Positions 1-64,000 of a stretch of 64,000 nucleotides of DNA are shown one piece after another; the first letter of the stretch is position 1; each line of letters starts with the position of its first letter. The position numbers and the translations under genes were made by a program. Source of the DNA: Thiothrix unzii (lineage in GTDB: Bacteria; Pseudomonadota; Gammaproteobacteria; Thiotrichales; Thiotrichaceae); NCBI RefSeq assembly GCF_017901175.1, contig NZ_CP072793.1, positions 1,054,001 to 1,118,000 of the forward strand. The letters run 5' to 3'. The notes beneath the pieces were generated by a model, which was not told the origin of the DNA, did not search any database, and was given only the letters and a program-made list of their open reading frames with translations.

Positions 1-88
1 TCAGGAAAATTGCCGCCGATTCTAAACAAAAACAGCTTAAAAAACCCGATTATGTTACATTTTCGCTTTCTTTTGATTGATTCTTGGT

Positions 89-1120
89 ATGCAAGTCCGC
101 GTAGAACAAATTGAAGAACACCTTCGTCATACACTCGCTTCCGTTTATCTGATTGCTGGTGACGAGCCGTTACAAGTCATGGAAGCGGCGGCGGCAGTGC
201 GTAAAGCTGCCAGCGAACGCGGTTTTAGCGAGCGCGATGTTTTTAGCGTTGATGCGCAATTTGACTGGGGCGTGTTGTACGACGCAGCCGGGTCGTTATC
301 GCTGTTTTCTGATAAAAAAATGCTCGATGTCCGAATGCCAACCTGCAAGGCGGGGCAGTCCGGCACGAAGGCGTTGCAGCATTACCTTGATTATATTCCC
401 AGCGATAAAATCTTACTGATCCAGTCCGGGCGTTTGGATAAAACCTGCAAGAATGCTGCTTGGGTCAAAAAGCTCGAACAAGTCGGGGTATTGGTGCAAG
501 TGTGGGATTTATCCCCAGCGCAAACCTTGGCGTGGGTGGCACGACGGATGCGCGAAGTCGGTTTACAGCCGGATAACGACGCGGTGCGTTACCTGACCGA
601 GCGGGTTGAGGGTAATTTACTCGCAGCGGTACAAGAGATTGGTAAATTATCGCTGCTGTTCGGCAATCGCCCGGTGACGGCGCAAAATATTATGAGCGTG
701 GTGGCGGATAACTCACGTTTCAGCGTGTTTGATCTGGCGGAAGCGATTTTAGCGCAGGATGCCCGCCGCTTGTGCCACATCATGCAGGTGTTGCAGGAAG
801 AAGAAACCGCAACGCCGTTACTGGTGTGGGCATTGGCAGATTTGTTGCGTCAGCTTTACGACGGTTGCCAGTTGGTGAGCAATAACCAGTCGATTCAGGG
901 CTTGTTGATGCGAATGCCGAAAACCCGCCAAGGTTTATTTCAAAACGCTTTGCGGCGCATGGCGCGGGCGGATTGGCAGTTACTATTTCATCACGCGGCG
1001 TTATTGGATCAGCACAGCAAAGGTGTCGGGCAAGATGTGTCGCGCCATCCGCAGCGGTTGTGGGATGAAATGCTGGCAATGGCGTTGCTGTTGGCGGGTA
1101 AGCCGGTGATGCGGGTATAA
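89..1120 (+). CDS. holA: DNA polymerase III subunit delta
   Basis: This is the clamp-loader delta subunit, which opens the beta sliding clamp during replication. The 343-residue protein matches the family in length and has the characteristic N-terminal pattern (YLIAGDEPLQVMEA near residue 20) and the middle SVFDLAEAILAQD segment. The frame is open from a TTG at 77, but the ATG at 89 gives the usual MQVRVEQIEEHL start and is preferred. In enterics holA follows lptE; here it stands alone, about 10 kb from leuS-lptE. Its 3' end lies 3 bp from the convergent toxin gene. Confidence 0.93.
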   Translation: MQVRVEQIEEHLRHTLASVYLIAGDEPLQVMEAAAAVRKAASERGFSERDVFSVDAQFDWGVLYDAAGSLSLFSDKKMLDVRMPTCKAGQSGTKALQHYLDYIPSDKILLIQSGRLDKTCKNAAWVKKLEQVGVLVQVWDLSPAQTLAWVARRMREVGLQPDNDAVRYLTERVEGNLLAAVQEIGKLSLLFGNRPVTAQNIMSVVADNSRFSVFDLAEAILAQDARRLCHIMQVLQEEETATPLLVWALADLLRQLYDGCQLVSNNQSIQGLLMRMPKTRQGLFQNALRRMARADWQLLFHHAALLDQHSKGVGQDVSRHPQRLWDEMLAMALLLAGKPVMRV

Positions 1121-1123
1121 CGC

Positions 1124-1621
1124 CTATTCACCATGCGTTGTCTGTTCCAACAATCGGCGTTTCAAATCAGTACTCAGGCGAAATTCCACCCGCTCTAAAT
1201 CTTGCAGAATGTCTGGCAGTTGCGTGGTTGAGATTTCCCCTTTCTGTTGAAGCGCACCCAAAATTCCCACCAATCCAGTAATTTTTAACCCCATTAATGT
1301 TGCCATCTTGCGTCCTGCCTTTTCATCAATCAGCAGGGGTAACTTGAGTTGGTCGGCGAGCAGGATCGCTTCCGATTCACCGGGATCAATCTGCAACAGC
1401 AGGACGGCCAAACGTGGGTCAGTTTGCAACGGAGCGGGGCGGATAAAACCGGATGCTTGCAGGGCAAACCAAATGGAATCATTGGCTTCACCGCGTCCCA
1501 CTTCTTCCGCAACTTTATTGGGGACGATAATGTGGGTAAACAGTTTTTCCAACAAGGTGAATCGCCCAATATTCAGCAATGTGATCAAGGGGGAACTGTC
1601 AGCGACAATCAGCCCTTTCAT
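1124..1621 (-). CDS. PIN-domain toxin, DUF3368-like
   Basis: This is a predicted ribonuclease toxin of 165 residues with a PIN-like fold. Acidic positions typical of the fold are visible: D8 in VADSSPLI, the DPGESEAI segment in the middle and LIDEKAGR after it. The last two blocks are the hallmark of the DUF3368 type of PIN protein. Its start overlaps the stop of the upstream gene by 4 bp (ATGA), as in toxin-antitoxin operons. The target RNA cannot be read from the sequence. Confidence 0.75.
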   Translation of the reverse strand: MKGLIVADSSPLITLLNIGRFTLLEKLFTHIIVPNKVAEEVGRGEANDSIWFALQASGFIRPAPLQTDPRLAVLLLQIDPGESEAILLADQLKLPLLIDEKAGRKMATLMGLKITGLVGILGALQQKGEISTTQLPDILQDLERVEFRLSTDLKRRLLEQTTHGE

Positions 1622-1956
1622 GCAGTGGCATCTTGCAGCAAAAAGTCAATTTCCGCCGATACTTCGTCAGCGGGATAGTCAATCATGGGCAGGTTCATGA
1701 TGGATAACAGGTGGCGTAAATCCCGTTTATCCATTTTTAGTAACTCAGCCATTTTACCCAGCGAGATGTCGCCGTTGCGCCATGCTTGTAAGGCGGTGGC
1801 TTTGGTCAGGCCAATGCAAAGGTTTTCATCAGTCAGTGGGACAGCGACACCAATGGGTTTGCCGTGTTTGGTGATGAAGACGTACTCATTTTGTTCGAGC
1901 GAATGGGTCAGGCTGGCGGGATTATTCCGCAGCTCCCGAATGGCGATGGAGTGCAT
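1618..1956 (-). CDS. Antitoxin, Phd/YefM-like N-terminus with UPF0175-like C-terminus
   Basis: This 112-residue protein is the likely antitoxin for the overlapping PIN toxin. Residues 1-45 (IAIRELRNNPASLTHSLEQ, then VFITKHGKPIGVAVPL) look like a Phd/YefM DNA-binding antitoxin. The C-terminal half (ALQAWRNGDISLGKMAELL) resembles the UPF0175 family, which is commonly paired with DUF3368 PIN toxins. The fusion of these two antitoxin-like modules is inferred from motifs. Autoregulation of the pair is expected but no operator was identified. Confidence 0.7.
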   Translation of the reverse strand: MHSIAIRELRNNPASLTHSLEQNEYVFITKHGKPIGVAVPLTDENLCIGLTKATALQAWRNGDISLGKMAELLKMDKRDLRHLLSIMNLPMIDYPADEVSAEIDFLLQDATA

Positions 1957-2072
1957 GGCATTACCTTTAGTGCTACGTTATGCAGGTACAAAAGATAATA
2001 GTCCAAATTTTGAAGTAAAGGAATGCTTTTGAACTCCAGCATTAACGCGCTGCGAAATCCATGACAATTACG

Positions 2073-2101
2073 TTGAACCCACTCCACGCCCCGTCTATAC
2101 T
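2073..2101 (+). promoter_or_regulatory. Sigma-70 promoter of the phoH operon
   Basis: A -35 element TTGAAC (2073-2078) is separated by exactly 17 bp from a -10 element TATACT (2096-2101). It lies 36 bp upstream of the phoH start and is the only near-consensus pair in the gap from 1957 to 2137. Confidence 0.6.
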
Positions 2102-2137
2102 CAAAAGCCTGACTAATTTACGGAATCTTCCGTTTCC

Positions 2138-3139
2138 TTGAATACTAACAATAGAGCTGCGCCGGAAAGTGACAGGCACACCGTCCAGTTTGAACTCGAA
2201 CCTGCGGATACCGAACGTTTAATGAACCTGTGCGGTCAGTTTGATCAGCATTTGCGTCAGCTAGAAAATCGTTTAGGTGTGGAAATCAATAATCGGGGCA
2301 ACCTGTTTCAAGTCACTGGCACTCCCGTGTCGGCTCAGTTGAGCATCAATCTCCTGCACGATCTTTACCGCGAAACCGCGCATACGGTGCTTAGCCCGGA
2401 AAGCCTGCATTTGTTTTTGCAAGAAGCCAACCTCGATAAAGTCGCGGCGAATAGCAGTGATGATGTGCGCATCCGTACCAAACGCGGTTACATCAAGCCC
2501 AAAGGTTTGGCGCAAAGTCAGTACATCCAGAATATTCGTCGTCACGATGTCACCTTTGGCATTGGCCCTGCGGGTACGGGGAAAACCTGGCTGGCGGTGG
2601 CGTGTGCAGTGGAAGCCTTAGAACGCGATGAAGTGCGGCGTTTGGTGTTGGTGCGTCCTGCGGTGGAAGCGGGGGAACGGCTGGGGTTTTTGCCCGGTGA
2701 TTTGAGCCAGAAAATTGACCCGTATTTGCGCCCCATGTATGACGCTTTGTACGAAATGCTGGGTCTTGAAAAGGTCAATAAGCTGATTGAGCGCAGCGTG
2801 ATTGAAGTCGCGCCGTTGGCTTATATGCGCGGGCGCACTCTCAATGATGCGTTTATTTTGCTGGATGAAGCGCAAAACACCACCGCTGAACAAATGAAAA
2901 TGTTCCTGACGCGCTTGGGGTTTGGTTCTTCAGCAGTGATTACCGGCGACATTACCCAGATTGATTTACCGCACCATCAAAAATCGGGGCTGAAACACGC
3001 CATTGAGATTTTGGAAGCCGTTGACGGTATCAGTTTCAACTATTTCACCGGACGCGATGTGGTGCGCCACAAGCTGGTGCAAAAAATTGTGGAGGCATAC
3101 GAGAGTCATGGGGCTGCAACTCGATATTCAGAATCCTGA
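2138..3139 (+). CDS. phoH: PhoH-like ATPase (YbeZ)
   Basis: This is a P-loop ATPase of the PhoH/YbeZ family, which in other bacteria works with the RNase YbeY. The Walker A motif GPAGTGKTW and the Walker B region FILLDEAQNTT are both present, followed by the family segment VITGDITQIDLP. The 333-residue length is normal. The start is a TTG because no ATG lies upstream of the conserved N-terminus; the next in-frame methionine would remove about 28 residues. Its 3' end overlaps ybeY by 32 bp, implying translational coupling. Confidence 0.92.
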   Translation: MNTNNRAAPESDRHTVQFELEPADTERLMNLCGQFDQHLRQLENRLGVEINNRGNLFQVTGTPVSAQLSINLLHDLYRETAHTVLSPESLHLFLQEANLDKVAANSSDDVRIRTKRGYIKPKGLAQSQYIQNIRRHDVTFGIGPAGTGKTWLAVACAVEALERDEVRRLVLVRPAVEAGERLGFLPGDLSQKIDPYLRPMYDALYEMLGLEKVNKLIERSVIEVAPLAYMRGRTLNDAFILLDEAQNTTAEQMKMFLTRLGFGSSAVITGDITQIDLPHHQKSGLKHAIEILEAVDGISFNYFTGRDVVRHKLVQKIVEAYESHGAATRYSES

Positions 3140-3584
3140 AGATTATTTGACCCTGCCTGCGGAGGCGGATTTATTGCAATGGGCGCAAGCGGCATGGCAG
3201 GAAGACGGTGAGGCGGGTGTGGTGTTGCGGATTGTTGCGGAGGCGGAAAGCCAGCAATTAAACCGTGATTTTCGCGGCAAAGATTACCCGACCAATGTAT
3301 TGTCGTTTCCTTACGACGCGCCGCCAATCCCGCTGGAAGACGATGAAACCGAATACTTAGGTGATTTGGCGATTTGTTTGCCGGTGGTGGAGCGCGAAGC
3401 GGCGGAACAACGCAAAACCGCTACCCAGCACTGGGCGCATTTACTGGTGCATGGCTTGTTGCATTTGCAAGGTTATGACCATATAACGGACGACGAAGCC
3501 GAAACGATGGAAGCGTTGGAAACACGCATTCTCGCGACGCTGGGTTTTCCTGATCCTTACCAATTGATTTTAGAGGAACAATGA
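3108..3584 (+). CDS. ybeY: Endoribonuclease YbeY
   Basis: This is the metal-dependent endoribonuclease needed for 16S rRNA 3'-end maturation and ribosome quality control. The zinc-binding signature HGLLHLQGYDH is intact near the C-terminus. The 158-residue length is typical when the ATG at 3108 is used; a longer in-frame start at 3003 lies deep inside phoH and is unlikely. The gene overlaps phoH by 32 bp and corC by 4 bp (ATGA), so the three are co-translated. Confidence 0.92.
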   Translation: MGLQLDIQNPEDYLTLPAEADLLQWAQAAWQEDGEAGVVLRIVAEAESQQLNRDFRGKDYPTNVLSFPYDAPPIPLEDDETEYLGDLAICLPVVEREAAEQRKTATQHWAHLLVHGLLHLQGYDHITDDEAETMEALETRILATLGFPDPYQLILEEQ

Positions 3585-4453
3585 AAAGTGACATAGGTGA
3601 CTCGCGACCTCGACCGCGATGGAAACAATGGTTAATCCAGACTCTCGACCTCACTTCCCAAAGCCGGGAAGACCTGATGGAAGACCTGCAACGGGCTAAT
3701 GAGAAAAATCTCCTTCCGGGGGAAACGGTCGGGATGTTACAGGGCGTGTTGGAATTTGGTGCGTTGCAAGTGCGCGACATTATGGTTCCGCGCTCTCAAA
3801 TCAATTTTATTTACCACGAAGACGATTTCAGCAAAATCCTGCAACGCATTGCGGCGACGGAGCATTCCCGTTACCCGGTGGTGGATGAGGATCGTGATGA
3901 TTTGGTCGGCATTTTGCTCGCAAAAGATTTACTCAAATACATTGGGCGAGAAGCTGAGTTTAAGATTGATGATATTATTCGTCCCGCATTAATTATTCCT
4001 GAAAGCCAGCGTTTAAGCCGCTTATTGACTGAATTCCGCAATAGCCGCAATCACATGGCGGTGGTGATTGATGAATATTCGGGGATTTCAGGGCTGGTGA
4101 CGTTTGAAGATGTGCTTGAGCAAATTGTCGGCGAAATCGACGATGAGCACGACGATGAAGAAGACGAAACCACTCAAGTCGTTGCTCAAGACGATGGGCG
4201 TTTCATTGTGGAAGCTACCACGCCGATTGATGAGTTTAACGACATCGTAGGCACGAATTTTGATACCGATGAGTTTGATACCATTGCCGGTATCGTTATC
4301 AATAAATTGGGTAAAATTCCGCGTCAAGGCGATGAATTAGTGCTCGAAGGTTGGTTATTCCGCGTTTTACGCAGCGATAACCGGCGTATTTTATCGCTGG
4401 AAGTGTTACCTCACACCGAAAGTTCATCATTGGCGGCAACGCCTGCGTTATAA
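3581..4453 (+). CDS. corC: CorC/YbeX family CBS-domain protein
   Basis: This cytoplasmic protein of 290 residues is linked to Mg/Co efflux and, in enterics, to ribosome maturation with YbeY. It has the family N-terminus, two CBS domains (about residues 65-190, starting at VRDIMVPRSQI) and a CorC/HlyC transporter-associated domain at about 205-280 (GRFIVEATTPIDEFN). An acidic stretch, DDEHDDEEDE, lies between them. The gene overlaps ybeY by 4 bp and is followed by lnt after 33 bp, the conserved ybeZYX-lnt order. Confidence 0.9.
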   Translation: MKSDIGDSRPRPRWKQWLIQTLDLTSQSREDLMEDLQRANEKNLLPGETVGMLQGVLEFGALQVRDIMVPRSQINFIYHEDDFSKILQRIAATEHSRYPVVDEDRDDLVGILLAKDLLKYIGREAEFKIDDIIRPALIIPESQRLSRLLTEFRNSRNHMAVVIDEYSGISGLVTFEDVLEQIVGEIDDEHDDEEDETTQVVAQDDGRFIVEATTPIDEFNDIVGTNFDTDEFDTIAGIVINKLGKIPRQGDELVLEGWLFRVLRSDNRRILSLEVLPHTESSSLAATPAL

Positions 4454-4486
4454 TGCGCGGCAGTTTTGTTGGCTGGATGTATTTCA

Positions 4487-6037
4487 ATGCTGTCATTCCG
4501 TGATTCCCTGAAAAAAGTAGATTACCTGCTGGCTTTGCTGGCAGGTGCGTCAATGGTATTGGCGTTTGCGCCGTTTGAACTGCGTGCTTTTGCGTGGTTT
4601 GCCCCTGCGGTGCTGTTTTGGCTCAACCTCAAAAACATACCACGCGGGCAACGTTTGCGCTTGGCCTGGGTGTTTGGCATTGGTTTGTTTGCCGGTGGCG
4701 CACACTGGATTTACGTGAGTATCCATTTCTTTGGTGGTGCAAATAGCGTTATTGCGGCTTTGATGGTGCTGCTATTTGTGTTGTTTGTGAGCTTGCCACT
4801 GTTGTTATTCGGGTGGCTGACTTCGTATTCCCATCATTTGCCGGTGGTTTGGCGTTTATTAGGGGTTTTCCCGGCGGCTTGGGTGTTAACCGAATGGTTT
4901 CGCGGTTGGGTATTGACGGGTTTCCCTTGGTTACAACTGGGTACGACGCAAATTGATACGTGGTTGGCACATTACGCGCCGATTACCGGGGTGCTGGGGT
5001 TAAGCTGGTTAGTCGCACTGGGTGCAGGCATTGTCTTGGTGTTGGCTCTGGGAACCTTGCGCGAACGGGTGCTGGCGGCAGTATTGGCGGTGGTAACAAC
5101 GGCGGGTGGTTATGGCTTAGGCTTCGTGAATTGGACGCAATCTGCTGGTGAGCCGCTGTATGTGAGTATGTTGCAAGGCAATGTTGATCAATTGACCAAG
5201 TGGGATCCGGCGTTTCGCAATGAAAATGTCCAGGCGTATTTGAATTTGATGGATCAGGATAAATACCCCGATGTGGTGCAATCGCATTTGGTGATTTGGC
5301 CTGAAACTGCGCTGGCTGATTTTTTCCACTTTTCCAAAGATGATGTGATGTTGCCGCTGCAAGCTTGGGCTAAAGAAGCGGAAGCAGAATTGCTGGTTGG
5401 TGGTTTTTTCCACGATGCGGAAAAAGAGTCGGTCTACAACGCAATCATGGCGGTAGGTGGTAAAAACGACGTGGAAACCTCACTGAAAACCGCTGATGGT
5501 GTTTATGCAAAACGGCATTTAGTGCCTTTTAGTGAATACATTCCGCTGCTGGATTATCTGCGCTTTTTGGAAAATATCGTTAAGTTACCTTACGACAATG
5601 TAACGCCTTGGAAGGGCGGGCATACCTTGACAGTTGCCGGACAACCGATGCGTATGTCGGTGTGTTACGAAGATGCTTATGCCGAAGAAATGATCGAAGG
5701 CTTGCCCGAAGCTACCATGCTGGTGAATGTGAGTAATGACGGTTGGTTTACCGGGTCGATTGAGCCGCAACAGCACGCCGAAATCGCGCGGATGCGTGCT
5801 TTAGAGACCGGACGCTTTTTATTACGTGCTACCAATAATGGTGTGACTGCCATTATTAATGAAAAAGGCCGGGTGTTGAATTCTCTACCGCAATACCAAG
5901 TTGGGGTGTTATCGGGTTACGCTATGCCGTTGAGCGGTGCTACCCCGTATGTCAAAGTGGGTAACTGGTTGATCATCAGCGTGATGTTGCTGTTGTTCTT
6001 GCTACCGCTGCTGCGGTTTCGTGGTAAATTTGTGTAA
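4487..6037 (+). CDS. lnt: Apolipoprotein N-acyltransferase
   Basis: This inner-membrane enzyme adds the third acyl chain to lipoproteins. Several hydrophobic segments fill residues 1-215, followed by a nitrilase-like catalytic domain. The Glu-Lys-Cys triad is visible: E in VIWPETALADF, K in AKRHLVPFSEY and C in MSVCYEDAY. A last transmembrane helix ends the 516-residue protein. The ATG at 4487 is preferred to a TTG 21 bp upstream. It is the last gene of the phoH operon; a lipoprotein gene follows directly. Confidence 0.93.
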   Translation: MLSFRDSLKKVDYLLALLAGASMVLAFAPFELRAFAWFAPAVLFWLNLKNIPRGQRLRLAWVFGIGLFAGGAHWIYVSIHFFGGANSVIAALMVLLFVLFVSLPLLLFGWLTSYSHHLPVVWRLLGVFPAAWVLTEWFRGWVLTGFPWLQLGTTQIDTWLAHYAPITGVLGLSWLVALGAGIVLVLALGTLRERVLAAVLAVVTTAGGYGLGFVNWTQSAGEPLYVSMLQGNVDQLTKWDPAFRNENVQAYLNLMDQDKYPDVVQSHLVIWPETALADFFHFSKDDVMLPLQAWAKEAEAELLVGGFFHDAEKESVYNAIMAVGGKNDVETSLKTADGVYAKRHLVPFSEYIPLLDYLRFLENIVKLPYDNVTPWKGGHTLTVAGQPMRMSVCYEDAYAEEMIEGLPEATMLVNVSNDGWFTGSIEPQQHAEIARMRALETGRFLLRATNNGVTAIINEKGRVLNSLPQYQVGVLSGYAMPLSGATPYVKVGNWLIISVMLLLFLLPLLRFRGKFV

Positions 6038-6064
6038 CGGTGTTATTGCCAAGGAGCATTTACC

Positions 6065-6439
6065 ATGAAATTATGTCGCTATATTGTGGTCACACTGGCA
6101 TTAAGCAGTGGTTTAATCGGGTGCGCAAGTGTGCCGCCTGCTGAGCAATTACAGCGTGAAATGGCAGGCGTGGATAATTCCTCACCCACATTTGCTCAAG
6201 GTTACGCGGATGGCTGCCAAAGTGGTTTATCCGCAGGGGGCGATAGCCGCTTTGTGTATGTCAAAGACTTGAACCAAGCGAATCAAGCCGATTACAAACT
6301 GGGTTGGGAAGATGGCTTTCGCATCTGTCAATCGCGCCAAGTGCAACGTAACAATGCGCGGAATAGCTCCGACAGTTTCGGTGGCTTGCCTTTTCCCGGA
6401 TTTCCGCGTACTGGGGTGACAATTGGGGTGCAGTTGTAG
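6065..6439 (+). CDS. Small lipoprotein of unknown function
   Basis: This 124-residue protein begins with a lipoprotein signal peptide and a lipobox (LIGC, cysteine at about residue 20), so it should be lipid-anchored. The mature part has a pair of GYADGC.SG-like and GWEDGF.IC-like segments and ends in a Gly/Pro-rich tail. No known family was recognised. A ribosome binding site (AAGGAG) lies just upstream, and the gene follows lnt, the enzyme that would finish its acylation, by 27 bp. Confidence 0.75.
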   Translation: MKLCRYIVVTLALSSGLIGCASVPPAEQLQREMAGVDNSSPTFAQGYADGCQSGLSAGGDSRFVYVKDLNQANQADYKLGWEDGFRICQSRQVQRNNARNSSDSFGGLPFPGFPRTGVTIGVQL

Positions 6440-6512
6440 GTAGTGTTAGTCAGGATTTGTGTTTTCACGTACAATCACGCGCTTTTCACCCGCGACCACA
6501 GTCAGGAACCCT

Positions 6513-7619
6513 ATGCAATTCAACACCACAGAAGAAATCCTCGAAGACCTCGCCGCTGGCAAAATGGTCGTTATTGTTGACGATGAAGACCGCGAAAACG
6601 AAGGCGATTTGTTGATGGTGGCATCGCTTACGCGCCCGGAAGACATTAACTTCATGGTTAAGGAAGGGCGCGGTCTGGTGTGCTTAACCTTAACGCGCGA
6701 ACGTTGTAAGCAGTTGAATTTACCGTTGATGATTTCTGCGACCGATGAAGAACACCGCACCAATTTCACCATTTCCATTGAAGCGGCGGAAGGTGTAACG
6801 ACCGGTATTTCAGCGTATGACCGGGCGCATACCGTGCGTACTGCGGTTGCACCCAATGCACAACCGCAAGATATTGAGCAACCCGGACACATTTTTCCAT
6901 TGATGGCGCAACCTGGCGGGGTGTTGACCCGTGCCGGACATACCGAAGCGGGTTGTGATCTGGCGCGTTTAGCCGGTTTTGAACCTGCTGCTACCATTGT
7001 GGAAATCCTCAATGAAGATGGCACGATGGCGCGTCGCCCTGATCTGGAGCTGTTTGCGGAAAAGCACGGCCTGAAAATGGGGTCGATTGAAGATTTAATC
7101 CGTTACCGGGTGCAGAACGAAAAAACCGTCGAGCGTGTGTTCGAGCGCGATGTGCAAACCGATTACGGGCAGTTTCATTTGGTGGCATTCCAAGAGTGTG
7201 CCAAGCGTGATGTGCATTTAGCCCTCATTAAAGGCGAGATTACAGCGGATGCGGCAGTTTTGGTACGGGTGCATCTGGAAAATGAATTGTGTGATTTATT
7301 GTCCTTGAATGAGCCGGGTTGTGGCTGGCCTTTGCGCAGTGCGATGCAACACATTGATGCTGCCGGTGGCGGGGTCATTGTGATTTTGCGTAATGTGGGG
7401 CAGACAGAAAATGTGCTTGAACAGCTGAAAGGGTTTGAATCCCGACCCGTTGTACAAGACAATAGCCACTCTTCGCCAGCCGAACTGAAAACTTACGGTA
7501 TTGGTGCGCAAATCTTATCCGATATTGGCGTGCGCCGGATGCGGGTAATGAGTGCACCGAAGCGTTTCCACGGAATCGCGGGTTTCGGTCTGGAAATTGT
7601 TGAATATGTTCATGATTGA
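6513..7619 (+). CDS. ribB: DHBP synthase with degenerate GTP cyclohydrolase II-like domain (RibBX type)
   Basis: The N-terminal domain (about residues 1-200) is 3,4-dihydroxy-2-butanone-4-phosphate synthase, with the acidic metal site DDEDRENEGDL and the RAGHTEAGCDLARLAG motif intact. The C-terminal part resembles GTP cyclohydrolase II but lacks its zinc Cys triad and the QEGRGIGL-type loop; in their places stand LENELCDLLSL and RNVGQTENVL. Such RibBX proteins are known in proteobacteria, where a separate RibA supplies the cyclohydrolase. The ATG at 6513 has a good ribosome binding site. ribH follows after 12 bp. Confidence 0.88.
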   Translation: MQFNTTEEILEDLAAGKMVVIVDDEDRENEGDLLMVASLTRPEDINFMVKEGRGLVCLTLTRERCKQLNLPLMISATDEEHRTNFTISIEAAEGVTTGISAYDRAHTVRTAVAPNAQPQDIEQPGHIFPLMAQPGGVLTRAGHTEAGCDLARLAGFEPAATIVEILNEDGTMARRPDLELFAEKHGLKMGSIEDLIRYRVQNEKTVERVFERDVQTDYGQFHLVAFQECAKRDVHLALIKGEITADAAVLVRVHLENELCDLLSLNEPGCGWPLRSAMQHIDAAGGGVIVILRNVGQTENVLEQLKGFESRPVVQDNSHSSPAELKTYGIGAQILSDIGVRRMRVMSAPKRFHGIAGFGLEIVEYVHD

Positions 7620-7631
7620 TTGGGAATAGCT

Positions 7632-8108
7632 ATGGGCTGCAATATTATCGAAGGTGATTTCGCACCGCAGGAAGCAAAATACGGCATCGTCGTTGCGCGT
7701 TTTAACAGCTTTATCGTCGAGAGTCTGTTGTCGGGCGCGATTGATGCGTTAAAGCGTCACGGTGGCGTGAAAGAGGAAATGATTGATGTGGTGCGTGTGC
7801 CGGGTGCTTACGAGTTACCTTTAGTCGCACAAGCAATGGCAGCCAATGGCGATTACGATGCCATTATTGCCTTGGGTGCAGTGATTCGTGGCAGCACCCC
7901 GCATTTTGATTTTGTCGCGGGTGAAGCTTCCAAAGGGCTGGCAAGCGTGGGCATGAGCCATGAATTGCCGGTAATTTTCGGTGTGCTGACCACAGACACC
8001 ATTGAGCAGGCAGTGGAACGCGCTGGTACAAAAGCAGGCAATAAAGGTGCGGAAGCCGCCTTGTCAGCGATTGAAATGGTTTCATTGCTGCGTAAGATCA
8101 GGAAATAA
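7632..8108 (+). CDS. ribH: 6,7-dimethyl-8-ribityllumazine synthase
   Basis: This enzyme condenses the DHBP made by RibB with the ribityl pyrimidine to give lumazine, the penultimate step of riboflavin synthesis. The 158-residue protein shows the expected [23 protein letters not shown] and [14 protein letters not shown] motifs, the last containing the catalytic histidine region. An in-frame TTG at 7620 is possible but the ATG at 7632 is better placed after GGGAA. nusB follows after 6 bp, a classical ribH-nusB pair. Confidence 0.93.
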
Positions 8109-8114
8109 CCACGA

Positions 8115-8579
8115 ATGGCTGGACGCAAACCCCTTACCGAATCTCAGCAACTGATCGCCGGTCGTCGTGTGGCGCGGCGGTTAGCGATGCAGGGTGTTTA
8201 TCAATGGCTGATTACAGGCAATAGTTTTCGCGATATTTACCTGTATTTTCAGGAAGAAACAGAACTGGCGGCGGATTTCCGCAAGTCAGATTCGGCGTTT
8301 TTCCACAAGCTGTTGAAAGCCAGCATTGAGGGCGGTGAGGAACTGGAAAACCGGATTTCCCCTCACCTTGATCGTAAATTGGCACAAGTTGACCCCATTG
8401 AACACGCTTTGTTACGGGTAGCGACTTGCGAGTTGCTGTATCACCCTGAAACACCGTACAAAGTGGTGGTTAACGAGTACATCAATATGGCGAAAAAATT
8501 TGGTGCGGAACAAGCACACAAATTTATTAACGGCGTATTGGACAAAGTAGCGGCTGAAATTCGTCCTCACGGGCGTTAA
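8115..8579 (+). CDS. nusB: Transcription antitermination factor NusB
   Basis: NusB binds boxA RNA with NusE and supports rRNA antitermination. The 154-residue protein has the family's RRVARRLAMQGVYQWL helix near residue 18, and the C-terminal HPETPYKVVVNEYINMAKKFG and FINGVLDKVA blocks. It ends the riboflavin operon and is followed 9 bp later by a strong hairpin terminator. Confidence 0.93.
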   Translation: MAGRKPLTESQQLIAGRRVARRLAMQGVYQWLITGNSFRDIYLYFQEETELAADFRKSDSAFFHKLLKASIEGGEELENRISPHLDRKLAQVDPIEHALLRVATCELLYHPETPYKVVVNEYINMAKKFGAEQAHKFINGVLDKVAAEIRPHGR

Positions 8580-8588
8580 CCGCATTGA

Positions 8589-8618
8589 CAAGGGCGCGTG
8601 TATTGCGCCCTTGCTTTC
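8589..8618 (+). terminator. Rho-independent terminator after nusB
   Basis: A perfect 9-bp stem, CAAGGGCGC at 8589-8597 and GCGCCCTTG at 8605-8613, with a 7-nt loop is followed by CTTTCC. It closes the ribB-ribH-nusB operon. Confidence 0.7.
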
Positions 8619-8703
8619 CACACACCTTCCATCGGCTCTACACATTTTCTGCAAATCTCAGCGTTATGCTTGTGGCATTCGTGAAATGTTGAGGAAAATA
8701 CTG

Positions 8704-8877
8704 ATGATCTCCCCTTTATTGCCCACTGCACGTCGGGCGCACGTATTGCCTGTTTTATTACGGTTGCATACTCATAAACCTTACGGTTACGCGGCGATTC
8801 GCCCAGAGCAACGTGGGGTACGGTTACAACGTTGGCAAGGCCGCTTAGAACGCTTATTTTCAAAGCAAGAATATTGA
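8704..8877 (+). CDS. Small basic protein of unknown function
   Basis: This is a 57-residue frame with an ATG at 8704 preceded by a good ribosome binding site (GAGGAA, about 9 nt upstream). The product is basic and rich in Arg and Leu, with no transmembrane segment or known motif. A longer frame from 8611 starts inside the nusB terminator and is unlikely. It sits alone between nusB and leuS, so the call rests only on the start signal. Confidence 0.35.
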   Translation: MISPLLPTARRAHVLPVLLRLHTHKPYGYAAIRPEQRGVRLQRWQGRLERLFSKQEY

Positions 8878-8934
8878 GAAGAATTGCGAGGTATTGTCGG
8901 CTATAATCGGCGGCTTCTATAACCTGACAGTTGA

Positions 8935-11549
<2,615 letters not shown>

Positions 11550-11550
<1 letters not shown>

Positions 11551-12056
11551 TGAAACAAATCGCTTCGTTTTGCGGAATACTGGTGTTGTTAGCAGGTTGC
11601 GGGGAACCGTTTCATCTGCGCGGCAACACGTCGATGCCAAGCTTACAGCAAGGCGTTTATTTGCAGGGAATGAATACCCCGGCTGAGTTCGATCAAGCCT
11701 TGCGCCAAGGTTTGGAACGTGCCGGAGCCAGTATTAAACAAGACCCTAAAGCGGCGCAACTGACTGTTACCGTTAATAGTTACGATGAAAAGCGCACGGT
11801 ATCGGGGTATTCCTCAACCCGGCAGGTGCGTGAATTTAATCATGCGTTGGATGTGAGTATTCGGGTTAGTGGTGAAGGTGTAACCGACCCGACAGAAGCG
11901 CGTTCAGTGCATGTGGAACGCACCCAGATCTACGATGGTACGAGCGTACTTGGCTCATCCGAAGAAGAAACAACGATTAAGCAGGATTTGCGGCGTGAAG
12001 CGGCGCGGTTGCTATTGTTGCGGGTGCGGGCGGCAATTTCAAGCGCGGCGAAATAG
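11550..12056 (+). CDS. lptE: LPS-assembly lipoprotein LptE
   Basis: LptE plugs the LptD barrel in the outer membrane and helps insert lipopolysaccharide. The 168-residue protein starts with a signal peptide and lipobox LLAGC, followed by the family's FHLRGN motif directly after the anchor and a SGYSSTRQVREF segment in the middle. The leuS stop and lptE start share one base (TAATG), the conserved leuS-lptE pairing. holA, which usually follows, is elsewhere in the window. Confidence 0.88.
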
Positions 12057-12206
12057 TTTGCAGGTTTAGTGCCGCATTGCTGCATCTTTGATTGCGATAG
12101 ACCAATTATCAAGGCGGAGCCGGTTTTTTGATGGCGAGAAAGCTGGTAAAGCCTTGATCTTCAGACTACATTTAGTGGGTGTCTATACCGCAGCGAGGAT
12201 GTGAGC

Positions 12207-13808
12207 ATGAATACCTTTAATAACCAAAAGATCAATGCATTTCTCCAAGCGTTACACAGCAATCCTGCTGAAGTAATGCAACAAATCCCCCCCAAATACG
12301 ATCAGCAAGGCGAACCGTTGCTGGTCAATAGCCCCGCTACTACCACCGAAGCCAGCAGCACCGCATGGAATCAAGGCCGCGATAATTTACGCGCTGAGGT
12401 CATGGGGGAAACTGAAACGACGCGCTCGGCTTATGCCGCTAACGATAATCCGCGTAACCTAGTGGATAAGTTTACCCACGAAACCTTAGCAGCCATTGAT
12501 GCGGCTGGCTTAAAGGCGGCACGTTTGGAACAGCAACCCTGGAGTGGTGATTACTGGGCAACCGCTAGTGGTGGTTTGAGTAATCGTTATGCAGGCTGTA
12601 TGCCCGGTGGCTGGCAGGAAGGTTTTGATTACATTCGTAACCACCCGTCTAAAGTAATCCTGAAAAGTGGCAGCGAAGTTTGGGTAAACGAGCTTTCCCC
12701 AGCCGAAAAATACGATGCCTTGGTCGGTGATGCGAACGAAACTTTGACACGGCGTTCTTGGTTGGATGGCAAGCCGTATTTTGATAAGCACGGTGAAGTA
12801 CCCGGTTGGTTTGGGATTTGCCACGGCTGGGCTCCTGCTTCGTTCATGTTGCCGCGTCCCTTGAAAAGCATTAAATTGTTGACCCCTGATAATATCACTT
12901 TGACGTTTTACCCTTGTGAAATCAAAGCATTGGCTTCTTTATTGTGGGCAAAATCCGCACCGCGTACCCGTTTTATTGGGGGGCGTTGTAATACCGAAAA
13001 GCCCGTTTTTGATGAAACCATTGGGCGGGTAGCAACCTTGCATAACCCGTTTTTGGCGGAAGAAATTACCTCTAGCGAATGGTATACCCCAGATCCCGAA
13101 ACGCCTGCACCCGGTACTGTTGAGGTGTCACTATCCAGTGAAAGTTGGAATGAAGAAACGGGTGAGGTTGCCGGACGTGAAGGCGGGCGACCTACCGCCG
13201 CAGAATGCGTGGATTCCAACCCCGGAGCTTGGCATTTGGCGATCGTGAATCAAATTGGAGTTTCCAAACGCAGTATGGTGATGGATGCCAGTTTCGATTT
13301 TCAGGTGTGGAACCAACCGTTGTTAGGCTACCGTTATACCTATTTTAACCCGCAAACTTTGCATCAAACTGATGTATTAGCTGAAGCTACGGTGTCACGC
13401 GCGGCTTTTACTAACGATATTTTCCGCAAATATCGCAGTCCCAAAGCGGCGACAGTGGTGGGGATTGTGATGCGCGTTACCTATATGGGTGAAACCGGCA
13501 ATGATCATACCGAACTCGATACCCCGGAAGCGGATGCGCGGATCGACGTGGATTACTACTACGATTTAGAAATGGATACGGGTGGTAAAATCATCGGTGG
13601 CGAATGGTATACCAATCAACATCCCGACTTTTTGTGGACACCGCCTGTGGATGGGCGTGCAGTAAGCCGTTACGAAGCGTTGGCTACCGGCACTTGGCAA
13701 GCAGGGCAGGCAGTTCCTACCAGTTGGCGTGCCGCAGCAGTAAAGGCTTCCGCTGATTTATCGCCGTTAGCAGCTATTGTTGAACAGATGATTAAACTGG
13801 CTCAGTAA
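12207..13808 (+). CDS. Transglutaminase-elicitor-like protein
   Basis: This 533-residue protein resembles the transglutaminase elicitor family first known from Phytophthora GP42 and later found in some bacteria. The putative nucleophile is the cysteine in FGICHGWAPASF (about residue 205); WHLAIVN and the following VMDASFDFQVWNQP segment are candidate positions for the remaining catalytic residues. No signal peptide is obvious. GAGGA at 12195-12199 favours the ATG at 12207 over a GTG at 12201. The gene is 42 bp upstream of the giant CHAT protein and probably co-transcribed with it. Family assignment is from memory of motifs and should be confirmed by profile search. Confidence 0.6.
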   Translation: MNTFNNQKINAFLQALHSNPAEVMQQIPPKYDQQGEPLLVNSPATTTEASSTAWNQGRDNLRAEVMGETETTRSAYAANDNPRNLVDKFTHETLAAIDAAGLKAARLEQQPWSGDYWATASGGLSNRYAGCMPGGWQEGFDYIRNHPSKVILKSGSEVWVNELSPAEKYDALVGDANETLTRRSWLDGKPYFDKHGEVPGWFGICHGWAPASFMLPRPLKSIKLLTPDNITLTFYPCEIKALASLLWAKSAPRTRFIGGRCNTEKPVFDETIGRVATLHNPFLAEEITSSEWYTPDPETPAPGTVEVSLSSESWNEETGEVAGREGGRPTAAECVDSNPGAWHLAIVNQIGVSKRSMVMDASFDFQVWNQPLLGYRYTYFNPQTLHQTDVLAEATVSRAAFTNDIFRKYRSPKAATVVGIVMRVTYMGETGNDHTELDTPEADARIDVDYYYDLEMDTGGKIIGGEWYTNQHPDFLWTPPVDGRAVSRYEALATGTWQAGQAVPTSWRAAAVKASADLSPLAAIVEQMIKLAQ

Positions 13809-13850
13809 TTAATCCATACGCTCAATCATCCTAAAAATTCCGAGGAATGC

Positions 13851-16800
13851 ATGGAAATCATTAAAGTAAGTGGCAAATTGACAGGGAAAAACATGCCACA
13901 ACCATTAGCGGGGGAGTTCGCGGGTATCGTCAATATCAGCTATCACCAAGAGGTGATGCTGGATACCCAAGAACGCAGTTTCAGCAAAGCCAGTGAGGTC
14001 GAGCTTACCGAGGTAACGCCCGATACCTTGCTGGAGCTGGAATTTGAGGGTGGCTATAAGCGTTGGATACGGGCGCAGGCGTTAACCCGGCAAACCCTCA
14101 AAACGGCGAAATTCCTGCGGGTACTAACCATCAGCTTGCCTGAGGGTATGACGACGGAAACGCTGTTACAAACCCTGGAACAGCGGCAAGTGTCTGCGCC
14201 GGGTTTGTGTCAGTGCGCGGATACCAGCGCGTTAACCCTGCAAGCGGTGCAGGGCGAAGCGGTACTCGATAACAGTAAACCAACCTTAGTATTGCTTCAC
14301 GGTGCATTCGCTAATACCCGTGGCAGCTTCGGTGCGTTGTGGGAATCCCGTGAAGGTTACAATGCCAGCGTGTGGTTAAAACGTCTGTTTACCCCGTATG
14401 CGGGGCAAGTCTTTGCCTTTGAACACCCCACTTTAAGCGTGAGTCCGGTGCGTAATGCGGTGCAGTTATTGCGTCAGTTACCTGCGAATGCCCGCTTGCA
14501 TCTGATAACGCATGGGCGCGGTGGTTTGCTTGGGGAATTGTTGTGTCAAGGCACGTTGCAACGCCGTGCAGCAACGGCTGATGCAGCATATACCGATACC
14601 CAGACGATTTTCAGTGATAAGGAATTACGCGGGTTTGAGGATGAAACCCAGCGCAGCGATGCCGAAGATTTGCGTGAATGTGCGCGACTGCTGAGTGAAA
14701 AGAATATTCGGGTCGAACGGTTTGTGCGGGTGGCTTGTCCGGCGCGTGGTACGGCATTAATTACCGAGGCATTAGAAAATACCCTGTCGGTGCTGTTTAA
14801 TGCCTTGGATGTGACGCGCATCGGACGTTTGCAGGATGCGGCACAATACGTGCGTTTGGCGTTGCTGGGTGTATTGCAGAGTCGTCAGAGTGTGCAAGCC
14901 GTTCCCGGTTTAGCCGCAATGATGCCGACCGCGCCATTGATTCGGTTATTGAATCGCCCAGGTGTGCGGGTGCGCGATTCTGCGTTGGTAGTGATTGCGG
15001 GCAATGCCAAGGTTTCCAGCGTGTTGGGGCAATTGAAACCGTGGGTAGCCGAGTGTTTTGCGGGTGAACCCAATGACTTCGTGGTGAATACCCTCAGTAT
15101 GTACGGCGGTTTGGAACGCACTTCCGGCAAATATTTTTACCCTGATCAGCGCGATAGCAGCAGCCATTTCGGATATTTTCGGGATGCGCAGGTGTTGGAG
15201 CGGGTGCTGCATGGCCTGACTCACCCGGAGCAGGACGCGCTATTGCAATATTTACCCGTGCAAGTGCGGGCTCCCGCGATTGAGCGTTCCGCACAGTCTG
15301 CCGTTGATAATACCAATGTGGTGTATTTTGTCCCCGGTTTCATGGGATCAAGCTTGTTGGTTAATGAACGTCCAGTGTGGTTGGACATGGGTGAGTTGAG
15401 CTGGGGCGAGTTCACCAGTTTGAAAATTACCCAGGCGGGCGTGCAAGCAGGCGAGGTTTTAAACGTTTACCGCCCGTTATTGAACGCTTTAGCAGGCACG
15501 CATCGGGTGGAAACCTTTACTTACGATTGGCGGCGTTCGGTGCTGGATGCGGCGCGTGATTTTGGGGAAAAGCTTAAGCAGGCACTGGACGAGGCGCAAC
15601 AAGCCCAACGTAAATTGACCGTGCGGTTGCTGGCACATTCCACTGGCGGCATGGTGCTAGTCGCGCTCATGAGCGAATTGCCGAGTTTGTGGAAACGCTT
15701 GCAGGAAGAAGCTGATTGCCGTTGTGTATTGCTGGGTACGCCGTTGCAGGGAAGTGTTGCGGCGGTGCAAATGGTCATGGGCAAACACCGTTTAATCCGT
15801 TTACTGGATTTGCTCGACGGTAAAGCACTCGAAGAAAAAGCTTTCGCAGCACAGTTTGCGGCATGGCCAGGTTTGCTGGAGCAGTTACCGGAAAGCTATT
15901 TGCAGGAAGCGCGTTGGCAAACGTTGTTAGGCGACGATTTTGAAAACTGGGCAGCGCGGCGTTTATTACCGCAAGCACAACAAGTCCGGGCGCAATTACG
16001 GGCGGTAACGCTGGATACGCAACGGGTGTTGTACGTGCATGGCAAAGCTCCGTTGACTCCTTCCGCTGTGGTGATGGATGACGTAGCACCTCGCTTTAAA
16101 GCGGCGGGGGAGGGCGACGGGGTAACGCTGTATTCCAGTGTCAATTGGCGCGGGCAGCAATGGTTTATGCCGGTGGAACACGGGTGCTTGGCAACCCAAC
16201 CGGAACATTTCCCGGCACTATTGAGCTTATTGACGGAAGGCAAAAGTCATCAGTTGGATCAGGTTCCGCCACAAACGACCGCCGCAGGTGAGCAATGGTT
16301 GCCGACGATTGAAGCGGAATTATTCCCGGATGAGGCGGAGTTACAAGCGGCTGCCTTGGGTTATCACACGGTAATGACCCAAGAAGAAGTGCGCCCGCAG
16401 ATTGAAGTGCGGGTCATGCACGGCGATTTGGAATACGTAGCGCACCCGATTGTGGTCGGGCATTACGACGGCGATGGCATTGTCAGCACCGAGCGGGTTC
16501 TCGATAAATGTTTGGGTGGGCGACTCAGTGAGCTGATGCGTTTGGGGCAGTATCCCGGACAGCTCAAAACCTCCGAAGTGGTGCTTAACCCCGGCAAACG
16601 TCCCGGTGGCGCGGTGGTAGTGGGTTTGGGCGAAGTGGGTAAATTGACCCCCAGTTATTTGATTGCCAGCGTTGCCGATGCTTTGGTGTATTACGCGCTG
16701 ACGGTGCGCAGCCATTTAGGGAATGCGGCAACTAAAAGTGTTACTGAAGTTACCCCGGTACACGTTACCAGCTTATTGATTGGTACGGTGGCGGGTGGGG

Positions 16801-19115
16801 TGAGTTTGGCGGATTCGATTGCGTCGATTTTACGTGCCTTCGGACGCGCCAATCTGGTTCTCGAAAAAACCGAGCAAAACGCCAGAGTGCGCTTGGGCAG
16901 TCTGGATTTTCTGGAGTTGTACGAAGACCGGGCGGTGGAAGCCGCGCGTTTGGTACGCTGCATGACCACTTACCCGGAATTTCGTCGTGACTTTAAAGCC
17001 AGTACTTTAATGGGGGTGTTGCCGGGGAATCGTCGGCGTGTGATGTACCGTGACGGTGGCAGTTGGTGGCGACGGTTACAGATTGAAACCTATGACGAGG
17101 GTTTGAAATACACTGCGTTAACCGACCGGGCGCGTGCGGAAATGCGCTTGCAGGCTACCCAGCGTAAGTTCGTGGATCAGTTCATCAATAAAGCCGTTGC
17201 GACTAGCAAAGCTGATCCTGAATTGAGCAAAACCTTGTTTGAATTGCTATTGCCCACCGAAATCAAAGAACAAGCCCCGCAAGGTGAAAATCTGGTGTTG
17301 GTGCTGGATGAAGAAACGTCCGCCTACCCGTGGGAGTTATTGCACGACCGCCGCAGCCCGGAATCGCAGCCCATGTCGGTGCGTTCGGGGATGTTGCGTC
17401 AATTGGTGGTGGAACAGCCGCGCCGGGTGCGCAGTACCAGTAAAGACATGGCTTTGGTCATTGGTGATCCGCCCGTGGATGCAGGGTTTGTGCAATTGGA
17501 TGCGGCGTATCAAGAAGCAAACACTATTACCAATTTGCTGGGTAAATGGGATTTTCAGGTTGTCAGTAAAATCCGCAAACCCTCGATTGAAATTGTCACC
17601 GCATTGCTGGCAGAAGATTACCGCATTGTGCATTTAGCCGGTCATGGGGTGTATCAATACGAGCCGCCGGGTGCGCCGGGGAAACTCGTCACCGGTATGG
17701 TGTTGGGTGATGGCGCGTTTTTGACAGCGGCAGAAATTACGCAAATGGGCTGCGTGCCGGATTTTGTGTTTATCAATTGCTGTCATTTGGCGAAGATGGA
17801 TTTCAGCCCGCCCGCAATACACGATGCGGTAACGCAAAATCGCAGCAAATTAGCGGCGAGTTTCGCTAAGCAATTGATTGAACTGGGGGTGAAAGCAGTA
17901 GTGGCGGCAGGTTGGGCGATTGACGATGCTGCTGCGCAAGTGTTTTCCGAAACCTGTTACAACGTATTGTTACGCGGGGAAACTTTTGGCTCGGCGATTG
18001 TGGAAGCGCGGCGTGAAGCATGGCGGTTGCACTCCAACACCAATACGTGGGGGGCGTACCAGTGTTACGGCGACCCCGAATACCGTTTGCGCCCGTTGAA
18101 TAACCGTGACGGACACAGTGCCCAGCAAACCGATCAGTGGCAATTTGTGGCAGAAGTCGAGGCAATTGCGGAATTGCAGAATTTGAGCAATGCGGCGGAT
18201 ACCTCTAACCCGGACGAATACCCGTTGTTACAGGAGCGTTTGGCGTTGTTGCACAAAGCGATTCCTGCTGATTGGCTGACGCATTCGCTGGTGTTGTACG
18301 CGCTGGGTCGGGCTTACGGCAAGCTGGATAAGTACATGGAGGCATTAGAGGCTTACCGCGTTGCGATTGAATCCCCAGATTCTGATTACCCGCTGCGCTT
18401 GTTGGAAGACAAAGTAAATCTGCAAACTTCGTTCGCGCTGGCGTGTGCGTTGCATCCGCAAACCGTATTGCCGCCCGCTTGGTTGGAAGACGCGCCCACC
18501 TGCGAGCAACTGATTACGCACTTGCTGCAAGACAGTAAATTGTCGTTAGCGCATTTGGAAAAACTCGGTTCAAGCCTTGAACGCATGGAAGAGGAGGGCA
18601 AATACTACAAGCGTTTAGCGATGATTGTGACCGACGATAAGCGCACCCAAGCTTTGCGGGAAATGGAAGCTGCCTATAAACGTGCGCACGAATTCGCGCT
18701 GGAAAAAACCGGGCAGGTGGCAGTTTACCCGTTAATCAACTGGTTAACCGCACGCATGGTACGCTGGCGGCGTGAAAATATTAAACAGCTAGACCGCATT
18801 GAAATGAAGGAATGGCTCGATAAAGCACAGGAACAAGCGGATAAAGCGGAACGGCGTTCCCCGAATTTCCTCACCGGAATTGCGGTGGCAGAATGCGCTT
18901 TACTGCAATATTTGTTGAGTGCGCGGCTCGAAGAAACGGTGCAACTTGAACGCATCGGTAGCTTTTACGCCGAAGCGATTGCCCGTGGTGCGGCTCCGCG
19001 CAAGAGCCGTTACGTGTCGGAGCATTTAACTTTTGTGCGCTTAATGCTGGAAGGGTATCTAGCGGAAAACGTGGTGGATAGCCTGCACCAAATGGAGGGG
19101 CGGTTAGCGGTTTAG
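13851..19115 (+). CDS. Giant multidomain protein: two alpha/beta-hydrolase-like domains, CHAT protease, TPR tail
   Basis: This 1754-residue protein starts at an ATG after GAGGAA. Residues about 140-470 form an alpha/beta-hydrolase-like domain (TLVLLHGAFANTRGSFG), but its nucleophile elbow reads THGRGG, with Arg where Ser is expected. Residues about 488-800 form a second, lipase-like domain (VYFVPGFMGSS) with an intact elbow LLAHSTGGM, Ser597, a GDG segment and a candidate histidine in PVEHGCL. A CHAT caspase-like domain follows, with His1265 in HLAGHG and Cys1311 (or Cys1310) in FINCCHL. A TPR-like segment begins near residue 1482 (YALGRAYGKLDKYMEALEAY). The stop overlaps the convergent moaA stop. 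Substrates are unknown. Confidence 0.8.
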   Translation: MEIIKVSGKLTGKNMPQPLAGEFAGIVNISYHQEVMLDTQERSFSKASEVELTEVTPDTLLELEFEGGYKRWIRAQALTRQTLKTAKFLRVLTISLPEGMTTETLLQTLEQRQVSAPGLCQCADTSALTLQAVQGEAVLDNSKPTLVLLHGAFANTRGSFGALWESREGYNASVWLKRLFTPYAGQVFAFEHPTLSVSPVRNAVQLLRQLPANARLHLITHGRGGLLGELLCQGTLQRRAATADAAYTDTQTIFSDKELRGFEDETQRSDAEDLRECARLLSEKNIRVERFVRVACPARGTALITEALENTLSVLFNALDVTRIGRLQDAAQYVRLALLGVLQSRQSVQAVPGLAAMMPTAPLIRLLNRPGVRVRDSALVVIAGNAKVSSVLGQLKPWVAECFAGEPNDFVVNTLSMYGGLERTSGKYFYPDQRDSSSHFGYFRDAQVLERVLHGLTHPEQDALLQYLPVQVRAPAIERSAQSAVDNTNVVYFVPGFMGSSLLVNERPVWLDMGELSWGEFTSLKITQAGVQAGEVLNVYRPLLNALAGTHRVETFTYDWRRSVLDAARDFGEKLKQALDEAQQAQRKLTVRLLAHSTGGMVLVALMSELPSLWKRLQEEADCRCVLLGTPLQGSVAAVQMVMGKHRLIRLLDLLDGKALEEKAFAAQFAAWPGLLEQLPESYLQEARWQTLLGDDFENWAARRLLPQAQQVRAQLRAVTLDTQRVLYVHGKAPLTPSAVVMDDVAPRFKAAGEGDGVTLYSSVNWRGQQWFMPVEHGCLATQPEHFPALLSLLTEGKSHQLDQVPPQTTAAGEQWLPTIEAELFPDEAELQAAALGYHTVMTQEEVRPQIEVRVMHGDLEYVAHPIVVGHYDGDGIVSTERVLDKCLGGRLSELMRLGQYPGQLKTSEVVLNPGKRPGGAVVVGLGEVGKLTPSYLIASVADALVYYALTVRSHLGNAATKSVTEVTPVHVTSLLIGTVAGGVSLADSIASILRAFGRANLVLEKTEQNARVRLGSLDFLELYEDRAVEAARLVRCMTTYPEFRRDFKASTLMGVLPGNRRRVMYRDGGSWWRRLQIETYDEGLKYTALTDRARAEMRLQATQRKFVDQFINKAVATSKADPELSKTLFELLLPTEIKEQAPQGENLVLVLDEETSAYPWELLHDRRSPESQPMSVRSGMLRQLVVEQPRRVRSTSKDMALVIGDPPVDAGFVQLDAAYQEANTITNLLGKWDFQVVSKIRKPSIEIVTALLAEDYRIVHLAGHGVYQYEPPGAPGKLVTGMVLGDGAFLTAAEITQMGCVPDFVFINCCHLAKMDFSPPAIHDAVTQNRSKLAASFAKQLIELGVKAVVAAGWAIDDAAAQVFSETCYNVLLRGETFGSAIVEARREAWRLHSNTNTWGAYQCYGDPEYRLRPLNNRDGHSAQQTDQWQFVAEVEAIAELQNLSNAADTSNPDEYPLLQERLALLHKAIPADWLTHSLVLYALGRAYGKLDKYMEALEAYRVAIESPDSDYPLRLLEDKVNLQTSFALACALHPQTVLPPAWLEDAPTCEQLITHLLQDSKLSLAHLEKLGSSLERMEEEGKYYKRLAMIVTDDKRTQALREMEAAYKRAHEFALEKTGQVAVYPLINWLTARMVRWRRENIKQLDRIEMKEWLDKAQEQADKAERRSPNFLTGIAVAECALLQYLLSARLEETVQLERIGSFYAEAIARGAAPRKSRYVSEHLTFVRLMLEGYLAENVVDSLHQMEGRLAV

Positions 19116-20119
19116 CCGCCGGTAGCACTCATATGACGGAAAATGACGGGCTGGCCTTGCAAGTTAAATTCGTGGCCTTGCGGTTTGAGAGCCATTGATT
19201 CCAGCAAGGCTGCCCGTACTGCTGAGTCATCACTTGGGTTTTCTCGCAACACACGGCGTAAGTCCATTGAGTGTTCCTGTCCTAAACACAACAGTAAGCG
19301 TCCTTCCGCCGTGATGCGCACCCGGTTGCAGGTGTCGCAGAAATTGTGGCTGTGTGGGGAAATAAACCCCACGCACTGCGCATTGTCCTCACGCCGGAAA
19401 TAGCGTGCAGGCCCGCCGGTATTATCGGCTATTTCGTGCAAAGGGAATTGCTGGCGTAAATCACGCAAGATTTCATCGCTGGAATAATACGCTTCCGCGC
19501 GGTCATGATCGCCGATAATTCCCATCGGCATTTCTTCGATAAAGGTAATGTCCATGCCGCGTTGATGGGCAAACGTGACCAAATCCAACACTTCGTCGTG
19601 ATTACGGTGCTTTAAAATCACTGCATTGAGTTTCACCCGCTGAAAGCCCGCCGCTAACGCCGCATCAATCCCGGCGAAGACTTTGTTAATGTCGCCCAAA
19701 CGTGTCAGGGTATTGAAACGTTGCGAATCAAGTGTATCAAGGCTGATATTGATGCGGGTCACACCCGCCGCTTTTAAATCGTTGGCATATCGCGCTAATT
19801 GCGTGCCGTTGGTGGTTAAAGTCAGATCGTGCAAGCCTTCAAGTTTCCCTAAATCATTGAACAGCTTGAGAATATTGCGGCGCACCAGCGGCTCACCTCC
19901 GGTAATACGGATTTTGTGAACGCCAAGTTCCACAAAGGCTTTGCCTAGTCGTGCCATTTCTTCCAGCGTTAGCAATTGTTCACGCGGCACAAACGTCATG
20001 TCTTCCGACATGCAATACACGCAGCGCAAATCACAACGGTCTGTTACCGATAAGCGCACGTAAGTCACTTGCCGCCCGAAACGGTCAACCAACGTTGTGG
20101 GGTTAGCACTCGTATCCAT
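19112..20119 (-). CDS. moaA: GTP 3',8-cyclase MoaA
   Basis: MoaA is the radical SAM enzyme for the first step of molybdopterin synthesis. The N-terminal SAM cluster motif CDLRCVYC, the GGEPLVRRN block and the C-terminal second cluster ligands (FCDTCNRVRIT, then CLG) are all present, and the protein ends in the Gly-Gly tail typical of MoaA. The ATG at 20119 (335 residues) is preferred over an upstream TTG at 20149 that falls inside the 52-bp repeat. A mobA-mobB fusion gene lies on the far side of the repeat-bounded island. Confidence 0.94.
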   Translation of the reverse strand: MDTSANPTTLVDRFGRQVTYVRLSVTDRCDLRCVYCMSEDMTFVPREQLLTLEEMARLGKAFVELGVHKIRITGGEPLVRRNILKLFNDLGKLEGLHDLTLTTNGTQLARYANDLKAAGVTRINISLDTLDSQRFNTLTRLGDINKVFAGIDAALAAGFQRVKLNAVILKHRNHDEVLDLVTFAHQRGMDITFIEEMPMGIIGDHDRAEAYYSSDEILRDLRQQFPLHEIADNTGGPARYFRREDNAQCVGFISPHSHNFCDTCNRVRITAEGRLLLCLGQEHSMDLRRVLRENPSDDSAVRAALLESMALKPQGHEFNLQGQPVIFRHMSATGG

Positions 20120-20132
20120 TACCACTTTATCT

Positions 20133-20184
20133 CCTGCACCGCATCCCAAATGACCACTTTACACAGCCCGCCTTGGAAAGGAAA
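20133..20184. repeat. 52-bp direct repeat, left copy
   Basis: Bases 20133-20184 are identical to 24506-24557, in the same orientation (starting CCTGCACCGCATCC, ending TTGGAAAGGAAA). The left copy is in the moaA leader, the right copy in the mobA leader. The 4.3 kb between them carries the Fic, Roc-like and nucleotidyltransferase genes. It could be an attachment-site or target duplication, or a duplicated intergenic region. Confidence 0.9.
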
Positions 20185-20219
20185 TTAGTCTCTTGTTGGA
20201 AACAGGAATAGTGATCAAG

Positions 20220-21065
20220 CTAACGCAACTCTTCCAGAATCACCCGCTGCGTATCCAACATGGAATCGGCAATGAAATCCAAAAAGGGTTCGATGTCACC
20301 CCTATCTGCTGCTGCGAGAGCTTGCAGGTAAAGCCGCCGTTTGGTGGTGCGCACAATCACGGGGGTATAGCCTTGTATCAGCAGGATCAGGTTCATCAAT
20401 ATCCGCGCTCCACGCCCATTGCCATCGTCGAAGGGGTGAATCCGCACCATATTGTAATGGGCAATCCCTGCGACTGTGACCGCATGAAGCTGGTTCAGAT
20501 TTGAGTTTACCCAATCGCATAATTGCTGCATTTCCAGCGGAACTTGTAACGGCTCGATGTAATGATGGATTGAACCGTCCTGTTGTAACACATGATTCGG
20601 CTGCGATTTGTACTGCCCCGGTGTGGCGGGCTTTTGTACCCGTTGCCCTTGGGAATTCAGTGCAGGGGTAGATTGCACGCCAGCCAGCAACAGCGCATTG
20701 AGTTCCTTGATCAGCCCTTCGCTGATGGCGCGTTTTTGTGCTACCACATCAAATAGCAGGTCGATGGCTTCGGCATGGTTGCGGGCATCGAGAAAGTCCT
20801 TGAACGGCTTGCCTTCTACCGTTAGCCCTTCCTGCAAAAAGAAGATGGTTTCGCTTAGCGTCAGGGTGCTGCCTTCGATGGCGTTGCTGTCATACGTCCA
20901 TTCGGCGCGGAGCTTTTGCTGGATGGGTTGCCAGTGGTCAGGCTGTTGCGCACGCAAACGCTGGATGTCGGCTTGTGCGGCATCAATGGTTGCCAGTTTG
21001 CTGGTCAACTGGGTTGGGGTTTGGAGCTGGTAGGAAGGGTTTTGCATACGTTGCACTTTTAGCAT
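20220..21065 (-). CDS. Fic family protein
   Basis: Fic proteins transfer AMP or related groups to target proteins. The active-site motif HPFDDGNGRGAR is complete, and the N-terminus has an inhibitory-helix-like segment (SNAIEGSTLTL, matching S/TxxxEG/N), so this should be an autoinhibited active enzyme of about 281 residues. Upstream of it are only in-frame GTG/TTG codons; ATGs at 21065 and 21047 are both plausible starts. The gene begins just after the Roc-like gene stop (21088), so the two probably form one unit. Confidence 0.88.
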   Translation of the reverse strand: MLKVQRMQNPSYQLQTPTQLTSKLATIDAAQADIQRLRAQQPDHWQPIQQKLRAEWTYDSNAIEGSTLTLSETIFFLQEGLTVEGKPFKDFLDARNHAEAIDLLFDVVAQKRAISEGLIKELNALLLAGVQSTPALNSQGQRVQKPATPGQYKSQPNHVLQQDGSIHHYIEPLQVPLEMQQLCDWVNSNLNQLHAVTVAGIAHYNMVRIHPFDDGNGRGARILMNLILLIQGYTPVIVRTTKRRLYLQALAAADRGDIEPFLDFIADSMLDTQRVILEELR

Positions 21066-21087
21066 ATTTACCAACAACACCGTTAGT

Positions 21088-23766
21088 TTAGGAAAGCAAA
21101 GCCGCTGCCGCCGTCACTGCTGTCCCTATCGCTGCCTGATGTTCAACAACGAATCCGCCAACATCGGTCATGTCTTTGGCAACGTTGGTGAGTTCATGGA
21201 TGCCGCTCCAGAGTTTGCCCAACACCGATTGGCTTTTCTCTGTTGGTTGCTTTTCGTCGGCTTTGACCGCTTTGCGCACATCGTAAACGGCTTCCAGCAC
21301 ATCGTCGGAGAGGTTGGCTTTATGGCGTAGCATTTCATCCAGCACGGAACTGATGATTTGGCGTTGGTCGGCTGTCACCGTGAAAGTTGGTTTATTGACA
21401 TTGGTCGTTTGAGCGAAGTTTTGGCTCTTCGGCGCAAAATTAGATCCATCGCCTCCGTCCATGTTGAATGTATCGCCGTGATGGTGATGTACTTCTTTGC
21501 CTGCCATTTCTCTTACCTTTTGGAAAAGTTGGTCGTAACTGTTGATTTGCCCCAGTACCTTCACCAATTCCTCACCGGAATGCACCGATAACAGTTGTTG
21601 CGTTTCGCCTGAAACAAAGGGCTGGATGTGTTCCAAGCGGATGCCGTTGGGGCTGACTACCACATCCTTCAAGCTCCTAATAAACGCGCCCAGCAAGTCT
21701 GCGAAATTCCGTAACTCGCCAACCAACACCATTTCGATGCTGCCTTTACGCAGCAGGTATTGCACCACGGCTTGGGCATTGCGGGTACGCAAAATAAAAC
21801 CTTGTCGCCAGATGTCATCGGTTTGGCGGATACCGACTTCAGTGTGTGGATTGAATAGCTTGTGTACCAGCCGTGCGTGGAAACCAAGCGGCAGGTAGGG
21901 CAGGTCGAAACGAATCACCAAACCTTGATCATCCGTCAGCAATTTACTGGCTTCAGGTTGCTCATTAGCACGAGCAGCATCTGGGAAGAAATAACCATCT
22001 CCCGTTTCCAGCTTACGGCACAAGGAACGCTTTTGCAAAAACTTGACCAAATAGGTGATATGTTGCGCTTTGATTTTATCCTTGAACTCACGCTGCAAGT
22101 CTTTCAGCTTCAATACACCTTTGGCTTCGCGCAATAAAGGCGAATACAACACTGCATAGGCATGATCGACTGCCCAAGCGGGTTTCAGGCAGTAATGCTG
22201 ATCGTCACTGTCAACACGCACCAGAAAGCCAAGTTGATCCAATTTATTGGTCAGGATTTCCGCCGCATCTGGCCTGCCTGTCACCTGTTCGATAATCTCA
22301 TCCAGATCAACCGATTCCAGAAACACATCATCCTGATACTGTTGTTGCAAGGCTTCGTTGACATCTAGCGTTTCTTTCAACACCATACGCTGGCTATCAA
22401 GGCACACCTGTTCAAGTATTTGGACAAAATCCTGTAAACCAGATGCTTTTGGATCATGACAAGAGAAATAGAAAAAGCCCTTGTCCAACAGGTCGGGAAA
22501 CTCGCGTAATAAACGTGCTTCGTTCTGATGGGTTTCGCAGGTTTCATACCAGTTAGTGACCAGCAATACTTTAGCTTGTTTGCCCGCCAAATGCCTGATT
22601 TGGTGTAACCATTCGTCTGGGGCTTGCTCGTGGCGGCTATCCACTACCAGCACATACACGCAGTTTTCATGTAAAAAGGCACTGTGTAAACCGTGAAATA
22701 TCGTTTGCCCTCCGAAGTCCCACAAGTACAAATCCAGTGGCTTTTCGCCCTGCTGTAAATAATCAAAAGTACCGTATAAATTCAGTGGTTGGTGATTCAG
22801 GTAATCCACCCCAACCGTCGGCTTCTTGCCCTGCTCCACTGGCTTGCCCTGCAAGCGGTCTGCCAGAGAACTTTTACCTGCACCGCCCGGTCCAAGCAGT
22901 AATACCCTGACTGCGTGGATGTGTTCTGCTTCCTTGTCGCCACCTAGAATCAGGCGGCGTAAAGCTGCCGGGTCATTGAGTTCCGCGTCTGAATATTCTT
23001 TGAGGTAGTTCATAGCATGAGGCTCTAGCGGCCTGCTTTCCCACAAAGCATTTAGGTCATCCGCCAGAAAATCTAAGTCAAGTTGCCTTAATTCAGCATC
23101 CAACGTTTGCCGCCATCGCATAACTTCGGCTGGCTCTCCACCTCCCATACCCAACCATTTTCTAGGCCAAAGCGGCTGGCTGCACCACCAGCTAGCGGTC
23201 AAGCCGTTTTGCTGCAAAAGTAGTTTATAATCGGCGTCGGCAGCATCGGTAACGGCAGCGGTGGCTATGGCTGAAGTAGCTGAGGCAGCGGTAACTCTGG
23301 CTCTGGTGTAGGCATCGGTATCGGCATAGGCGTATGTGTAGAGGTCGGAGGTAGTGGCAGAGGCTGCTCTGGCATAGGCTCCAGTGTCAGTGACGACATA
23401 GGCAATGGCTGTAGTGGCTGTAGCCGCCGTAGCAGCGGCTGCGGACGCGGCGGCTGTAGCAGTAATAGCGGTGACGGAGCCTTTGGTTTTGGCTCTGTCA
23501 TAGGCGGTAGTGGTAGCAACTATATCGGCAGCAGCAGCAACAGCCACCAAATTGGGGGCATCTACCCATTGCGCCAAGGCCAAACACGATCGGCACACGG
23601 CATACACATGCCTTACTGCTTGCGTCCCCCATACTTTTTCAATTGGCATCCCTCCCAAAAAAGGTACAGTCCGCAATGCATTGCGCCACGCATACCACAC
23701 CAGCGCATCATGCCCCTTCTCGTGATAGAGCTTTTCAATGTCTGCTTTGGATGGGAAATCTGCCAT
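21088..23766 (-). CDS. Roc/COR-like GTPase with Ala/Thr-rich N-terminal segment
   Basis: This is an 892-residue Roco-type protein. A short N-terminal domain (residues 1-65) is followed by a low-complexity Ala/Thr/Tyr-rich stretch at about 75-180. The Roc GTPase domain has G1 GPGGAGKSSL at about 291, TVGVD and the G3 WDFGGQT at about 349; the expected NKxD motif is replaced by VTNW. A COR-like region follows. The tail has a HHHHGDTFNMDGG segment, a linker and a hydrophobic C-terminal helix (AAIGTAVTAAAALL) that might insert into membranes. It lies directly upstream of the fic gene inside the repeat-bounded island. Function is unknown; a conflict or signalling role is inference. Confidence 0.8.
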   Translation of the reverse strand: MADFPSKADIEKLYHEKGHDALVWYAWRNALRTVPFLGGMPIEKVWGTQAVRHVYAVCRSCLALAQWVDAPNLVAVAAAADIVATTTAYDRAKTKGSVTAITATAAASAAAATAATATTAIAYVVTDTGAYARAASATTSDLYTYAYADTDAYTRARVTAASATSAIATAAVTDAADADYKLLLQQNGLTASWWCSQPLWPRKWLGMGGGEPAEVMRWRQTLDAELRQLDLDFLADDLNALWESRPLEPHAMNYLKEYSDAELNDPAALRRLILGGDKEAEHIHAVRVLLLGPGGAGKSSLADRLQGKPVEQGKKPTVGVDYLNHQPLNLYGTFDYLQQGEKPLDLYLWDFGGQTIFHGLHSAFLHENCVYVLVVDSRHEQAPDEWLHQIRHLAGKQAKVLLVTNWYETCETHQNEARLLREFPDLLDKGFFYFSCHDPKASGLQDFVQILEQVCLDSQRMVLKETLDVNEALQQQYQDDVFLESVDLDEIIEQVTGRPDAAEILTNKLDQLGFLVRVDSDDQHYCLKPAWAVDHAYAVLYSPLLREAKGVLKLKDLQREFKDKIKAQHITYLVKFLQKRSLCRKLETGDGYFFPDAARANEQPEASKLLTDDQGLVIRFDLPYLPLGFHARLVHKLFNPHTEVGIRQTDDIWRQGFILRTRNAQAVVQYLLRKGSIEMVLVGELRNFADLLGAFIRSLKDVVVSPNGIRLEHIQPFVSGETQQLLSVHSGEELVKVLGQINSYDQLFQKVREMAGKEVHHHHGDTFNMDGGDGSNFAPKSQNFAQTTNVNKPTFTVTADQRQIISSVLDEMLRHKANLSDDVLEAVYDVRKAVKADEKQPTEKSQSVLGKLWSGIHELTNVAKDMTDVGGFVVEHQAAIGTAVTAAAALLS

Positions 23767-23850
23767 ACAAGCCCGGCTTTGTGGTTAGGAAAGATGCGGG
23801 CATTTTGGCACGGATAGGAAAAGTATTCAGCAACTTACACACGCTGTCTA

Positions 23851-24288
23851 TTATGTCAGATTACGCAAATCCTCAAGATCTTTCGGCCTACCACTCGCCG
23901 CCTTGTTTTTCTTGAAATCCTCAAGACTGATGACGTGAACAGTCAGACCACCATATTCCACATCCAAACGTTGGGAATAACTGCTGGAGAAATCCACTCC
24001 ATCCGGTTGGGTGAGCAGATCAATGCGCAAGGGCGGGTAGCCAAGCTGGATGACATTACCCAGCTTGGTGAAATCGTCGGTACTCAAATCAAGTTCGCCG
24101 AAGCCAAACGCCTCCAACACCGCCATGACCTTTTCGGCATTGACCTGCTCAGGCTTGACCCAAATATCCATGTCGCCGGTATAGCGCGGATAGCCGTGAA
24201 TACCGAGCGCATAGCCGCCAACCAACAGGTATTCAACCCCGTGATTGTTCAGTAACTCGATAAACTCTTTGAAGTCGCGGTGGAACAT
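23851..24288 (-). CDS. Nucleotidyltransferase, MNT/AbiEii-like (DUF6036-type)
   Basis: This 145-residue protein has the nucleotidyltransferase signature: LLVGGYALGIHGYPR followed by the two-aspartate motif TGDMDIWV, and a third acidic position in PPLRIDLL. Small proteins of this kind are found in toxin-antitoxin and abortive-infection loci. Its 5' end overlaps the small upstream gene by 56 bp. It is the first pair at the right side of the island bounded by 52-bp repeats. The substrate is unknown. Confidence 0.75.
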   Translation of the reverse strand: MFHRDFKEFIELLNNHGVEYLLVGGYALGIHGYPRYTGDMDIWVKPEQVNAEKVMAVLEAFGFGELDLSTDDFTKLGNVIQLGYPPLRIDLLTQPDGVDFSSSYSQRLDVEYGGLTVHVISLEDFKKNKAASGRPKDLEDLRNLT

Positions 24289-24451
24289 CTTTACGGAAAC
24301 TCAAATAAGATTGGCGGAGCATTTCAATGGCATCAATGCGTTCTGCAACCGGGCGCGTAACCCAATACTGGTAGTCAGACGGTTGGTCTTTATTGGTGGT
24401 GATGCATACCACCTTCCTGATCATGCGCGGAGCGGGTGCGGCTTGTTCCAT
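24233..24451 (-). CDS. Small partner protein of the nucleotidyltransferase
   Basis: This 72-residue protein has a pattern seen often upstream of small nucleotidyltransferase genes: DQPSDYQYWVTRPVAERIDAIEMLRQ. I recognise the pairing but not an established function; an antitoxin-like or regulatory role is a guess. A second in-frame ATG at 24424 would give 63 residues. It overlaps the nucleotidyltransferase gene by 56 bp, which supports coupled translation. Confidence 0.65.
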   Translation of the reverse strand: MEQAAPAPRMIRKVVCITTNKDQPSDYQYWVTRPVAERIDAIEMLRQSYLSFRKDVPPRLQRVYRVTEQSRG

Positions 24452-24505
24452 ACTGATCCCGGTTGCCTGTGAACTGAAGGTTGATTATAGCATTGGCATT
24501 CCCCA

Positions 24506-24557
24506 CCTGCACCGCATCCCAAATGACCACTTTACACAGCCCGCCTTGGAAAGGAAA
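24506..24557. repeat. 52-bp direct repeat, right copy
   Basis: This is identical to 20133-20184 over all 52 bases, while the sequences outside diverge. It sits 27 bp upstream of the mobAB start. Confidence 0.9.
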
Positions 24558-24584
24558 CTACCCCCTTTTAGGAACGGATTCACC

Positions 24585-25733
24585 ATGATGACGAATACGG
24601 GCAAGCTTATTACGGGTGTGATTTTGGCGGGTGGTCAAGGCAGTCGGATGGGCGGGCTGGATAAAGGCTTGTTGGTATTGCAAGGTCGTCCGTTGGTGGA
24701 GCACTTGTTGGATGCGTTGCGACCGCAAGTTGATGCGATCTTAATCAGTGCCAACCGCAATCAAGCCCGTTACCAGCAATACCAGCACCCGGTTATCAGC
24801 GATGAATTGAGTGGTTATCAAGGCCCGTTGGCAGGTTTTGCCGCTGCGATGCAACACGCTACCACGCCTTATGTACTGATTGTGCCGTGTGATGCGCCAG
24901 TGATTGCGCCGGATACCGCCGCGCGTTTATGGCAAGCTTTGCAGCGTGAGTCAGCGGAATTGGCGGTGGCGCATGATGGCGAACGTTTACAGCCGGTACA
25001 CGCACTGATTCCGGTAAGTTTATTGCCGAGTTTGCAGGCGTTTCTGGCTAATGGCGACCGTAAAATCGACTTGTGGTATGCCCAACATCGGGTGGCGATG
25101 GTGGATTTCAGCGATTACCGCACCATGTTCCGCAATATCAATACTCCGGCGCAGCAAACGGCGATGGAACAAACGCCAGTCAATGCGCCAGTCACTGATC
25201 AACGCACGGCGGATTTGGCGATTTTGGGGTTATGCGCATGGAGTGGGGCGGGTAAAACTACCTTAATGACGCATTTAATCAAACACCTGAAAGCGGCGGG
25301 TTTGCAGATAACCGTGATTAAGCACGGGCATCACCAAATTGAGCTGGATACGCCGGGTAAAGATACCTACCGTTTTCGTGAAGCGGGGGCGGATCAGGTG
25401 TTGCTGGCATCGCGCAAACGCATCGCGATCATGCAGGAATGCAAAACCCAACGCGAACCCGAATTAGCGGATGTGCTGCGTTTCATCAACTGCGATTGCG
25501 CCGATTTGGTGCTGGTGGAAGGCTTTAAACACACCACGATTCCCAAGATTGAAGTGCATCGCCCCAGTGTCGGCAAACCGTTGCTGTACCCTGACGATAG
25601 CAGCGTGCTGGCAGTGGCAACCGATGACCTGACGCTTGATCTGCCACCGCACCTCGCTAAACTCGACCTCAACCAACCCGACACTATTGCGGCTTTTATT
25701 CTGCAATGGCTGAAACGTCACCCGCGACGGTAA
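24585..25733 (+). CDS. mobAB: Fused MobA-MobB: molybdenum cofactor guanylyltransferase / GTP-binding adaptor
   Basis: The N-terminal half (about residues 1-190) is MobA, which joins GMP to molybdopterin; its nucleotide-binding motif is GVILAGGQGSRMGGLDKG. The C-terminal half (from about 205) is MobB, with Walker A LCAWSGAGKTTL and the typical VIKHGHHQIELDTPGKDT segment. The total of 382 residues fits a fusion. ATG codons at 24585 and 24588 follow AGGAA; frames further upstream run through the direct repeat and are not credible. It complements moaA on the other side of the island. Confidence 0.92.
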   Translation: MMTNTGKLITGVILAGGQGSRMGGLDKGLLVLQGRPLVEHLLDALRPQVDAILISANRNQARYQQYQHPVISDELSGYQGPLAGFAAAMQHATTPYVLIVPCDAPVIAPDTAARLWQALQRESAELAVAHDGERLQPVHALIPVSLLPSLQAFLANGDRKIDLWYAQHRVAMVDFSDYRTMFRNINTPAQQTAMEQTPVNAPVTDQRTADLAILGLCAWSGAGKTTLMTHLIKHLKAAGLQITVIKHGHHQIELDTPGKDTYRFREAGADQVLLASRKRIAIMQECKTQREPELADVLRFINCDCADLVLVEGFKHTTIPKIEVHRPSVGKPLLYPDDSSVLAVATDDLTLDLPPHLAKLDLNQPDTIAAFILQWLKRHPRR

Positions 25734-25747
25734 AGGCAACATGACCC

Positions 25748-26134
25748 TTACCAAGCATTCCCGTCCAACACAAAAACCTCGTAGGTTTGGGTCGCGCCTT
25801 CGATGATGTCCGGCCCGGCAATGGTAGTGTGGTTGGTGGTGCGCACCGCGAAGGTTTTCAGCATGACCGAACGCATATCGGCTGGCCTGTTAGCGGCGGG
25901 GAGTGCCAGTGACAAGACTACAGTGCGCAAATCGGGGATCGTCTCCATCATCACAGAAACCATCAACCCGGTGGGCGTTTCTTGCAGGGAAATGTCCTTC
26001 CCGGAAAACTTACGTTCGCCTTGCGCATCGTTGTACGTCAGCTCCGGCGCGGCGGGGTCATCCCCAAGGAAATACAGGGTGATGCCGTCACCTTCGACAT
26101 GATAGGTTTTCACCTGCACCAGTTCGTTGCTCAT
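25748..26134 (-). CDS. Hypothetical protein
   Basis: A 128-residue protein starts at the ATG at 26134, which follows a clear AGAGGTGA ribosome binding site; the open frame extends further to 26272 but without support. It has no signal peptide, no cysteine and no recognised motif, and reads like a small beta-rich soluble protein (VKTYHVEGDGITLYFLGDDP). It is convergent with mobAB, 14 bp apart. No function is proposed. Confidence 0.6.
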   Translation of the reverse strand: MSNELVQVKTYHVEGDGITLYFLGDDPAAPELTYNDAQGERKFSGKDISLQETPTGLMVSVMMETIPDLRTVVLSLALPAANRPADMRSVMLKTFAVRTTNHTTIAGPDIIEGATQTYEVFVLDGNAW

Positions 26135-26222
26135 AATGTCACCTCTTATCTTTATCGTGTTTGTACACCTTGAGTATAGTCCGGGGTGCAGTATCCTCGC
26201 CCGTTCTTTGGACGGAAGCGTT

Positions 26223-26318
26223 TTAGCGGCGGGAATGCTGGCGGATCGTCGCCTCGTCCAAGCCGGTTTCACGGAACAGCTCGACCCACTGGGTTTTGGT
26301 CATGTTGGTGTTTGGCAT
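26223..26318 (-). CDS. Possible 31-residue peptide or truncated gene
   Basis: The frame reads MPNTNMTKTQWVELFRETG and ends ATIRQHSRR. It follows an AGGA-type ribosome binding site. The helix-like WVELFRETGLDEATI segment resembles the start of a longer MerR-like protein, so this may be the remaining 5' end of a gene. It is too short for a firm call. Confidence 0.3.
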   Translation of the reverse strand: MPNTNMTKTQWVELFRETGLDEATIRQHSRR

Positions 26319-26377
26319 AATGCATTCCTGTTGTTGATTGGAACAGGGGTAGGCTAAAGGGTGAAGTGGTAGACGGG

Positions 26378-26572
26378 TCAAGGGATTAAACGCAGCTCAT
26401 GCACCAATCTGTTCACATCTTCGTCGGTCAAATCGGCAGTACGCGGGTTGCTTGCATGACGCTTGCAGTAGTTTTCATACCAAGCGGCGGCATTTTGATC
26501 TTGTAAACCTTGTGTATCTTTCAGCAACGTGTCGAACTGATTTTGTGCTTCTGATGAGATCACCTTGGGCAT
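26378..26572 (-). CDS. Hypothetical 64-residue protein
   Basis: This small acidic/helical protein (MPKVISSEAQNQFDTLLKD) has no known motif. It begins 9 bp after the stop of the BrnA-like antitoxin gene and has a GGAGAC-type ribosome binding site, so it is likely the third gene of that operon. Its role is unknown. Confidence 0.5.
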   Translation of the reverse strand: MPKVISSEAQNQFDTLLKDTQGLQDQNAAAWYENYCKRHASNPRTADLTDEDVNRLVHELRLIP

Positions 26573-26581
26573 GTTTGTCTC

Positions 26582-26812
26582 CTAGTAAACAGGTAACACA
26601 CCTATTATAGCTGCTTTAGGAATTCGGGTTTTACTGCTACGCTTTTGTGCCTTCAATGCTTCGTTGATCAAGCTTTGGTAATTGCTACCGCCTTCCACCT
26701 GTTTCCGAAACCAGTCAACCACGTCAGGATCAAGCCGGATGGTGATTTTTTCTTTGTTGGTCTTGATGACTGCGCCGCGTTTGCCGCCGCTAACATCGTA
26801 CTGTTCTTTCAT
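26582..26812 (-). CDS. brnA: BrnA-like antitoxin
   Basis: This 76-residue protein carries the BrnA antitoxin core KITIRLDPDVVDWFRKQ followed by GGSNYQSLINEAL, a ribbon-helix-helix-like DNA-binding domain. BrnA neutralises the BrnT ribonuclease and represses the operon. Its ATG overlaps the stop of the upstream brnT remnant (ATGA). As brnT is truncated, this antitoxin has probably lost its own toxin. The C-terminus (KAAIIGVLPVY) is unusual and may be altered. Confidence 0.75.
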   Translation of the reverse strand: MKEQYDVSGGKRGAVIKTNKEKITIRLDPDVVDWFRKQVEGGSNYQSLINEALKAQKRSSKTRIPKAAIIGVLPVY

Positions 26813-26931
26813 GTGCCACCTGAAAATTGCGTGCGTTCTTTGGGGTCTGCCTTGCGAGCAGAAATAATGTGGATAACGTCGCGGTAGACATGAACCACCA
26901 CGACTACGCGGATCTTGACATCCAGATCAAA
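26809..26931 (-). pseudogene. brnT: Truncated brnT toxin (3' end only)
   Basis: Read on the minus strand, about 40 codons remain, with the BrnT C-terminal pattern VVVVVHVYRDVIHIISARKADPKER before a TGA that overlaps brnA. The 5' part is absent: the frame runs into an IS256-family element, and on the far side (28254 onward) there is no brnT N-terminus, only the end of another gene. So the deletion happened in addition to the insertion. Confidence 0.75.
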
Positions 26932-28245
26932 GAGTCTGTCAAATAAACTGTGTAACACGTTTTTCATAGGGCGGAGAGCGGAACCCGCTCTTCACCGAAC
27001 ATAAGTAAAAAAGTCTGCAAAGCGGGTTTCCAGTGGTGAATGACCGACCACTTTTGCGAGGCTTCGCGTACCGCCAAATACAGGCTTTTGAGGGCTGAAC
27101 TGTCATTGGGAAAGATGCGCCGGTTGCGGGTAAACTTGCGCAAACTCATGTTCAGGGATTCAATCGCATTGGTGGTGTAAATCACTTTGCGGATCTCCGG
27201 CTGGAACTGGAAAAACGGGATGACATTCGCCCAGTTACCGCGCCATAGACGCACGACTGCTTTGTATTTGTTACCCCATTCGGTGTCGAGGGCTTCCAGT
27301 TCGTGTTCGGCTTCTTCAGCAGTGCTGGACTGGTAAATGCGCTTGAGGGCAGCGACCACACCTTTGGTATCCTTGGCGGTGACGTAGCGCAAGCTGGCGC
27401 GAACCATGTGTACCATGCACAACTGGGTCAGCGTTTTGGGGAAGACCGCGTTGACGGCTTCAGGCAAGCCGTTTAAGCCATCCATGCACGCCACGTAGAT
27501 GTCTTGTACGCCCCGGTGGCGTAGTTCCGTCAAGACCGATAACCAGAACTTGGCACCTTCATTTTCTGCCAACCAGATGCCCAACACGTCCTTTTCACCG
27601 CGTAAGTTGACCGCCAATACCACATGGGCTGATTTATTGATGACCTGCTTATCTTGTTGAACTTTAACGACAATCCCATCGAGCCAGACAATCGGGTAGA
27701 TATTATCCAGTGCTCGCGTCTGCCACGCTTTAGCTTCGCCCTGAACGGCTTCGGTTACTTCCGCGATCAGCGTATGCGAGATGTCCACCCCGTACAGGCG
27801 TTTGATCGTGTCTTCGATGTCGCGGGTGGTCATGCCTTTGGCGTACAGCGTCAGGATGTGTTCTTCCATCCCTGCTAACCGTATTTGGCGTTTTTGTATC
27901 AACTTCGGCTCAAAGCTGCCATCACGGTCACGCGGTGTCTCTACCTGCAACTCACCAAATTCGCCTTTGATGGTCTTGTTGCCTTTGCCGTTACGGGTAT
28001 TGCTGCGCCGTTGCCCGGCTTCGCTACGCTCACCCTTGTCGTAGTTTAGGTGCACATCCAATTCGGCTTCCAAGCTGCGGTTGATCATCCGCTGCAAGAG
28101 CTGGCTGTAAAGGTTTTTGACATCAGCAGGCGTTTTGCAATCGCTGAGTAAGTCATCCATGAGTTTCGGGTCGAGGCGTTCCATGTTACTGCTCCTTCTT
28201 GGGATTCACGTTATATAGCAGTTACACAGTTCAGTTTACAGTCTC
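26932..28245 (-). mobile_element. IS256-family insertion sequence, 1314 bp
   Basis: Imperfect 25-bp terminal inverted repeats (outer bases GAGTCTGTC and GAGACTGTA, inner part AACTGTGTAAC shared) bound a single transposase gene. Both ends are flanked by the 8-bp direct repeat AGATCAAA (26924-26931 and 28246-28253), the target-site duplication length expected for this family. It appears complete. Confidence 0.92.
26964..28184 (-). CDS. IS256-family transposase
   Basis: This is a mutator-type DDE transposase of 406 residues, full length for the family. The acidic triad positions are visible in VWLDGIVVKV, VACMDGLNGLPEAV and the C-terminal TTNAIESLN. The N-terminus NLYSQLLQRMINRSLEAELDVHL is typical. 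It fills the element almost end to end and shows no frameshift, so it may still be active. Confidence 0.95.
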   Translation of the reverse strand: MERLDPKLMDDLLSDCKTPADVKNLYSQLLQRMINRSLEAELDVHLNYDKGERSEAGQRRSNTRNGKGNKTIKGEFGELQVETPRDRDGSFEPKLIQKRQIRLAGMEEHILTLYAKGMTTRDIEDTIKRLYGVDISHTLIAEVTEAVQGEAKAWQTRALDNIYPIVWLDGIVVKVQQDKQVINKSAHVVLAVNLRGEKDVLGIWLAENEGAKFWLSVLTELRHRGVQDIYVACMDGLNGLPEAVNAVFPKTLTQLCMVHMVRASLRYVTAKDTKGVVAALKRIYQSSTAEEAEHELEALDTEWGNKYKAVVRLWRGNWANVIPFFQFQPEIRKVIYTTNAIESLNMSLRKFTRNRRIFPNDSSALKSLYLAVREASQKWSVIHHWKPALQTFLLMFGEERVPLSAL

Positions 28246-28269
28246 AGATCAAAGGGAATGGCAATGTAA

Positions 28270-29370
28270 CTAGGAACGTGCTTTTCTACTTGGAAACGCA
28301 CACCCCCAATTAGCAACTAACTTTCCTATTTCTATCCAATATGGATAACCCCCCTTATCAACATTCAATGCTTTAATATTAACCTCATTAATATGCTTAA
28401 CGAAGTTTTTTAATAAATTTTCACCAAATCCTTTGACTTCTAAACAATTTCCACAGTCTGAACACTCTTTTTCAGATATACAGTCTTTGTTTTTAAATCC
28501 ATTATAGTGATTGAATGCATCTAAATAAAAAGGACCATACACTGAATCCAATTCAATTGCTTTCTTTAAGGAAATCCCATTTTTATGGTCGAGAAACAAT
28601 CTTAGTTCAGGATTGTTGCGAGCAATGCGAGCAAGCAAGTCATAGTTATCAATATACTCAGATGAATAATTTTCTTCTCGCAGAACAGTTTCTATAATAT
28701 TTAATGGCAACAGACATTCGATTTCATGCACATCTAGTATTTTAACAAATGTTTTTCCATTCAAACCCCGATCATGAATTGAAAATTGTGCCGAAGTACT
28801 TCCTTCGGAGCCTGATGGATGTTTCTTGTCGTTATCAACTATACAAAGACAAAATAAATCACTATTTTTCAATGAGTCATATATTCTTTTAACTTGGCTT
28901 CCTCCGCCACTGCGACCATCAAAAGTTATCCTTGTATTAATACCATATTCTTTTACATAGAATCCTCCCATCTTTAAGTAAACATCTATATCCAAAGAGT
29001 TTTCAGCCAGAAATACAACCGGATTAACACTGGTGAATAAATTGAAATACGAGGTATCCAATTTAATTACACTCTTATCTCCCTGGCTGATGATGTTACA
29101 CCCTGAGTAACAAAAATCGATCTCCACAATAATGTCAAATAAATTCAAAAGCTGTTGATATTCAGACATAGTATCAAATATATCAACAGCAATACACCGA
29201 TCAATTTTACAAAACATCGGACTATTAATTATGTCTCTTATAGTATTCTTATCAAAAAATACCAAATTATTTCTATCGCCATGCGACCTCAATAAATTTG
29301 ACAAAGCACGAAATTCATTGCTCTCATCACCGTATTGACTAGGGCTGCAATTTTTCACTGAAAAAATCAT
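28270..29370 (-). CDS. TOPRIM-like protein paired with an ATPase
   Basis: This 366-residue protein is AT-rich in its coding sequence compared with its surroundings. The middle reads like a TOPRIM nuclease domain: VVFLAENSLDIDVYL (acidic strand end), LFCLCIVDNDKKHPSG (paired aspartates) and VKILDVHEIECLLP, a pattern seen in DUF4435-like partners of AAA ATPases. The C-terminus has a four-cysteine cluster (CISEKECSDCGNC) that could bind zinc. Its start overlaps the stop of the ATPase gene by one base. By analogy with ATPase-TOPRIM defence modules such as PARIS, a phage-defence nuclease is a reasonable inference, not shown. Confidence 0.6.
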   Translation of the reverse strand: MIFSVKNCSPSQYGDESNEFRALSNLLRSHGDRNNLVFFDKNTIRDIINSPMFCKIDRCIAVDIFDTMSEYQQLLNLFDIIVEIDFCYSGCNIISQGDKSVIKLDTSYFNLFTSVNPVVFLAENSLDIDVYLKMGGFYVKEYGINTRITFDGRSGGGSQVKRIYDSLKNSDLFCLCIVDNDKKHPSGSEGSTSAQFSIHDRGLNGKTFVKILDVHEIECLLPLNIIETVLREENYSSEYIDNYDLLARIARNNPELRLFLDHKNGISLKKAIELDSVYGPFYLDAFNHYNGFKNKDCISEKECSDCGNCLEVKGFGENLLKNFVKHINEVNIKALNVDKGGYPYWIEIGKLVANWGCAFPSRKARS

Positions 29371-29987
29371 CAGAGTCTCCCAGAAAAAAAACCAACAGGC
29401 CAGTGATTCAAATATCCTTGCTCATCAAAATCAGAAAAGCTTATAACTGTTCCTTGGTTACTTTCTTTCTGGAAAAGTACGATATTAACATCATCTTTTT
29501 CAATAATTTTATCTTCTATACAGTCACCTAAAGTATCCACCATAGTTTTACTGTGTGTTTCAAAAATTATTCTAAGACCTAACCCTTTATCTTTGGCAAT
29601 AGTTACTATTCTCGAAAATAATATTGATAATTTCGCCTGATATTCAGGATGCAAATGCAGTTCTGGCTGCTCAATAACAAATATTATATATTTGCCTTTT
29701 TTATTTCTTTTGAATATTTCCAACCATAGTGAAGCAATTATGGGAAGAACCTGAGAATATCCAAAGCCCATATCATTAATATTATATTCTTGGTTGTCTG
29801 TTTCGGATTCTATTTTAATTGAATAATGCAAGCCAACGCTTTCCACCCAAACAAAAAAACCAAAGTTTTCTTTTGTCCATCTAGAAAAGCTCTTTTTTTC
29901 ATATTCAGTGAGTGACTTAAGAAGAACAGCGAGATTAGAACCTGATGGATCAATTTCATCAATTTGCAAGTCTTGGTGTCGATAATA

Positions 29988-31092
29988 AGTAATTATCCAA
30001 AAGTTATCGTGTATTTTTCGCCAAAGCCAGCCAGTATAGCTAACACCAGTTCCTTCATGTCCTTGTAGCTTTTATAGGCATCCAGCGGCAACCATTCATA
30101 TTTGATTTTTCGCCAGAGTATTTCGATAGGATTGAGTTCAGGGCTGTAGGTTGGCAAAAAATGTAAGCAAATTCCCGCCAACATCCAATCTTCACGTTTA
30201 CCAAGAAAGGCTTTGCTGGTTTGTATCGGGGCGTTATCCAGAATAACCAAGCAAGGTATTTTTGTTTGTGCAAATTCTTCGGCATAACGGTCAGCAAAGG
30301 CATTAAAGGCGGCGATGGCAGCTTGTGAGTCAACGCGCCCTTCCACCGTGTGGAAAAAACTATCGTTGTCTAGGCTCATAAAACCCAAGACATTCAAGCG
30401 TTTGCTCTGAGCTGTGAGTAGCCTGCGTGTTTCCCCCGTTTCTGCCACCCGTAAGGGACGCAAGGAGTTGTGGTAAAACCTGAACCATCGAAGTAGTAAA
30501 TAAGCAACTTGCCAGCCGCCGCTTGCTGGTGGAGTAATGCTTGAATTTCCTGCTCACGCTTGAAAGCCACGGGGTCACGTTTATCTTTCAATGAGTTACG
30601 CATCCGCTTCCAGAGGTAGTGGAACTTTTTTTTAACAGGCGTTTCAAGGTGCTGGTACTGGCTACTTTCTGGGTTAGATCAGCCAGTTTGGTTTGAGCCG
30701 TCTTGATTTGGCGTGGCTCTTCGTCCACTAGGGTTTTCAACAACGCTACTTCAGCTTCTGTGTATATCCGGGGGCAACCAGAGCGGGGACGGTCGTAAAG
30801 TCCCAGCAGCCCTTCATGTTCCCAGCGGTCGAGCCACTCACTGATGGCATCGCGCCGTACATCCAAGATTGACCACAGTTCCGCAAGGGTAAAGCCGCGT
30901 GTACTCAACAAAATTGCTTGCGCACGTTGACGACAGCGGAATGTAGGGTGGTTCATATACATTTCCTGCAAGGTCACGCGGATTTCTTCAGGGATCGGCT
31001 GGGCAAATTTCATCGGTGCGGACATTCTTAAGTGACAAACTACCAGTTTACACCAGCAGGATCTTATACGTGGAAACTTCTAGCTAGTTACT
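29988..31092 (-). mobile_element. IS630-family insertion sequence, about 1105 bp
   Basis: Terminal inverted repeats of 18 bp match at 14 positions (AGTAATTATCCAAAAGTT and, from the other end, AGTAACTAGCTAGAAGTT). The dinucleotide TA is duplicated at 29986-29987 and 31093-31094, the hallmark of IS630/Tc1-mariner insertion. It interrupts the ATPase gene. Confidence 0.92.
29993..31025 (-). pseudogene. IS630-family transposase, frameshifted
   Basis: The first reading frame (31025-30588) is the helix-turn-helix half (FTLAELWSILDVRRDAISEWL). At a run of eight A residues (coding strand, near 30627) a -1 shift continues into the next frame, giving KKKFHYLWKRMRNSLKD and the first catalytic Asp (YYFDGSGF); this kind of slippery run may be programmed in IS630 elements. 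A second -1 shift near 30430 is needed to reach the third frame (30463-29993), which holds the other Asp (VILDNAPIQ) and Glu (YSPELNPIEILW). The second break has no obvious slippery site, so this copy is probably dead. Confidence 0.8.
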
Positions 31093-32111
31093 TATCTCTC
31101 GGCAGTCGCCCTTAATGGTTTAATATAACGCACCCCCCTAAAAACACTTTCAAGCTCATGGTTAGCTAAGGATAAAATATCAAAAATATTATTTCTTATG
31201 GAGAATTCATAGAATAGATCGCATACTTCTTTTCTATTTTGATTCAATAACCGAGAAAAAACTATATTTTCACTAAAAATTGATTTTAGCAAGTTAAAAA
31301 TATTTCTTCTGTTACAATAGCCTATTTTTCTTAATCCTGCCTTTATGGTGTAAATTGATGTGGTATGCCAGAAATATTTTCTCACTTTTTCGAAATAACG
31401 GTCAATTAAAAAATTCTCCCAATATACGCCAAATGAGCTAGCCCCGTAAAATACATCTTCATCTTTTTTATTGGGGGCTCGATTAAATATAGGTAAAAAC
31501 CCATCCCCAGATTGATAAACTAACTCATCTGTTGGAACCTTCTCGTTGTCATTAATGATAAGTGAAAATTTACCATTATTTTCAAAAGAGAACACAAAGG
31601 AATCATGACCAAATACGACTTTAATTAGTTTAGCAACGGTTTTTTCTTGGAGTTGAGTGATTCCAACTTCAAGTTTTACTTCAAAAGAATCACTTGCGCT
31701 TTTTTTGTTAATAAACATTCTTCTTTGGAAAAAAGGCCGTCTCCCATTTACATCTAAACTTAACAAAAAATCAAAGTAAATGATGTCATCTGTGCTATTT
31801 TTATTCTTTGCCTCTGAATATGCTCCAAAGTCAACATGTGAGCCATACCAAAGAACTGGGCCTGTTGTTTTTGTTTCGACAGACTGCCTTAATAAGGGTA
31901 ATGATCTAAGAAATGAACTTTTACCACTGCTATTTTTCCCGACCAAAACAGTTAATGGCTTTAGGTCAACGAAAGGAGCAGAGTCAAAATTAGCAAAACT
32001 TCTTAAGTTTCTTAATCTTAGTGATCTAAGCATTTCATATATCCGAACAATTTTGTGATGATTGAAATTACCACAAAATAATTTTTTTAGGAATCATTCC
32101 CTATAAATATC

Positions 32112-32175
32112 TGTCGCTTTCCCTACATCACATTCCCGACATTCCCCCTCAAACCCCTTTGTCGCACACCCAACA
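32112..32175 (+). promoter_or_regulatory. Two NifA-type upstream activator sites for nifB
   Basis: Two exact TGT-N10-ACA motifs lie at 32112-32127 and 32160-32175, 53-116 bp upstream of the sigma-54 promoter of nifB. This is the standard NifA binding arrangement. Confidence 0.75.
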
Positions 32176-32227
32176 ACAAAACCCCAACCATCTGTAAATA
32201 AAAGAAAAATTACCAATAACCACCACT

Positions 32228-32243
32228 TGGCACGCAAATTGAA
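32228..32243 (+). promoter_or_regulatory. Sigma-54 promoter of nifB
   Basis: TGGCACGCAAATTGAA fits the -24/-12 consensus (TGGCACG-N4-TTGC) with only the -12 C replaced by A. It is about 50 bp upstream of the nifB start. The rest of the 260-bp gap from 32034 holds only the activator sites and the AT-rich end of the neighbouring island. Confidence 0.75.
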
Positions 32244-32293
32244 CTACCCATGCAAACACCCTCACGAAACCCATTTCGTCACGGAGAATACGC

Positions 32294-33799
32294 ATGGAAC
32301 TGACTGTTTTAGGGCAAAGCCAAACCGAAATCTCTGCCGGAGGCTGCGCCTCCAGCGGTTGCGGGAGCAACGACGACCAATTGAACCACCTGCCGGAACA
32401 CATCCGCGCCAAGGTGCATAACCACCCGTGCTACTCCGAAGAGGCACACCACCATTACGCCCGGATGCACGTTGCGGTTGCCCCGGCCTGCAACATCCAG
32501 TGCCACTATTGCAACCGCAAATACGACTGTTCCAACGAATCGCGCCCCGGCGTAGTTTCCGAACTGCTCACCCCCGATCAGGCGGTGAAAAAGGTCATGA
32601 CCGTGGCGGCGAATATCCCGCAAATGACCGTGCTGGGCATCGCAGGCCCCGGCGACCCGCTCGCCAACCCGGAACGCACCTTCGACACCTTCCGCCAACT
32701 GACCGAAAAAGCACCGGACATCAAACTCTGCGTCTCTACCAACGGTCTGGCATTGCCGGAACTGGTCGACGAACTCTGCCAGCACAATATCGACCACGTA
32801 ACCATGACCATCAACTGCGTTGACCCCGACATCGGCGCACAGATTTACCCGTGGATTTTCTGGAAAAACCGCCGTGTTTACGGGCGTAAAGGTGCAGAAA
32901 TCCTCATCAAGCAGCAGCAAAAAGGGCTGCAAATGCTGGTCGATCGCGGCATTTTGGTCAAGGTCAACTCGGTGATGATCCCCGGTGTTAACGACAAGCA
33001 TCTGGAAGAAGTCAGCAAGGCGGTCAAAGCCAAAGGCGCATTCCTGCACAACGTCATGCCACTGATTGCCGAAGCCGAACACGGCACGTTCTACGGCGTA
33101 ATGGGGCAACGCGGCCCGACCCACGACGAATTGCAAGAACTGCAAGATGCCTGTTCCGGCGACATGAACATGATGCGCCACTGCCGCCAATGCCGCGCCG
33201 ATGCGGTCGGGATGCTGGGCGAAGACCGTGGTGACGAATTCACGATGGACAAGATCGAAGCCGTGGATGTCGACTACGCCGCCGCGATGGTCAAACGCGC
33301 CGAAGTCCACGCCGCCATCGAAGCCACCCTCGCCGCCAAACAGCAGAAGAAAAATGAAACCTTCATCTCGCTGTCCAGCTTAAGCATTCCGAAAAAGGAA
33401 TCCCGCCCGGTACTGATGGCAATCGCCACCTCTGGCGGCGGCATCATCAACCAGCACTTCGGTCATGCACGTGAATTCCTGATCTACGAAGCCAACGCCC
33501 ACGACGTGCGCTTCATCAGCCACCGCAAAACTGACCTGTATTGCAGCGGCGATGACACCTGCGGCGACGGCGAAAGTGTGCTGCAAAAAACCATCAACGC
33601 CCTGAAAGGCTGCGAAGTGGTGCTGTGTTCCAAGATCGGCTACGAGCCGTGGGGAATGCTGGAAGAAGCCGGAATCATGCCCAACGGTGAACACGCACTG
33701 GAAGCCATCGAAGACGCGGTTGCTGCCGTCTACAAGGAAATGGGCGAAAAAGGCTTGCTCGACAAGAAACCGGAAACCAAGCAACGCGCCACCGCGTAA
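32294..33799 (+). CDS. nifB: FeMo-cofactor biosynthesis protein NifB
   Basis: NifB is the radical SAM enzyme that fuses two 4Fe-4S clusters with a carbide to make NifB-co, the precursor of FeMo-co. The SAM cluster ligands are C66, C70 and C73 (ACNIQCHYCNRK). The C-terminal 110 residues, after KKESRPVLMAIATSGGG, form the NifX/NafY-like cofactor-binding domain (INQHFGHAREFLIY). At 501 residues it is the two-domain form. The start follows GGAG, and a ferredoxin gene follows 11 bp downstream. Confidence 0.97.
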   Translation: MELTVLGQSQTEISAGGCASSGCGSNDDQLNHLPEHIRAKVHNHPCYSEEAHHHYARMHVAVAPACNIQCHYCNRKYDCSNESRPGVVSELLTPDQAVKKVMTVAANIPQMTVLGIAGPGDPLANPERTFDTFRQLTEKAPDIKLCVSTNGLALPELVDELCQHNIDHVTMTINCVDPDIGAQIYPWIFWKNRRVYGRKGAEILIKQQQKGLQMLVDRGILVKVNSVMIPGVNDKHLEEVSKAVKAKGAFLHNVMPLIAEAEHGTFYGVMGQRGPTHDELQELQDACSGDMNMMRHCRQCRADAVGMLGEDRGDEFTMDKIEAVDVDYAAAMVKRAEVHAAIEATLAAKQQKKNETFISLSSLSIPKKESRPVLMAIATSGGGIINQHFGHAREFLIYEANAHDVRFISHRKTDLYCSGDDTCGDGESVLQKTINALKGCEVVLCSKIGYEPWGMLEEAGIMPNGEHALEAIEDAVAAVYKEMGEKGLLDKKPETKQRATA

Positions 33800-33810
33800 G
33801 GAGCTGCATC

Positions 33811-34089
33811 ATGGCATTACAAATCGTTGACGGCTGCGTGAACTGCTGGGCGTGCGAACCGCTCTGCCCCAGCAAAGCCATTTACGCCGCAATCCCGCAT
33901 TTCCTGATCGACGCCAAGAAATGTACCGAATGCGACGGCGACTACGCCGACAAACAATGCGCCAGCATCTGCCCAGTCGAACAAGTGATCGTGGACAGTC
34001 AGGGTGCAGCCCTGAATCCGCCGGGATCGCTAACCGGGATTCCGCCGGAACGGTGGGAGCGGGTTAAGGCGGAGATTCAAGCTAGATAG
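33811..34089 (+). CDS. 4Fe-4S ferredoxin of the nifB operon (FdxN-like)
   Basis: This 92-residue protein has two cluster motifs: CVNCWACEPLCP near the N-terminus and C-x2-C-x8-C-x3-CP (CTEC through CASICP) in the middle, so it should hold two 4Fe-4S clusters. Ferredoxins directly after nifB are known to supply electrons for NifB-co synthesis. It ends in a Pro-rich tail. The spacing of 11 bp supports an operon with nifB. Confidence 0.9.
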   Translation: MALQIVDGCVNCWACEPLCPSKAIYAAIPHFLIDAKKCTECDGDYADKQCASICPVEQVIVDSQGAALNPPGSLTGIPPERWERVKAEIQAR

Positions 34090-34105
34090 GAAAGAAGAAA
34101 GAATC

Positions 34106-34214
34106 CCCCCATCCCCAGCCCTTCCCCCGCAAGGGGGGAAGGGAGCAAGAGAGAGAAGAAGTACCTCTTTCTTATCCCCTCCACCCCTTGCGGGGGGAGG
34201 GTTAGGGAGGGGGG
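34106..34214. repeat. Two C/G-rich inverted-repeat elements between genes
   Basis: A hairpin with a 10-bp C/T-rich arm (34119-34128) and its complement (34134-34143) around GCAA, and a second related block (34175-34214, CCCCTCCACCCCTTGCGGGG), fill the gap between the ferredoxin and the next small gene. A relative occurs at 41871-41910. They look like interspersed intergenic repeats and may act as terminator or mRNA-stabilising hairpins. Confidence 0.6.
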
Positions 34215-34257
34215 GAACGGTTCGGAGGAAAACCTTTCAACACACGAGGACACAGCC

Positions 34258-34413
34258 ATGCCATCACGTTTACTAAAATTCTTGCAGACCTTCCGCCGTC
34301 ACGGACAGATCGACCCGGCACTAAAACGCGCCTACCCGAACCTGCCCAACTGCCTGCTCAAACGCCATTCCGCGCTGTTGAGCATGAGTCTTGCAGGCAA
34401 CCGTCATGGCTGA
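34258..34413 (+). CDS. Small basic protein, 51 residues
   Basis: The frame starts with an ATG after GAGGA and encodes MPSRLLKFLQTFRRHG, then QIDPALKRAYPNLPNCLLKRH. It is basic and Leu/Arg-rich with a single cysteine. It overlaps the flavodiiron gene start by 8 bp, which supports real, coupled translation. No family is recognised. Its place in the nif cluster suggests a nif-associated accessory peptide, but this is guesswork. Confidence 0.5.
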   Translation: MPSRLLKFLQTFRRHGQIDPALKRAYPNLPNCLLKRHSALLSMSLAGNRHG

Positions 34414-35698
34414 CACCCCGCCACTCAACGTCTCGACATGGAAAGAAGCGGTCGAATTCGCCCCCGGTGTCCACTGGATCGGCGCACTCGACCCAACCTT
34501 GCGCACCTTCGACATTATCCTCAAAACCGCCAATGGTACGACGTACAACTCGTATCTGGTGCGCGGCAGTGAAGGTGTCGCCATCATCGACACGGTGAAA
34601 GAAGGCTTTGAGGACGAATTTTTCCACCGCCTGGAATCGGTAGCGCGTTACGACGAAATCAAGGTGATCGTGCTCAATCACCTCGAACCCGACCACAGCG
34701 GCGCGTTGCCGGAACTGATGCGCCGCGCCCCGCAAGCACGACTGTACATTTCCACACGGGCAACCTCCATGCTAAAAGCGTTATTGCGCCCCAACCGCGA
34801 AGAGCCGTTTGAATACACCACCGTCACCACCAATGACCGGGTAAGCCTTGGCGACCGCCATTTGCGCTTCCTGCACACGCCATTCCTCCACTGGCCGGAT
34901 ACGCAATGCACCTATCTGGAAGAGGAGCAGGTGCTGTTTTCTGGCGATGTATTCGGCTGCCATTACTGCGATGTACGCCTGTTTAACGACCGGGTGGGCG
35001 ATTTCCGCTTTTCGTTCGATTACTACTACGCGCACATCATGCGCCCGTTCAAACAGTGGGTCATGGAAGCGCTGGCGCTGATCGAGCCGCTGAAAATGAA
35101 AATAGTCGCGCCAACACATGGCCCCATTTTGCGCGAACGCCCACGCCGTTACGTGGCGCATTACCGCGAGCTTTCCACCTCCACCCTTAGTCGCGAAATC
35201 GGCGACACCAACAAGTCGTTGATCATTTTCTACATGAGTTCCTACGGTAATACGGCACGCATGGCAGAAGCGATTTACAGCGGCGCGGATACAGTCGAAG
35301 GCGTGCGCGTGTCGCTGTATGACCTCGAAGGCGGCGAAGTCGCACCTTTCGTTGACTTGATTGAAGACGCCGACGCGCTGCTGTTTGGTTCCCCCACCAT
35401 CAACGGCGATGCGGTCAAGCCGGTATGGGATCTGCTCTCGTCACTGGCGGTGGTGAATCTCAAGGGCAAGATCGGCGCAGCGTTCGGCTCGTATGGCTGG
35501 AGCGGCGAAGCCGTGCGCATGGTCGAAGACCGGATGCGTGGCTTGAAAATGCGCGTCCCACGCGAAGGGTTGCGCGTCAAATTGATTCCAACACAAGAAG
35601 AATTGGATGAATGCACAGGGTTGGGTAGAGAAATAGCCAACATTCTGGTCGGCAAGGAAGTGCAGCGCGGGGTCATTGAATTCAGTGACCTCACCTGA
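34406..35698 (+). CDS. Flavodiiron protein (A-type flavoprotein, FprA-like)
   Basis: This 430-residue protein combines a metallo-beta-lactamase-like diiron domain (residues about 1-255, with ligands in LNHLEPDHSG and later GDVFGCHYCD and PTHGPI) and a flavodoxin domain (from about 270, FYMSSYGNTARMAEAI). Flavodiiron proteins reduce O2 to water or NO to N2O with electrons from rubredoxin or ferredoxin. In a nif cluster, oxygen removal near nitrogenase is the likely role. The ATG at 34406 is used; it overlaps the small upstream gene. Confidence 0.9.
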   Translation: MADTPPLNVSTWKEAVEFAPGVHWIGALDPTLRTFDIILKTANGTTYNSYLVRGSEGVAIIDTVKEGFEDEFFHRLESVARYDEIKVIVLNHLEPDHSGALPELMRRAPQARLYISTRATSMLKALLRPNREEPFEYTTVTTNDRVSLGDRHLRFLHTPFLHWPDTQCTYLEEEQVLFSGDVFGCHYCDVRLFNDRVGDFRFSFDYYYAHIMRPFKQWVMEALALIEPLKMKIVAPTHGPILRERPRRYVAHYRELSTSTLSREIGDTNKSLIIFYMSSYGNTARMAEAIYSGADTVEGVRVSLYDLEGGEVAPFVDLIEDADALLFGSPTINGDAVKPVWDLLSSLAVVNLKGKIGAAFGSYGWSGEAVRMVEDRMRGLKMRVPREGLRVKLIPTQEELDECTGLGREIANILVGKEVQRGVIEFSDLT

Positions 35699-35729
35699 CA
35701 ACTGCGCCGCCAGACAATTTTTTAACTAA

Positions 35730-36032
<303 letters not shown>

Positions 36033-36047
36033 TTCAAGGAGAACAAC

Positions 36048-36395
36048 ATGGCATTAATTACTTTTTCCAGCCCCGAATACAAGGACAAAACCGTGTATGC
36101 GGTGGCAGGCAGTTTCACCGAAACCGTGCTGAAAATTGCCAAAACCAACAAGATTCCGATCCAGTTTTCCTGTGGTGATGGCGAATGCGGCACTTGCGTG
36201 GTCAAGGTCACGCAACTGGGCGACAAAGCGCCAATGGGCTATCACCTGGAAGAAAAGGAAAAAACCGTCTTGCTGGAACTCGGCAAAATCACCAAGAGCG
36301 AGATGGAAGACATGATCGTTAATGATTTGCCGAGCAAATGGCGGCTGGCTTGCCAGTTCATCCCGCGTGATGAGGATGTTTTGGTCGAGTATTGA
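36048..36395 (+). CDS. 2Fe-2S ferredoxin (plant type), longer
   Basis: The 115-residue protein has cluster ligands in SCGDGECGTC and RLACQF. Between them it carries a longer insertion (KAPMGYHLEEKEKTVLLELGKIT) than the ferredoxin before it, a feature of the FeSII-like proteins that shield nitrogenase from oxygen in Azotobacter; whether this one does so is inference. It ends the nifB-side run of genes and is followed by a palindromic element that can act as terminator. Confidence 0.85.
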   Translation: MALITFSSPEYKDKTVYAVAGSFTETVLKIAKTNKIPIQFSCGDGECGTCVVKVTQLGDKAPMGYHLEEKEKTVLLELGKITKSEMEDMIVNDLPSKWRLACQFIPRDEDVLVEY

Positions 36396-36417
36396 TACTG
36401 ACGTTGGGACTGGGGGG

Positions 36418-36445
36418 AGGGCGACCAGCCGGTCGCCCTCTTCTT
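36418..36445. repeat. REP palindrome 1, possible terminator
   Basis: A perfect 9-bp stem AGGGCGACC / GGTCGCCCT with loop AGCC (36418-36439) is followed by CTTCTTCC. It shares its core with the two palindromes at 37092-37166 on the other side of the RAYT gene, so it is a REP copy, and its position after the ferredoxin gene would let it stop transcription. Confidence 0.8.
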
Positions 36446-36482
36446 CCTTGCCCTCTCCCCTCCAATCCTCTCTCAATTTCCG

Positions 36483-37061
36483 CTATCGCACCGCAAACAA
36501 CGAATCCTCTTTCCATCGAAACGGGTTATTCTCAATATAAGTGCTGAATTCCAGCATGGAACGTTCGTCACGAATAATATGTTCCCAGTAATTACGTTGC
36601 CACACGGGTACTCTAGGAGTAGCGCGAAGCACATTGATCTGCTTGGTGACACTAGATTTAAAACCAGACATTAATGCACCGATTGATGCGGACTTGGGAC
36701 CTTTTACAGAGATATTGGTGTTAAGGATGGGGATTGGCGACGAGCCGGTTGCCCCAACGTTGATGAAGACGATAGCGTGGAAGTGATTGGGCATTACCAC
36801 GAATTCGCCCAATTCTATTTCTGTACGAATATGGGCAGACGCTTGCCATTCCGTCAGAACAATTTCGCCAAACTCGTTTAAACGCATGACTCCATCGCTA
36901 ATTTCACCAAATAAGCATTCCCTGTGCTGAACGCAGAGTGTGAGAAAATAAGCTCCCTGTTGTGAATAATCATAACCTTTCAGACGAATAGAACGTCGAT
37001 GATGGATAGTCGGATCGTAACGTAACATTGGCTTGTTTTTATAAATGGTAGATTCGACCAT
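36483..37061 (-). CDS. REP-associated tyrosine transposase (RAYT)
   Basis: RAYT proteins are single-copy relatives of IS200/IS605 transposases that handle REP palindromes. This one, about 192 residues, has the HUH metal motif in VVMPNHFHAIVF and a C-terminal YIENNPFRW segment. REP palindromes with a common core flank it on both sides, and a REP-like sequence (36736-36762) is even inside the gene, translated as VGATGSSP. The ATG at 37061 follows GGGAGG; the ATG at 37028 is an alternative. It interrupts the nif locus between ferredoxin and nifQ genes. Confidence 0.88.
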   Translation of the reverse strand: MVESTIYKNKPMLRYDPTIHHRRSIRLKGYDYSQQGAYFLTLCVQHRECLFGEISDGVMRLNEFGEIVLTEWQASAHIRTEIELGEFVVMPNHFHAIVFINVGATGSSPIPILNTNISVKGPKSASIGALMSGFKSSVTKQINVLRATPRVPVWQRNYWEHIIRDERSMLEFSTYIENNPFRWKEDSLFAVR

Positions 37062-37082
37062 TCTACCGAACCTCCCCAAAAA

Positions 37083-37174
37083 ACCAACGTAGGGGCGACC
37101 GGCTGGTCGCCCTCTTTAGGTTTGAATCACCATGTTGCAGAGAAGAGGGCAACCAGCCGGTTGCCCCTACGTTG
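37083..37174. repeat. Pair of REP palindromes in inverted orientation (BIME-like)
   Basis: Two palindromes, GGGCGACC/GGTCGCCC (37093-37112) and GGGCAACC/GGTTGCCC (37147-37166), each carry an outer tag ACGTAGG or CCTACGT in opposite directions. The pair sits upstream of the RAYT gene and is the classical REP doublet arrangement. Confidence 0.82.
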
Positions 37175-37188
37175 TGAGAAGTGCGACA
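37173..37188 (+). promoter_or_regulatory. NifA-type activator site for nifQ
   Basis: An exact TGT-N10-ACA motif lies 64 bp upstream of the sigma-54 promoter of nifQ and touches the end of the REP doublet. Confidence 0.65.
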
Positions 37189-37252
37189 TTGTTCGTTGGG
37201 GAATTTAACAAAATAAACAATCATTACAAAGATTTATGAAAATCATGGCGAC

Positions 37253-37268
37253 TGGCTTGTTTATTGCA
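37253..37268 (+). promoter_or_regulatory. Sigma-54 promoter of nifQ-draG-rrf2
   Basis: TGGCTTGTTTATTGCA has the invariant TGGC and TTGC elements separated by 7 bases as in -24/-12 promoters. It lies about 35 bp upstream of the nifQ start. Confidence 0.65.
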
Positions 37269-37302
37269 TATTTAGGAAAAACCGTATTGATAGGATATAG
37301 CG

Positions 37303-37872
37303 ATGACCGCCATGCCAAAACCACCCAATCTCTTACAAACCCACTACACCCACCTGATGCAGCACCGCCGTGGCGAAACCAACGAGCACCTGTTGGCAAC
37401 CATGTACGCCTCCGCATTGTGCGGACAAGGTGCAATGCCGCTGCATCTCGGTTTGCCACTAGACATTTTCCGCACGATGATGGAATACCATTTCCCGACC
37501 TTGCCGCAATTACCGCTACCTGCCCACGTCGCATCGCTGGACTTTTCACGTCTGCCGGAACTCGATGACTTGCGCATCTTGTTACAACAAAACCTCAGCC
37601 AACCCTCACCGATGGCGGGCTGGATGACCGAAATCGTTTGCGCTGGCTGCACCGGCAACGATCACCTCTGGCAAGACCTCGGATTGTGGTCGCGCAAAGA
37701 CTTATCTGCCCTCATGCACGATAATTTCCGTCCCCTCGCAGAACGGAATGACAAAGACATGAAGTGGAAAAAATTCCTCTACAAGCAAATGTGCGTCGGC
37801 GAAGGCATCTACGTGTGCCGCGCTCCTTCCTGTGAAGTCTGTGTGGATTACGCCGCATGTTTCGGGGAATAG
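37303..37872 (+). CDS. nifQ: Nitrogen fixation protein NifQ
   Basis: NifQ carries a molybdenum-iron-sulfur cluster and passes Mo to FeMo-co assembly on NifEN/NifH. The 189-residue protein ends with the NifQ cysteine signature C-x4-C-x2-C-x5-C (CRAPSCEVCVDYAAC). The middle MAGWMTEIVCAGCTGNDHLWQDLGL is also typical. Starts at 37303 and 37312 are both possible. It overlaps draG by 16 bp and is led by a sigma-54 promoter with a NifA site. Confidence 0.9.
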   Translation: MTAMPKPPNLLQTHYTHLMQHRRGETNEHLLATMYASALCGQGAMPLHLGLPLDIFRTMMEYHFPTLPQLPLPAHVASLDFSRLPELDDLRILLQQNLSQPSPMAGWMTEIVCAGCTGNDHLWQDLGLWSRKDLSALMHDNFRPLAERNDKDMKWKKFLYKQMCVGEGIYVCRAPSCEVCVDYAACFGE

Positions 37873-38738
37873 CCGCCTACCTCGGCCTTGCCATCGGTGA
37901 TGCCTTGGGTGCAACCGTGGAATTCATGACCCCGGCTGAAATCCGCCACGAATACGGCACACACCAACACATGATTGGCGGCGGTTGGCTGAAACTCAAA
38001 GCGGGCGACATTACCGACGACACCGAAATGAGCCTTGCTTTGGGCAACGCCATCCTTGCTGCGGGCAAAGTCGACCCCACCAGCGTGGCGGAAGCCTTCA
38101 GCGAATGGATGCGCAGCAAACCCAAAGACATCGGCAACACCGTGCGCCGTGGCATCGTGCAATTCCGCCGCACTGGACAAACCACCATGCCAGCAAGCGA
38201 GCACGACGCAGGCAATGGCGCGTGTATGCGCTGCCTGCCCGTTGCCCTCGTCACCCTGTATTCGTCATGGACTGACGTGCAAACCGCCTCTCGCCTGCAA
38301 GCCCATACCACCCACAACAACCCGGTATCGGATGCGGGCACAGAATGCATTATCCAGATGGTGCAAGCCGCCATTCTCGGTGAACCCCGCGTCGAACTGG
38401 AATTGCTGGCGCACGAACTGGTGCAACGTTACCCCGTATTTGAATACCGCCAACGCCGCCGCGACAACCCCAGCGGCTACATCGTTGATACCCTGCAAGC
38501 CGTGTTCCAGTCCCTGTTCAGCACCGACACCTTTGAAGCCGCACTGGTCGATGTGGTCAACCGGGGTGGCGATGCCGACACCACCGGCGCAATCCTCGGC
38601 ATGGTGGCAGGCGCACTGTACGGCATAGACAATATCCCCACCCGCTGGCTGGAACGGCTCGACCCCAACATCCGCGCCCAATGCACCCAACAAGCTCGCG
38701 CCCTTTACCAACTGGCACAACAAGGACACAACCCATGA
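37857..38738 (+). CDS. draG: ADP-ribosyl-[dinitrogenase reductase] hydrolase
   Basis: DraG removes ADP-ribose from the iron protein of nitrogenase and so reactivates it. The dimanganese site residues lie in ITDDTEMSLALG near residue 57 and in VNRGGDADTTGAILG near residue 230. The length of 293 residues is normal. The partner DraT, which adds the modification, is not in the window. The start overlaps nifQ, and the stop overlaps the rrf2 start by 4 bp. Confidence 0.92.
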   Translation: MFRGIAAYLGLAIGDALGATVEFMTPAEIRHEYGTHQHMIGGGWLKLKAGDITDDTEMSLALGNAILAAGKVDPTSVAEAFSEWMRSKPKDIGNTVRRGIVQFRRTGQTTMPASEHDAGNGACMRCLPVALVTLYSSWTDVQTASRLQAHTTHNNPVSDAGTECIIQMVQAAILGEPRVELELLAHELVQRYPVFEYRQRRRDNPSGYIVDTLQAVFQSLFSTDTFEAALVDVVNRGGDADTTGAILGMVAGALYGIDNIPTRWLERLDPNIRAQCTQQARALYQLAQQGHNP

Positions 38739-39235
38739 GACTTTCCCGCAAAGACGAACACTCCATCACCGCGATGCTGTCACTGGCTGCCACTGACCGC
38801 TACGCCGCTCCCATCAGCCTCACCGAACTCTCCGAATCGCTGGGCATTTCCACCTCGTATCTGGAACACATCTTCAGTGGCCTGCGCAAACACGGGCTGG
38901 TAGAAGGCTTGCGCGGCGTAGGCGGCGGCTATCGGCTGGCACGCCCTGCCACGCAAATCAGCATTGCCGACATCCTCCACGCCACCCACGCGCTGACAGA
39001 TGAGGACACGCTGGAAAGCGTGCTCGCAACCGTCGATACACGCGGACTGGAAGCTGCCCAAGGGTGGGTGGAACTCAGCCGCCGTATCCGCGACTTTCTC
39101 GGCGAACTCACCCTTGCCGATTTTGCCAGCACCAAACCCAGCAGCGTGTGGAAACAGCGTGAAGATTCCGTCAGCAATTACATCGCCACCATGTTTCCGC
39201 CACACACGGTCTACAACAACAGTATGTCTGCTTAA
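38735..39235 (+). CDS. Rrf2-family transcriptional regulator
   Basis: This 166-residue winged-helix protein has the Rrf2 DNA-binding domain (ISLTELSESLGISTSYLEHIFSGLRKHGLV, then RGVGGGYRLAR). Unlike IscR it lacks the three cysteines for a 2Fe-2S cluster in the dimerisation region; that region reads TLESVLATVDTRGLEAAQG. It may therefore be a cluster-free regulator. The ATG at 38735 overlaps the draG stop (ATGA). The iron-sulfur genes iscA-like, nifU and nifS begin 144 bp downstream, which makes them candidate targets. Confidence 0.85.
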   Translation: MRLSRKDEHSITAMLSLAATDRYAAPISLTELSESLGISTSYLEHIFSGLRKHGLVEGLRGVGGGYRLARPATQISIADILHATHALTDEDTLESVLATVDTRGLEAAQGWVELSRRIRDFLGELTLADFASTKPSSVWKQREDSVSNYIATMFPPHTVYNNSMSA

Positions 39236-39258
39236 CGACAAGCTCAGCGCAACTGACC

Positions 39259-39274
39259 TGTGCCAAATCCTACA
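39259..39274 (+). promoter_or_regulatory. NifA-type activator site for the nifU operon
   Basis: An exact TGT-N10-ACA motif lies 51 bp upstream of the sigma-54 promoter at 39326. Confidence 0.7.
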
Positions 39275-39325
39275 AAACCACTCGAACAATACAAAAAATC
39301 CTTAACAATCAACAATAAAACAACT

Positions 39326-39341
39326 TGGCACAGGCTTTGCA
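39326..39341 (+). promoter_or_regulatory. Sigma-54 promoter of iscA-nifU-nifS-nifZ
   Basis: TGGCACAGGCTTTGCA is a near-perfect -24/-12 promoter. It lies about 37 bp upstream of the iscA-like start. Confidence 0.82.
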
Positions 39342-39378
39342 GTATTCCCGTAAAGCACTTTACAACGGGAGATAACGC

Positions 39379-39702
39379 ATGATCATACTGACCGACAACG
39401 CCCAGAAAGCCCTCGGACGTTTCATTGAAGGCGCAGACAAATCCATCGCTGGCTTGCGCATTGGCGTTTCCGGCGGCGGCTGTTCCGGCTTGCAATATTC
39501 CATGAGTCTGGTCGAAGCCAAAGCCGACGGCGATCTGGAAGTCCCATTTCCAGCACTGACCGTCTTCGTTGACCCCGAAAGTGCGCCGAAACTGGAAGGC
39601 TTAACCGTGGATTTCATCGACGGTATCGACGGCAGCGGTTTCAAGTTTGAAAACCCCAACGCCACCAATAGCTGCGGTTGCGGCAAATCATTCGCTGCCT
39701 GA
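39379..39702 (+). CDS. IscA/HesB-like iron-sulfur carrier of the nif cluster
   Basis: A-type carriers accept clusters from NifU and pass them on. The 107-residue protein has the three conserved cysteines: one in SGGGCSGLQY and two in the C-terminal SCGCGKSF. The start follows GGGAG. It is the first gene of an operon led by a strong sigma-54 promoter, with nifU 33 bp downstream. Confidence 0.92.
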   Translation: MIILTDNAQKALGRFIEGADKSIAGLRIGVSGGGCSGLQYSMSLVEAKADGDLEVPFPALTVFVDPESAPKLEGLTVDFIDGIDGSGFKFENPNATNSCGCGKSFAA

Positions 39703-39735
39703 TTCACGACGCAACGCCAACAGGAGACCCAAGCC

Positions 39736-40638
39736 ATGTGGGATTATTCAGAAAAGGTACAAGACCATTTTTTCAACCCGCGTAACGCTGGTGCAGTCGC
39801 ACAAGCCAATGCCACTGGCGATGTGGGTTCACTCAGTTGCGGCGACGCGCTGCGCTTGACCCTCAAGGTCAACCCCGAAACCGACATTATCGAAGATGCG
39901 GGTTTTCAGACGTTTGGCTGTGGTTCGGCGGTTGCCTCCAGCTCTGCGCTGACCGAAATGGTCAAGGGCATGACGGTGGATGATGCGCTGAAAATTTCCA
40001 ACCAAGACATCGCCGACTACCTCGACGGTTTGCCGCCGGAAAAGATGCACTGCTCGGTGATGGGGCGCGAAGCCTTGCAAGCCGCCGTTGCTAATTACCG
40101 TGGCGAAGAGTGGAAAGACGACCACGAAGAAGGCGCGTTAATCTGCAAATGCTTCGCGGTGGATGCGGTGTTGATCGAAGAAACCATTCGTGCAAACAAC
40201 CTCAGCACGGTGGAAGAAGTCACCTTCTACACCAAAGCCGGTGGCGGTTGTTCCGCGTGTTTTGAAGGCATCGAAGAAATCCTCAACAAGGTTTTAGCCG
40301 AACCCGAATTTGCCGCCGCCGTAGAGACGCAAAATCTTGCGTCTCTACCCCCAACACCACCCACTGAATCGGCTAAAAAACCATTGACCAACCTGCAACG
40401 GATGCGCCGCATCGAACACACGCTGGAAGCGATCCGCCCGCAACTGCAAGCCGACCGAGGCGACATCGAACTGGTGGAAGTCGATTTCGACAAGAAAATC
40501 GCCTTCGTCAACCTGAGCGGCGCGTGTTCCGGTTGCCAGATGGCTGCGGCTACTTTGGGCGGCGTGCAACAGCGCGTCATGGAAGATTTGGGTGAATTCA
40601 TCCGCGTATTGCCTGCGACTGAAATGGGCAAGTTTTAA
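39736..40638 (+). CDS. nifU: Iron-sulfur scaffold protein NifU
   Basis: NifU assembles clusters for nitrogenase from NifS-derived sulfur. Three domains are present: an IscU-like scaffold (cysteines in [18 protein letters not shown] and MHCSVMG), a central 2Fe-2S domain (ICKCFAVDA and [10 protein letters not shown]) and a C-terminal Nfu domain with the CSGC motif ([16 protein letters not shown]). The linker before the Nfu domain contains a 28-bp palindrome read as VETQNLASL at about residues 196-204. nifS begins 11 bp later. Confidence 0.96.
40321..40348. repeat. 28-bp palindromic element inside nifU
   Basis: The arms GTAGAGACGCAA and TTGCGTCTCTAC form a near-perfect palindrome of 28 bp. Three further copies are at 48068, 51163 and 63677. 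It is read in frame in the linker between the central and Nfu domains of NifU. Confidence 0.9.
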
Positions 40639-40649
40639 GGAGTTGTGTG

Positions 40650-41867
40650 ATGAGTGAAGGTATTTATCTCGATAACAATGCGACTACGATGGTGTCGCCG
40701 GAAGTGGTGCAAGCCATGCTGCCGTATTTCACCGAGCAGTTCGGCAACCCGTCTTCCATCCACCAGTTTGGCAACAAGGTCGGGCTGGCGATTAAAGCTG
40801 CTCGCAAGCAGGTGCAAAAGCTGCTGGGTGCGGAACACGATTCCGAGATCGTTTTCACCTCGTGCGGCACCGAATCCGATTCCACCGCGATCCTCTCCGC
40901 CCTCAAAGCGCAGCCGGAACGCAAGGAAATCATCACCACCGTGGTTGAGCATCCTGCGATCCTGACCCTGTGCGAAAATCTGGAAAAAGACGGCTACACC
41001 GTGCATTACCTTAAGGTGGACGGCAAAGGACGGTTGGATCTGGATGAATACGCCAAGCTGCTGACCGACAACGTGGCGATTGTGTCCGCGATGTGGGCGA
41101 ACAACGAAAGCGGCACGTATTTCCCGGTGGTGGAAATGGCTGAAATGGCGAACGCGGCGGGCATCATGTTCCACACCGATGCGGTGCAGGCGGTCGGCAA
41201 AATTCCGATGAGTTTGAAAGACACCAAGATCGACATGCTGTCAGTGTCTGGGCACAAATTGCACGCGCCCAAAGGCATTGGTGTGCTGTATTTGCGCCGG
41301 GGTACACGCTTCCGTCCACTGTTGCGCGGTGGGCATCAGGAACGTGGACGGCGTGCGGGCACGGAAAATGCGGCTTCCATCGTCGCACTCGGCAAAGCGG
41401 CGGAAATGGCGATGGAACACATGGAGCATGAAAACATTTGCGTGCGTGCCATGCGTGACCGCCTCAAGGAAGGTTTGCTGGCTGCCATCCCCAACTGTTT
41501 CGTGACCGGCGACCCGGACAATTGTTTGCCGAATACGCTCAATATCGCGTTTGAATACATCGAAGGCGAAGCGATTTTGCTGATGCTCAACAAGCAAGGC
41601 ATCGCGGCTTCCAGCGGTTCGGCATGTACGTCTGGCTCACTTGAACCGTCGCATGTGATGCGGGCAATGGGCATTCCTTATACGGCTGCACATGGCACGA
41701 TCCGCTTCTCGCTGTCGCGCTACAACAATATGCCCGAGATCGAGAAAGTCATCGCCGCTGTTCCGCCGATTATTGCGCAATTGCGCAAGCTGTCGCCGTA
41801 TTGGGATGCTGCCAATAATGTGCCAGTGGAAGAACCGGAAAAGGCGTTTGCTCCGGCGTATGCCTAA
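40650..41867 (+). CDS. nifS: Cysteine desulfurase NifS
   Basis: NifS is the PLP enzyme that supplies sulfur to NifU. The 405-residue protein has the N-terminal YLDNNATT, the PLP lysine in SVSGHKLHAPKG and the persulfide cysteine in SSGSACTSGSLEPSHV. The ATG at 40650 is preferred to the GTG just before it, given AAGGAG at 40637. It follows nifU closely, and nifZ comes after a small C/G-rich repeat. Confidence 0.96.
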   Translation: MSEGIYLDNNATTMVSPEVVQAMLPYFTEQFGNPSSIHQFGNKVGLAIKAARKQVQKLLGAEHDSEIVFTSCGTESDSTAILSALKAQPERKEIITTVVEHPAILTLCENLEKDGYTVHYLKVDGKGRLDLDEYAKLLTDNVAIVSAMWANNESGTYFPVVEMAEMANAAGIMFHTDAVQAVGKIPMSLKDTKIDMLSVSGHKLHAPKGIGVLYLRRGTRFRPLLRGGHQERGRRAGTENAASIVALGKAAEMAMEHMEHENICVRAMRDRLKEGLLAAIPNCFVTGDPDNCLPNTLNIAFEYIEGEAILLMLNKQGIAASSGSACTSGSLEPSHVMRAMGIPYTAAHGTIRFSLSRYNNMPEIEKVIAAVPPIIAQLRKLSPYWDAANNVPVEEPEKAFAPAYA

Positions 41868-41870
41868 AGA

Positions 41871-41910
41871 CCCTCACCCCCTAGCCCCCTCTCCCAGAGG
41901 TAGAGGGGGT
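41871..41910. repeat. C/G-rich interspersed repeat
   Basis: A block starting CCCTCACCCCCTAGCCCC and ending in TAGAGGGGGTG can form an imperfect hairpin. It resembles the elements at 34106-34214. It separates nifS from nifZ. Confidence 0.5.
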
Positions 41911-41939
41911 GTAAGAGATTGTTTTGTATCGGAGATGAC

Positions 41940-42194
41940 ATGGATATTGCTCAAATTCAACCCGGTGACATGGTGTTTGCGGCTGCCGACTTGTTCAGTG
42001 ATGGCGAAATTCCGGGCTACGCCGAAGGTGCGCTGGTCGTCAAAGCGGGTACTCGCGGCGTGCTGATCAATACCGGGCATTATGAGGAATACCCGGAGGA
42101 TACGTTTTATCTGGTGCAGTTTGAGGATGAGAGTGGGACGTTGGGGCTTTCGTTGGGGTGTTGGGCGGAGGAGTTGGCGACTGAAGCATCTTGA
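41940..42194 (+). CDS. nifZ: NifZ-like protein
   Basis: NifZ helps form the second P-cluster of the MoFe protein. This 84-residue protein has the expected small-barrel pattern: QPGDMVFAAADLFSDG, AGTRGVLINTGHYEEYP, YLVQFED and the ending LGCWAEELA. The ATG at 41940 is chosen over a TTG-type start 21 bp upstream because the family begins at this point. It is the last gene of the nifU operon. Confidence 0.75.
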   Translation: MDIAQIQPGDMVFAAADLFSDGEIPGYAEGALVVKAGTRGVLINTGHYEEYPEDTFYLVQFEDESGTLGLSLGCWAEELATEAS

Positions 42195-42219
42195 TACGCC
42201 TCTTCCAATTCCAACACCT

Positions 42220-42510
42220 TCATCCCAACCGCTCGTGTGTTACTGCTGGATCACGCCGACAATCCAGTACTGCATAAACCCTGACAACATCATTCTCCAC
42301 ACGATAGTACACCGCAAACGGAAAACGCTTGGCTAACAGCCGGTTGAAACCAAAATGGATGGGGTGGATGCCTGCGTAAATCTGGAGGGATTCAAGATCA
42401 GCCAGCAAGGAATCAACGAAGTAGTCACCCAATCCGGCTTGTTGGGCATCATAAAAAGCAAAGCCGTCAACCAAATCGGCTTCGGCATCGGGATGTAGTT
42501 CAATTCTCAT
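42220..42510 (-). CDS. RelE/ParE-family toxin
   Basis: This 96-residue protein fits the RelE/ParE fold: RIELHPDAEADLVDGFAFYDAQ at the N-terminus, a central RLLAKRFPFAVYYRVENDVVRVYAVLDCRRDP. ParE members poison gyrase and RelE members cut mRNA; the sequence does not decide between them. Its ATG overlaps the stop of the upstream antitoxin by 4 bp. The pair lies between nifZ and an ABC-F gene. Confidence 0.82.
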   Translation of the reverse strand: MRIELHPDAEADLVDGFAFYDAQQAGLGDYFVDSLLADLESLQIYAGIHPIHFGFNRLLAKRFPFAVYYRVENDVVRVYAVLDCRRDPAVTHERLG

Positions 42511-42740
42511 GGAGCAGTCGGGCGGCGCAGACGTTGTTTGACTTCATCCAATGGGCGGAAAGCCACCGCGCCATTTTCCGCAGCAGCCAATCTGGATCGT
42601 AATAATTCACCATGCCATGTCGGGGATGCAAAATCAGCGTTCTTCTGCGTCAGACTTTCCCATACCCGTTCAATCAGTGCCAATTTATCCGCCAGTGTCA
42701 TGCGCTCTAGTGGTAATGTATCCAGTGACCATGCAATCAT
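42507..42740 (-). CDS. Addiction-module antitoxin (TIGR02574-like)
   Basis: This 77-residue protein matches the small antitoxins that accompany ParE-like toxins: LPLERMTLADKLALIERVWESL at the N-terminus and EVKQRLRR near the end. The open frame extends upstream to 43046, antisense to the ABC-F gene, so the ATG at 42740 is the sensible start. The stop overlaps the toxin start (ATGA). Confidence 0.75.
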   Translation of the reverse strand: MIAWSLDTLPLERMTLADKLALIERVWESLTQKNADFASPTWHGELLRSRLAAAENGAVAFRPLDEVKQRLRRPTAP

Positions 42741-42864
42741 GTTGCTTTCCAGAATTATCCAAAAATGATGGTTGTAGCTTACTCCAAAGCACAACACTGA
42801 TGCAAAATAGCTGCTTGAACGGAAAAGTTTGCCGCTACATATTTTCCGTGTTTTGGAGTTCCTT

Positions 42865-44436
42865 ATGACACATGTAGTCTGCCAGTTTTCCCAGTTAACC
42901 CAACAGTTTGATACCAAAACGGTATTTTCCGGGCTTTCCTCCACCCTGACCGACGGCTTGACCGGATTGGTCGGACGCAATGGGCAAGGCAAATCGGTCT
43001 TGCTTGCCCTGCTCGCACAAGATTTCCCACCCACTAGCGGCAGCATTCGCTGGCTTGTGCCGTTCTATTGGGTGCGGCAACTGCAACGCCTGCAAGGTTT
43101 GAATCTGGCGGATGCCCTCGGCGTTGGCGCGTTGTATGACAGTTTCGAGCGCATCCAGTCCGGTGAAGCCAGCGCGGACGATTTTGCGCAGGTTGAAGAT
43201 CGTTGGCATCTGCCCGCCTTGTGGGAACAGGAACTGCATGAAGCGGGTCTGGATTTGCCCCTGTCTACGCCCGTCCAACATCTCAGCGGCGGCGAACAAA
43301 CCCGGCTGGCACTGTGCCGTGCGTTCTTGCAACTTGATCACTACCTGCTGCTGGACGAACCCAGCAACCATCTGGATACCGCAGGTCGGCAATGGCTATT
43401 GGCAAAGCTGACCCAACACCCGGCGGGCGCATTGGTTGCCACCCACGACCGCGAATTGCTGCAACAGGTGGAACGGATTCTGGAGCTGGATCAGCATGGC
43501 TTGAACGAATACGGCGGCAATTACGCCATCTACCACACCATCCGCGATGCCCAAGTTGCCGCCACCGAACAGCAACTGGCAACACTCAAACGCAACCGCC
43601 AGCAACAAAAACTGGAACAACAAGCGGCGTTGGAAAAATCCGCCCATCGCCGCAAACAGGGCGAACGCCAACGCCATTCCGGCTCACAAAGCAAACTGCT
43701 GATGGATGCGCAACAGGATCGCTCAGAAAACACACTTTCCAAACTCAAGCAACAACACCAGCAACGCGCCGAACAACTGGCAACCGAATTGGGCGCTACC
43801 CAAACCCGGCTGGAAATCATCAAACCGCAAACCTTACGCTCTGCCCCCGAAGCCGCGCATCACAGCCTGTGCCTGCACCTTTCCGAACTGGTGTTGCCTT
43901 ACGTACACCATGCGCCGCTGACCCTCACCGTACAGCAGGGCGAACGCTGGCACATCCAGGGCAGGAATGGCTCTGGCAAATCCACCCTGCTGCGCGTCAT
44001 TGCAGGTCTGGAACAACCCATTTCAGGTGTTTGCGAGGTGCATGGACGTTGCGTGTATCTGGATCAGCACTTCAGCCTGCTAGATGAAAACGCATCCGCG
44101 CTGACCAACCTGCAACGCCTGCACCCTGACATCAGTGAAACCCTACTACGTACCGAATTGGCGGGGTTACGAATGCGCGGCGATAAGGCATTGCAACCGC
44201 TGAAGGAACTGAGCGGCGGTGAACGCCTGAAAGTAGCTTTACTGGCTGTGCTAGTGGGTGAGAATGCCCCGACCTTGTTGTTGCTGGATGAACCCGACAA
44301 CCATCTGGATCTGGACTCGCGCTTATTGCTGGAACAAACCTTGGCAGACTATCCCGGTGCATTGCTGGTGGTGTCGCACGATCCGGCGTTTATTGCCGCC
44401 CTGAATATTTCGGCAAGCCTCACATTAACCGCTTGA
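42865..44436 (+). CDS. ABC-F family ATPase
   Basis: This is a 523-residue protein with two ABC domains and no transmembrane segment. Domain 1 has Walker A GLVGRNGQGKSV and LSGGEQTRLALCRAFL with LLLDEPSNHLDT; domain 2 has IQGRNGSGKSTLL and LSGGERLKVALLAVL with LLLDEPDNHLDL. A charged coiled-coil linker rich in Gln/Lys (about residues 250-320) separates them. ABC-F proteins act on ribosomes. The ATG at 42865 is used. Its 3' end overlaps the convergent hrpB by 17 bp. Confidence 0.9.
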   Translation: MTHVVCQFSQLTQQFDTKTVFSGLSSTLTDGLTGLVGRNGQGKSVLLALLAQDFPPTSGSIRWLVPFYWVRQLQRLQGLNLADALGVGALYDSFERIQSGEASADDFAQVEDRWHLPALWEQELHEAGLDLPLSTPVQHLSGGEQTRLALCRAFLQLDHYLLLDEPSNHLDTAGRQWLLAKLTQHPAGALVATHDRELLQQVERILELDQHGLNEYGGNYAIYHTIRDAQVAATEQQLATLKRNRQQQKLEQQAALEKSAHRRKQGERQRHSGSQSKLLMDAQQDRSENTLSKLKQQHQQRAEQLATELGATQTRLEIIKPQTLRSAPEAAHHSLCLHLSELVLPYVHHAPLTLTVQQGERWHIQGRNGSGKSTLLRVIAGLEQPISGVCEVHGRCVYLDQHFSLLDENASALTNLQRLHPDISETLLRTELAGLRMRGDKALQPLKELSGGERLKVALLAVLVGENAPTLLLLDEPDNHLDLDSRLLLEQTLADYPGALLVVSHDPAFIAALNISASLTLTA

Positions 44437-46975
44437 CCTTGCGCGTAGCAATTGCCTGCAACGGATCATCCGGCCACGGATGCTTGGGGTAACGCCCCTT
44501 CATGTCCTTTTTCACCTCATGGTAGGACGTGCGCCAAAACCCCGCCAAATCCTGCGTAATCTGCAACGGCCTGCCCGCCGGAGATAGCAAATGCACCAGC
44601 AATGCCACCCTGCCATTGGCAATGGTCGGCGTTTGTTGGCAACCAAACATTTCCTGCAATTTCACCGCCAACACTGGCGACGATTGGCTGTAGTCGATGG
44701 CGATGGAATGCCCGGAAGGCACTTCAAGCGATTTAGGGGCAAGCTGTTCGAGACGTTGTTGCATGTCCCACGGCAATAGACTGCTGAGAATAGTGGTCAA
44801 ATCGAGCTTTTTGAAATCACCCAGCACATTAACTGCATTTAGATACGGGGCAAGCCACTCTTCCAGTGTTGCCAGCAAGTGGGCGCGGCTGACATCAGGC
44901 CATGCTCGTTCCGCTTCGACACCTCGCAAAAGATTGATTCTTGCGCACCATTGTTCCTGTTCCGCCTGCCACGGCAATACATCCAGCCCTTGCTTGCGGA
45001 TGAAACTGATCAGGGCGGTGCTTTTGGCTTCACTCGGTACGGTTTGCAGGGCTTTGCGTTGTAACACCAACGCGCCGATTTTGTGCTGTGCTTCGGCGAT
45101 GAAACGCCCCGCTTTGTTATCCCATTCCACCACGGTTTGCCCGCGCACCTGATCGGCTAATGCGCTGGCAAACAGCTTATCATCCAGTGCGGCAGCGGAG
45201 CGGATGGTGTCGCTGCTTTTGCCCACCATGCTGCTGACCTCCGCAATCGCCAGCCATGCCTGATTGCCGAGCGCGTGTTTATCGGGCAAATCCGCACTGC
45301 GCCCGTTGGCAAGTTGGTAGCCGCCGGAATGCCGCCGCCGTGCAATACGATCGGGGTAGGCACAGGCCAGCAAATAGCCATTGATTTGCGTGGCGGGGAG
45401 CAAAAAGCTCACACCACTTTCTGGCAGTTTCTGGCTGCGGATTTGTTCCATAAATTGGTTTGCCAGTTGGCGGGTACGCTGTAACCAGCCCTGTTGCGGG
45501 TATGGACAACGGCTTGTGCCTGTCAGTATTTCCAGCGATTGGCTAATGTCTGGATTGTCTTGGCTGAACGGATTGCGCTCGGAAAGCAGGCTGGCAAGGT
45601 TGGCAGCGGCGTTCAGGTGTCCGGCTTGTGCGCCACAAATCAGCAGGTGGGCGAGGCGCGGATGCACCGGCAGATTGCACATCACTTGCCCGTGCGCCGT
45701 CAGTAGCGTGGTTTTGCCCTTGCGTTCAATCGCGCCGAGCGTTTCCAGCAAGTCCAGTGCTTGTTGCCAAAGGCCGGAAGGCGGCACATCCAGCCAGCGC
45801 AGTTCCGCCGGGTCATCCACACCCCATTGCAGCAGTTGCAAGGCGAGTGGGGCGAGGTCGGCGCGTAAGATTTCGGGGGTATTGTGTGCAGCGAGTTGTT
45901 CTTGCTGGCTTTCCGTCCACAGTCGATAGCACATGCCGGGGGCAAGACGACCTGCACGTCCGGCACGTTGGGTGCTGGAGGCGCGAGAAATGCGTGTGGT
46001 GTGTAAGCCGGTCATGCCGGTTCCGGGGTCGAAACGGGCTTCGCGCACCAGACCGGAATCGACCACCACATCCACGCCTTCGATGGTCAGGCTGGTTTCG
46101 GCGATATTGGTTGCCAGCACCACCTTGCGTTGGTCCGGGTTGGCAAGCGGGGCAATGGCTTGTTGCTGTTCGTCCAGCGTGAGGTTGCCGTACATGGGGC
46201 GCAAATGCACGCCACGGATGCGGCGTTCCACCAGCCATTCACCGAGTGCTTCGGTGGTGCGGTGAATTTCGCCTTGACCGGGCAGAAAAGCGAGGATGCT
46301 GCTGTCAGGGTTGTCGCTCAAGGCTTGCCGCAGGGTGGCGACCATGCGTTCGGCAATGCGTTCGTTGGGTTTGGCAGCTTGCCCGTAGCGGATGTTTACT
46401 GGGTAAGTACGACCTGCGCTGCGTACTACTGGAGCATCATCCAGTAAATTGGCAATCGCAACGCTATCCAAGGTGGCGGACATGACCAGCAGTTTCAGCG
46501 GATTGCTGTCGTCGCGGAACAGCTCGCGCCCTTTCAAACACAGGCTGAGGGCGAGGTCGGAATCGAGATTGCGTTCGTGGAATTCGTCGAAAATGACCAA
46601 GCCAACGCCGTCCAGCGACGGGTCTTGCTGTAATTGCCGAGTGAGGATGCCTTCGGTAATAACTTCAATGCGTGTCTGGTGACTGATTTTATGGTCGAGG
46701 CGCATCCGATAGCCGACGGTTTGGCCTGCGCTTTCGTTTAGCAGGCTTGCCATGCGGTGCGCGGCATTTTTGGCGGCAATACGGCGCGATTCGAGCATGA
46801 GGATTTTTTTGTCAAAAAGCCACGGCTCATCCAACAAGGCCAATGGCACGCGGGTGGTTTTGCCCGCGCCCGGTGGGGCTTCCAGCACGACTTCGTGGTG
46901 TTCACGCAGGGCTTGCTTGAGGTCGTCAAGGACGGCATCAATGGGGAGGAGCGGTTCGTTACATAGCGTTTTCAT
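44420..46975 (-). CDS. hrpB: ATP-dependent helicase HrpB
   Basis: This is a DExH-box helicase of 851 residues. Walker A is APPGAGKTTRVPLALL near residue 32, the DExH box is VIFDEFHERNLDSDLAL, and the later helicase motifs (SATLDSVAI, FLPGQGEI, TNIAETSLTIEGV, QRAGRAGR) follow in order. The C-terminal HrpB-specific region ends with YPKHPWPDDPLQA. The ATG at 46975 is preferred; its start overlaps the SIR2-like gene by 17 bp. Confidence 0.93.
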   Translation of the reverse strand: MKTLCNEPLLPIDAVLDDLKQALREHHEVVLEAPPGAGKTTRVPLALLDEPWLFDKKILMLESRRIAAKNAAHRMASLLNESAGQTVGYRMRLDHKISHQTRIEVITEGILTRQLQQDPSLDGVGLVIFDEFHERNLDSDLALSLCLKGRELFRDDSNPLKLLVMSATLDSVAIANLLDDAPVVRSAGRTYPVNIRYGQAAKPNERIAERMVATLRQALSDNPDSSILAFLPGQGEIHRTTEALGEWLVERRIRGVHLRPMYGNLTLDEQQQAIAPLANPDQRKVVLATNIAETSLTIEGVDVVVDSGLVREARFDPGTGMTGLHTTRISRASSTQRAGRAGRLAPGMCYRLWTESQQEQLAAHNTPEILRADLAPLALQLLQWGVDDPAELRWLDVPPSGLWQQALDLLETLGAIERKGKTTLLTAHGQVMCNLPVHPRLAHLLICGAQAGHLNAAANLASLLSERNPFSQDNPDISQSLEILTGTSRCPYPQQGWLQRTRQLANQFMEQIRSQKLPESGVSFLLPATQINGYLLACAYPDRIARRRHSGGYQLANGRSADLPDKHALGNQAWLAIAEVSSMVGKSSDTIRSAAALDDKLFASALADQVRGQTVVEWDNKAGRFIAEAQHKIGALVLQRKALQTVPSEAKSTALISFIRKQGLDVLPWQAEQEQWCARINLLRGVEAERAWPDVSRAHLLATLEEWLAPYLNAVNVLGDFKKLDLTTILSSLLPWDMQQRLEQLAPKSLEVPSGHSIAIDYSQSSPVLAVKLQEMFGCQQTPTIANGRVALLVHLLSPAGRPLQITQDLAGFWRTSYHEVKKDMKGRYPKHPWPDDPLQAIATRKVKRLM

Positions 46976-47834
46976 GCTGGGCATGATAGCCAGTGACACC
47001 CGCCGCTGCCAGCAAGTCCGCCACATCCGCCGCAATAATCTCAATCCCCATACGCGCACAGAAACGCACTTCCTTGTCAGTCGGTTGCGGAATCAATGCC
47101 CAACCTTTGGGTTCAGTCGAGGCGTAGGTAATGTCCGACATCACCATACGGTCGGTATCGCGTTGTAAGCGCATCCCGATGAACAGGTATTGCTTACCTT
47201 TGCGGTATTCCTTGAGGAAATCAGGAATCGCAAACCCGCCCATCAGCTCGGTGATGTAGTCCACATAGTCTGCGTCGGAAGCAATGTAATTCGCATCCGG
47301 GCGCGGGCTACCCATCGGCTTGAACAGAATCGGCAGTTCAGGATTGACCTCTTCCTGCGTAATTTCGCGGTAGCCACCGCTGCCCACGTACTCATTCAGC
47401 ACGAAACGGTAATTCGTCCCCACAATCCGCGCCGTACCCCGAATCAGCGTATGCGGCTGGTCGGCGTAAGTATCCTGCAACTGGGTGTCGCGGTTGGTGT
47501 CGATCACGTAATGCGGCTCGATGCTGGCAAGCCAATCGTGCAATGGGGCGCGTGTCCACTTGCGCTTGCCGTAGGTGTCTTCGAGGAAATTATGGACGGC
47601 CTTGCGCCCGCGTTTCAGCTCCACATCCATCGCCGCACGCGGGAATTCCCACATCAAACGGGCTGACATTGGCTTGCCGCCGTTCATAGCGAGAATCAGG
47701 CTGTCGCTGTCGGCTGGGATGGCAACGCCGCTCAGTTTATCGACCGAACCTTGCAGCGCACCTGCACCGAGGTAGGGGACGATGGTATTGTTGGCGACCC
47801 CGGCGAGCAGGGTTTGAAGCGTCATTTCTGACAT
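46959..47834 (-). CDS. SIR2-like domain protein downstream of nifA
   Basis: This 291-residue protein resembles the SIR2-like (SIR2_2) fold: an N-terminal VPYLGAGALQGSV, a central LPILFKPMGSP and a C-terminal YLFIGMRLQRDTDRM. Such domains bind or degrade NAD. It starts 43 bp after the nifA stop on the same strand, so it is probably part of the nifLA transcript. NAD sensing or use in the nif context is only inference. Defence-type SIR2 proteins share the fold but usually have a further domain. Confidence 0.65.
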   Translation of the reverse strand: MSEMTLQTLLAGVANNTIVPYLGAGALQGSVDKLSGVAIPADSDSLILAMNGGKPMSARLMWEFPRAAMDVELKRGRKAVHNFLEDTYGKRKWTRAPLHDWLASIEPHYVIDTNRDTQLQDTYADQPHTLIRGTARIVGTNYRFVLNEYVGSGGYREITQEEVNPELPILFKPMGSPRPDANYIASDADYVDYITELMGGFAIPDFLKEYRKGKQYLFIGMRLQRDTDRMVMSDITYASTEPKGWALIPQPTDKEVRFCARMGIEIIAADVADLLAAAGVTGYHAQHENAM

Positions 47835-47877
47835 GGTGATTCCTCGTGATATTTGTCAATGGATTAAGGTTTACGTA

Positions 47878-49479
47878 TCAGATTTGCCGCACCTGAATAT
47901 TCAGTATCTGGATGCGGTAGGCAATTTGCCGTGGGGTCATATTCAGCAACCGCGCCGCCTTGGCTTGCACCCAACCCGCTTCTTCCAGTGCGGCAATCAC
48001 GCGCTCACGTTCGTCCAGATCCGGGTCATTCAAATCCGCCTTCGGTTTGCCGCTACCTGCACCTCCCGTAGAGACGCAAAATTTTGCGTCTCTACCACCA
48101 CCACAGCCATCATCAGCCGGAAACTGGCTATCCAGCCCCGTCAAACGAATGACCTGCTGGTCAATATGCCCATCGGCGCTGAGGATCGCGGCACGTTCCA
48201 TGCAATTTTCCAACTCGCGCACATTGCCCGGCCAGCCGTGGTGCATGAGCGCACGAATCGCGCCGTCCCCAATATCCAGCGGTCGCCCTTGCTTGTTGCT
48301 GATTTTATTGACCAGAAAGCGGGCAAGGTCAGGGATGTCTTCCAGCCGTTCGCGTAACGGCGGCATGATGATGGGCATCACATTGAGGCGGTAATACAAG
48401 TCTTCGCGGAATTCGCCTGCCCGCACTTCCTGTTCCAGATTGCGGTTGGTGGCGGCAATCACGCGTACATCGACCTTGAGAGTGCGCGTACCGCCGACGC
48501 GCTCGAATTCGCCTTCCTGCAAGACCCGTAGTAATTTGGCTTGGAACGCGGGGGTGATTTCGCCGATTTCATCCAGAAACAGCGTGCCGCCATCGGCTTG
48601 CTCAAAACGCCCCTTACGCTGACTGACCGCACCAGTAAACGCACCTTTTTCGTGCCCGAACAGTTCGGATTCCAACAAATTGTCCGGCAAAGCGGCGCAG
48701 TTGAGTTTGATGAAAGCATTGTTGGCACGCGGCGAATGGTAGTGAATGGCGTTGGCAATCAGCTCTTTACCCGTCCCGGATTCACCGCGAATGAGTACGG
48801 TGGTGTTCCACTTGGCAACTTGCCGCGCTTGGTCGAACACCACCTGCATGACGCGGGTATGCCCAATCAGGTTGGCGAAACCGGATTCGCCTTTGACCTT
48901 GCGGCGCAACGAGTCGCGTTCTTTTTGCAGTTCCTGTTTGTCGCTGGCGACTTCGTTGGCAAGGACTACATTTTGCCCGATTAGGTTGCCGATCATTTCA
49001 AGGAAGCGGCGGCGTTCGCCCAGTAAGTGCAATTCAGCGGGGGGTTGTGCAGCTAATACGCCGACGATTTCATCGCCACGGGCGCGGATCGGTACGGCAA
49101 TAAGCGGCAACACCGGATTGTATACGCCGAGTTTGTCGAGGAAACGCGGTTCGTCGGCTAACTTGCGGATAATCAGCGGCTTATCCATTTCAATCGCCAG
49201 CCCCATGATGCCTTCGCCCGCACGGTAGCGCACATTTTCCACGGTAAGTTTGTCGGCACGGTGCAATTCCAGCAGCAGCAAATCACCGCTGTCACCGTCG
49301 AGTAGGCTGACCATGCCGTGTTCGAGCTGGCCTTCTTCGTGCAGTACGCGCAACACTTCGCGCAAGGTTTCCTTGAGGTTGAGGGAACGGCTTAACACCT
49401 TGCTGACGGCGTAAATACAGGCAAGTTCGTCTTCCAGCAAGTTGAGGGTTTGTTGCAATTGCGCATTGTCGTGGCTCAT
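47878..49479 (-). CDS. nifA: Nif-specific transcriptional activator NifA
   Basis: NifA activates sigma-54 promoters of the nif genes. An N-terminal GAF domain (about residues 20-170) is followed by the AAA+ domain with Walker [13 protein letters not shown], the sigma-54 contact loop GAFTGA and LFLDEIGEI, and a C-terminal Fis-type helix-turn-helix ([18 protein letters not shown]). The linker at about residues 462-471 contains the 28-bp palindrome, read as [10 protein letters not shown]. The ATG at 49479 overlaps the nifL stop by 4 bp. Confidence 0.96.
48068..48095. repeat. 28-bp palindromic element inside nifA
   Basis: This is a perfect palindrome with the arms GTAGAGACGCAAAA and TTTTGCGTCTCTAC. 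It is translated in the linker between the AAA+ and DNA-binding domains and brings in one cysteine. Confidence 0.92.
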
Positions 49480-51044
49480 TCCATCCCCCCGTTGCTGGCT
49501 TTTAGGGGTAGGTTGACGCGGATACGGCAACCGTTGGGGTAATCGGGGTCGATGCTGATACTGCCGTCGTGGTTGTTGACGATTTCTTGCGCCATGCACA
49601 AGCCCATGCCGACATTGCCGTTGCCGCGTTTCCAGCCGCTGTGGAAGGGTTCAAACACTTTTAAGCGTTGCGCGGGCGGAATGCCAATGCCGTTGTCGGT
49701 GATTTCCACGCTAATGCTGTCGTCGTGCAAACGGGTGTGAATACGCAATTCGCGGTAGACGCGCCCGGCTTCGTGCAGGGCGAGCAAGGCATTGTCGAGC
49801 AGGTAATTGAACATACGCCGCAATGAGGCTTCATTACCCATGAGCGCAGGCAGGACAGGTTCAGGTCGCCAATCGACGACCACGCCTTCGGAAAGCATCC
49901 GGTCAGTCGCAATAATCAGCAAGTCTTTGAGTACCTGATTAATGTTGACCAAGGAATACGTGCCGTGTTCGGCTCTGGGGATTGCCATGCGCATGGCATT
50001 GATGGCGCGGTAAGACGATTCCAGCACTTGCTGCAACACGGGGTACAGGGCTTCGGTGGAAGAGGGCGGCATGACCAGGGCGGCTTGGATCACGTTGAGC
50101 GGAGTTTCCAGTTGGAAAATCGCACCTGCCAAGGTTTCGCGGATGCTGCTGGTGAGTTCTTGTTCCGCCATTTGCACTTTGAGGTGTTGGATGCGGGCAC
50201 GTTCCAGCTCGGCTTTGCGGGTGGTGATGTCGGTGGCAACTAGCAACAAATAATGTCCGCCACTGTTGGTTAGGGCGAAATAATTTTTGGCAGCATCGTC
50301 GAGTTCTTCGACGTGGATGCCGGAGAGGGTGAACCAGCATTCGTTGCCATTGGGCGCGTCGAAACGGACTTGCACGTCGTGGAAATTGTCGAAGGTTTCA
50401 CCCTCTAGTGTGGGCAGCCGATCCTTGAGCGCATCGAGGAATAGATGGACGGGTTCGATTGTACCGAATTCGACTTTGAGGCGTTTGTAGGCTTTGTTAT
50501 CCATCAGGATATTGCGGTTGCTGTCGAGCAATACCACGATGGCCGGGGCGAGGTCGAAAATGGTGTCGGAAAGGATTTTTTGGTGTTTGAGTTGCTGTTC
50601 CAGATTGTGAATGACCGATATGTCGCGGTGCATTCCGAGGAAGTTGGTGATATTACGCTGGGCATCCAACACGGGGGCAACGGTGACTTCGGCGAGGTAG
50701 CGTTGGCCCGCTTTGTTGCGGTTGATGAGTGTGCCGCGCCATTCTTTGCCGCTTTGGATGGTGCGCCACAGGGTGCGGTAAAGTTCCAGCGGGGTGGTTT
50801 TGCAGGACAGTACCGATTCGTTTTGTCCGCAAATCTCGTCGCGGGAATAGCCGGTTAATTCCTCAAACGCGCTGTTGACGTAGAGGATATTGGCGCGGGT
50901 ATCGGTGATGGAAATGGCAACAGGGGCTTGCTCCACGGTTTCGAGGATGGCTTGCAGCGACAGGCCGGGGGTCACATGCTCGAATCCGGCAATGTGCGAG
51001 AGGTCGGCGTAGTGTTCGGCGAATGAGGTGCTTGGCTTGTGCAT
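49476..51044 (-). CDS. nifL: Nitrogen fixation regulator NifL
   Basis: NifL inhibits NifA in response to oxygen and fixed nitrogen. The 522-residue protein has an N-terminal PAS domain that would bind FAD (APVAISITDTRANILYVNSAFEELTGYSRDEI), a second PAS region, a helical segment (LAGAIFQLETPLNVIQAAL) and a GHKL ATPase domain (NYLLDNALLALHEA, EITDNGIGIPP, GNVGMGLCMAQEIV). The ATG at 51044 lies just after its sigma-54 promoter; the longer frame from 51137 runs across that promoter. It overlaps nifA by 4 bp. Confidence 0.92.
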   Translation of the reverse strand: MHKPSTSFAEHYADLSHIAGFEHVTPGLSLQAILETVEQAPVAISITDTRANILYVNSAFEELTGYSRDEICGQNESVLSCKTTPLELYRTLWRTIQSGKEWRGTLINRNKAGQRYLAEVTVAPVLDAQRNITNFLGMHRDISVIHNLEQQLKHQKILSDTIFDLAPAIVVLLDSNRNILMDNKAYKRLKVEFGTIEPVHLFLDALKDRLPTLEGETFDNFHDVQVRFDAPNGNECWFTLSGIHVEELDDAAKNYFALTNSGGHYLLLVATDITTRKAELERARIQHLKVQMAEQELTSSIRETLAGAIFQLETPLNVIQAALVMPPSSTEALYPVLQQVLESSYRAINAMRMAIPRAEHGTYSLVNINQVLKDLLIIATDRMLSEGVVVDWRPEPVLPALMGNEASLRRMFNYLLDNALLALHEAGRVYRELRIHTRLHDDSISVEITDNGIGIPPAQRLKVFEPFHSGWKRGNGNVGMGLCMAQEIVNNHDGSISIDPDYPNGCRIRVNLPLKASNGGME

Positions 51045-51076
51045 AACGGTTTCCACGGTTGCTGTGTTTATTGCGG

Positions 51077-51092
51077 TGCAATAGGCGTGCCA
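51077..51092 (-). promoter_or_regulatory. Sigma-54 promoter of nifLA
   Basis: Read on the minus strand, TGGCACGCCTATTGCA is a perfect -24/-12 match 33 bp before the nifL ATG. It makes nifLA likely to be activated by NifA itself or by NtrC. Confidence 0.8.
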
Positions 51093-51162
51093 GCGTGTTG
51101 GCGGGAATGGGGTAATACGCTGGGTGGTGTGGTACATGTGTAGATTGTGTAGATGCGCGTGT

Positions 51163-51190
51163 GTAGAGACGCAAGATTTTGCGTCTCTAC
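51163..51190. repeat. 28-bp palindromic element between nifL and rnfA
   Basis: The arms GTAGAGACGCAAG and TTTGCGTCTCTAC (51163-51190) form the only intergenic copy of this element in the window, between the two divergent sigma-54 promoters. Confidence 0.9.
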
Positions 51191-51215
51191 GGTGGTGGGT
51201 GCGGAGGCGAATGGT

Positions 51216-51231
51216 TGTCGCAAACCCGACA
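51216..51231. promoter_or_regulatory. NifA-type activator site shared by nifL and rnfA
   Basis: An exact TGT-N10-ACA motif lies 74 bp from the rnfA promoter and about 124 bp from the nifL promoter. It is the only such site seen in the 313-bp gap, which otherwise holds the two promoters and the palindrome. Confidence 0.65.
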
Positions 51232-51305
51232 ATTCCCCACCTTTGTCACAAACCACACGCCGCAAAATCCACCCAAAACCCACGCCCCGCAAGGCTTGCA
51301 GAGGC

Positions 51306-51321
51306 TGGCACGCTCCCTGCA
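51306..51321 (+). promoter_or_regulatory. Sigma-54 promoter of the rnf operon
   Basis: TGGCACGCTCCCTGCA fits the -24/-12 consensus with one change in the -12 region. It is 36 bp upstream of the rnfA ATG. Confidence 0.78.
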
Positions 51322-51357
51322 TTGCCTTTGCCACAGATGATTCTCAGGGAATGCGCA

Positions 51358-51933
51358 ATGGAATATTTCATGATCTTGCTCGGTACGGTACTGGTGAACA
51401 ACGTGGTGTTGGTCAAGTTCCTAGGGCTTTGCCCGTTCATGGGCGTTTCCAAGCAGATTGATTCGGCGATTGGCATGGGCATGGCTACCACCTTCGTACT
51501 GACGCTGGCTTCGGTGGCGGGCTGGATGCTGGAGCATTGGGTGTTGCAGCCGTTTGATCTGGGTTTCCTGCGCATCCTGTCGTTCATTCTGGTGATTGCG
51601 GCGACGGTGCAGTTTACCGAGATGGTGATTAAGAAAGTGTCGCCTGCGTTGTATCAGGTGTTGGGGATTTTCTTGCCGCTGATTACCACCAATTGCGCGG
51701 TACTGGGCGTGGCGCTGCTGAATGTGCAAGAACAGCACAGTTTTCTGCAAACCTTGCTGTATGGCTTTGGGTCGGCGGTGGGGTTTACCTTGGTGCTGGT
51801 GATTTTTGCGGGTTTGCGGGAACGGTTGGCGTTGGCACAAGTGCCAGCGGCGTTTGGCGGGTTGCCGATTGCGTTCATTGTTGCCGGGTTGTTGTCGCTG
51901 GCCTTTATGGGCTTTGCGGGGCTGGCGAGCTAA
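51358..51933 (+). CDS. rnfA: Electron transport complex subunit RnfA
   Basis: Rnf complexes in diazotrophs use the proton or sodium gradient to drive electrons from NADH to ferredoxin for nitrogenase. RnfA is a membrane subunit; this 191-residue protein has six hydrophobic segments and the family motifs [18 protein letters not shown] and [14 protein letters not shown], with two cysteines (one in each) that bind an iron-sulfur cluster at the RnfA/E interface. The ATG at 51358 is chosen because the promoter lies just upstream. rnfB follows after 18 bp. Confidence 0.95.
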
Positions 51934-51951
51934 TAGGAAAGGGAGTAGAGC

Positions 51952-52488
51952 ATGACTGCGATTCTGATTTTGATGACCTTGGGGTTGTTGCTGGGCGGGC
52001 TGTTAGGGCTGGCAGGTCAGTATTTCAAGGTGGAAGGCAACCCGTTACAGGAAGAAATTGAATCACTGTTGCCCGGTTCGCAGTGTGGGCAGTGCGGCTT
52101 TCCTGGTTGCAGCCCGGCGGCGGAGGCGATTGCGAATGGTGCAGCCCCCGTGACCGCTTGCCCGCCCGGTGGTAAGGCGTTGGCGGAAACGCTGGCGGCG
52201 AAACTGGGGGTGAGTGTTGACCTTTCCGGCGTGGCGGATAAGGGGCCGATGATTGCGTATGTGCATGAAAACTTGTGCATCGGTTGCACCAAGTGCTTTA
52301 AGCGTTGCCCGACGGATGCGATTTTGGGCAGTTCCAAGCAGATTCATGCGGTGTTTGCGGATGCTTGCACCGGCTGTGAGAAATGCTTTGAGGTTTGCCC
52401 GACGGAATGTATTGAAATGCGCCCGCTGACGCATACGGTGCAGACGTGGTATTGGCCGAGTCCGATGATGACAGGAGTTGCAGCATGA
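51952..52488 (+). CDS. rnfB: Electron transport complex subunit RnfB
   Basis: RnfB is a membrane-anchored iron-sulfur protein. One N-terminal helix (ILILMTLGLLLGGLLGLAG) leads to a four-cysteine cluster motif (PGSQCGQCGFPGCSPAAEAI and a later ACPPGG) and two 4Fe-4S ferredoxin motifs (CIGCTKCFKRCP and CTGCEKCFEVCP). The 178-residue length is normal for the family. Its stop overlaps rnfC by 4 bp. Confidence 0.95.
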   Translation: MTAILILMTLGLLLGGLLGLAGQYFKVEGNPLQEEIESLLPGSQCGQCGFPGCSPAAEAIANGAAPVTACPPGGKALAETLAAKLGVSVDLSGVADKGPMIAYVHENLCIGCTKCFKRCPTDAILGSSKQIHAVFADACTGCEKCFEVCPTECIEMRPLTHTVQTWYWPSPMMTGVAA

Positions 52489-54002
52489 CTTTCTTTGCAA
52501 CCCAAAAAATCAGCAAGCTGTTCCGCATCCGTGGCGGCGTACACCCGCACGATTGCAAGACCCTGAGCGCGGACAAAGCCATCGAAGACCTGCCGATACC
52601 CAGCCTGTTGCACATTCCCTTGCAGCAGCACATCGGCGCGGCGGCAAAACCGGCAGTCAAGCGCGGCGATCATGTCCTCAAGGGGCAGTTACTCGCTAAC
52701 AGTCAGGGAATGATTTCCGCGCCCATCCATGCCCCCACCTCCGGGCGCGTCGTCGGGGTCGGGCATTACCCCGCGCACCACGCCTCCGGCTTGTCGGTAC
52801 ACACCATCACCCTGCAACCGGATGGCAAGGATGAGTGGATCGAACTTCCCCCACCCGCTGACCCGTTCACCCTCGATCCCGCCGAAATCGCCACCCGCGT
52901 CGCTGCTGCCGGAATTGTCGGCATGGGCGGCGCAACCTTCCCCTCCGCCGTCAAACTCAACCTGCGCAACCGTTACCAGTTGCACACGCTGGTCATCAAC
53001 GGCGCGGAATGCGAACCCTACCTGACCTGCGATGACCGCATCATGCGCGAATATTCCGCCAACGTGATCGACGGCATCCGCATTATGGCTTACGCGCTGG
53101 GGGTAGAAAACATCATCATCGGCATCGAAAACAACAAACCACAAGCACAAGCCGCGATGCGCGAAGCCGCTACCGCCTTCCCCAACATCCAGGTGGTCGG
53201 CTTACCGATGCGCTACCCGATGGGGTCGGAAAAACATCTGGTACAAACCCTCACCGGGCTGGAAACACCAGCGCGTGGCTTGACCGCCGACATCGGCATT
53301 GTGGTGCATAACCCGGCAACCGCGCTGGCAGTCCGCGATGCTTTGCGCGAAGGCAAACCGCTCGTCTCCCGAGTCGTCACCGTTTCCGGCGGGGCAGTGC
53401 GCCAGCCGCGCAATCTGCGCGTATTGCTGGGCACGAAAGTGCAGGACGTGATCGACCATTGCGAAGGTTTCAACGTCGAACCGACCCGCCTGATCAGTGG
53501 CGGGCCGATGATGGGCAACCTGCTGCCCGATACCCGTGTGCCGCTGGTGAAAGGTTGCAACGGTATCCTCGCCCTTACCGCCAAGGAAGTTTCTGAAAAT
53601 CAGGAATCGCCCTGCATTCGCTGCGCCAGTTGCGTGCAAGCCTGCCCGTGCGGGCTGTTGCCGCTGGAAATGGCAGCCAATGCCCGCGCAGGCAACCTCG
53701 ATGCCGTCACCAAACTGGGGCTGATGGATTGCATCGCCTGTGGCTCGTGTTCCTACGTTTGCCCTGCGCACATTCCGCTGGTGCAATATTTCAACTACGC
53801 CAAGGGTGAACTTGCCAGCCGTCAACGCGCCAAGCACAAGCAGGACGAAACCAAACGCCTGATTGAACAGCGCAACGAACGCATGGCAGCGCAAGAACGG
53901 GCGAAGAAAGAAATGATGGAACGCCGCAAGCGCGAAGCCGCCGCCAAAAAAGCTGCCGCAGCGGCTGCCGCTGCCAAAACCGCACAGGAGGCTAGCGCAT
54001 GA
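52485..54002 (+). CDS. rnfC: Electron transport complex subunit RnfC
   Basis: RnfC is the peripheral NADH-binding subunit. The 505-residue protein has an N-terminal barrel-sandwich part (FRIRGGVHPHDCKTLS), a NADH/FMN-binding region (GIVGMGGATFPSAVKL, NGAECEPYLTCDDRIM) and two 4Fe-4S motifs (CIRCASCVQACPCG and CIACGSCSYVCP). The C-terminal 80 residues are Lys/Ala/Gln-rich and likely helical. The ATG at 52485 overlaps rnfB, and the stop overlaps rnfD. Confidence 0.95.
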   Translation: MTFFATQKISKLFRIRGGVHPHDCKTLSADKAIEDLPIPSLLHIPLQQHIGAAAKPAVKRGDHVLKGQLLANSQGMISAPIHAPTSGRVVGVGHYPAHHASGLSVHTITLQPDGKDEWIELPPPADPFTLDPAEIATRVAAAGIVGMGGATFPSAVKLNLRNRYQLHTLVINGAECEPYLTCDDRIMREYSANVIDGIRIMAYALGVENIIIGIENNKPQAQAAMREAATAFPNIQVVGLPMRYPMGSEKHLVQTLTGLETPARGLTADIGIVVHNPATALAVRDALREGKPLVSRVVTVSGGAVRQPRNLRVLLGTKVQDVIDHCEGFNVEPTRLISGGPMMGNLLPDTRVPLVKGCNGILALTAKEVSENQESPCIRCASCVQACPCGLLPLEMAANARAGNLDAVTKLGLMDCIACGSCSYVCPAHIPLVQYFNYAKGELASRQRAKHKQDETKRLIEQRNERMAAQERAKKEMMERRKREAAAKKAAAAAAAAKTAQEASA

Positions 54003-55003
54003 GCCTGTTGATTTCCAGCCCGCACACCCATTCCGGCAAAAGCGTCCAGAACACCATGTTGCTGGTGATGTTGGCACTTGCCCCCGCGACCATTTTCGGC
54101 TTGTACCTGTTTGGTTTGCCTGCCATCAGCTTGTTCCTGATTACCATCCTCGGCTGCGTGCTGGCGGAAGCGATGGCACTGAAAATCATGGGCAAACCCG
54201 TAGGCAAATACCTCAGCGACGGTTCGGCGATCCTCACCGGCTGGTTACTGGCGTTAAGTTTGCCACCGACTGCACCTTGGTGGATTGGGTTGTTGGGTGC
54301 ATTTCTCGCCATCATCATTGGCAAGCAAGTGTTTGGCGGCATCGGGCAAAACCTGTTCAACCCGGCAATGGTGGCGCGGGTGGCGTTGCTGATTTCGTTC
54401 CCGCTGGAAATGACCACGTGGGTGACGGTTGATGGGGTGAGTGGCGCAACGCCTTTGGGGCATATCCGTACTGAAACCGGGCAGGGGCATACCTTGTCGA
54501 GCTTTGCCGACAGTTTGCCGAGTGTCAGCGACATGGGGCTGGGAATGATGGGCGGTAGCATGGGCGAAACGTCGGCAGTATTGCTGCTGCTGGGCGGCTT
54601 GTTCCTGCTGTGGAAACGCATTATTACTTGGCATATTCCTGTGTCGCTGCTTGGTACATTGTTGCTATTGGCGGGGATCATGCACGCCATCAACCCCGAC
54701 GTTTACCCCGGTGCGGAAGTGCATTTGCTGGCGGGGGCGACTTTGCTGGGTGCGTTTTTCATTGCTACCGATTTGGTCACATCCCCTGTGTCAGCTACCG
54801 GACAACTGATTTTTGGGGCGGGCTGTGGGCTGCTGGTGTACGTGATTCGTACATGGGCGGGCTACCCCGAAGGCATGGCGTTCGCCGTCATGCTGATGAA
54901 TGCGCTGACCCCGCTGATTGACCACTATTTCCGCCCGCGCATTTACGGGCGTGACCGCAAGGGCGAACCGCTCAACTATGCCAGCGGGGAGAACAAACCA
55001 TGA
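53999..55003 (+). CDS. rnfD: Electron transport complex subunit RnfD
   Basis: RnfD is a membrane subunit with covalently bound FMN. The 334-residue protein has about nine hydrophobic segments, and the flavinylation-type motif DGVSGATPLG sits in the periplasmic loop after about residue 145. The SPHTHSGKSVQNTMLLVMLALAP start is typical. Both ends overlap neighbours by 4 bp (ATGA). Confidence 0.93.
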   Translation: MSLLISSPHTHSGKSVQNTMLLVMLALAPATIFGLYLFGLPAISLFLITILGCVLAEAMALKIMGKPVGKYLSDGSAILTGWLLALSLPPTAPWWIGLLGAFLAIIIGKQVFGGIGQNLFNPAMVARVALLISFPLEMTTWVTVDGVSGATPLGHIRTETGQGHTLSSFADSLPSVSDMGLGMMGGSMGETSAVLLLLGGLFLLWKRIITWHIPVSLLGTLLLLAGIMHAINPDVYPGAEVHLLAGATLLGAFFIATDLVTSPVSATGQLIFGAGCGLLVYVIRTWAGYPEGMAFAVMLMNALTPLIDHYFRPRIYGRDRKGEPLNYASGENKP

Positions 55004-55626
55004 CCAACGACACCAAAATCCCGTTGCTGGAACGGATTCCCTATCAGGCGATTCTGTTAGGAGCGTGCGCCGCGATTGCCGCCGCGCTGCTCTTGGGGGT
55101 GGATAACGCCACCCGCGAACCGATTGCGCAGCGCAAGATGGAAGACCTGCAACAATCGCTGGCGCAAGTCGTGCCGGATGATTTGCACGATAACAATATG
55201 GTGGCAAAGCCGCTGCTGCTGACCGGGGCAGACGGCAAAGAGATCAAAGTTTATCAAGGCACAAAAGCGGGCAACGTCACCGCGCTGGTGTGGGAAACCG
55301 TCGGCTTCGGTTACGCGGGCGAAATCCGCACCATTATCGCGCTTGACCCGCAAGGCAAAATCCTCGGCACGCGGGTGTTGTCCCACAAGGAAACACCGGG
55401 GCTGGGCGACAAGATCGAAGCCGCCAAGGATGACTGGATCACCAAGTTCACCGGTTTGTCGCTGAGCAACCCGCCCGAAGACCAGTGGAAGGTGAAAAAA
55501 GACGGCGGGCAATTTGACCAGTTCAGCGGCGCAACCATTACCCCGCGTGCGGTGGTGAAAAGCCTGCACGAAGCATTGCAATTCTTTGAAGCCCACAAGG
55601 CGGACATGCTGGAGGTGAAACCATGA
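55000..55626 (+). CDS. rnfG: Electron transport complex subunit RnfG
   Basis: RnfG is a periplasmic subunit held by one N-terminal helix (ILLGACAAIAAALLLGV) and carrying covalent FMN at the Thr of FSGATITPRAVV near residue 175. The segment VLSHKETPGLGDKIE is a further family signature. It has 208 residues. It overlaps rnfD and rnfE by 4 bp each. Confidence 0.94.
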   Translation: MTNDTKIPLLERIPYQAILLGACAAIAAALLLGVDNATREPIAQRKMEDLQQSLAQVVPDDLHDNNMVAKPLLLTGADGKEIKVYQGTKAGNVTALVWETVGFGYAGEIRTIIALDPQGKILGTRVLSHKETPGLGDKIEAAKDDWITKFTGLSLSNPPEDQWKVKKDGGQFDQFSGATITPRAVVKSLHEALQFFEAHKADMLEVKP

Positions 55627-56261
55627 GTACCGACTATAAACGCCTCACCCGCGACGGGTTGTGGGACAACAATGTGGTGTTTGCGCAAGGCTTGGCACTG
55701 TGTCCAACGCTGGCTGTGACCAGCACCGCGACCAATGGGCTGGGCATGGGACTGGCGACTACAGCGGTGCTGGTGGTTTCCAATCTGCTGGTGTCATCGG
55801 TGCGCAATATTGTCAGTCCAGCGGTGCGGATTCCGGTTTACATTGTGCTGATTGCGACACTGGTGACGCTGGTGGACATGGCACTGAATGCGTGGGTGCA
55901 TGAGCTGTACAAAGTGCTGGGTTTGTTCATTGCGCTGATCGTGGTCAACTGTGTAATTTTAGGGCGGGCGGAATCGTATGCGTCCAAGAATTCGCTGGTG
56001 CCGTCAATGGTGGACGGGTTGATGATGGGGCTGGGTTTCACGCTGGCGTTAGTGATTCTCGGCGGGGTGCGCGAAGTGCTGGGGAGTGGCACGTTGTTTG
56101 CCAGTGCGTCGCTGTTGTTGGGCAAGGCGTTTTCCTTTATGGAACTGACCATTATTCCCGATTACAAGGGCTTTTTGTTGATGATTTTGCCGCCGGGTGG
56201 GTTTATGGCACTGGGTTTCCTGCTGGCGGGGAAACGGGTGTGGGATGGGAGAAAAGCATGA
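55623..56261 (+). CDS. rnfE: Electron transport complex subunit RnfE
   Basis: RnfE is the homologue of RnfA and pairs with it in the membrane. This 212-residue protein has six hydrophobic segments and the motifs GLWDNNVVFAQGLALCPTLAVTS and VVNCVILGRAESYA with the conserved cysteines. Its stop overlaps rnfH by 4 bp. Confidence 0.95.
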   Translation: MSTDYKRLTRDGLWDNNVVFAQGLALCPTLAVTSTATNGLGMGLATTAVLVVSNLLVSSVRNIVSPAVRIPVYIVLIATLVTLVDMALNAWVHELYKVLGLFIALIVVNCVILGRAESYASKNSLVPSMVDGLMMGLGFTLALVILGGVREVLGSGTLFASASLLLGKAFSFMELTIIPDYKGFLLMILPPGGFMALGFLLAGKRVWDGRKA

Positions 56262-56533
56262 ACGTGGGAATTGCTTACGCTGACAAGTTCAAGCAGACGT
56301 GGTTGAAGCTGGAAGTGCCGGATGGTAGCACCATCAAGGAAGCACTTGAGTTTTCGGGTTTGCTCAAGCAGTTCCCCGATATTGATCTGGAGAATCAGGC
56401 GGTGGGCATTTTCGGCAAGATCAGCAAGCTGGATACCAAGGTGGAGGATGGTGACCGGGTGGAGATTTACCGCCCGATTACGGCTGACCCGGAGACGGTG
56501 GAGCGGCGTGACCGCAATAATGATGACGAATAG
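56258..56533 (+). CDS. rnfH: RnfH-family protein
   Basis: RnfH is a small ubiquitin-like protein (beta-grasp) found with rnf operons. The 91-residue protein shows VPDGSTIKEALEFSGLL, AVGIFGKISKLDTKVEDGDRVEIYRPI, the usual family pattern. The ATG at 56258 overlaps rnfE; the frame opens earlier at 56240 but without a reason to use it. Its role in the complex is not established. Confidence 0.9.
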   Translation: MNVGIAYADKFKQTWLKLEVPDGSTIKEALEFSGLLKQFPDIDLENQAVGIFGKISKLDTKVEDGDRVEIYRPITADPETVERRDRNNDDE

Positions 56534-56551
56534 TGCAACAAGGAGTAGGTA

Positions 56552-56881
56552 ATGGCGAAGCCAGAGAAACACGTTTTCATTTGTACCCAGCAACGTCCGC
56601 ACGGGCATCCACGCGGTTCGTGCGGAGCTGATCGGGATGCGTTCTTGGTATTTGCTGCGTTCAGTATGGAACTGGATCAGCGGGGGTTGTACAACAAGGT
56701 GCAAGTTACCTCTACTGGCTGCATGGGGCCATGCAATCAGGGAGTTAGCGTGCTGGTGTACCCGGAAGGGGTGATGTATCGCGGCATTACGCAGGCAGAT
56801 ATTCCTGCGGTCATCGACCAACATCTGGTGGGTGGCAAGCCGGTGGAAAGTTTATTGATGCCTGCTGAGCATTGGGGCTAA
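56552..56881 (+). CDS. Thioredoxin-like 2Fe-2S ferredoxin (Shethna protein I type)
   Basis: The 109-residue protein has the four cysteines of thioredoxin-like 2Fe-2S ferredoxins: C11 in FICTQQRP, C24 in RGSCGAD, and C57 and C61 in GCMGPCNQGVS. The FeSI protein of Azotobacter is of this type and is linked to nitrogen fixation. It comes 18 bp after rnfH and is probably co-transcribed with the rnf genes. Confidence 0.88.
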   Translation: MAKPEKHVFICTQQRPHGHPRGSCGADRDAFLVFAAFSMELDQRGLYNKVQVTSTGCMGPCNQGVSVLVYPEGVMYRGITQADIPAVIDQHLVGGKPVESLLMPAEHWG

Positions 56882-56883
56882 CC

Positions 56884-57264
56884 ATGAACGATCATTTGGC
56901 AGAGAAAATCCTCCAGAATGTGGCGCAAGCTGATGTGATCTGTCAGGAACTCAATCGGCAAATCCTCAAGCTGGGTTTTCCGCCGGAACGTGCCGATGTG
57001 ACGCTGGGTAGCCATGTGCAATACAGCCTGCAACGCGACACCTTTTCGGGGCTGGATTCGCTGCTGGGGGTATGGATGCATCCCACCAGCGGCTACAAAA
57101 CAGGTTCGTTGCTGTTCCATGCGGATGGGACGTTCTTCGCCGAATACGACGTGTTGCAGCCGCATCCGACCAAAAGTAAGTGGTTTGTGGAGGCGGTGAC
57201 CGTGTGGGGCAAGGGTGATGACATCAAGGGCGACCCTCGTTTGTTACCTGCGTTGGGGGAGTAG
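56884..57264 (+). CDS. Conserved-looking small protein after the Shethna-type ferredoxin
   Basis: The 126-residue protein starts at an ATG 2 bp after the ferredoxin stop, so it belongs to the same transcript. It begins with a helical part (ILQNVAQADVICQELNRQIL) followed by a beta-rich part (SGLDSLLGVWMHPTSGYKTGSLLFHADGTFFAEYDV). I do not recognise the family. Its position at the end of the rnf operon suggests an accessory role in electron supply to nitrogenase. Confidence 0.65.
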   Translation: MNDHLAEKILQNVAQADVICQELNRQILKLGFPPERADVTLGSHVQYSLQRDTFSGLDSLLGVWMHPTSGYKTGSLLFHADGTFFAEYDVLQPHPTKSKWFVEAVTVWGKGDDIKGDPRLLPALGE

Positions 57265-57408
57265 CTTGTTGCCGATCCATGTCGATTGCATCACAGCGAT
57301 TGAGGGTTGTTTTTGATTGGTGAAGAGTCATCGTCGATTAGGCAAAACCATATACTGACTGCTAGACTAAAAACTCGTCTAATTTAATCTACTGGGCAGA
57401 TTCACATC

Positions 57409-58020
57409 ATGCGTGACTATAGAATTTTGATCTTCTTGTTGATCATAGTTTCACTACTTTTTGGTCATTTATATATCAGCATTTCGTCAGGTAAGAGTCC
57501 TTTGTCGTGGGAGGCATTTGTACTTGTTTTCAGCCCATTCTTGATCGTCATATGGAATGATCTAAAAAGTATTATGATGCGAAATGATGTACAGCGTATC
57601 AAATTGGGAAAGGATGGTTTCGAGTTTGAGAAAGCTACGGTAACTGCATCCATAAGCAAAGCCATGCACGGTAACTATCTGAACAAAAAAGAATTACAGT
57701 CTATTTTTGACTCAGTTGCAGCGAATGAATGGGCTACTCTCGTCCTTGCAAGGATGCTGATGAGGAAAGGATTGAGTGCCATTGCTCTCAAAAAGCATCA
57801 TTTAGGTGACTCTCCTTCATTAAGAGACCTCATTTCGTTAGTTCAAAGTAATAACCGACTTACTGAAACTGAAGCCGCAGATTTGGAACGTTTGAGAGAT
57901 GTAACATATTTTGCTGAATGGCTCAGTGGAAATCCTCCGGTTTATACTGATTGGTATTGGGCATTGGAAAATAGTCAACGAATTATTGAAAATATCATGA
58001 ATAAACAATCTGTTAGATAA
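57409..58020 (+). CDS. Membrane protein of unknown function
   Basis: The 203-residue protein has two N-terminal transmembrane helices (about residues 5-25 and 33-50) and then a soluble, mostly helical part of about 150 residues. The coding sequence is more AT-rich than its neighbours, which hints at transfer. No motif was recognised. Upstream, 57265-57408 holds no clear feature. Confidence 0.6.
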   Translation: MRDYRILIFLLIIVSLLFGHLYISISSGKSPLSWEAFVLVFSPFLIVIWNDLKSIMMRNDVQRIKLGKDGFEFEKATVTASISKAMHGNYLNKKELQSIFDSVAANEWATLVLARMLMRKGLSAIALKKHHLGDSPSLRDLISLVQSNNRLTETEAADLERLRDVTYFAEWLSGNPPVYTDWYWALENSQRIIENIMNKQSVR

Positions 58021-58075
58021 TGCATGAGCATTTAACCACGTTTGAATGCACCCCATAATCTGCTATAAATCGCTC

Positions 58076-58465
58076 ATGACACACTGGCAACACCTCCTGT
58101 TTCCTTCCAAACCGCGCTCTTACCCCGGCTACCGCTGGGTAAACATCCTCATGCGCAGCCTGCATTTGGTCGGCATCGCCGGTATCAGCGGCGGCTTCCT
58201 GTTTGACTTGCCCAAGGCGCAATACCAACCGTTTTGGCAACTCGCCATCACCACTGGCAGCCTGTTGGTGCTGTTGTATGTGTGGGAAAACGGACGCTGG
58301 TTGCTGCAACTGAAAGGGATGGTTGTCATCTTCAAGCTGTTTTTATTGTTGCTTGCCAGTTTGTTACCGCTGTGGAGGGCGGAACTATTTGTGGTGATTA
58401 TCCTGATTTCTGGGGTGGTGGCTCACGCGCCGGGAAAAGTACGCGGATTCAGCCCGTTTATTTAA
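58076..58465 (+). CDS. Small membrane protein
   Basis: The protein is about 129 residues from the ATG at 58076 (or 139 from 58046) with three to four hydrophobic segments and a conserved-looking RSLHLVGIAGISGGFLF helix and basic ends. No family was recognised. Its stop codon TAA ends inside the TTAA that is duplicated by the adjacent IS5-family element, so the insertion leaves the frame intact. Confidence 0.6.
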   Translation: MTHWQHLLFPSKPRSYPGYRWVNILMRSLHLVGIAGISGGFLFDLPKAQYQPFWQLAITTGSLLVLLYVWENGRWLLQLKGMVVIFKLFLLLLASLLPLWRAELFVVIILISGVVAHAPGKVRGFSPFI

Positions 58466-59599
58466 GGGAACCTCTAAAAACCCGGCATATTGCAGTGGTT
58501 AGCGTTGGCCTATCGGCGTTTTGTTAGAAAAATACCAATCCATCTCAATTTTCAGGTTGTTTTCCCGCATTTTTGCGGCTTTTTCAGGGATTTTCCCGTC
58601 AAATGGGCACAACTCCACCCTCTTTGAGCGAACAAAGCCGACGCAGGTTATACACGGTTGCCTTGATGCTGAGGCCGAATACTGCCCGTGCCAACCCAAT
58701 GCTGCGGATGGCTTTGCCACCCATCGCACAGATTGACCCAAACACATGCTCAACCCGTGCGCGGTGTCTAGCGATGCGGGTGTTGCGGCGCTTCTGGCAG
58801 TCGGATTGCGGCTTGCCTTTTTTGGCTTTGTGCTGGATGTGTAACCGCCAGCTACCTTGGTTGAGGCGTTGTTCACGGGATTGGTCTTCATAACCTTTGT
58901 CCGCCCATACGTTACGGCTGGTGTTGGCTCGGTCAAGCACCGCTTCAAAATGGTTGGTGTCATGTTCTTTGGCAGTGCTGATGTGGCGTTTGCGGATGAG
59001 TTTGTATTTCCGATCGGCACTGATACTGAGTTTGTAGCCGTGGTAGCTTTTGCCGTGTTTCTTCGTCCAGCTTGCTTCCGTATCCTTTTGGCGACGTTGG
59101 GCAGGTGTCCAGTCAGCGGGTGTTGCCGCTTGTTCCAACAGCGCTTTTTCTTCTTTGTGGAAATGTTGTTTAGGGGCTTCCACTAGTGTGGCATCGACGA
59201 TTTGACCACCACGGGCAATAAAACCGTGCTGTTGTAACTGCCGTTGGACGGCATCAAACAGCGCATCCGCACCACCTGCCGCGCTGATCCGTTCACGGAA
59301 TACCCACAAAGTGTTGGCATCCGGGATCGTGCTGGAGTGCCGCAGGCCACAGAAGCGTTGGAACGACAGTCGGTCAAGTAATTGGTATTCCAATGCCTCG
59401 TCCGACAGGTTGTACAGGTGTTGCAATACCAAGATCCGTACCATCAGTTCCGTAGGATAGGGCGGACGACCTCCTCGCTTGTCACTTGGGCGTGGGGCGA
59501 TGTGGTCGTATTCCGCGACAATTATCTTGTCCGGTCGGCGACAATTACGGTGGCCGGTTGAGTTGGTAGACTCAGGCGTATTTCTCTAAGGAGAAACCG

Positions 59600-61117
59600 A
59601 TGCCTGGATTCCCGACCAATACTCAACAATACAGGCTCTATATGAAACTCCGAGAAGCAGGACTCACGCAAGTGAGTGCCGCCGTTAAGGCTGGCCTTTC
59701 CGAACGGACAGGCCGCCGTCTTGAACAACCCAGCCATGTCCCACCCGGCGGACAGCCAGCCCCACGAAGCTGGCGTACCCGTACTGACCCACTGGCGGGT
59801 GTTTGGGAAAGTGAGCTGGTTCCCTTACTGCAAGACAACCCTGAACTGTTGCCCAAGACCTTGTGGGAATACGTGTGCCAGCGTTACCCCGACCAGTATG
59901 ACAGCAAGGTGGAACGCACCTTACAACGCCGCATCAAGGCGTGGAAGCTGCAACACGGCAAACCGCTGGAGGTGATGTTTTTGCAGCACCATGAACCGGG
60001 GCAGCAAGGTATTTCTGACTTTACCCAACTCAAGCCCAACGGGATCACGCTCAAGGGGGAAGCGTTTGCCCACCGCTTTTACCATTACCGGCTGGTCTAC
60101 AGCGGCTGGTGCCACGTGAAGGTCATTTGTGGTGGCGAGAGCTATGAGGCATTGGCGACCGGCTTGCAGGATGCATGGTGGCGCAGCGGCGGCACACCCC
60201 GCGAGCACCGTACCGACAGCCTGAGTGCGGCCTACAACAATTTGGTTGAAGAACAGACCCTGACCCGACGTTACGCGGCGTTGTGCCGCCATTACCACGT
60301 CAAGGCCAGCCGCAACAACAAGGGCGTTGCCCATGAAAACGGGGCAGTGGAAGCTGCCCACGGGCATTTTAAACGCCGGGTGGCACAAGCATTACTGTTG
60401 CGGGGTTCCGCCGATTTTGACGCACTGGCGGATTACCAAGCGTTTGTGGATCAGGTGGTGTTGGTCATCAACAAGGCGTGTCGGACACGCTTTGAGGAGG
60501 AGAAGCCGCATTTGCGCCCGTTACCCCGGCAACGCACCAATGACTATGCAGAACACCCGGTTATGGTTTCCAGCAGCAGTACCATCCGCTTCAAACGCAT
60601 CACTTACACCGTCCCTTCCCAGTGGGTGGGTACGCCATTGTTGTTGCTGGCCTATGACGAACGGCTGGAGTTGTACCACAGCACCGTCCATTTGCTGACA
60701 CTGCCGCGCTTGTATGCACCCAAAGGCGGCAATGGGCGTTGCGTCAATTACCGCCATGTGATTGATTCGTTGGTGCGTAAGCCTCAAGCGTTCCGCTGTT
60801 CACAAATCCGCGATGACCTATTGCCTAACGCCGACTACAAGGCCATCTGGGCGCAGGTGGATGCCACTTTGCCACCCACAGAGGCCAGCCGTTACCTAGT
60901 CAAGCTGCTGTATTTGGCTGCCCAGTCAGGTCAAGAGTTGGCCATCGGGCAGTTTGTCATGCAACACCTGCACAGCTCCGCGTTGCCCAGCATTGCGCAG
61001 TGCCGTGAGCGGTTCGCCCCGGAAACCCCCAGCGGTGTCCCGCTGATCCAGTCGCATACTGTGCCATTGGCAGCTTACGATGCCCTCTTGGGTGTTACAG
61101 GGGTTGCCCATGGCTAG
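59600..61117 (+). CDS. istA: IS21 transposase IstA
   Basis: This is a 505-residue DDE recombinase. An N-terminal helix-turn-helix (LREAGLTQVSAAVKAGLSERTGRRL) is followed by the integrase core: the first Asp in GQQGISDFTQL, the second near PREHRTDSLSAAYNN and the Glu in NKGVAHENGAVEAAHGH. The frame is intact. It overlaps istB by 8 bp, typical for IS21. Confidence 0.95.
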   Translation: MPGFPTNTQQYRLYMKLREAGLTQVSAAVKAGLSERTGRRLEQPSHVPPGGQPAPRSWRTRTDPLAGVWESELVPLLQDNPELLPKTLWEYVCQRYPDQYDSKVERTLQRRIKAWKLQHGKPLEVMFLQHHEPGQQGISDFTQLKPNGITLKGEAFAHRFYHYRLVYSGWCHVKVICGGESYEALATGLQDAWWRSGGTPREHRTDSLSAAYNNLVEEQTLTRRYAALCRHYHVKASRNNKGVAHENGAVEAAHGHFKRRVAQALLLRGSADFDALADYQAFVDQVVLVINKACRTRFEEEKPHLRPLPRQRTNDYAEHPVMVSSSSTIRFKRITYTVPSQWVGTPLLLLAYDERLELYHSTVHLLTLPRLYAPKGGNGRCVNYRHVIDSLVRKPQAFRCSQIRDDLLPNADYKAIWAQVDATLPPTEASRYLVKLLYLAAQSGQELAIGQFVMQHLHSSALPSIAQCRERFAPETPSGVPLIQSHTVPLAAYDALLGVTGVAHG

Positions 61118-61862
61118 CTTGGAAGCACTGCCCATCTTGTTGAAGGAACTGCGCTTGTCCACCATCGGCAAGTGTTGGGAAGCACTCGCGCAACAGGCGT
61201 TGGACGGGCAATGGTTGCCACAACAATACCTTGCCGCATTGTGTGAGGAAGAAGTCAATGAACGCTACCAACAACGCCTGAAACGTTACTTGCACGAAGC
61301 CCAGTTACCCGCAGGCAAACGCCTGTCACACTTTGACTTTAGCGCAGTCCACGGCATCAAGGCCAACCAAGTCAAGGCATTGGTCGAGCAACCCCAATGG
61401 GTCAAACAGGCGCATAACCTGCTGCTGTTCGGCCCCAGTGGCATCGGCAAAACCCATCTGGCGTGCGGCATCGCCGCAGGCTTGCTGGAAAAGGGCTTCC
61501 GCGCCAAATTCTTCAGTGCCACCGCTCTCGTCCAGCAATTGCAGCAGGCTAAGGAAAAACTGTTGCTGGCAGAGATGTTGCTGCGCCTTGACCGTTACGA
61601 AGTGTTGCTGCTGGATGACATCGGCTATGTCAAAAAGAGCAACCAAGAAACCCAAGTGCTGTTTGAACTGATTGCCCACCGCTATGAAACTGGCTCACTC
61701 ATCATCACCTCCAACCATCCCTTCAGCGAATGGGGGCAAATATTTGAGGACAACATGATGACCGTCGCCGCCATTGATCGGCTCGTCCACCATGCCACCA
61801 TTTTGGAATGCCAAGGGGAGAGTTACCGCCGACAATCTGCCATGAACAGGAGGCAAAACTAA
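61110..61862 (+). CDS. istB: IS21 helper ATPase IstB
   Basis: IstB is an AAA+ ATPase that helps IstA select targets. The 250-residue protein has Walker A FGPSGIGKTHLA and Walker B LLLDDIGYV, followed by LIITSNHPFSEW. The ATG at 61110 is preferred to a further upstream start within istA. The frame is intact, so the IS21 copy could be mobile. Confidence 0.94.
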   Translation: MASLEALPILLKELRLSTIGKCWEALAQQALDGQWLPQQYLAALCEEEVNERYQQRLKRYLHEAQLPAGKRLSHFDFSAVHGIKANQVKALVEQPQWVKQAHNLLLFGPSGIGKTHLACGIAAGLLEKGFRAKFFSATALVQQLQQAKEKLLLAEMLLRLDRYEVLLLDDIGYVKKSNQETQVLFELIAHRYETGSLIITSNHPFSEWGQIFEDNMMTVAAIDRLVHHATILECQGESYRRQSAMNRRQN

Positions 61863-62149
61863 CCCACTTTCACACGACAACTAACCGGACAAGATAGTTG
61901 TCGCCGACCGGACAAAGTAATTGACGCGGCATAGTGGTCGATTTCTGCTGCCAAGGCGACAAAGTTGACGTGCTGGTTCAGCGTGGACAGCAAGTCGCCC
62001 TTGCGGTCGAGTTTCTGTTCACGCTCTTCGGCGGCAAACAGACTGGTTTTGATGGCACTTTTCTTGGGCATGGCTAGTAACGGGGTCGTTGGCTCAGGTG
62101 AGCATTTTCTCACATTTGTACGGGTATCAGTGGGTTTTTAGAGGTTCCC

Positions 62150-63175
62150 TTAATTTTTCCGGCTATTCAGAATACGTTGAACATTGCTGGCAATGATTTG
62201 TGCGCTATTGCTTGGTGTATAGGAAAAATTTTCCAAATCGGTAGTCTTATTCAATAATCTGGCGTGACCTTTTTTTATTAGAAAAGAGACAACTTGATTA
62301 TGGGTAGCTTCCACAATATCGGGATCATGGAAAATATAAACGGGTTTGCCGCTACTCGCAGCTTCACTGCACATGGATATAGAATCCGCTGTCACCACGA
62401 GATAATCCACACTTCCTAAAATGCCGAAATAAGGATTATCTCCAGTCGTTTGTTTTGGGTCATACAAATAATAAGGAACGCTGATTTGTGAACATAGCGC
62501 ATCCTGACTTTCTTGTGATGTCCTCGCAGATACACTGATGATTAACGTGGATTTCATGCGTGTGGCGATTTCGTTGATAGTTTTACCCAGATTTTTCGCA
62601 ATGGCGGGTGAAAAAATCCGGCGTTTATCCCCGACATCGCCGCCCATCAGTAAGCCGATAACAGTGCCTTTATTAATGAATGGCGCAAAGTCTTTAGCCC
62701 AGCGCGATTTTGCTTGACGCAATTGTTTATCCCTTATGCGGTTGGCGACGGTTTCACACAATAAAAGATTAGGGATGTTGTCGTTATTGTGATATGGGTA
62801 GCTGACGATAATATCGGTATTATCAATATCCGTTTGTTGGGCTTTAATCTGTAAGCCGCGTACCGGCGGACGTAAAGCAACCACGACGGTTTTACCACCG
62901 GATAACGTTTTAATAACCTGCATATATGGAATATGAAAGCACGGCCCGATTAATACATCAGGCCATTTCAACGCATCCGGCCTGATAAGGTTTGCTCGCA
63001 ATAATCGCGCTTTCACTTGTTCCGGTGTACAAAATTCACTGGGCATCTCCAATTCTGACCAAGTATCGCTCAGGTGTTCGGCGATGCCGATGCGTGCGTT
63101 GGTATCTCCCGCCCGCGTGGTTTTGGTGATCCAGACCAGCGGCGGCGGGAGGGTTTCGGCAGTGATGGCAGTCAT
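62150..63175 (-). CDS. ELM1-like protein (putative glycosyltransferase-fold)
   Basis: The 341-residue protein matches the ELM1/DUF1022 family: VWITKTTRAGDTNARIGIAEHL at the start, a central LLMGGDVGDKRR and the nucleotide-sugar-like motif LVVTADSISMCSEAASSGKPVYIF near residue 270. The family has the fold of GT-B glycosyltransferases and is linked in other bacteria to cell-envelope polysaccharides. Its stop codon overlaps the TTAA repeat of the adjacent IS5-family element. Confidence 0.75.
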   Translation of the reverse strand: MTAITAETLPPPLVWITKTTRAGDTNARIGIAEHLSDTWSELEMPSEFCTPEQVKARLLRANLIRPDALKWPDVLIGPCFHIPYMQVIKTLSGGKTVVVALRPPVRGLQIKAQQTDIDNTDIIVSYPYHNNDNIPNLLLCETVANRIRDKQLRQAKSRWAKDFAPFINKGTVIGLLMGGDVGDKRRIFSPAIAKNLGKTINEIATRMKSTLIISVSARTSQESQDALCSQISVPYYLYDPKQTTGDNPYFGILGSVDYLVVTADSISMCSEAASSGKPVYIFHDPDIVEATHNQVVSFLIKKGHARLLNKTTDLENFSYTPSNSAQIIASNVQRILNSRKN

Positions 63176-63216
63176 ACGGGCGTTTCTGCGGGTGAAAATG
63201 GATTAGAAAGTATACA

Positions 63217-64000
63217 TTAACCCACAGTGGTTTGAGGTATTAATCCAGATTCTGATTCTTCCGCCACGCTGTCTGAGGTGTCGGGTAAACGGTATTCCAG
63301 CACAACCTCAATTTCGCCCTTCACTACGTCTTCTGTCACCACACACCGCGCCACATTTTCTTCCGATGGCAAGGTAAACATCAACTTGCGCAACAAGGTT
63401 TCCAGCACGCCACGTAAACCGCGTGCACCCGTGCCGTGGGCAATCGCCTTTTGTGCAATCGCCCGCAGTGCATCGTTGGTGAACTCCAACTCCGCATTAT
63501 CCAGCGCGAACAGTTGTTGGTATTGCTTAATCAGGGCGTTTTGTGGTTCGGTGAGGATGCGTACCAGCGCGTCTTCGTCGAGTTCGTGCAGCGCAGTGAT
63601 GACCGGGAAACGTCCGATGAATTCGGGGATCAGCCCGAAATGGCGCAAGTCTTCCGGTTGCACTTCGCCCAATACCATAGAGACGCAAAATTTTGCGTCT
63701 CTACCATCGGTCGGATTGCCGTGTGCGGCGTGGAAACCGATGCCTTTTGCGCCCGGTTTCAGGCGTTTTTCCAGCAGCTTTTCCAGACCGGAGAATGCGC
63801 CGCCGACGATGAACAGGATATTGCGGGTGTCGAGCATTACCGGGGCTTGGTCTTTGCGGCCTTTGGCGGGGACTTTGACGGTCGTGCCTTCTACCAGCTT
63901 GAGCAGGGCTTGTTGCACGCCTTCGCCGCCGACATCGCGGGTTCCGTGCGAGTTTTCACCGCTGCGGGCAAGTTTGTCGATTTCGTCGATGTAAACGATA
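63217..64000 (-). CDS. clpX: ATP-dependent Clp protease ATP-binding subunit ClpX (C-terminal part)
   Basis: ClpX unfolds substrates for the ClpP protease. The gene runs off the window end; what is visible begins with Walker [11 protein letters not shown], followed by [16 protein letters not shown], the sensor region [24 protein letters not shown] and [14 protein letters not shown]. Between IGFHAAHG and [11 protein letters not shown], a normally short variable loop, there is the 28-bp palindrome translated as GRDAKFCVS. The C-terminus ends in a longer tail than usual. Confidence 0.93.
63677..63704. repeat. 28-bp palindromic element inside clpX
   Basis: The arms ATAGAGACGCAAAA and TTTTGCGTCTCTAC form this copy; only its first base differs from the copy in nifA. 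It is read in frame within a variable loop of ClpX. Confidence 0.9.

Follow-up and report, generated by a model that had tools for sequence, protein, structure and literature searches.

The 28-bp palindrome that recurs in nifU, nifA and clpX of Thiothrix unzii is probably a non-autonomous element, namely a double-foot REP (each strand carries a GTAG foot) such as the single-strand HUH transposases of RAYT/TnpAREP subclass 2.4 act on. Its copies would enter A+C/G+T tracts, those that break genes being lost to selection. In the window, the whole 64,000-nucleotide stretch analysed, the arms GTAGAGACGC-N8-GCGTCTCTAC were found exactly at 40321-40348, 48068-48095 and 51163-51190, and with a single mismatch, at the first base, at 63677-63704. 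Four matches compare with none in 100 shuffles; the four copies with common arms listed in the first-pass annotation were recovered. The 28-mer forms a hairpin in which GT[AG]G at the 5' end pairs with C[TC]AC, its reverse complement, at the other end, the form of a double-foot REP. Two of its three reading frames are open and the third contains TAG. Single arms at 32730 and 27935 are consistent with chance. The palindromes, for which no strand is assigned, and their host genes are:

32294-33799, plus strand: nifB, without the palindrome in this genome
39736-40638, plus strand: nifU (NifU_N, Fer2_BFD and NifU domains)
40321-40348: palindrome in nifU, between Fer2_BFD and the C-terminal NifU domain, read as VETQNLASL
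47878-49599, minus strand: nifA (GAF, Sigma54_activat, HTH_8), true start possibly further in
48068-48095: palindrome in nifA, separating the AAA+ lid from the HTH, read as GRDAKFCVS
51163-51190: palindrome in the spacer that separates a kinase-like ORF from an rsxA-like gene
63217-64000, minus strand: clpX, truncated by the window edge (full ORF of 537 aa in L183)
63677-63704: palindrome with one mismatch in a clpX loop, 3' of the GIGF motif, giving a peptide of 10 residues

One element thus yields two peptides from two frames, as had been proposed. The copy at 51163 was scored as intergenic because the kinase-like ORF (49476-51137, minus strand) starts on one side of it and the rsxA-like gene lies on the other, both names being our own reading. 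If the rsxA frame is extended to 51124-51933, it spans this copy.

The genome-wide count that the first-pass annotation called for gave 36 copies with at most three mismatches, compared with none in the reversed control, and the palindrome therefore belongs to a dispersed multi-copy family and not to a set of chance matches. Twelve of the 36 copies are genic, every one in a readable frame and mostly in interdomain linkers or loops; the hosts are NifU, NifA, ClpX, a NifX-like protein, DnaX, NuoG, E3, E2 (three), a TIR-domain ATPase and the C-terminus of a ModA-like protein. The insertion into nifU, nifA and clpX therefore stands, but its range is wider than these three genes. A mechanical rule (inside an ORF of at least 150 aa) returned 13 copies, from which L007 and L196 were removed as probably spurious overlaps and to which the ModA-like C-terminal copy was added; copy 2260238, which lies close to the end of an ORF of 143 aa that has no Pfam match, was left out of the genic count. 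By the mechanical rule, 13/36 copies lie in such ORFs in comparison to 78% of random positions (p 7e-8). The family is an addition to the known REP kind, with a rich genic record.

Alignments within the genus agree with insertion of a mobile type, since the palindrome is present in some members and absent from others: in nifU it occurs in 2 of 11 aligned genomes, in nifA in three of six compared genomes and in clpX in two of six. In G001 and G010 it is found in nifB, where it sits in the linker that joins the radical SAM domain to the NifX-like one, with a net gain of 27 bp. Frames and alignments bear out the in-frame placement at the NifU linker, the NifA interdomain linker and a variable loop of ClpX, and also the suggestion that the frame was kept by extra or replaced bases. 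The nifU genes with the palindrome are 21 bp longer than those of four of the nine genomes without it (15 to 33 bp across all nine), and the length change is +36 or +39 bp in nifA and +12 bp in clpX. Across the sites compared, the net change relative to relatives without the element was 12, 21, 27, 33, 36-39 or 75 bp, so the inserted unit alone does not keep the frame; a fixed insertion of 30 bp (28 bp plus a 2-bp duplication), frame-safe by design, is excluded by these values. A clean 28-bp empty site, sought in two directions, was not found, and the sites are mostly rewritten. Flank duplications of 3 bp or more were not in excess. Direct identity of two flanking bases was in excess (17/78 compared with 8 expected), which may reflect a 2-bp duplication, the 78 genus flanks including non-independent sites common to close species. 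The flanks are strand-asymmetric: left and right A+C skew are correlated with r 0.62 in 32 copies of this genome (random 0.09) and r 0.60 in the 78 genus copies (random 0.13), and ACC adjoins the foot in 29 of the 78. When 27 perfect-armed copies of this genome were oriented by their asymmetric core, GGTG followed rightward in 6/27, with no clear extension indicative of a longer hidden element.

The window also contains the sole RAYT/TnpAREP gene found in this genome, together with REPs of another family:

36415-36438, plus strand: REP-like copy with 3 mismatches, across the RAYT gene from the two REPs listed below
36483-37079, minus strand: RAYT/TnpAREP gene with subclass 2.4 motifs
36736-36758, minus strand: degenerate member of the REP family that belongs to this RAYT, within the RAYT frame and 3' of the HUH motif (NVGATGSSPI), assigned by eye without a statistic
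37089-37112, plus strand: REP of the GTAGGGGCGACC family at the RAYT locus
37147-37170, minus strand: REP at the RAYT locus in opposite orientation, 2 mismatches

The protein of 198 aa carries NHFH, WQ and YIENNP and agrees with the subclass 2.4 pattern (NH[IFV]H, WQ, YIxNNP, about 194 aa). It scored 65.6 bits (E 4.4e-18) against NF047646 (REP_Tyr_transpos), a general and not subclass-specific model with a cut-off of 80, and the profile of A1, used as evidence for this gene, matches TnpArep of PDB 4er8 (E 2.8e-8). As its REP is of the GTAGGGGCGACC family, this RAYT is ruled out as the cognate of the palindrome. A cognate tnpAREP gene was not found beside or around the GTAGAGACGC palindrome in this genome, and GTAGAGACGC does not occur from 700 bases before HUH to 1000 bases after it at any of the nine RAYT loci examined in the genus. 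The REP type is therefore assigned by structure, and the mover of the family in this organism is inferred. Exact copies number 32, 37, 34, 5, 4 and 0 in the six genus members that have a subclass 2.4 RAYT, compared with 8, 9, 11, 9, 2 and five times 0 in ten members without a full one, a weak link (p 0.06, uncorrected for kinship). Exceptions among the six are G011, whose RAYT was scored with an internal TAG, and G009, whose RAYT is accompanied by no copy.

We propose that a RAYT-type enzyme would recognise the foot together with the hairpin where DNA is exposed as a single strand, cut beside the hairpin and join the element into single-stranded target DNA. The strand-asymmetric A+C-rich (G+T-rich) tracts in which the genus copies sit are incapable of self-pairing, and the tract bias may reflect a target preference. 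Where such tracts are coding, they specify Thr/Pro- or Gly-rich linkers. Selection would purge gene-breaking copies, and the survivors would be mostly intergenic, joined by linker or loop copies with a net change that is a multiple of three and a frame that avoids TAG.

That the family came with a RAYT since lost, spread in an ancestor within the genus and now only decays and recombines is a serious contender, to which we give somewhat less than even credence; it competes with recent mobility and not with the REP identity, and overlaps with our preferred explanation. The nine RAYT loci without GTAGAGACGC agree with it, as do five genomes that hold 2-11 copies but lack a full RAYT of subclass 2.4 and several copies common to two to five species, e.g. 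the NuoG copy, present in all five compared genomes and decayed in two of these. However, the arms are perfect in 32 of the 36 genome copies, and the copies in the NifX-like protein, the TIR ATPase, NifB and ClpX occur in just one or two compared genomes. We consider it unlikely that the elements are retained because they serve as protein-binding sites or as hairpins acting in transcription or mRNA stability, with the genic copies as by-products. Most copies are indeed intergenic, often at most about 25 bases from an ORF end, and at the intergenic sites 862677, 662972 and 221792 sister species carry other repeats at the same place. Yet the rate of change per site is 0.032 in the element compared with 0.065 in the flanks (only 10 copy-genome pairs from 8 copies, those that passed the ungapped filter), which is weak evidence of conservation and no strong constraint, and an exact copy is absent from 6 of the 16 genus members.

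Kinship with the palindromic elements of Rickettsia, which the first-pass annotation had suggested, did not hold. Like the Rickettsia palindromic elements (RPE), the palindrome adds peptide to existing proteins, in frame and in unrelated genes, but the part of Di Nocera et al. 2013 (PMC3733652) consulted here describes RPE-4 and RPE-6 as CGTC repeats (section 15) and RPE-1 as longer. The GTAG/CTAC ends rule out RPE membership on this comparison, and since these ends and the in-RAYT copies of other phyla are of the GTAG REP type, an RPE that was transferred or arose by convergence is very improbable. Chance palindromes, or VETQNLASL and GRDAKFCVS as protein motifs conserved for function, can be taken as refuted: beyond recurrence nothing speaks for them, whereas the shuffles and the reversed control were empty, two frames give two peptides, the copies are mostly intergenic and sister species are without these peptides at most genic sites.

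The double-foot REP reading agrees with the consulted part of Quentin et al. 2018 (PMC6006769), where subclass 2.4 of TnpAREP, listed in their Table 1 as Bertels' group 4, has REPs with GTAG at the 5' and CTAC at the 3' end. Our palindrome shares these ends, the long stem and the dispersed copies, but in contrast to the pattern in that part no tnpAREP gene found in this genome carries this REP. No description was found there of nif and housekeeping genes with insertions in their linkers. With the GTAG REPs in the consulted part of PMC3733652 it shares the GTAG tag, the spread over several phyla, intra-ORF copies and the argument of linker tolerance; however, the GTAG that defines those REPs stands at one end and does not pair, while here it pairs with CTAC. 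Our literature search found no paper combining REP, linker and in-frame insertion, which does not prove absence from print, and papers matching the arm letters look, by title, like primer use.

The same 28-mer frame, with free and mostly palindromic cores, occurs in at least 118 stretches of GTDB contigs and, with other cores, in at least 13 lineages of about phylum rank (assigned by record titles), including filamentous cyanobacteria. For cyanobacteria, Elhai and colleagues reportedly described very small mobile repeats in 2008, the small dispersed repeats (SDR) of Nostoc. Among the matches listed, 11 of 118 loci, chosen by the palindrome and all from other phyla, have it within a RAYT frame; in all 12 RAYT ORFs or fragments of these loci it lies in the stop-to-stop frame, in eight between HUH and Y and in a ninth, a fragment, at a similar place. 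A RAYT gene of Bacteroidota contains GTAGAGACGC. In-frame REPs in the HuH-Y interval of tnpAREP genes also appear in the part of PMC6006769 consulted. Copies of other phyla, among the matches listed, lie in ORFs of at least 150 aa in 23 of 104 tested (of 128) compared with 72% of random positions, and their left-right correlation of A+C skew is weak (r 0.12).

The newest point is that the DnaX, E2 and E3 linkers hold different palindromic repeats in sister species. The DnaX linker contains the GTAGAGACGC REP once in this genome and twice in G001; G010 and G012 have different inverted repeats there, and G006 has none. What the linkers of E2 and E3 contain varies with the species: the GTAGAGACGC REP, CCC-rich inverted repeats or a GAGCGAAGTCGAAGGGA repeat. 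We tentatively speculate that interdomain linkers of the genus were repeatedly rebuilt from whichever palindromic mini-element was active in a species, by insertion into unstructured A+C/G+T-asymmetric DNA, with the resident RAYT moving a REP other than its own. Target choice would steer the element to linkers because such DNA also encodes Thr/Pro/Gly linkers.

The family offers a natural experiment in which mobile DNA adds peptide to working proteins, through one 28-bp element with two readable frames. Within one genome it has a dozen genic copies, some sister species have the element and others do not, and other repeat families occupy the same linkers. In ClpX the palindrome lengthens the ClpP-docking loop. 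As NifU, NifA, NifB and the NifX-like protein carry the palindrome in one species or another, effects on nitrogen fixation would be measurable.

The 28-mer is a real palindrome that lies in frame, carries the marks of a mobile element and has been gained or lost inside the genus. The four copies that the first-pass annotation placed in the window (starting at 40321, 48068, 51163 and 63677) are confirmed, three with perfect arms and the fourth with one base changed, against none in 100 shuffles of the window. The 3.72 Mb genome holds 36 copies at up to three mismatches and none of the reversed control. Perfect arms enclose the core AAGATTTT, in either orientation, in 27 of these 36 copies and the core AAAATTTT in five, and four copies have one or two altered arm bases. 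The exact-arm pattern matched ten of 40 genomes searched, every one of the same genus, with 32 copies in our genome and 37, 34, 11, 9, 9, 8, 5, 4 and 2 in the others; it matched none of the other six among 16 genus members and none of the 24 genomes outside the genus.

The 28-mer has GTAG at one end and the complement CTAC at the other, as do the “double foot” REPs of TnpAREP (RAYT, the REP-associated HUH-type transposase) subclass 2.4 in PMC6006769. There, such REPs are described as abundant in Cyanobacteria and Bacteroidetes, scattered elsewhere, and also located in frame inside tnpAREP genes, in the HuH-Y interval. When ten bases per arm were fixed and the eight-base core was left free, at least 118 stretches of GTDB contigs matched, counted as stretches and not as copies per genome. 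According to the record titles of the 80 matches listed, the majority belong to Bacteroidota and 16 to Cyanobacteria, with others in Planctomycetota, Acidobacteriota, Chloroflexota, Spirochaetota, Desulfobacterota, Fibrobacterota, Cloacimonadota, Zixibacteria, Desantisbacteria, CPR lineages and one Methylococcales genome. In most matches the free core is still palindromic or nearly so, most commonly GATTAATC, AAAATTTT, ACGGCCGT or AATGCATT. A search with a profile of the genus RAYTs gave 12 RAYT ORFs or fragments, spread over 11 of these loci, and in all 12 the palindrome lies in the stop-to-stop frame: eight in the HUH-Y interval, one at a like place in a fragment, one ahead of HUH, and one each in the leader and at the C-terminus. 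Due to the choice of loci by palindrome, the site within the gene is informative and proximity to a RAYT is not. The in-gene palindromes link the 28-mer frame with RAYTs of this kind, on evidence separate from PMC6006769. At five loci of other phyla picked by eye (L067, L084, L105, L112 and L140), a larger inverted repeat carries the copy in its loop, as though the element had entered a hairpin; six or more inverted flank bases occur at 8 of 141 copies of other phyla.

The window itself encodes one such enzyme:

36483-37079, minus strand: RAYT gene, 198 aa, with motifs NHFH, WQ and YIENNP

It scores 65.6 bits against the REP transposase model, below the cut-off of 80, and matches no Pfam family at E 0.001; a search with its family profile retrieves TnpArep 4er8 with E 2.8e-8. 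It is the sole such gene found in the genome and forms a REPtron (36415-37170) with flanking GTAGGGGCGACC REPs, a pattern with three genome matches at three mismatches, all of them here. A degenerate copy of the GTAGGGGCGACC family, read by eye, seemingly lies inside a loop of the RAYT itself. Since the window RAYT is flanked by GTAGGGGCGACC and GTAGAGACGC is absent from all nine genus RAYT loci, from 700 bases before to 1000 after HUH, no cognate enzyme of the 28-mer family was found in the genus. This enzyme may have been lost, lie outside the examined genomes or be too divergent for the searches; alternatively, the RAYT present here may work on a REP foreign to it. Copy number differs only weakly between genus members that have a full subclass 2.4 RAYT and those that lack one (p 0.06, kinship uncorrected), and several members have RAYT-like genes of other types. 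RAYT genes at L351 (genome G010), L350 and L341 (both G007) carry a REP of their own flanking type directly after the HUH motif (e.g. GTAGGGGCAATTCATGAATTGCCCCTAC), with a different core in each. Elsewhere in the window (58599-61862), two adjoining insertion sequences comprise a DDE (DDE_Tnp_1/DUF772) transposase ORF and an IS21-type pair of an integrase-like ORF and IstB.

By mechanical count, 13 of the 36 copies lie within ORFs of 150 aa or longer, compared with 78% of random positions at the same loci; in other phyla the figures are 23 of 104 tested copies (of 128) and 72%. After two probably spurious overlaps (L007 and L196) were dropped and a ModA-like copy was added, 12 of 36 are genic: in NifU, NifA and ClpX, as first annotated, and in NifX-like, DnaX, NuoG, lipoyl dehydrogenase (E3), E2 acyltransferase (three), a TIR-domain ATPase and a solute-binding protein read as ModA.

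2295-3638 of locus L197: E2 acyltransferase gene of our species, with three palindrome copies in a single linker

By Pfam limits nine are interdomain (NifU, NifA, DnaX, NuoG, E3, TIR ATPase and the three in E2), while the ClpX copy occupies a loop within the AAA domain, the NifX-like copy a domain edge and the ModA-like copy the C-tail. Seven are read as VETQ[ND][LF]ASL, five as RDA[KR][FS]CVS and none in the TAG frame, a tally blind to truncated genes. In-frame copies are found in other phyla as well; four examples picked from 16 listed peptides lie in a type IX sorting domain protein, RecG, formamidopyrimidine-DNA glycosylase and valyl-tRNA synthetase.

Comparison with other genomes of the genus shows how variable these sites are. 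The nifU copy is present in our genome and G001 and absent from nine other aligned genomes; our gene exceeds four of the nine by 21 bp (all nine by 15 to 33 bp), the linker is rewritten around the element, and no full nifU match came from the remaining five genus members. The nifA copy is shared with G001 and G010 and absent from G006, G015 (39 bp shorter) and G012 (36 bp shorter), and the clpX copy is shared with G010, whereas G001, G006, G012 and G015 have a different loop, four residues shorter. The NifX-like copy is ours alone among five (locally +33 bp; our protein also lacks 11 N-terminal residues), a NifB copy occurs in G001 and G010 and not in ours (+27 bp), and the TIR ATPase copy is again ours alone (+75 bp against five loci in four genomes), with a different insert at that site in G015. 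Each of the five genomes compared has the NuoG copy, which is decayed in two of them. The proposal that bases were added or replaced is supported for nifU, nifA and clpX. As net sizes are multiples of three yet variable, it is seemingly selection, together with small repairs, that preserves the frame, and not the inserted unit on its own.

The two flanks of a copy share an A+C versus G+T lean over eight bases (r 0.62 for 32 own copies, random positions 0.09; r 0.60 for 78 copies of our genome, G001 and G010, random 0.13), and ACC adjoins the foot in 29 of the 78 (~3 expected, p 1e-21), although these 78 include sites common to close species and are not independent. Direct flank identity shows no excess at 3 bp or more; it is in excess at 1 bp (40/78, 23 expected) and 2 bp (17/78, 8 expected), and complementary bases beside the feet are rare (2/78, 26 expected), as expected from a shared A+C lean. 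Other phyla show this lean weakly (r 0.12) and favour a T ahead of the foot, which on the opposite strand is CTAC followed by A (52% of flank ends); PMC8266576 reports that TnpAREP cuts between C and T and between C and A. A strand of A+C only cannot fold, a property that suits an enzyme of single strands, and within coding sequence such a tract spells Thr and Pro codons. That the tract was present before insertion is suggested at the TIR ATPase site only, where four of five empty alleles already show ACACCACCACC.

The same linkers hold other repeats. In DnaX our REP occurs once in our genome and twice in G001, G010 has a CCTCACCCCC-type inverted repeat, G012 a CCCCCCTTTTTCAAAGGGGGG-type repeat, and G006 is empty. 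The E3 linker contains our REP in our genome, CCCTCACCCC-type repeats in G010, G012 and G015, and GAGCGAAGTCGAAGGGA in G006; opposite our three REPs, the E2 linker has the CCCTCACCCC type in G010, the CCTTCCCCC type in G001 and G015, GAGCGAAGTCGAAGGGA in G006 and no evident palindrome in G012. The two halves of the E3 gene of G001 (L249, near nt 5742-5947), on either side of the linker with the repeats, are not in the same frame; the gene looks broken, or the assembly wrong, and this counts against neat frame-keeping. Genome-wide counts, made for CCCTCACCCCAACCCCTCTCCC and TTCCCTGAGCGAAGTCGAAGGGA, show both families dispersed, in 14 and 7 of 16 genus genomes, respectively; two of nine TTCCCTGAGCGAAGTCGAAGGGA copies in G006 lie in the E3 and E2 linkers. 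Repeats are swapped at intergenic sites as well (862677, 662972 and 221792). At 221792 our genome has GTAGAGACGC and G001 the GTAGGGGCGACC family of the window RAYT. In G001 about 264 kb separates the two flanks of this copy (L283 and L284), the left one bordering another element copy there, and the palindrome may mark a rearrangement breakpoint.

The 28-mer is a known kind of element, whose genic record is unusually broad and testable.
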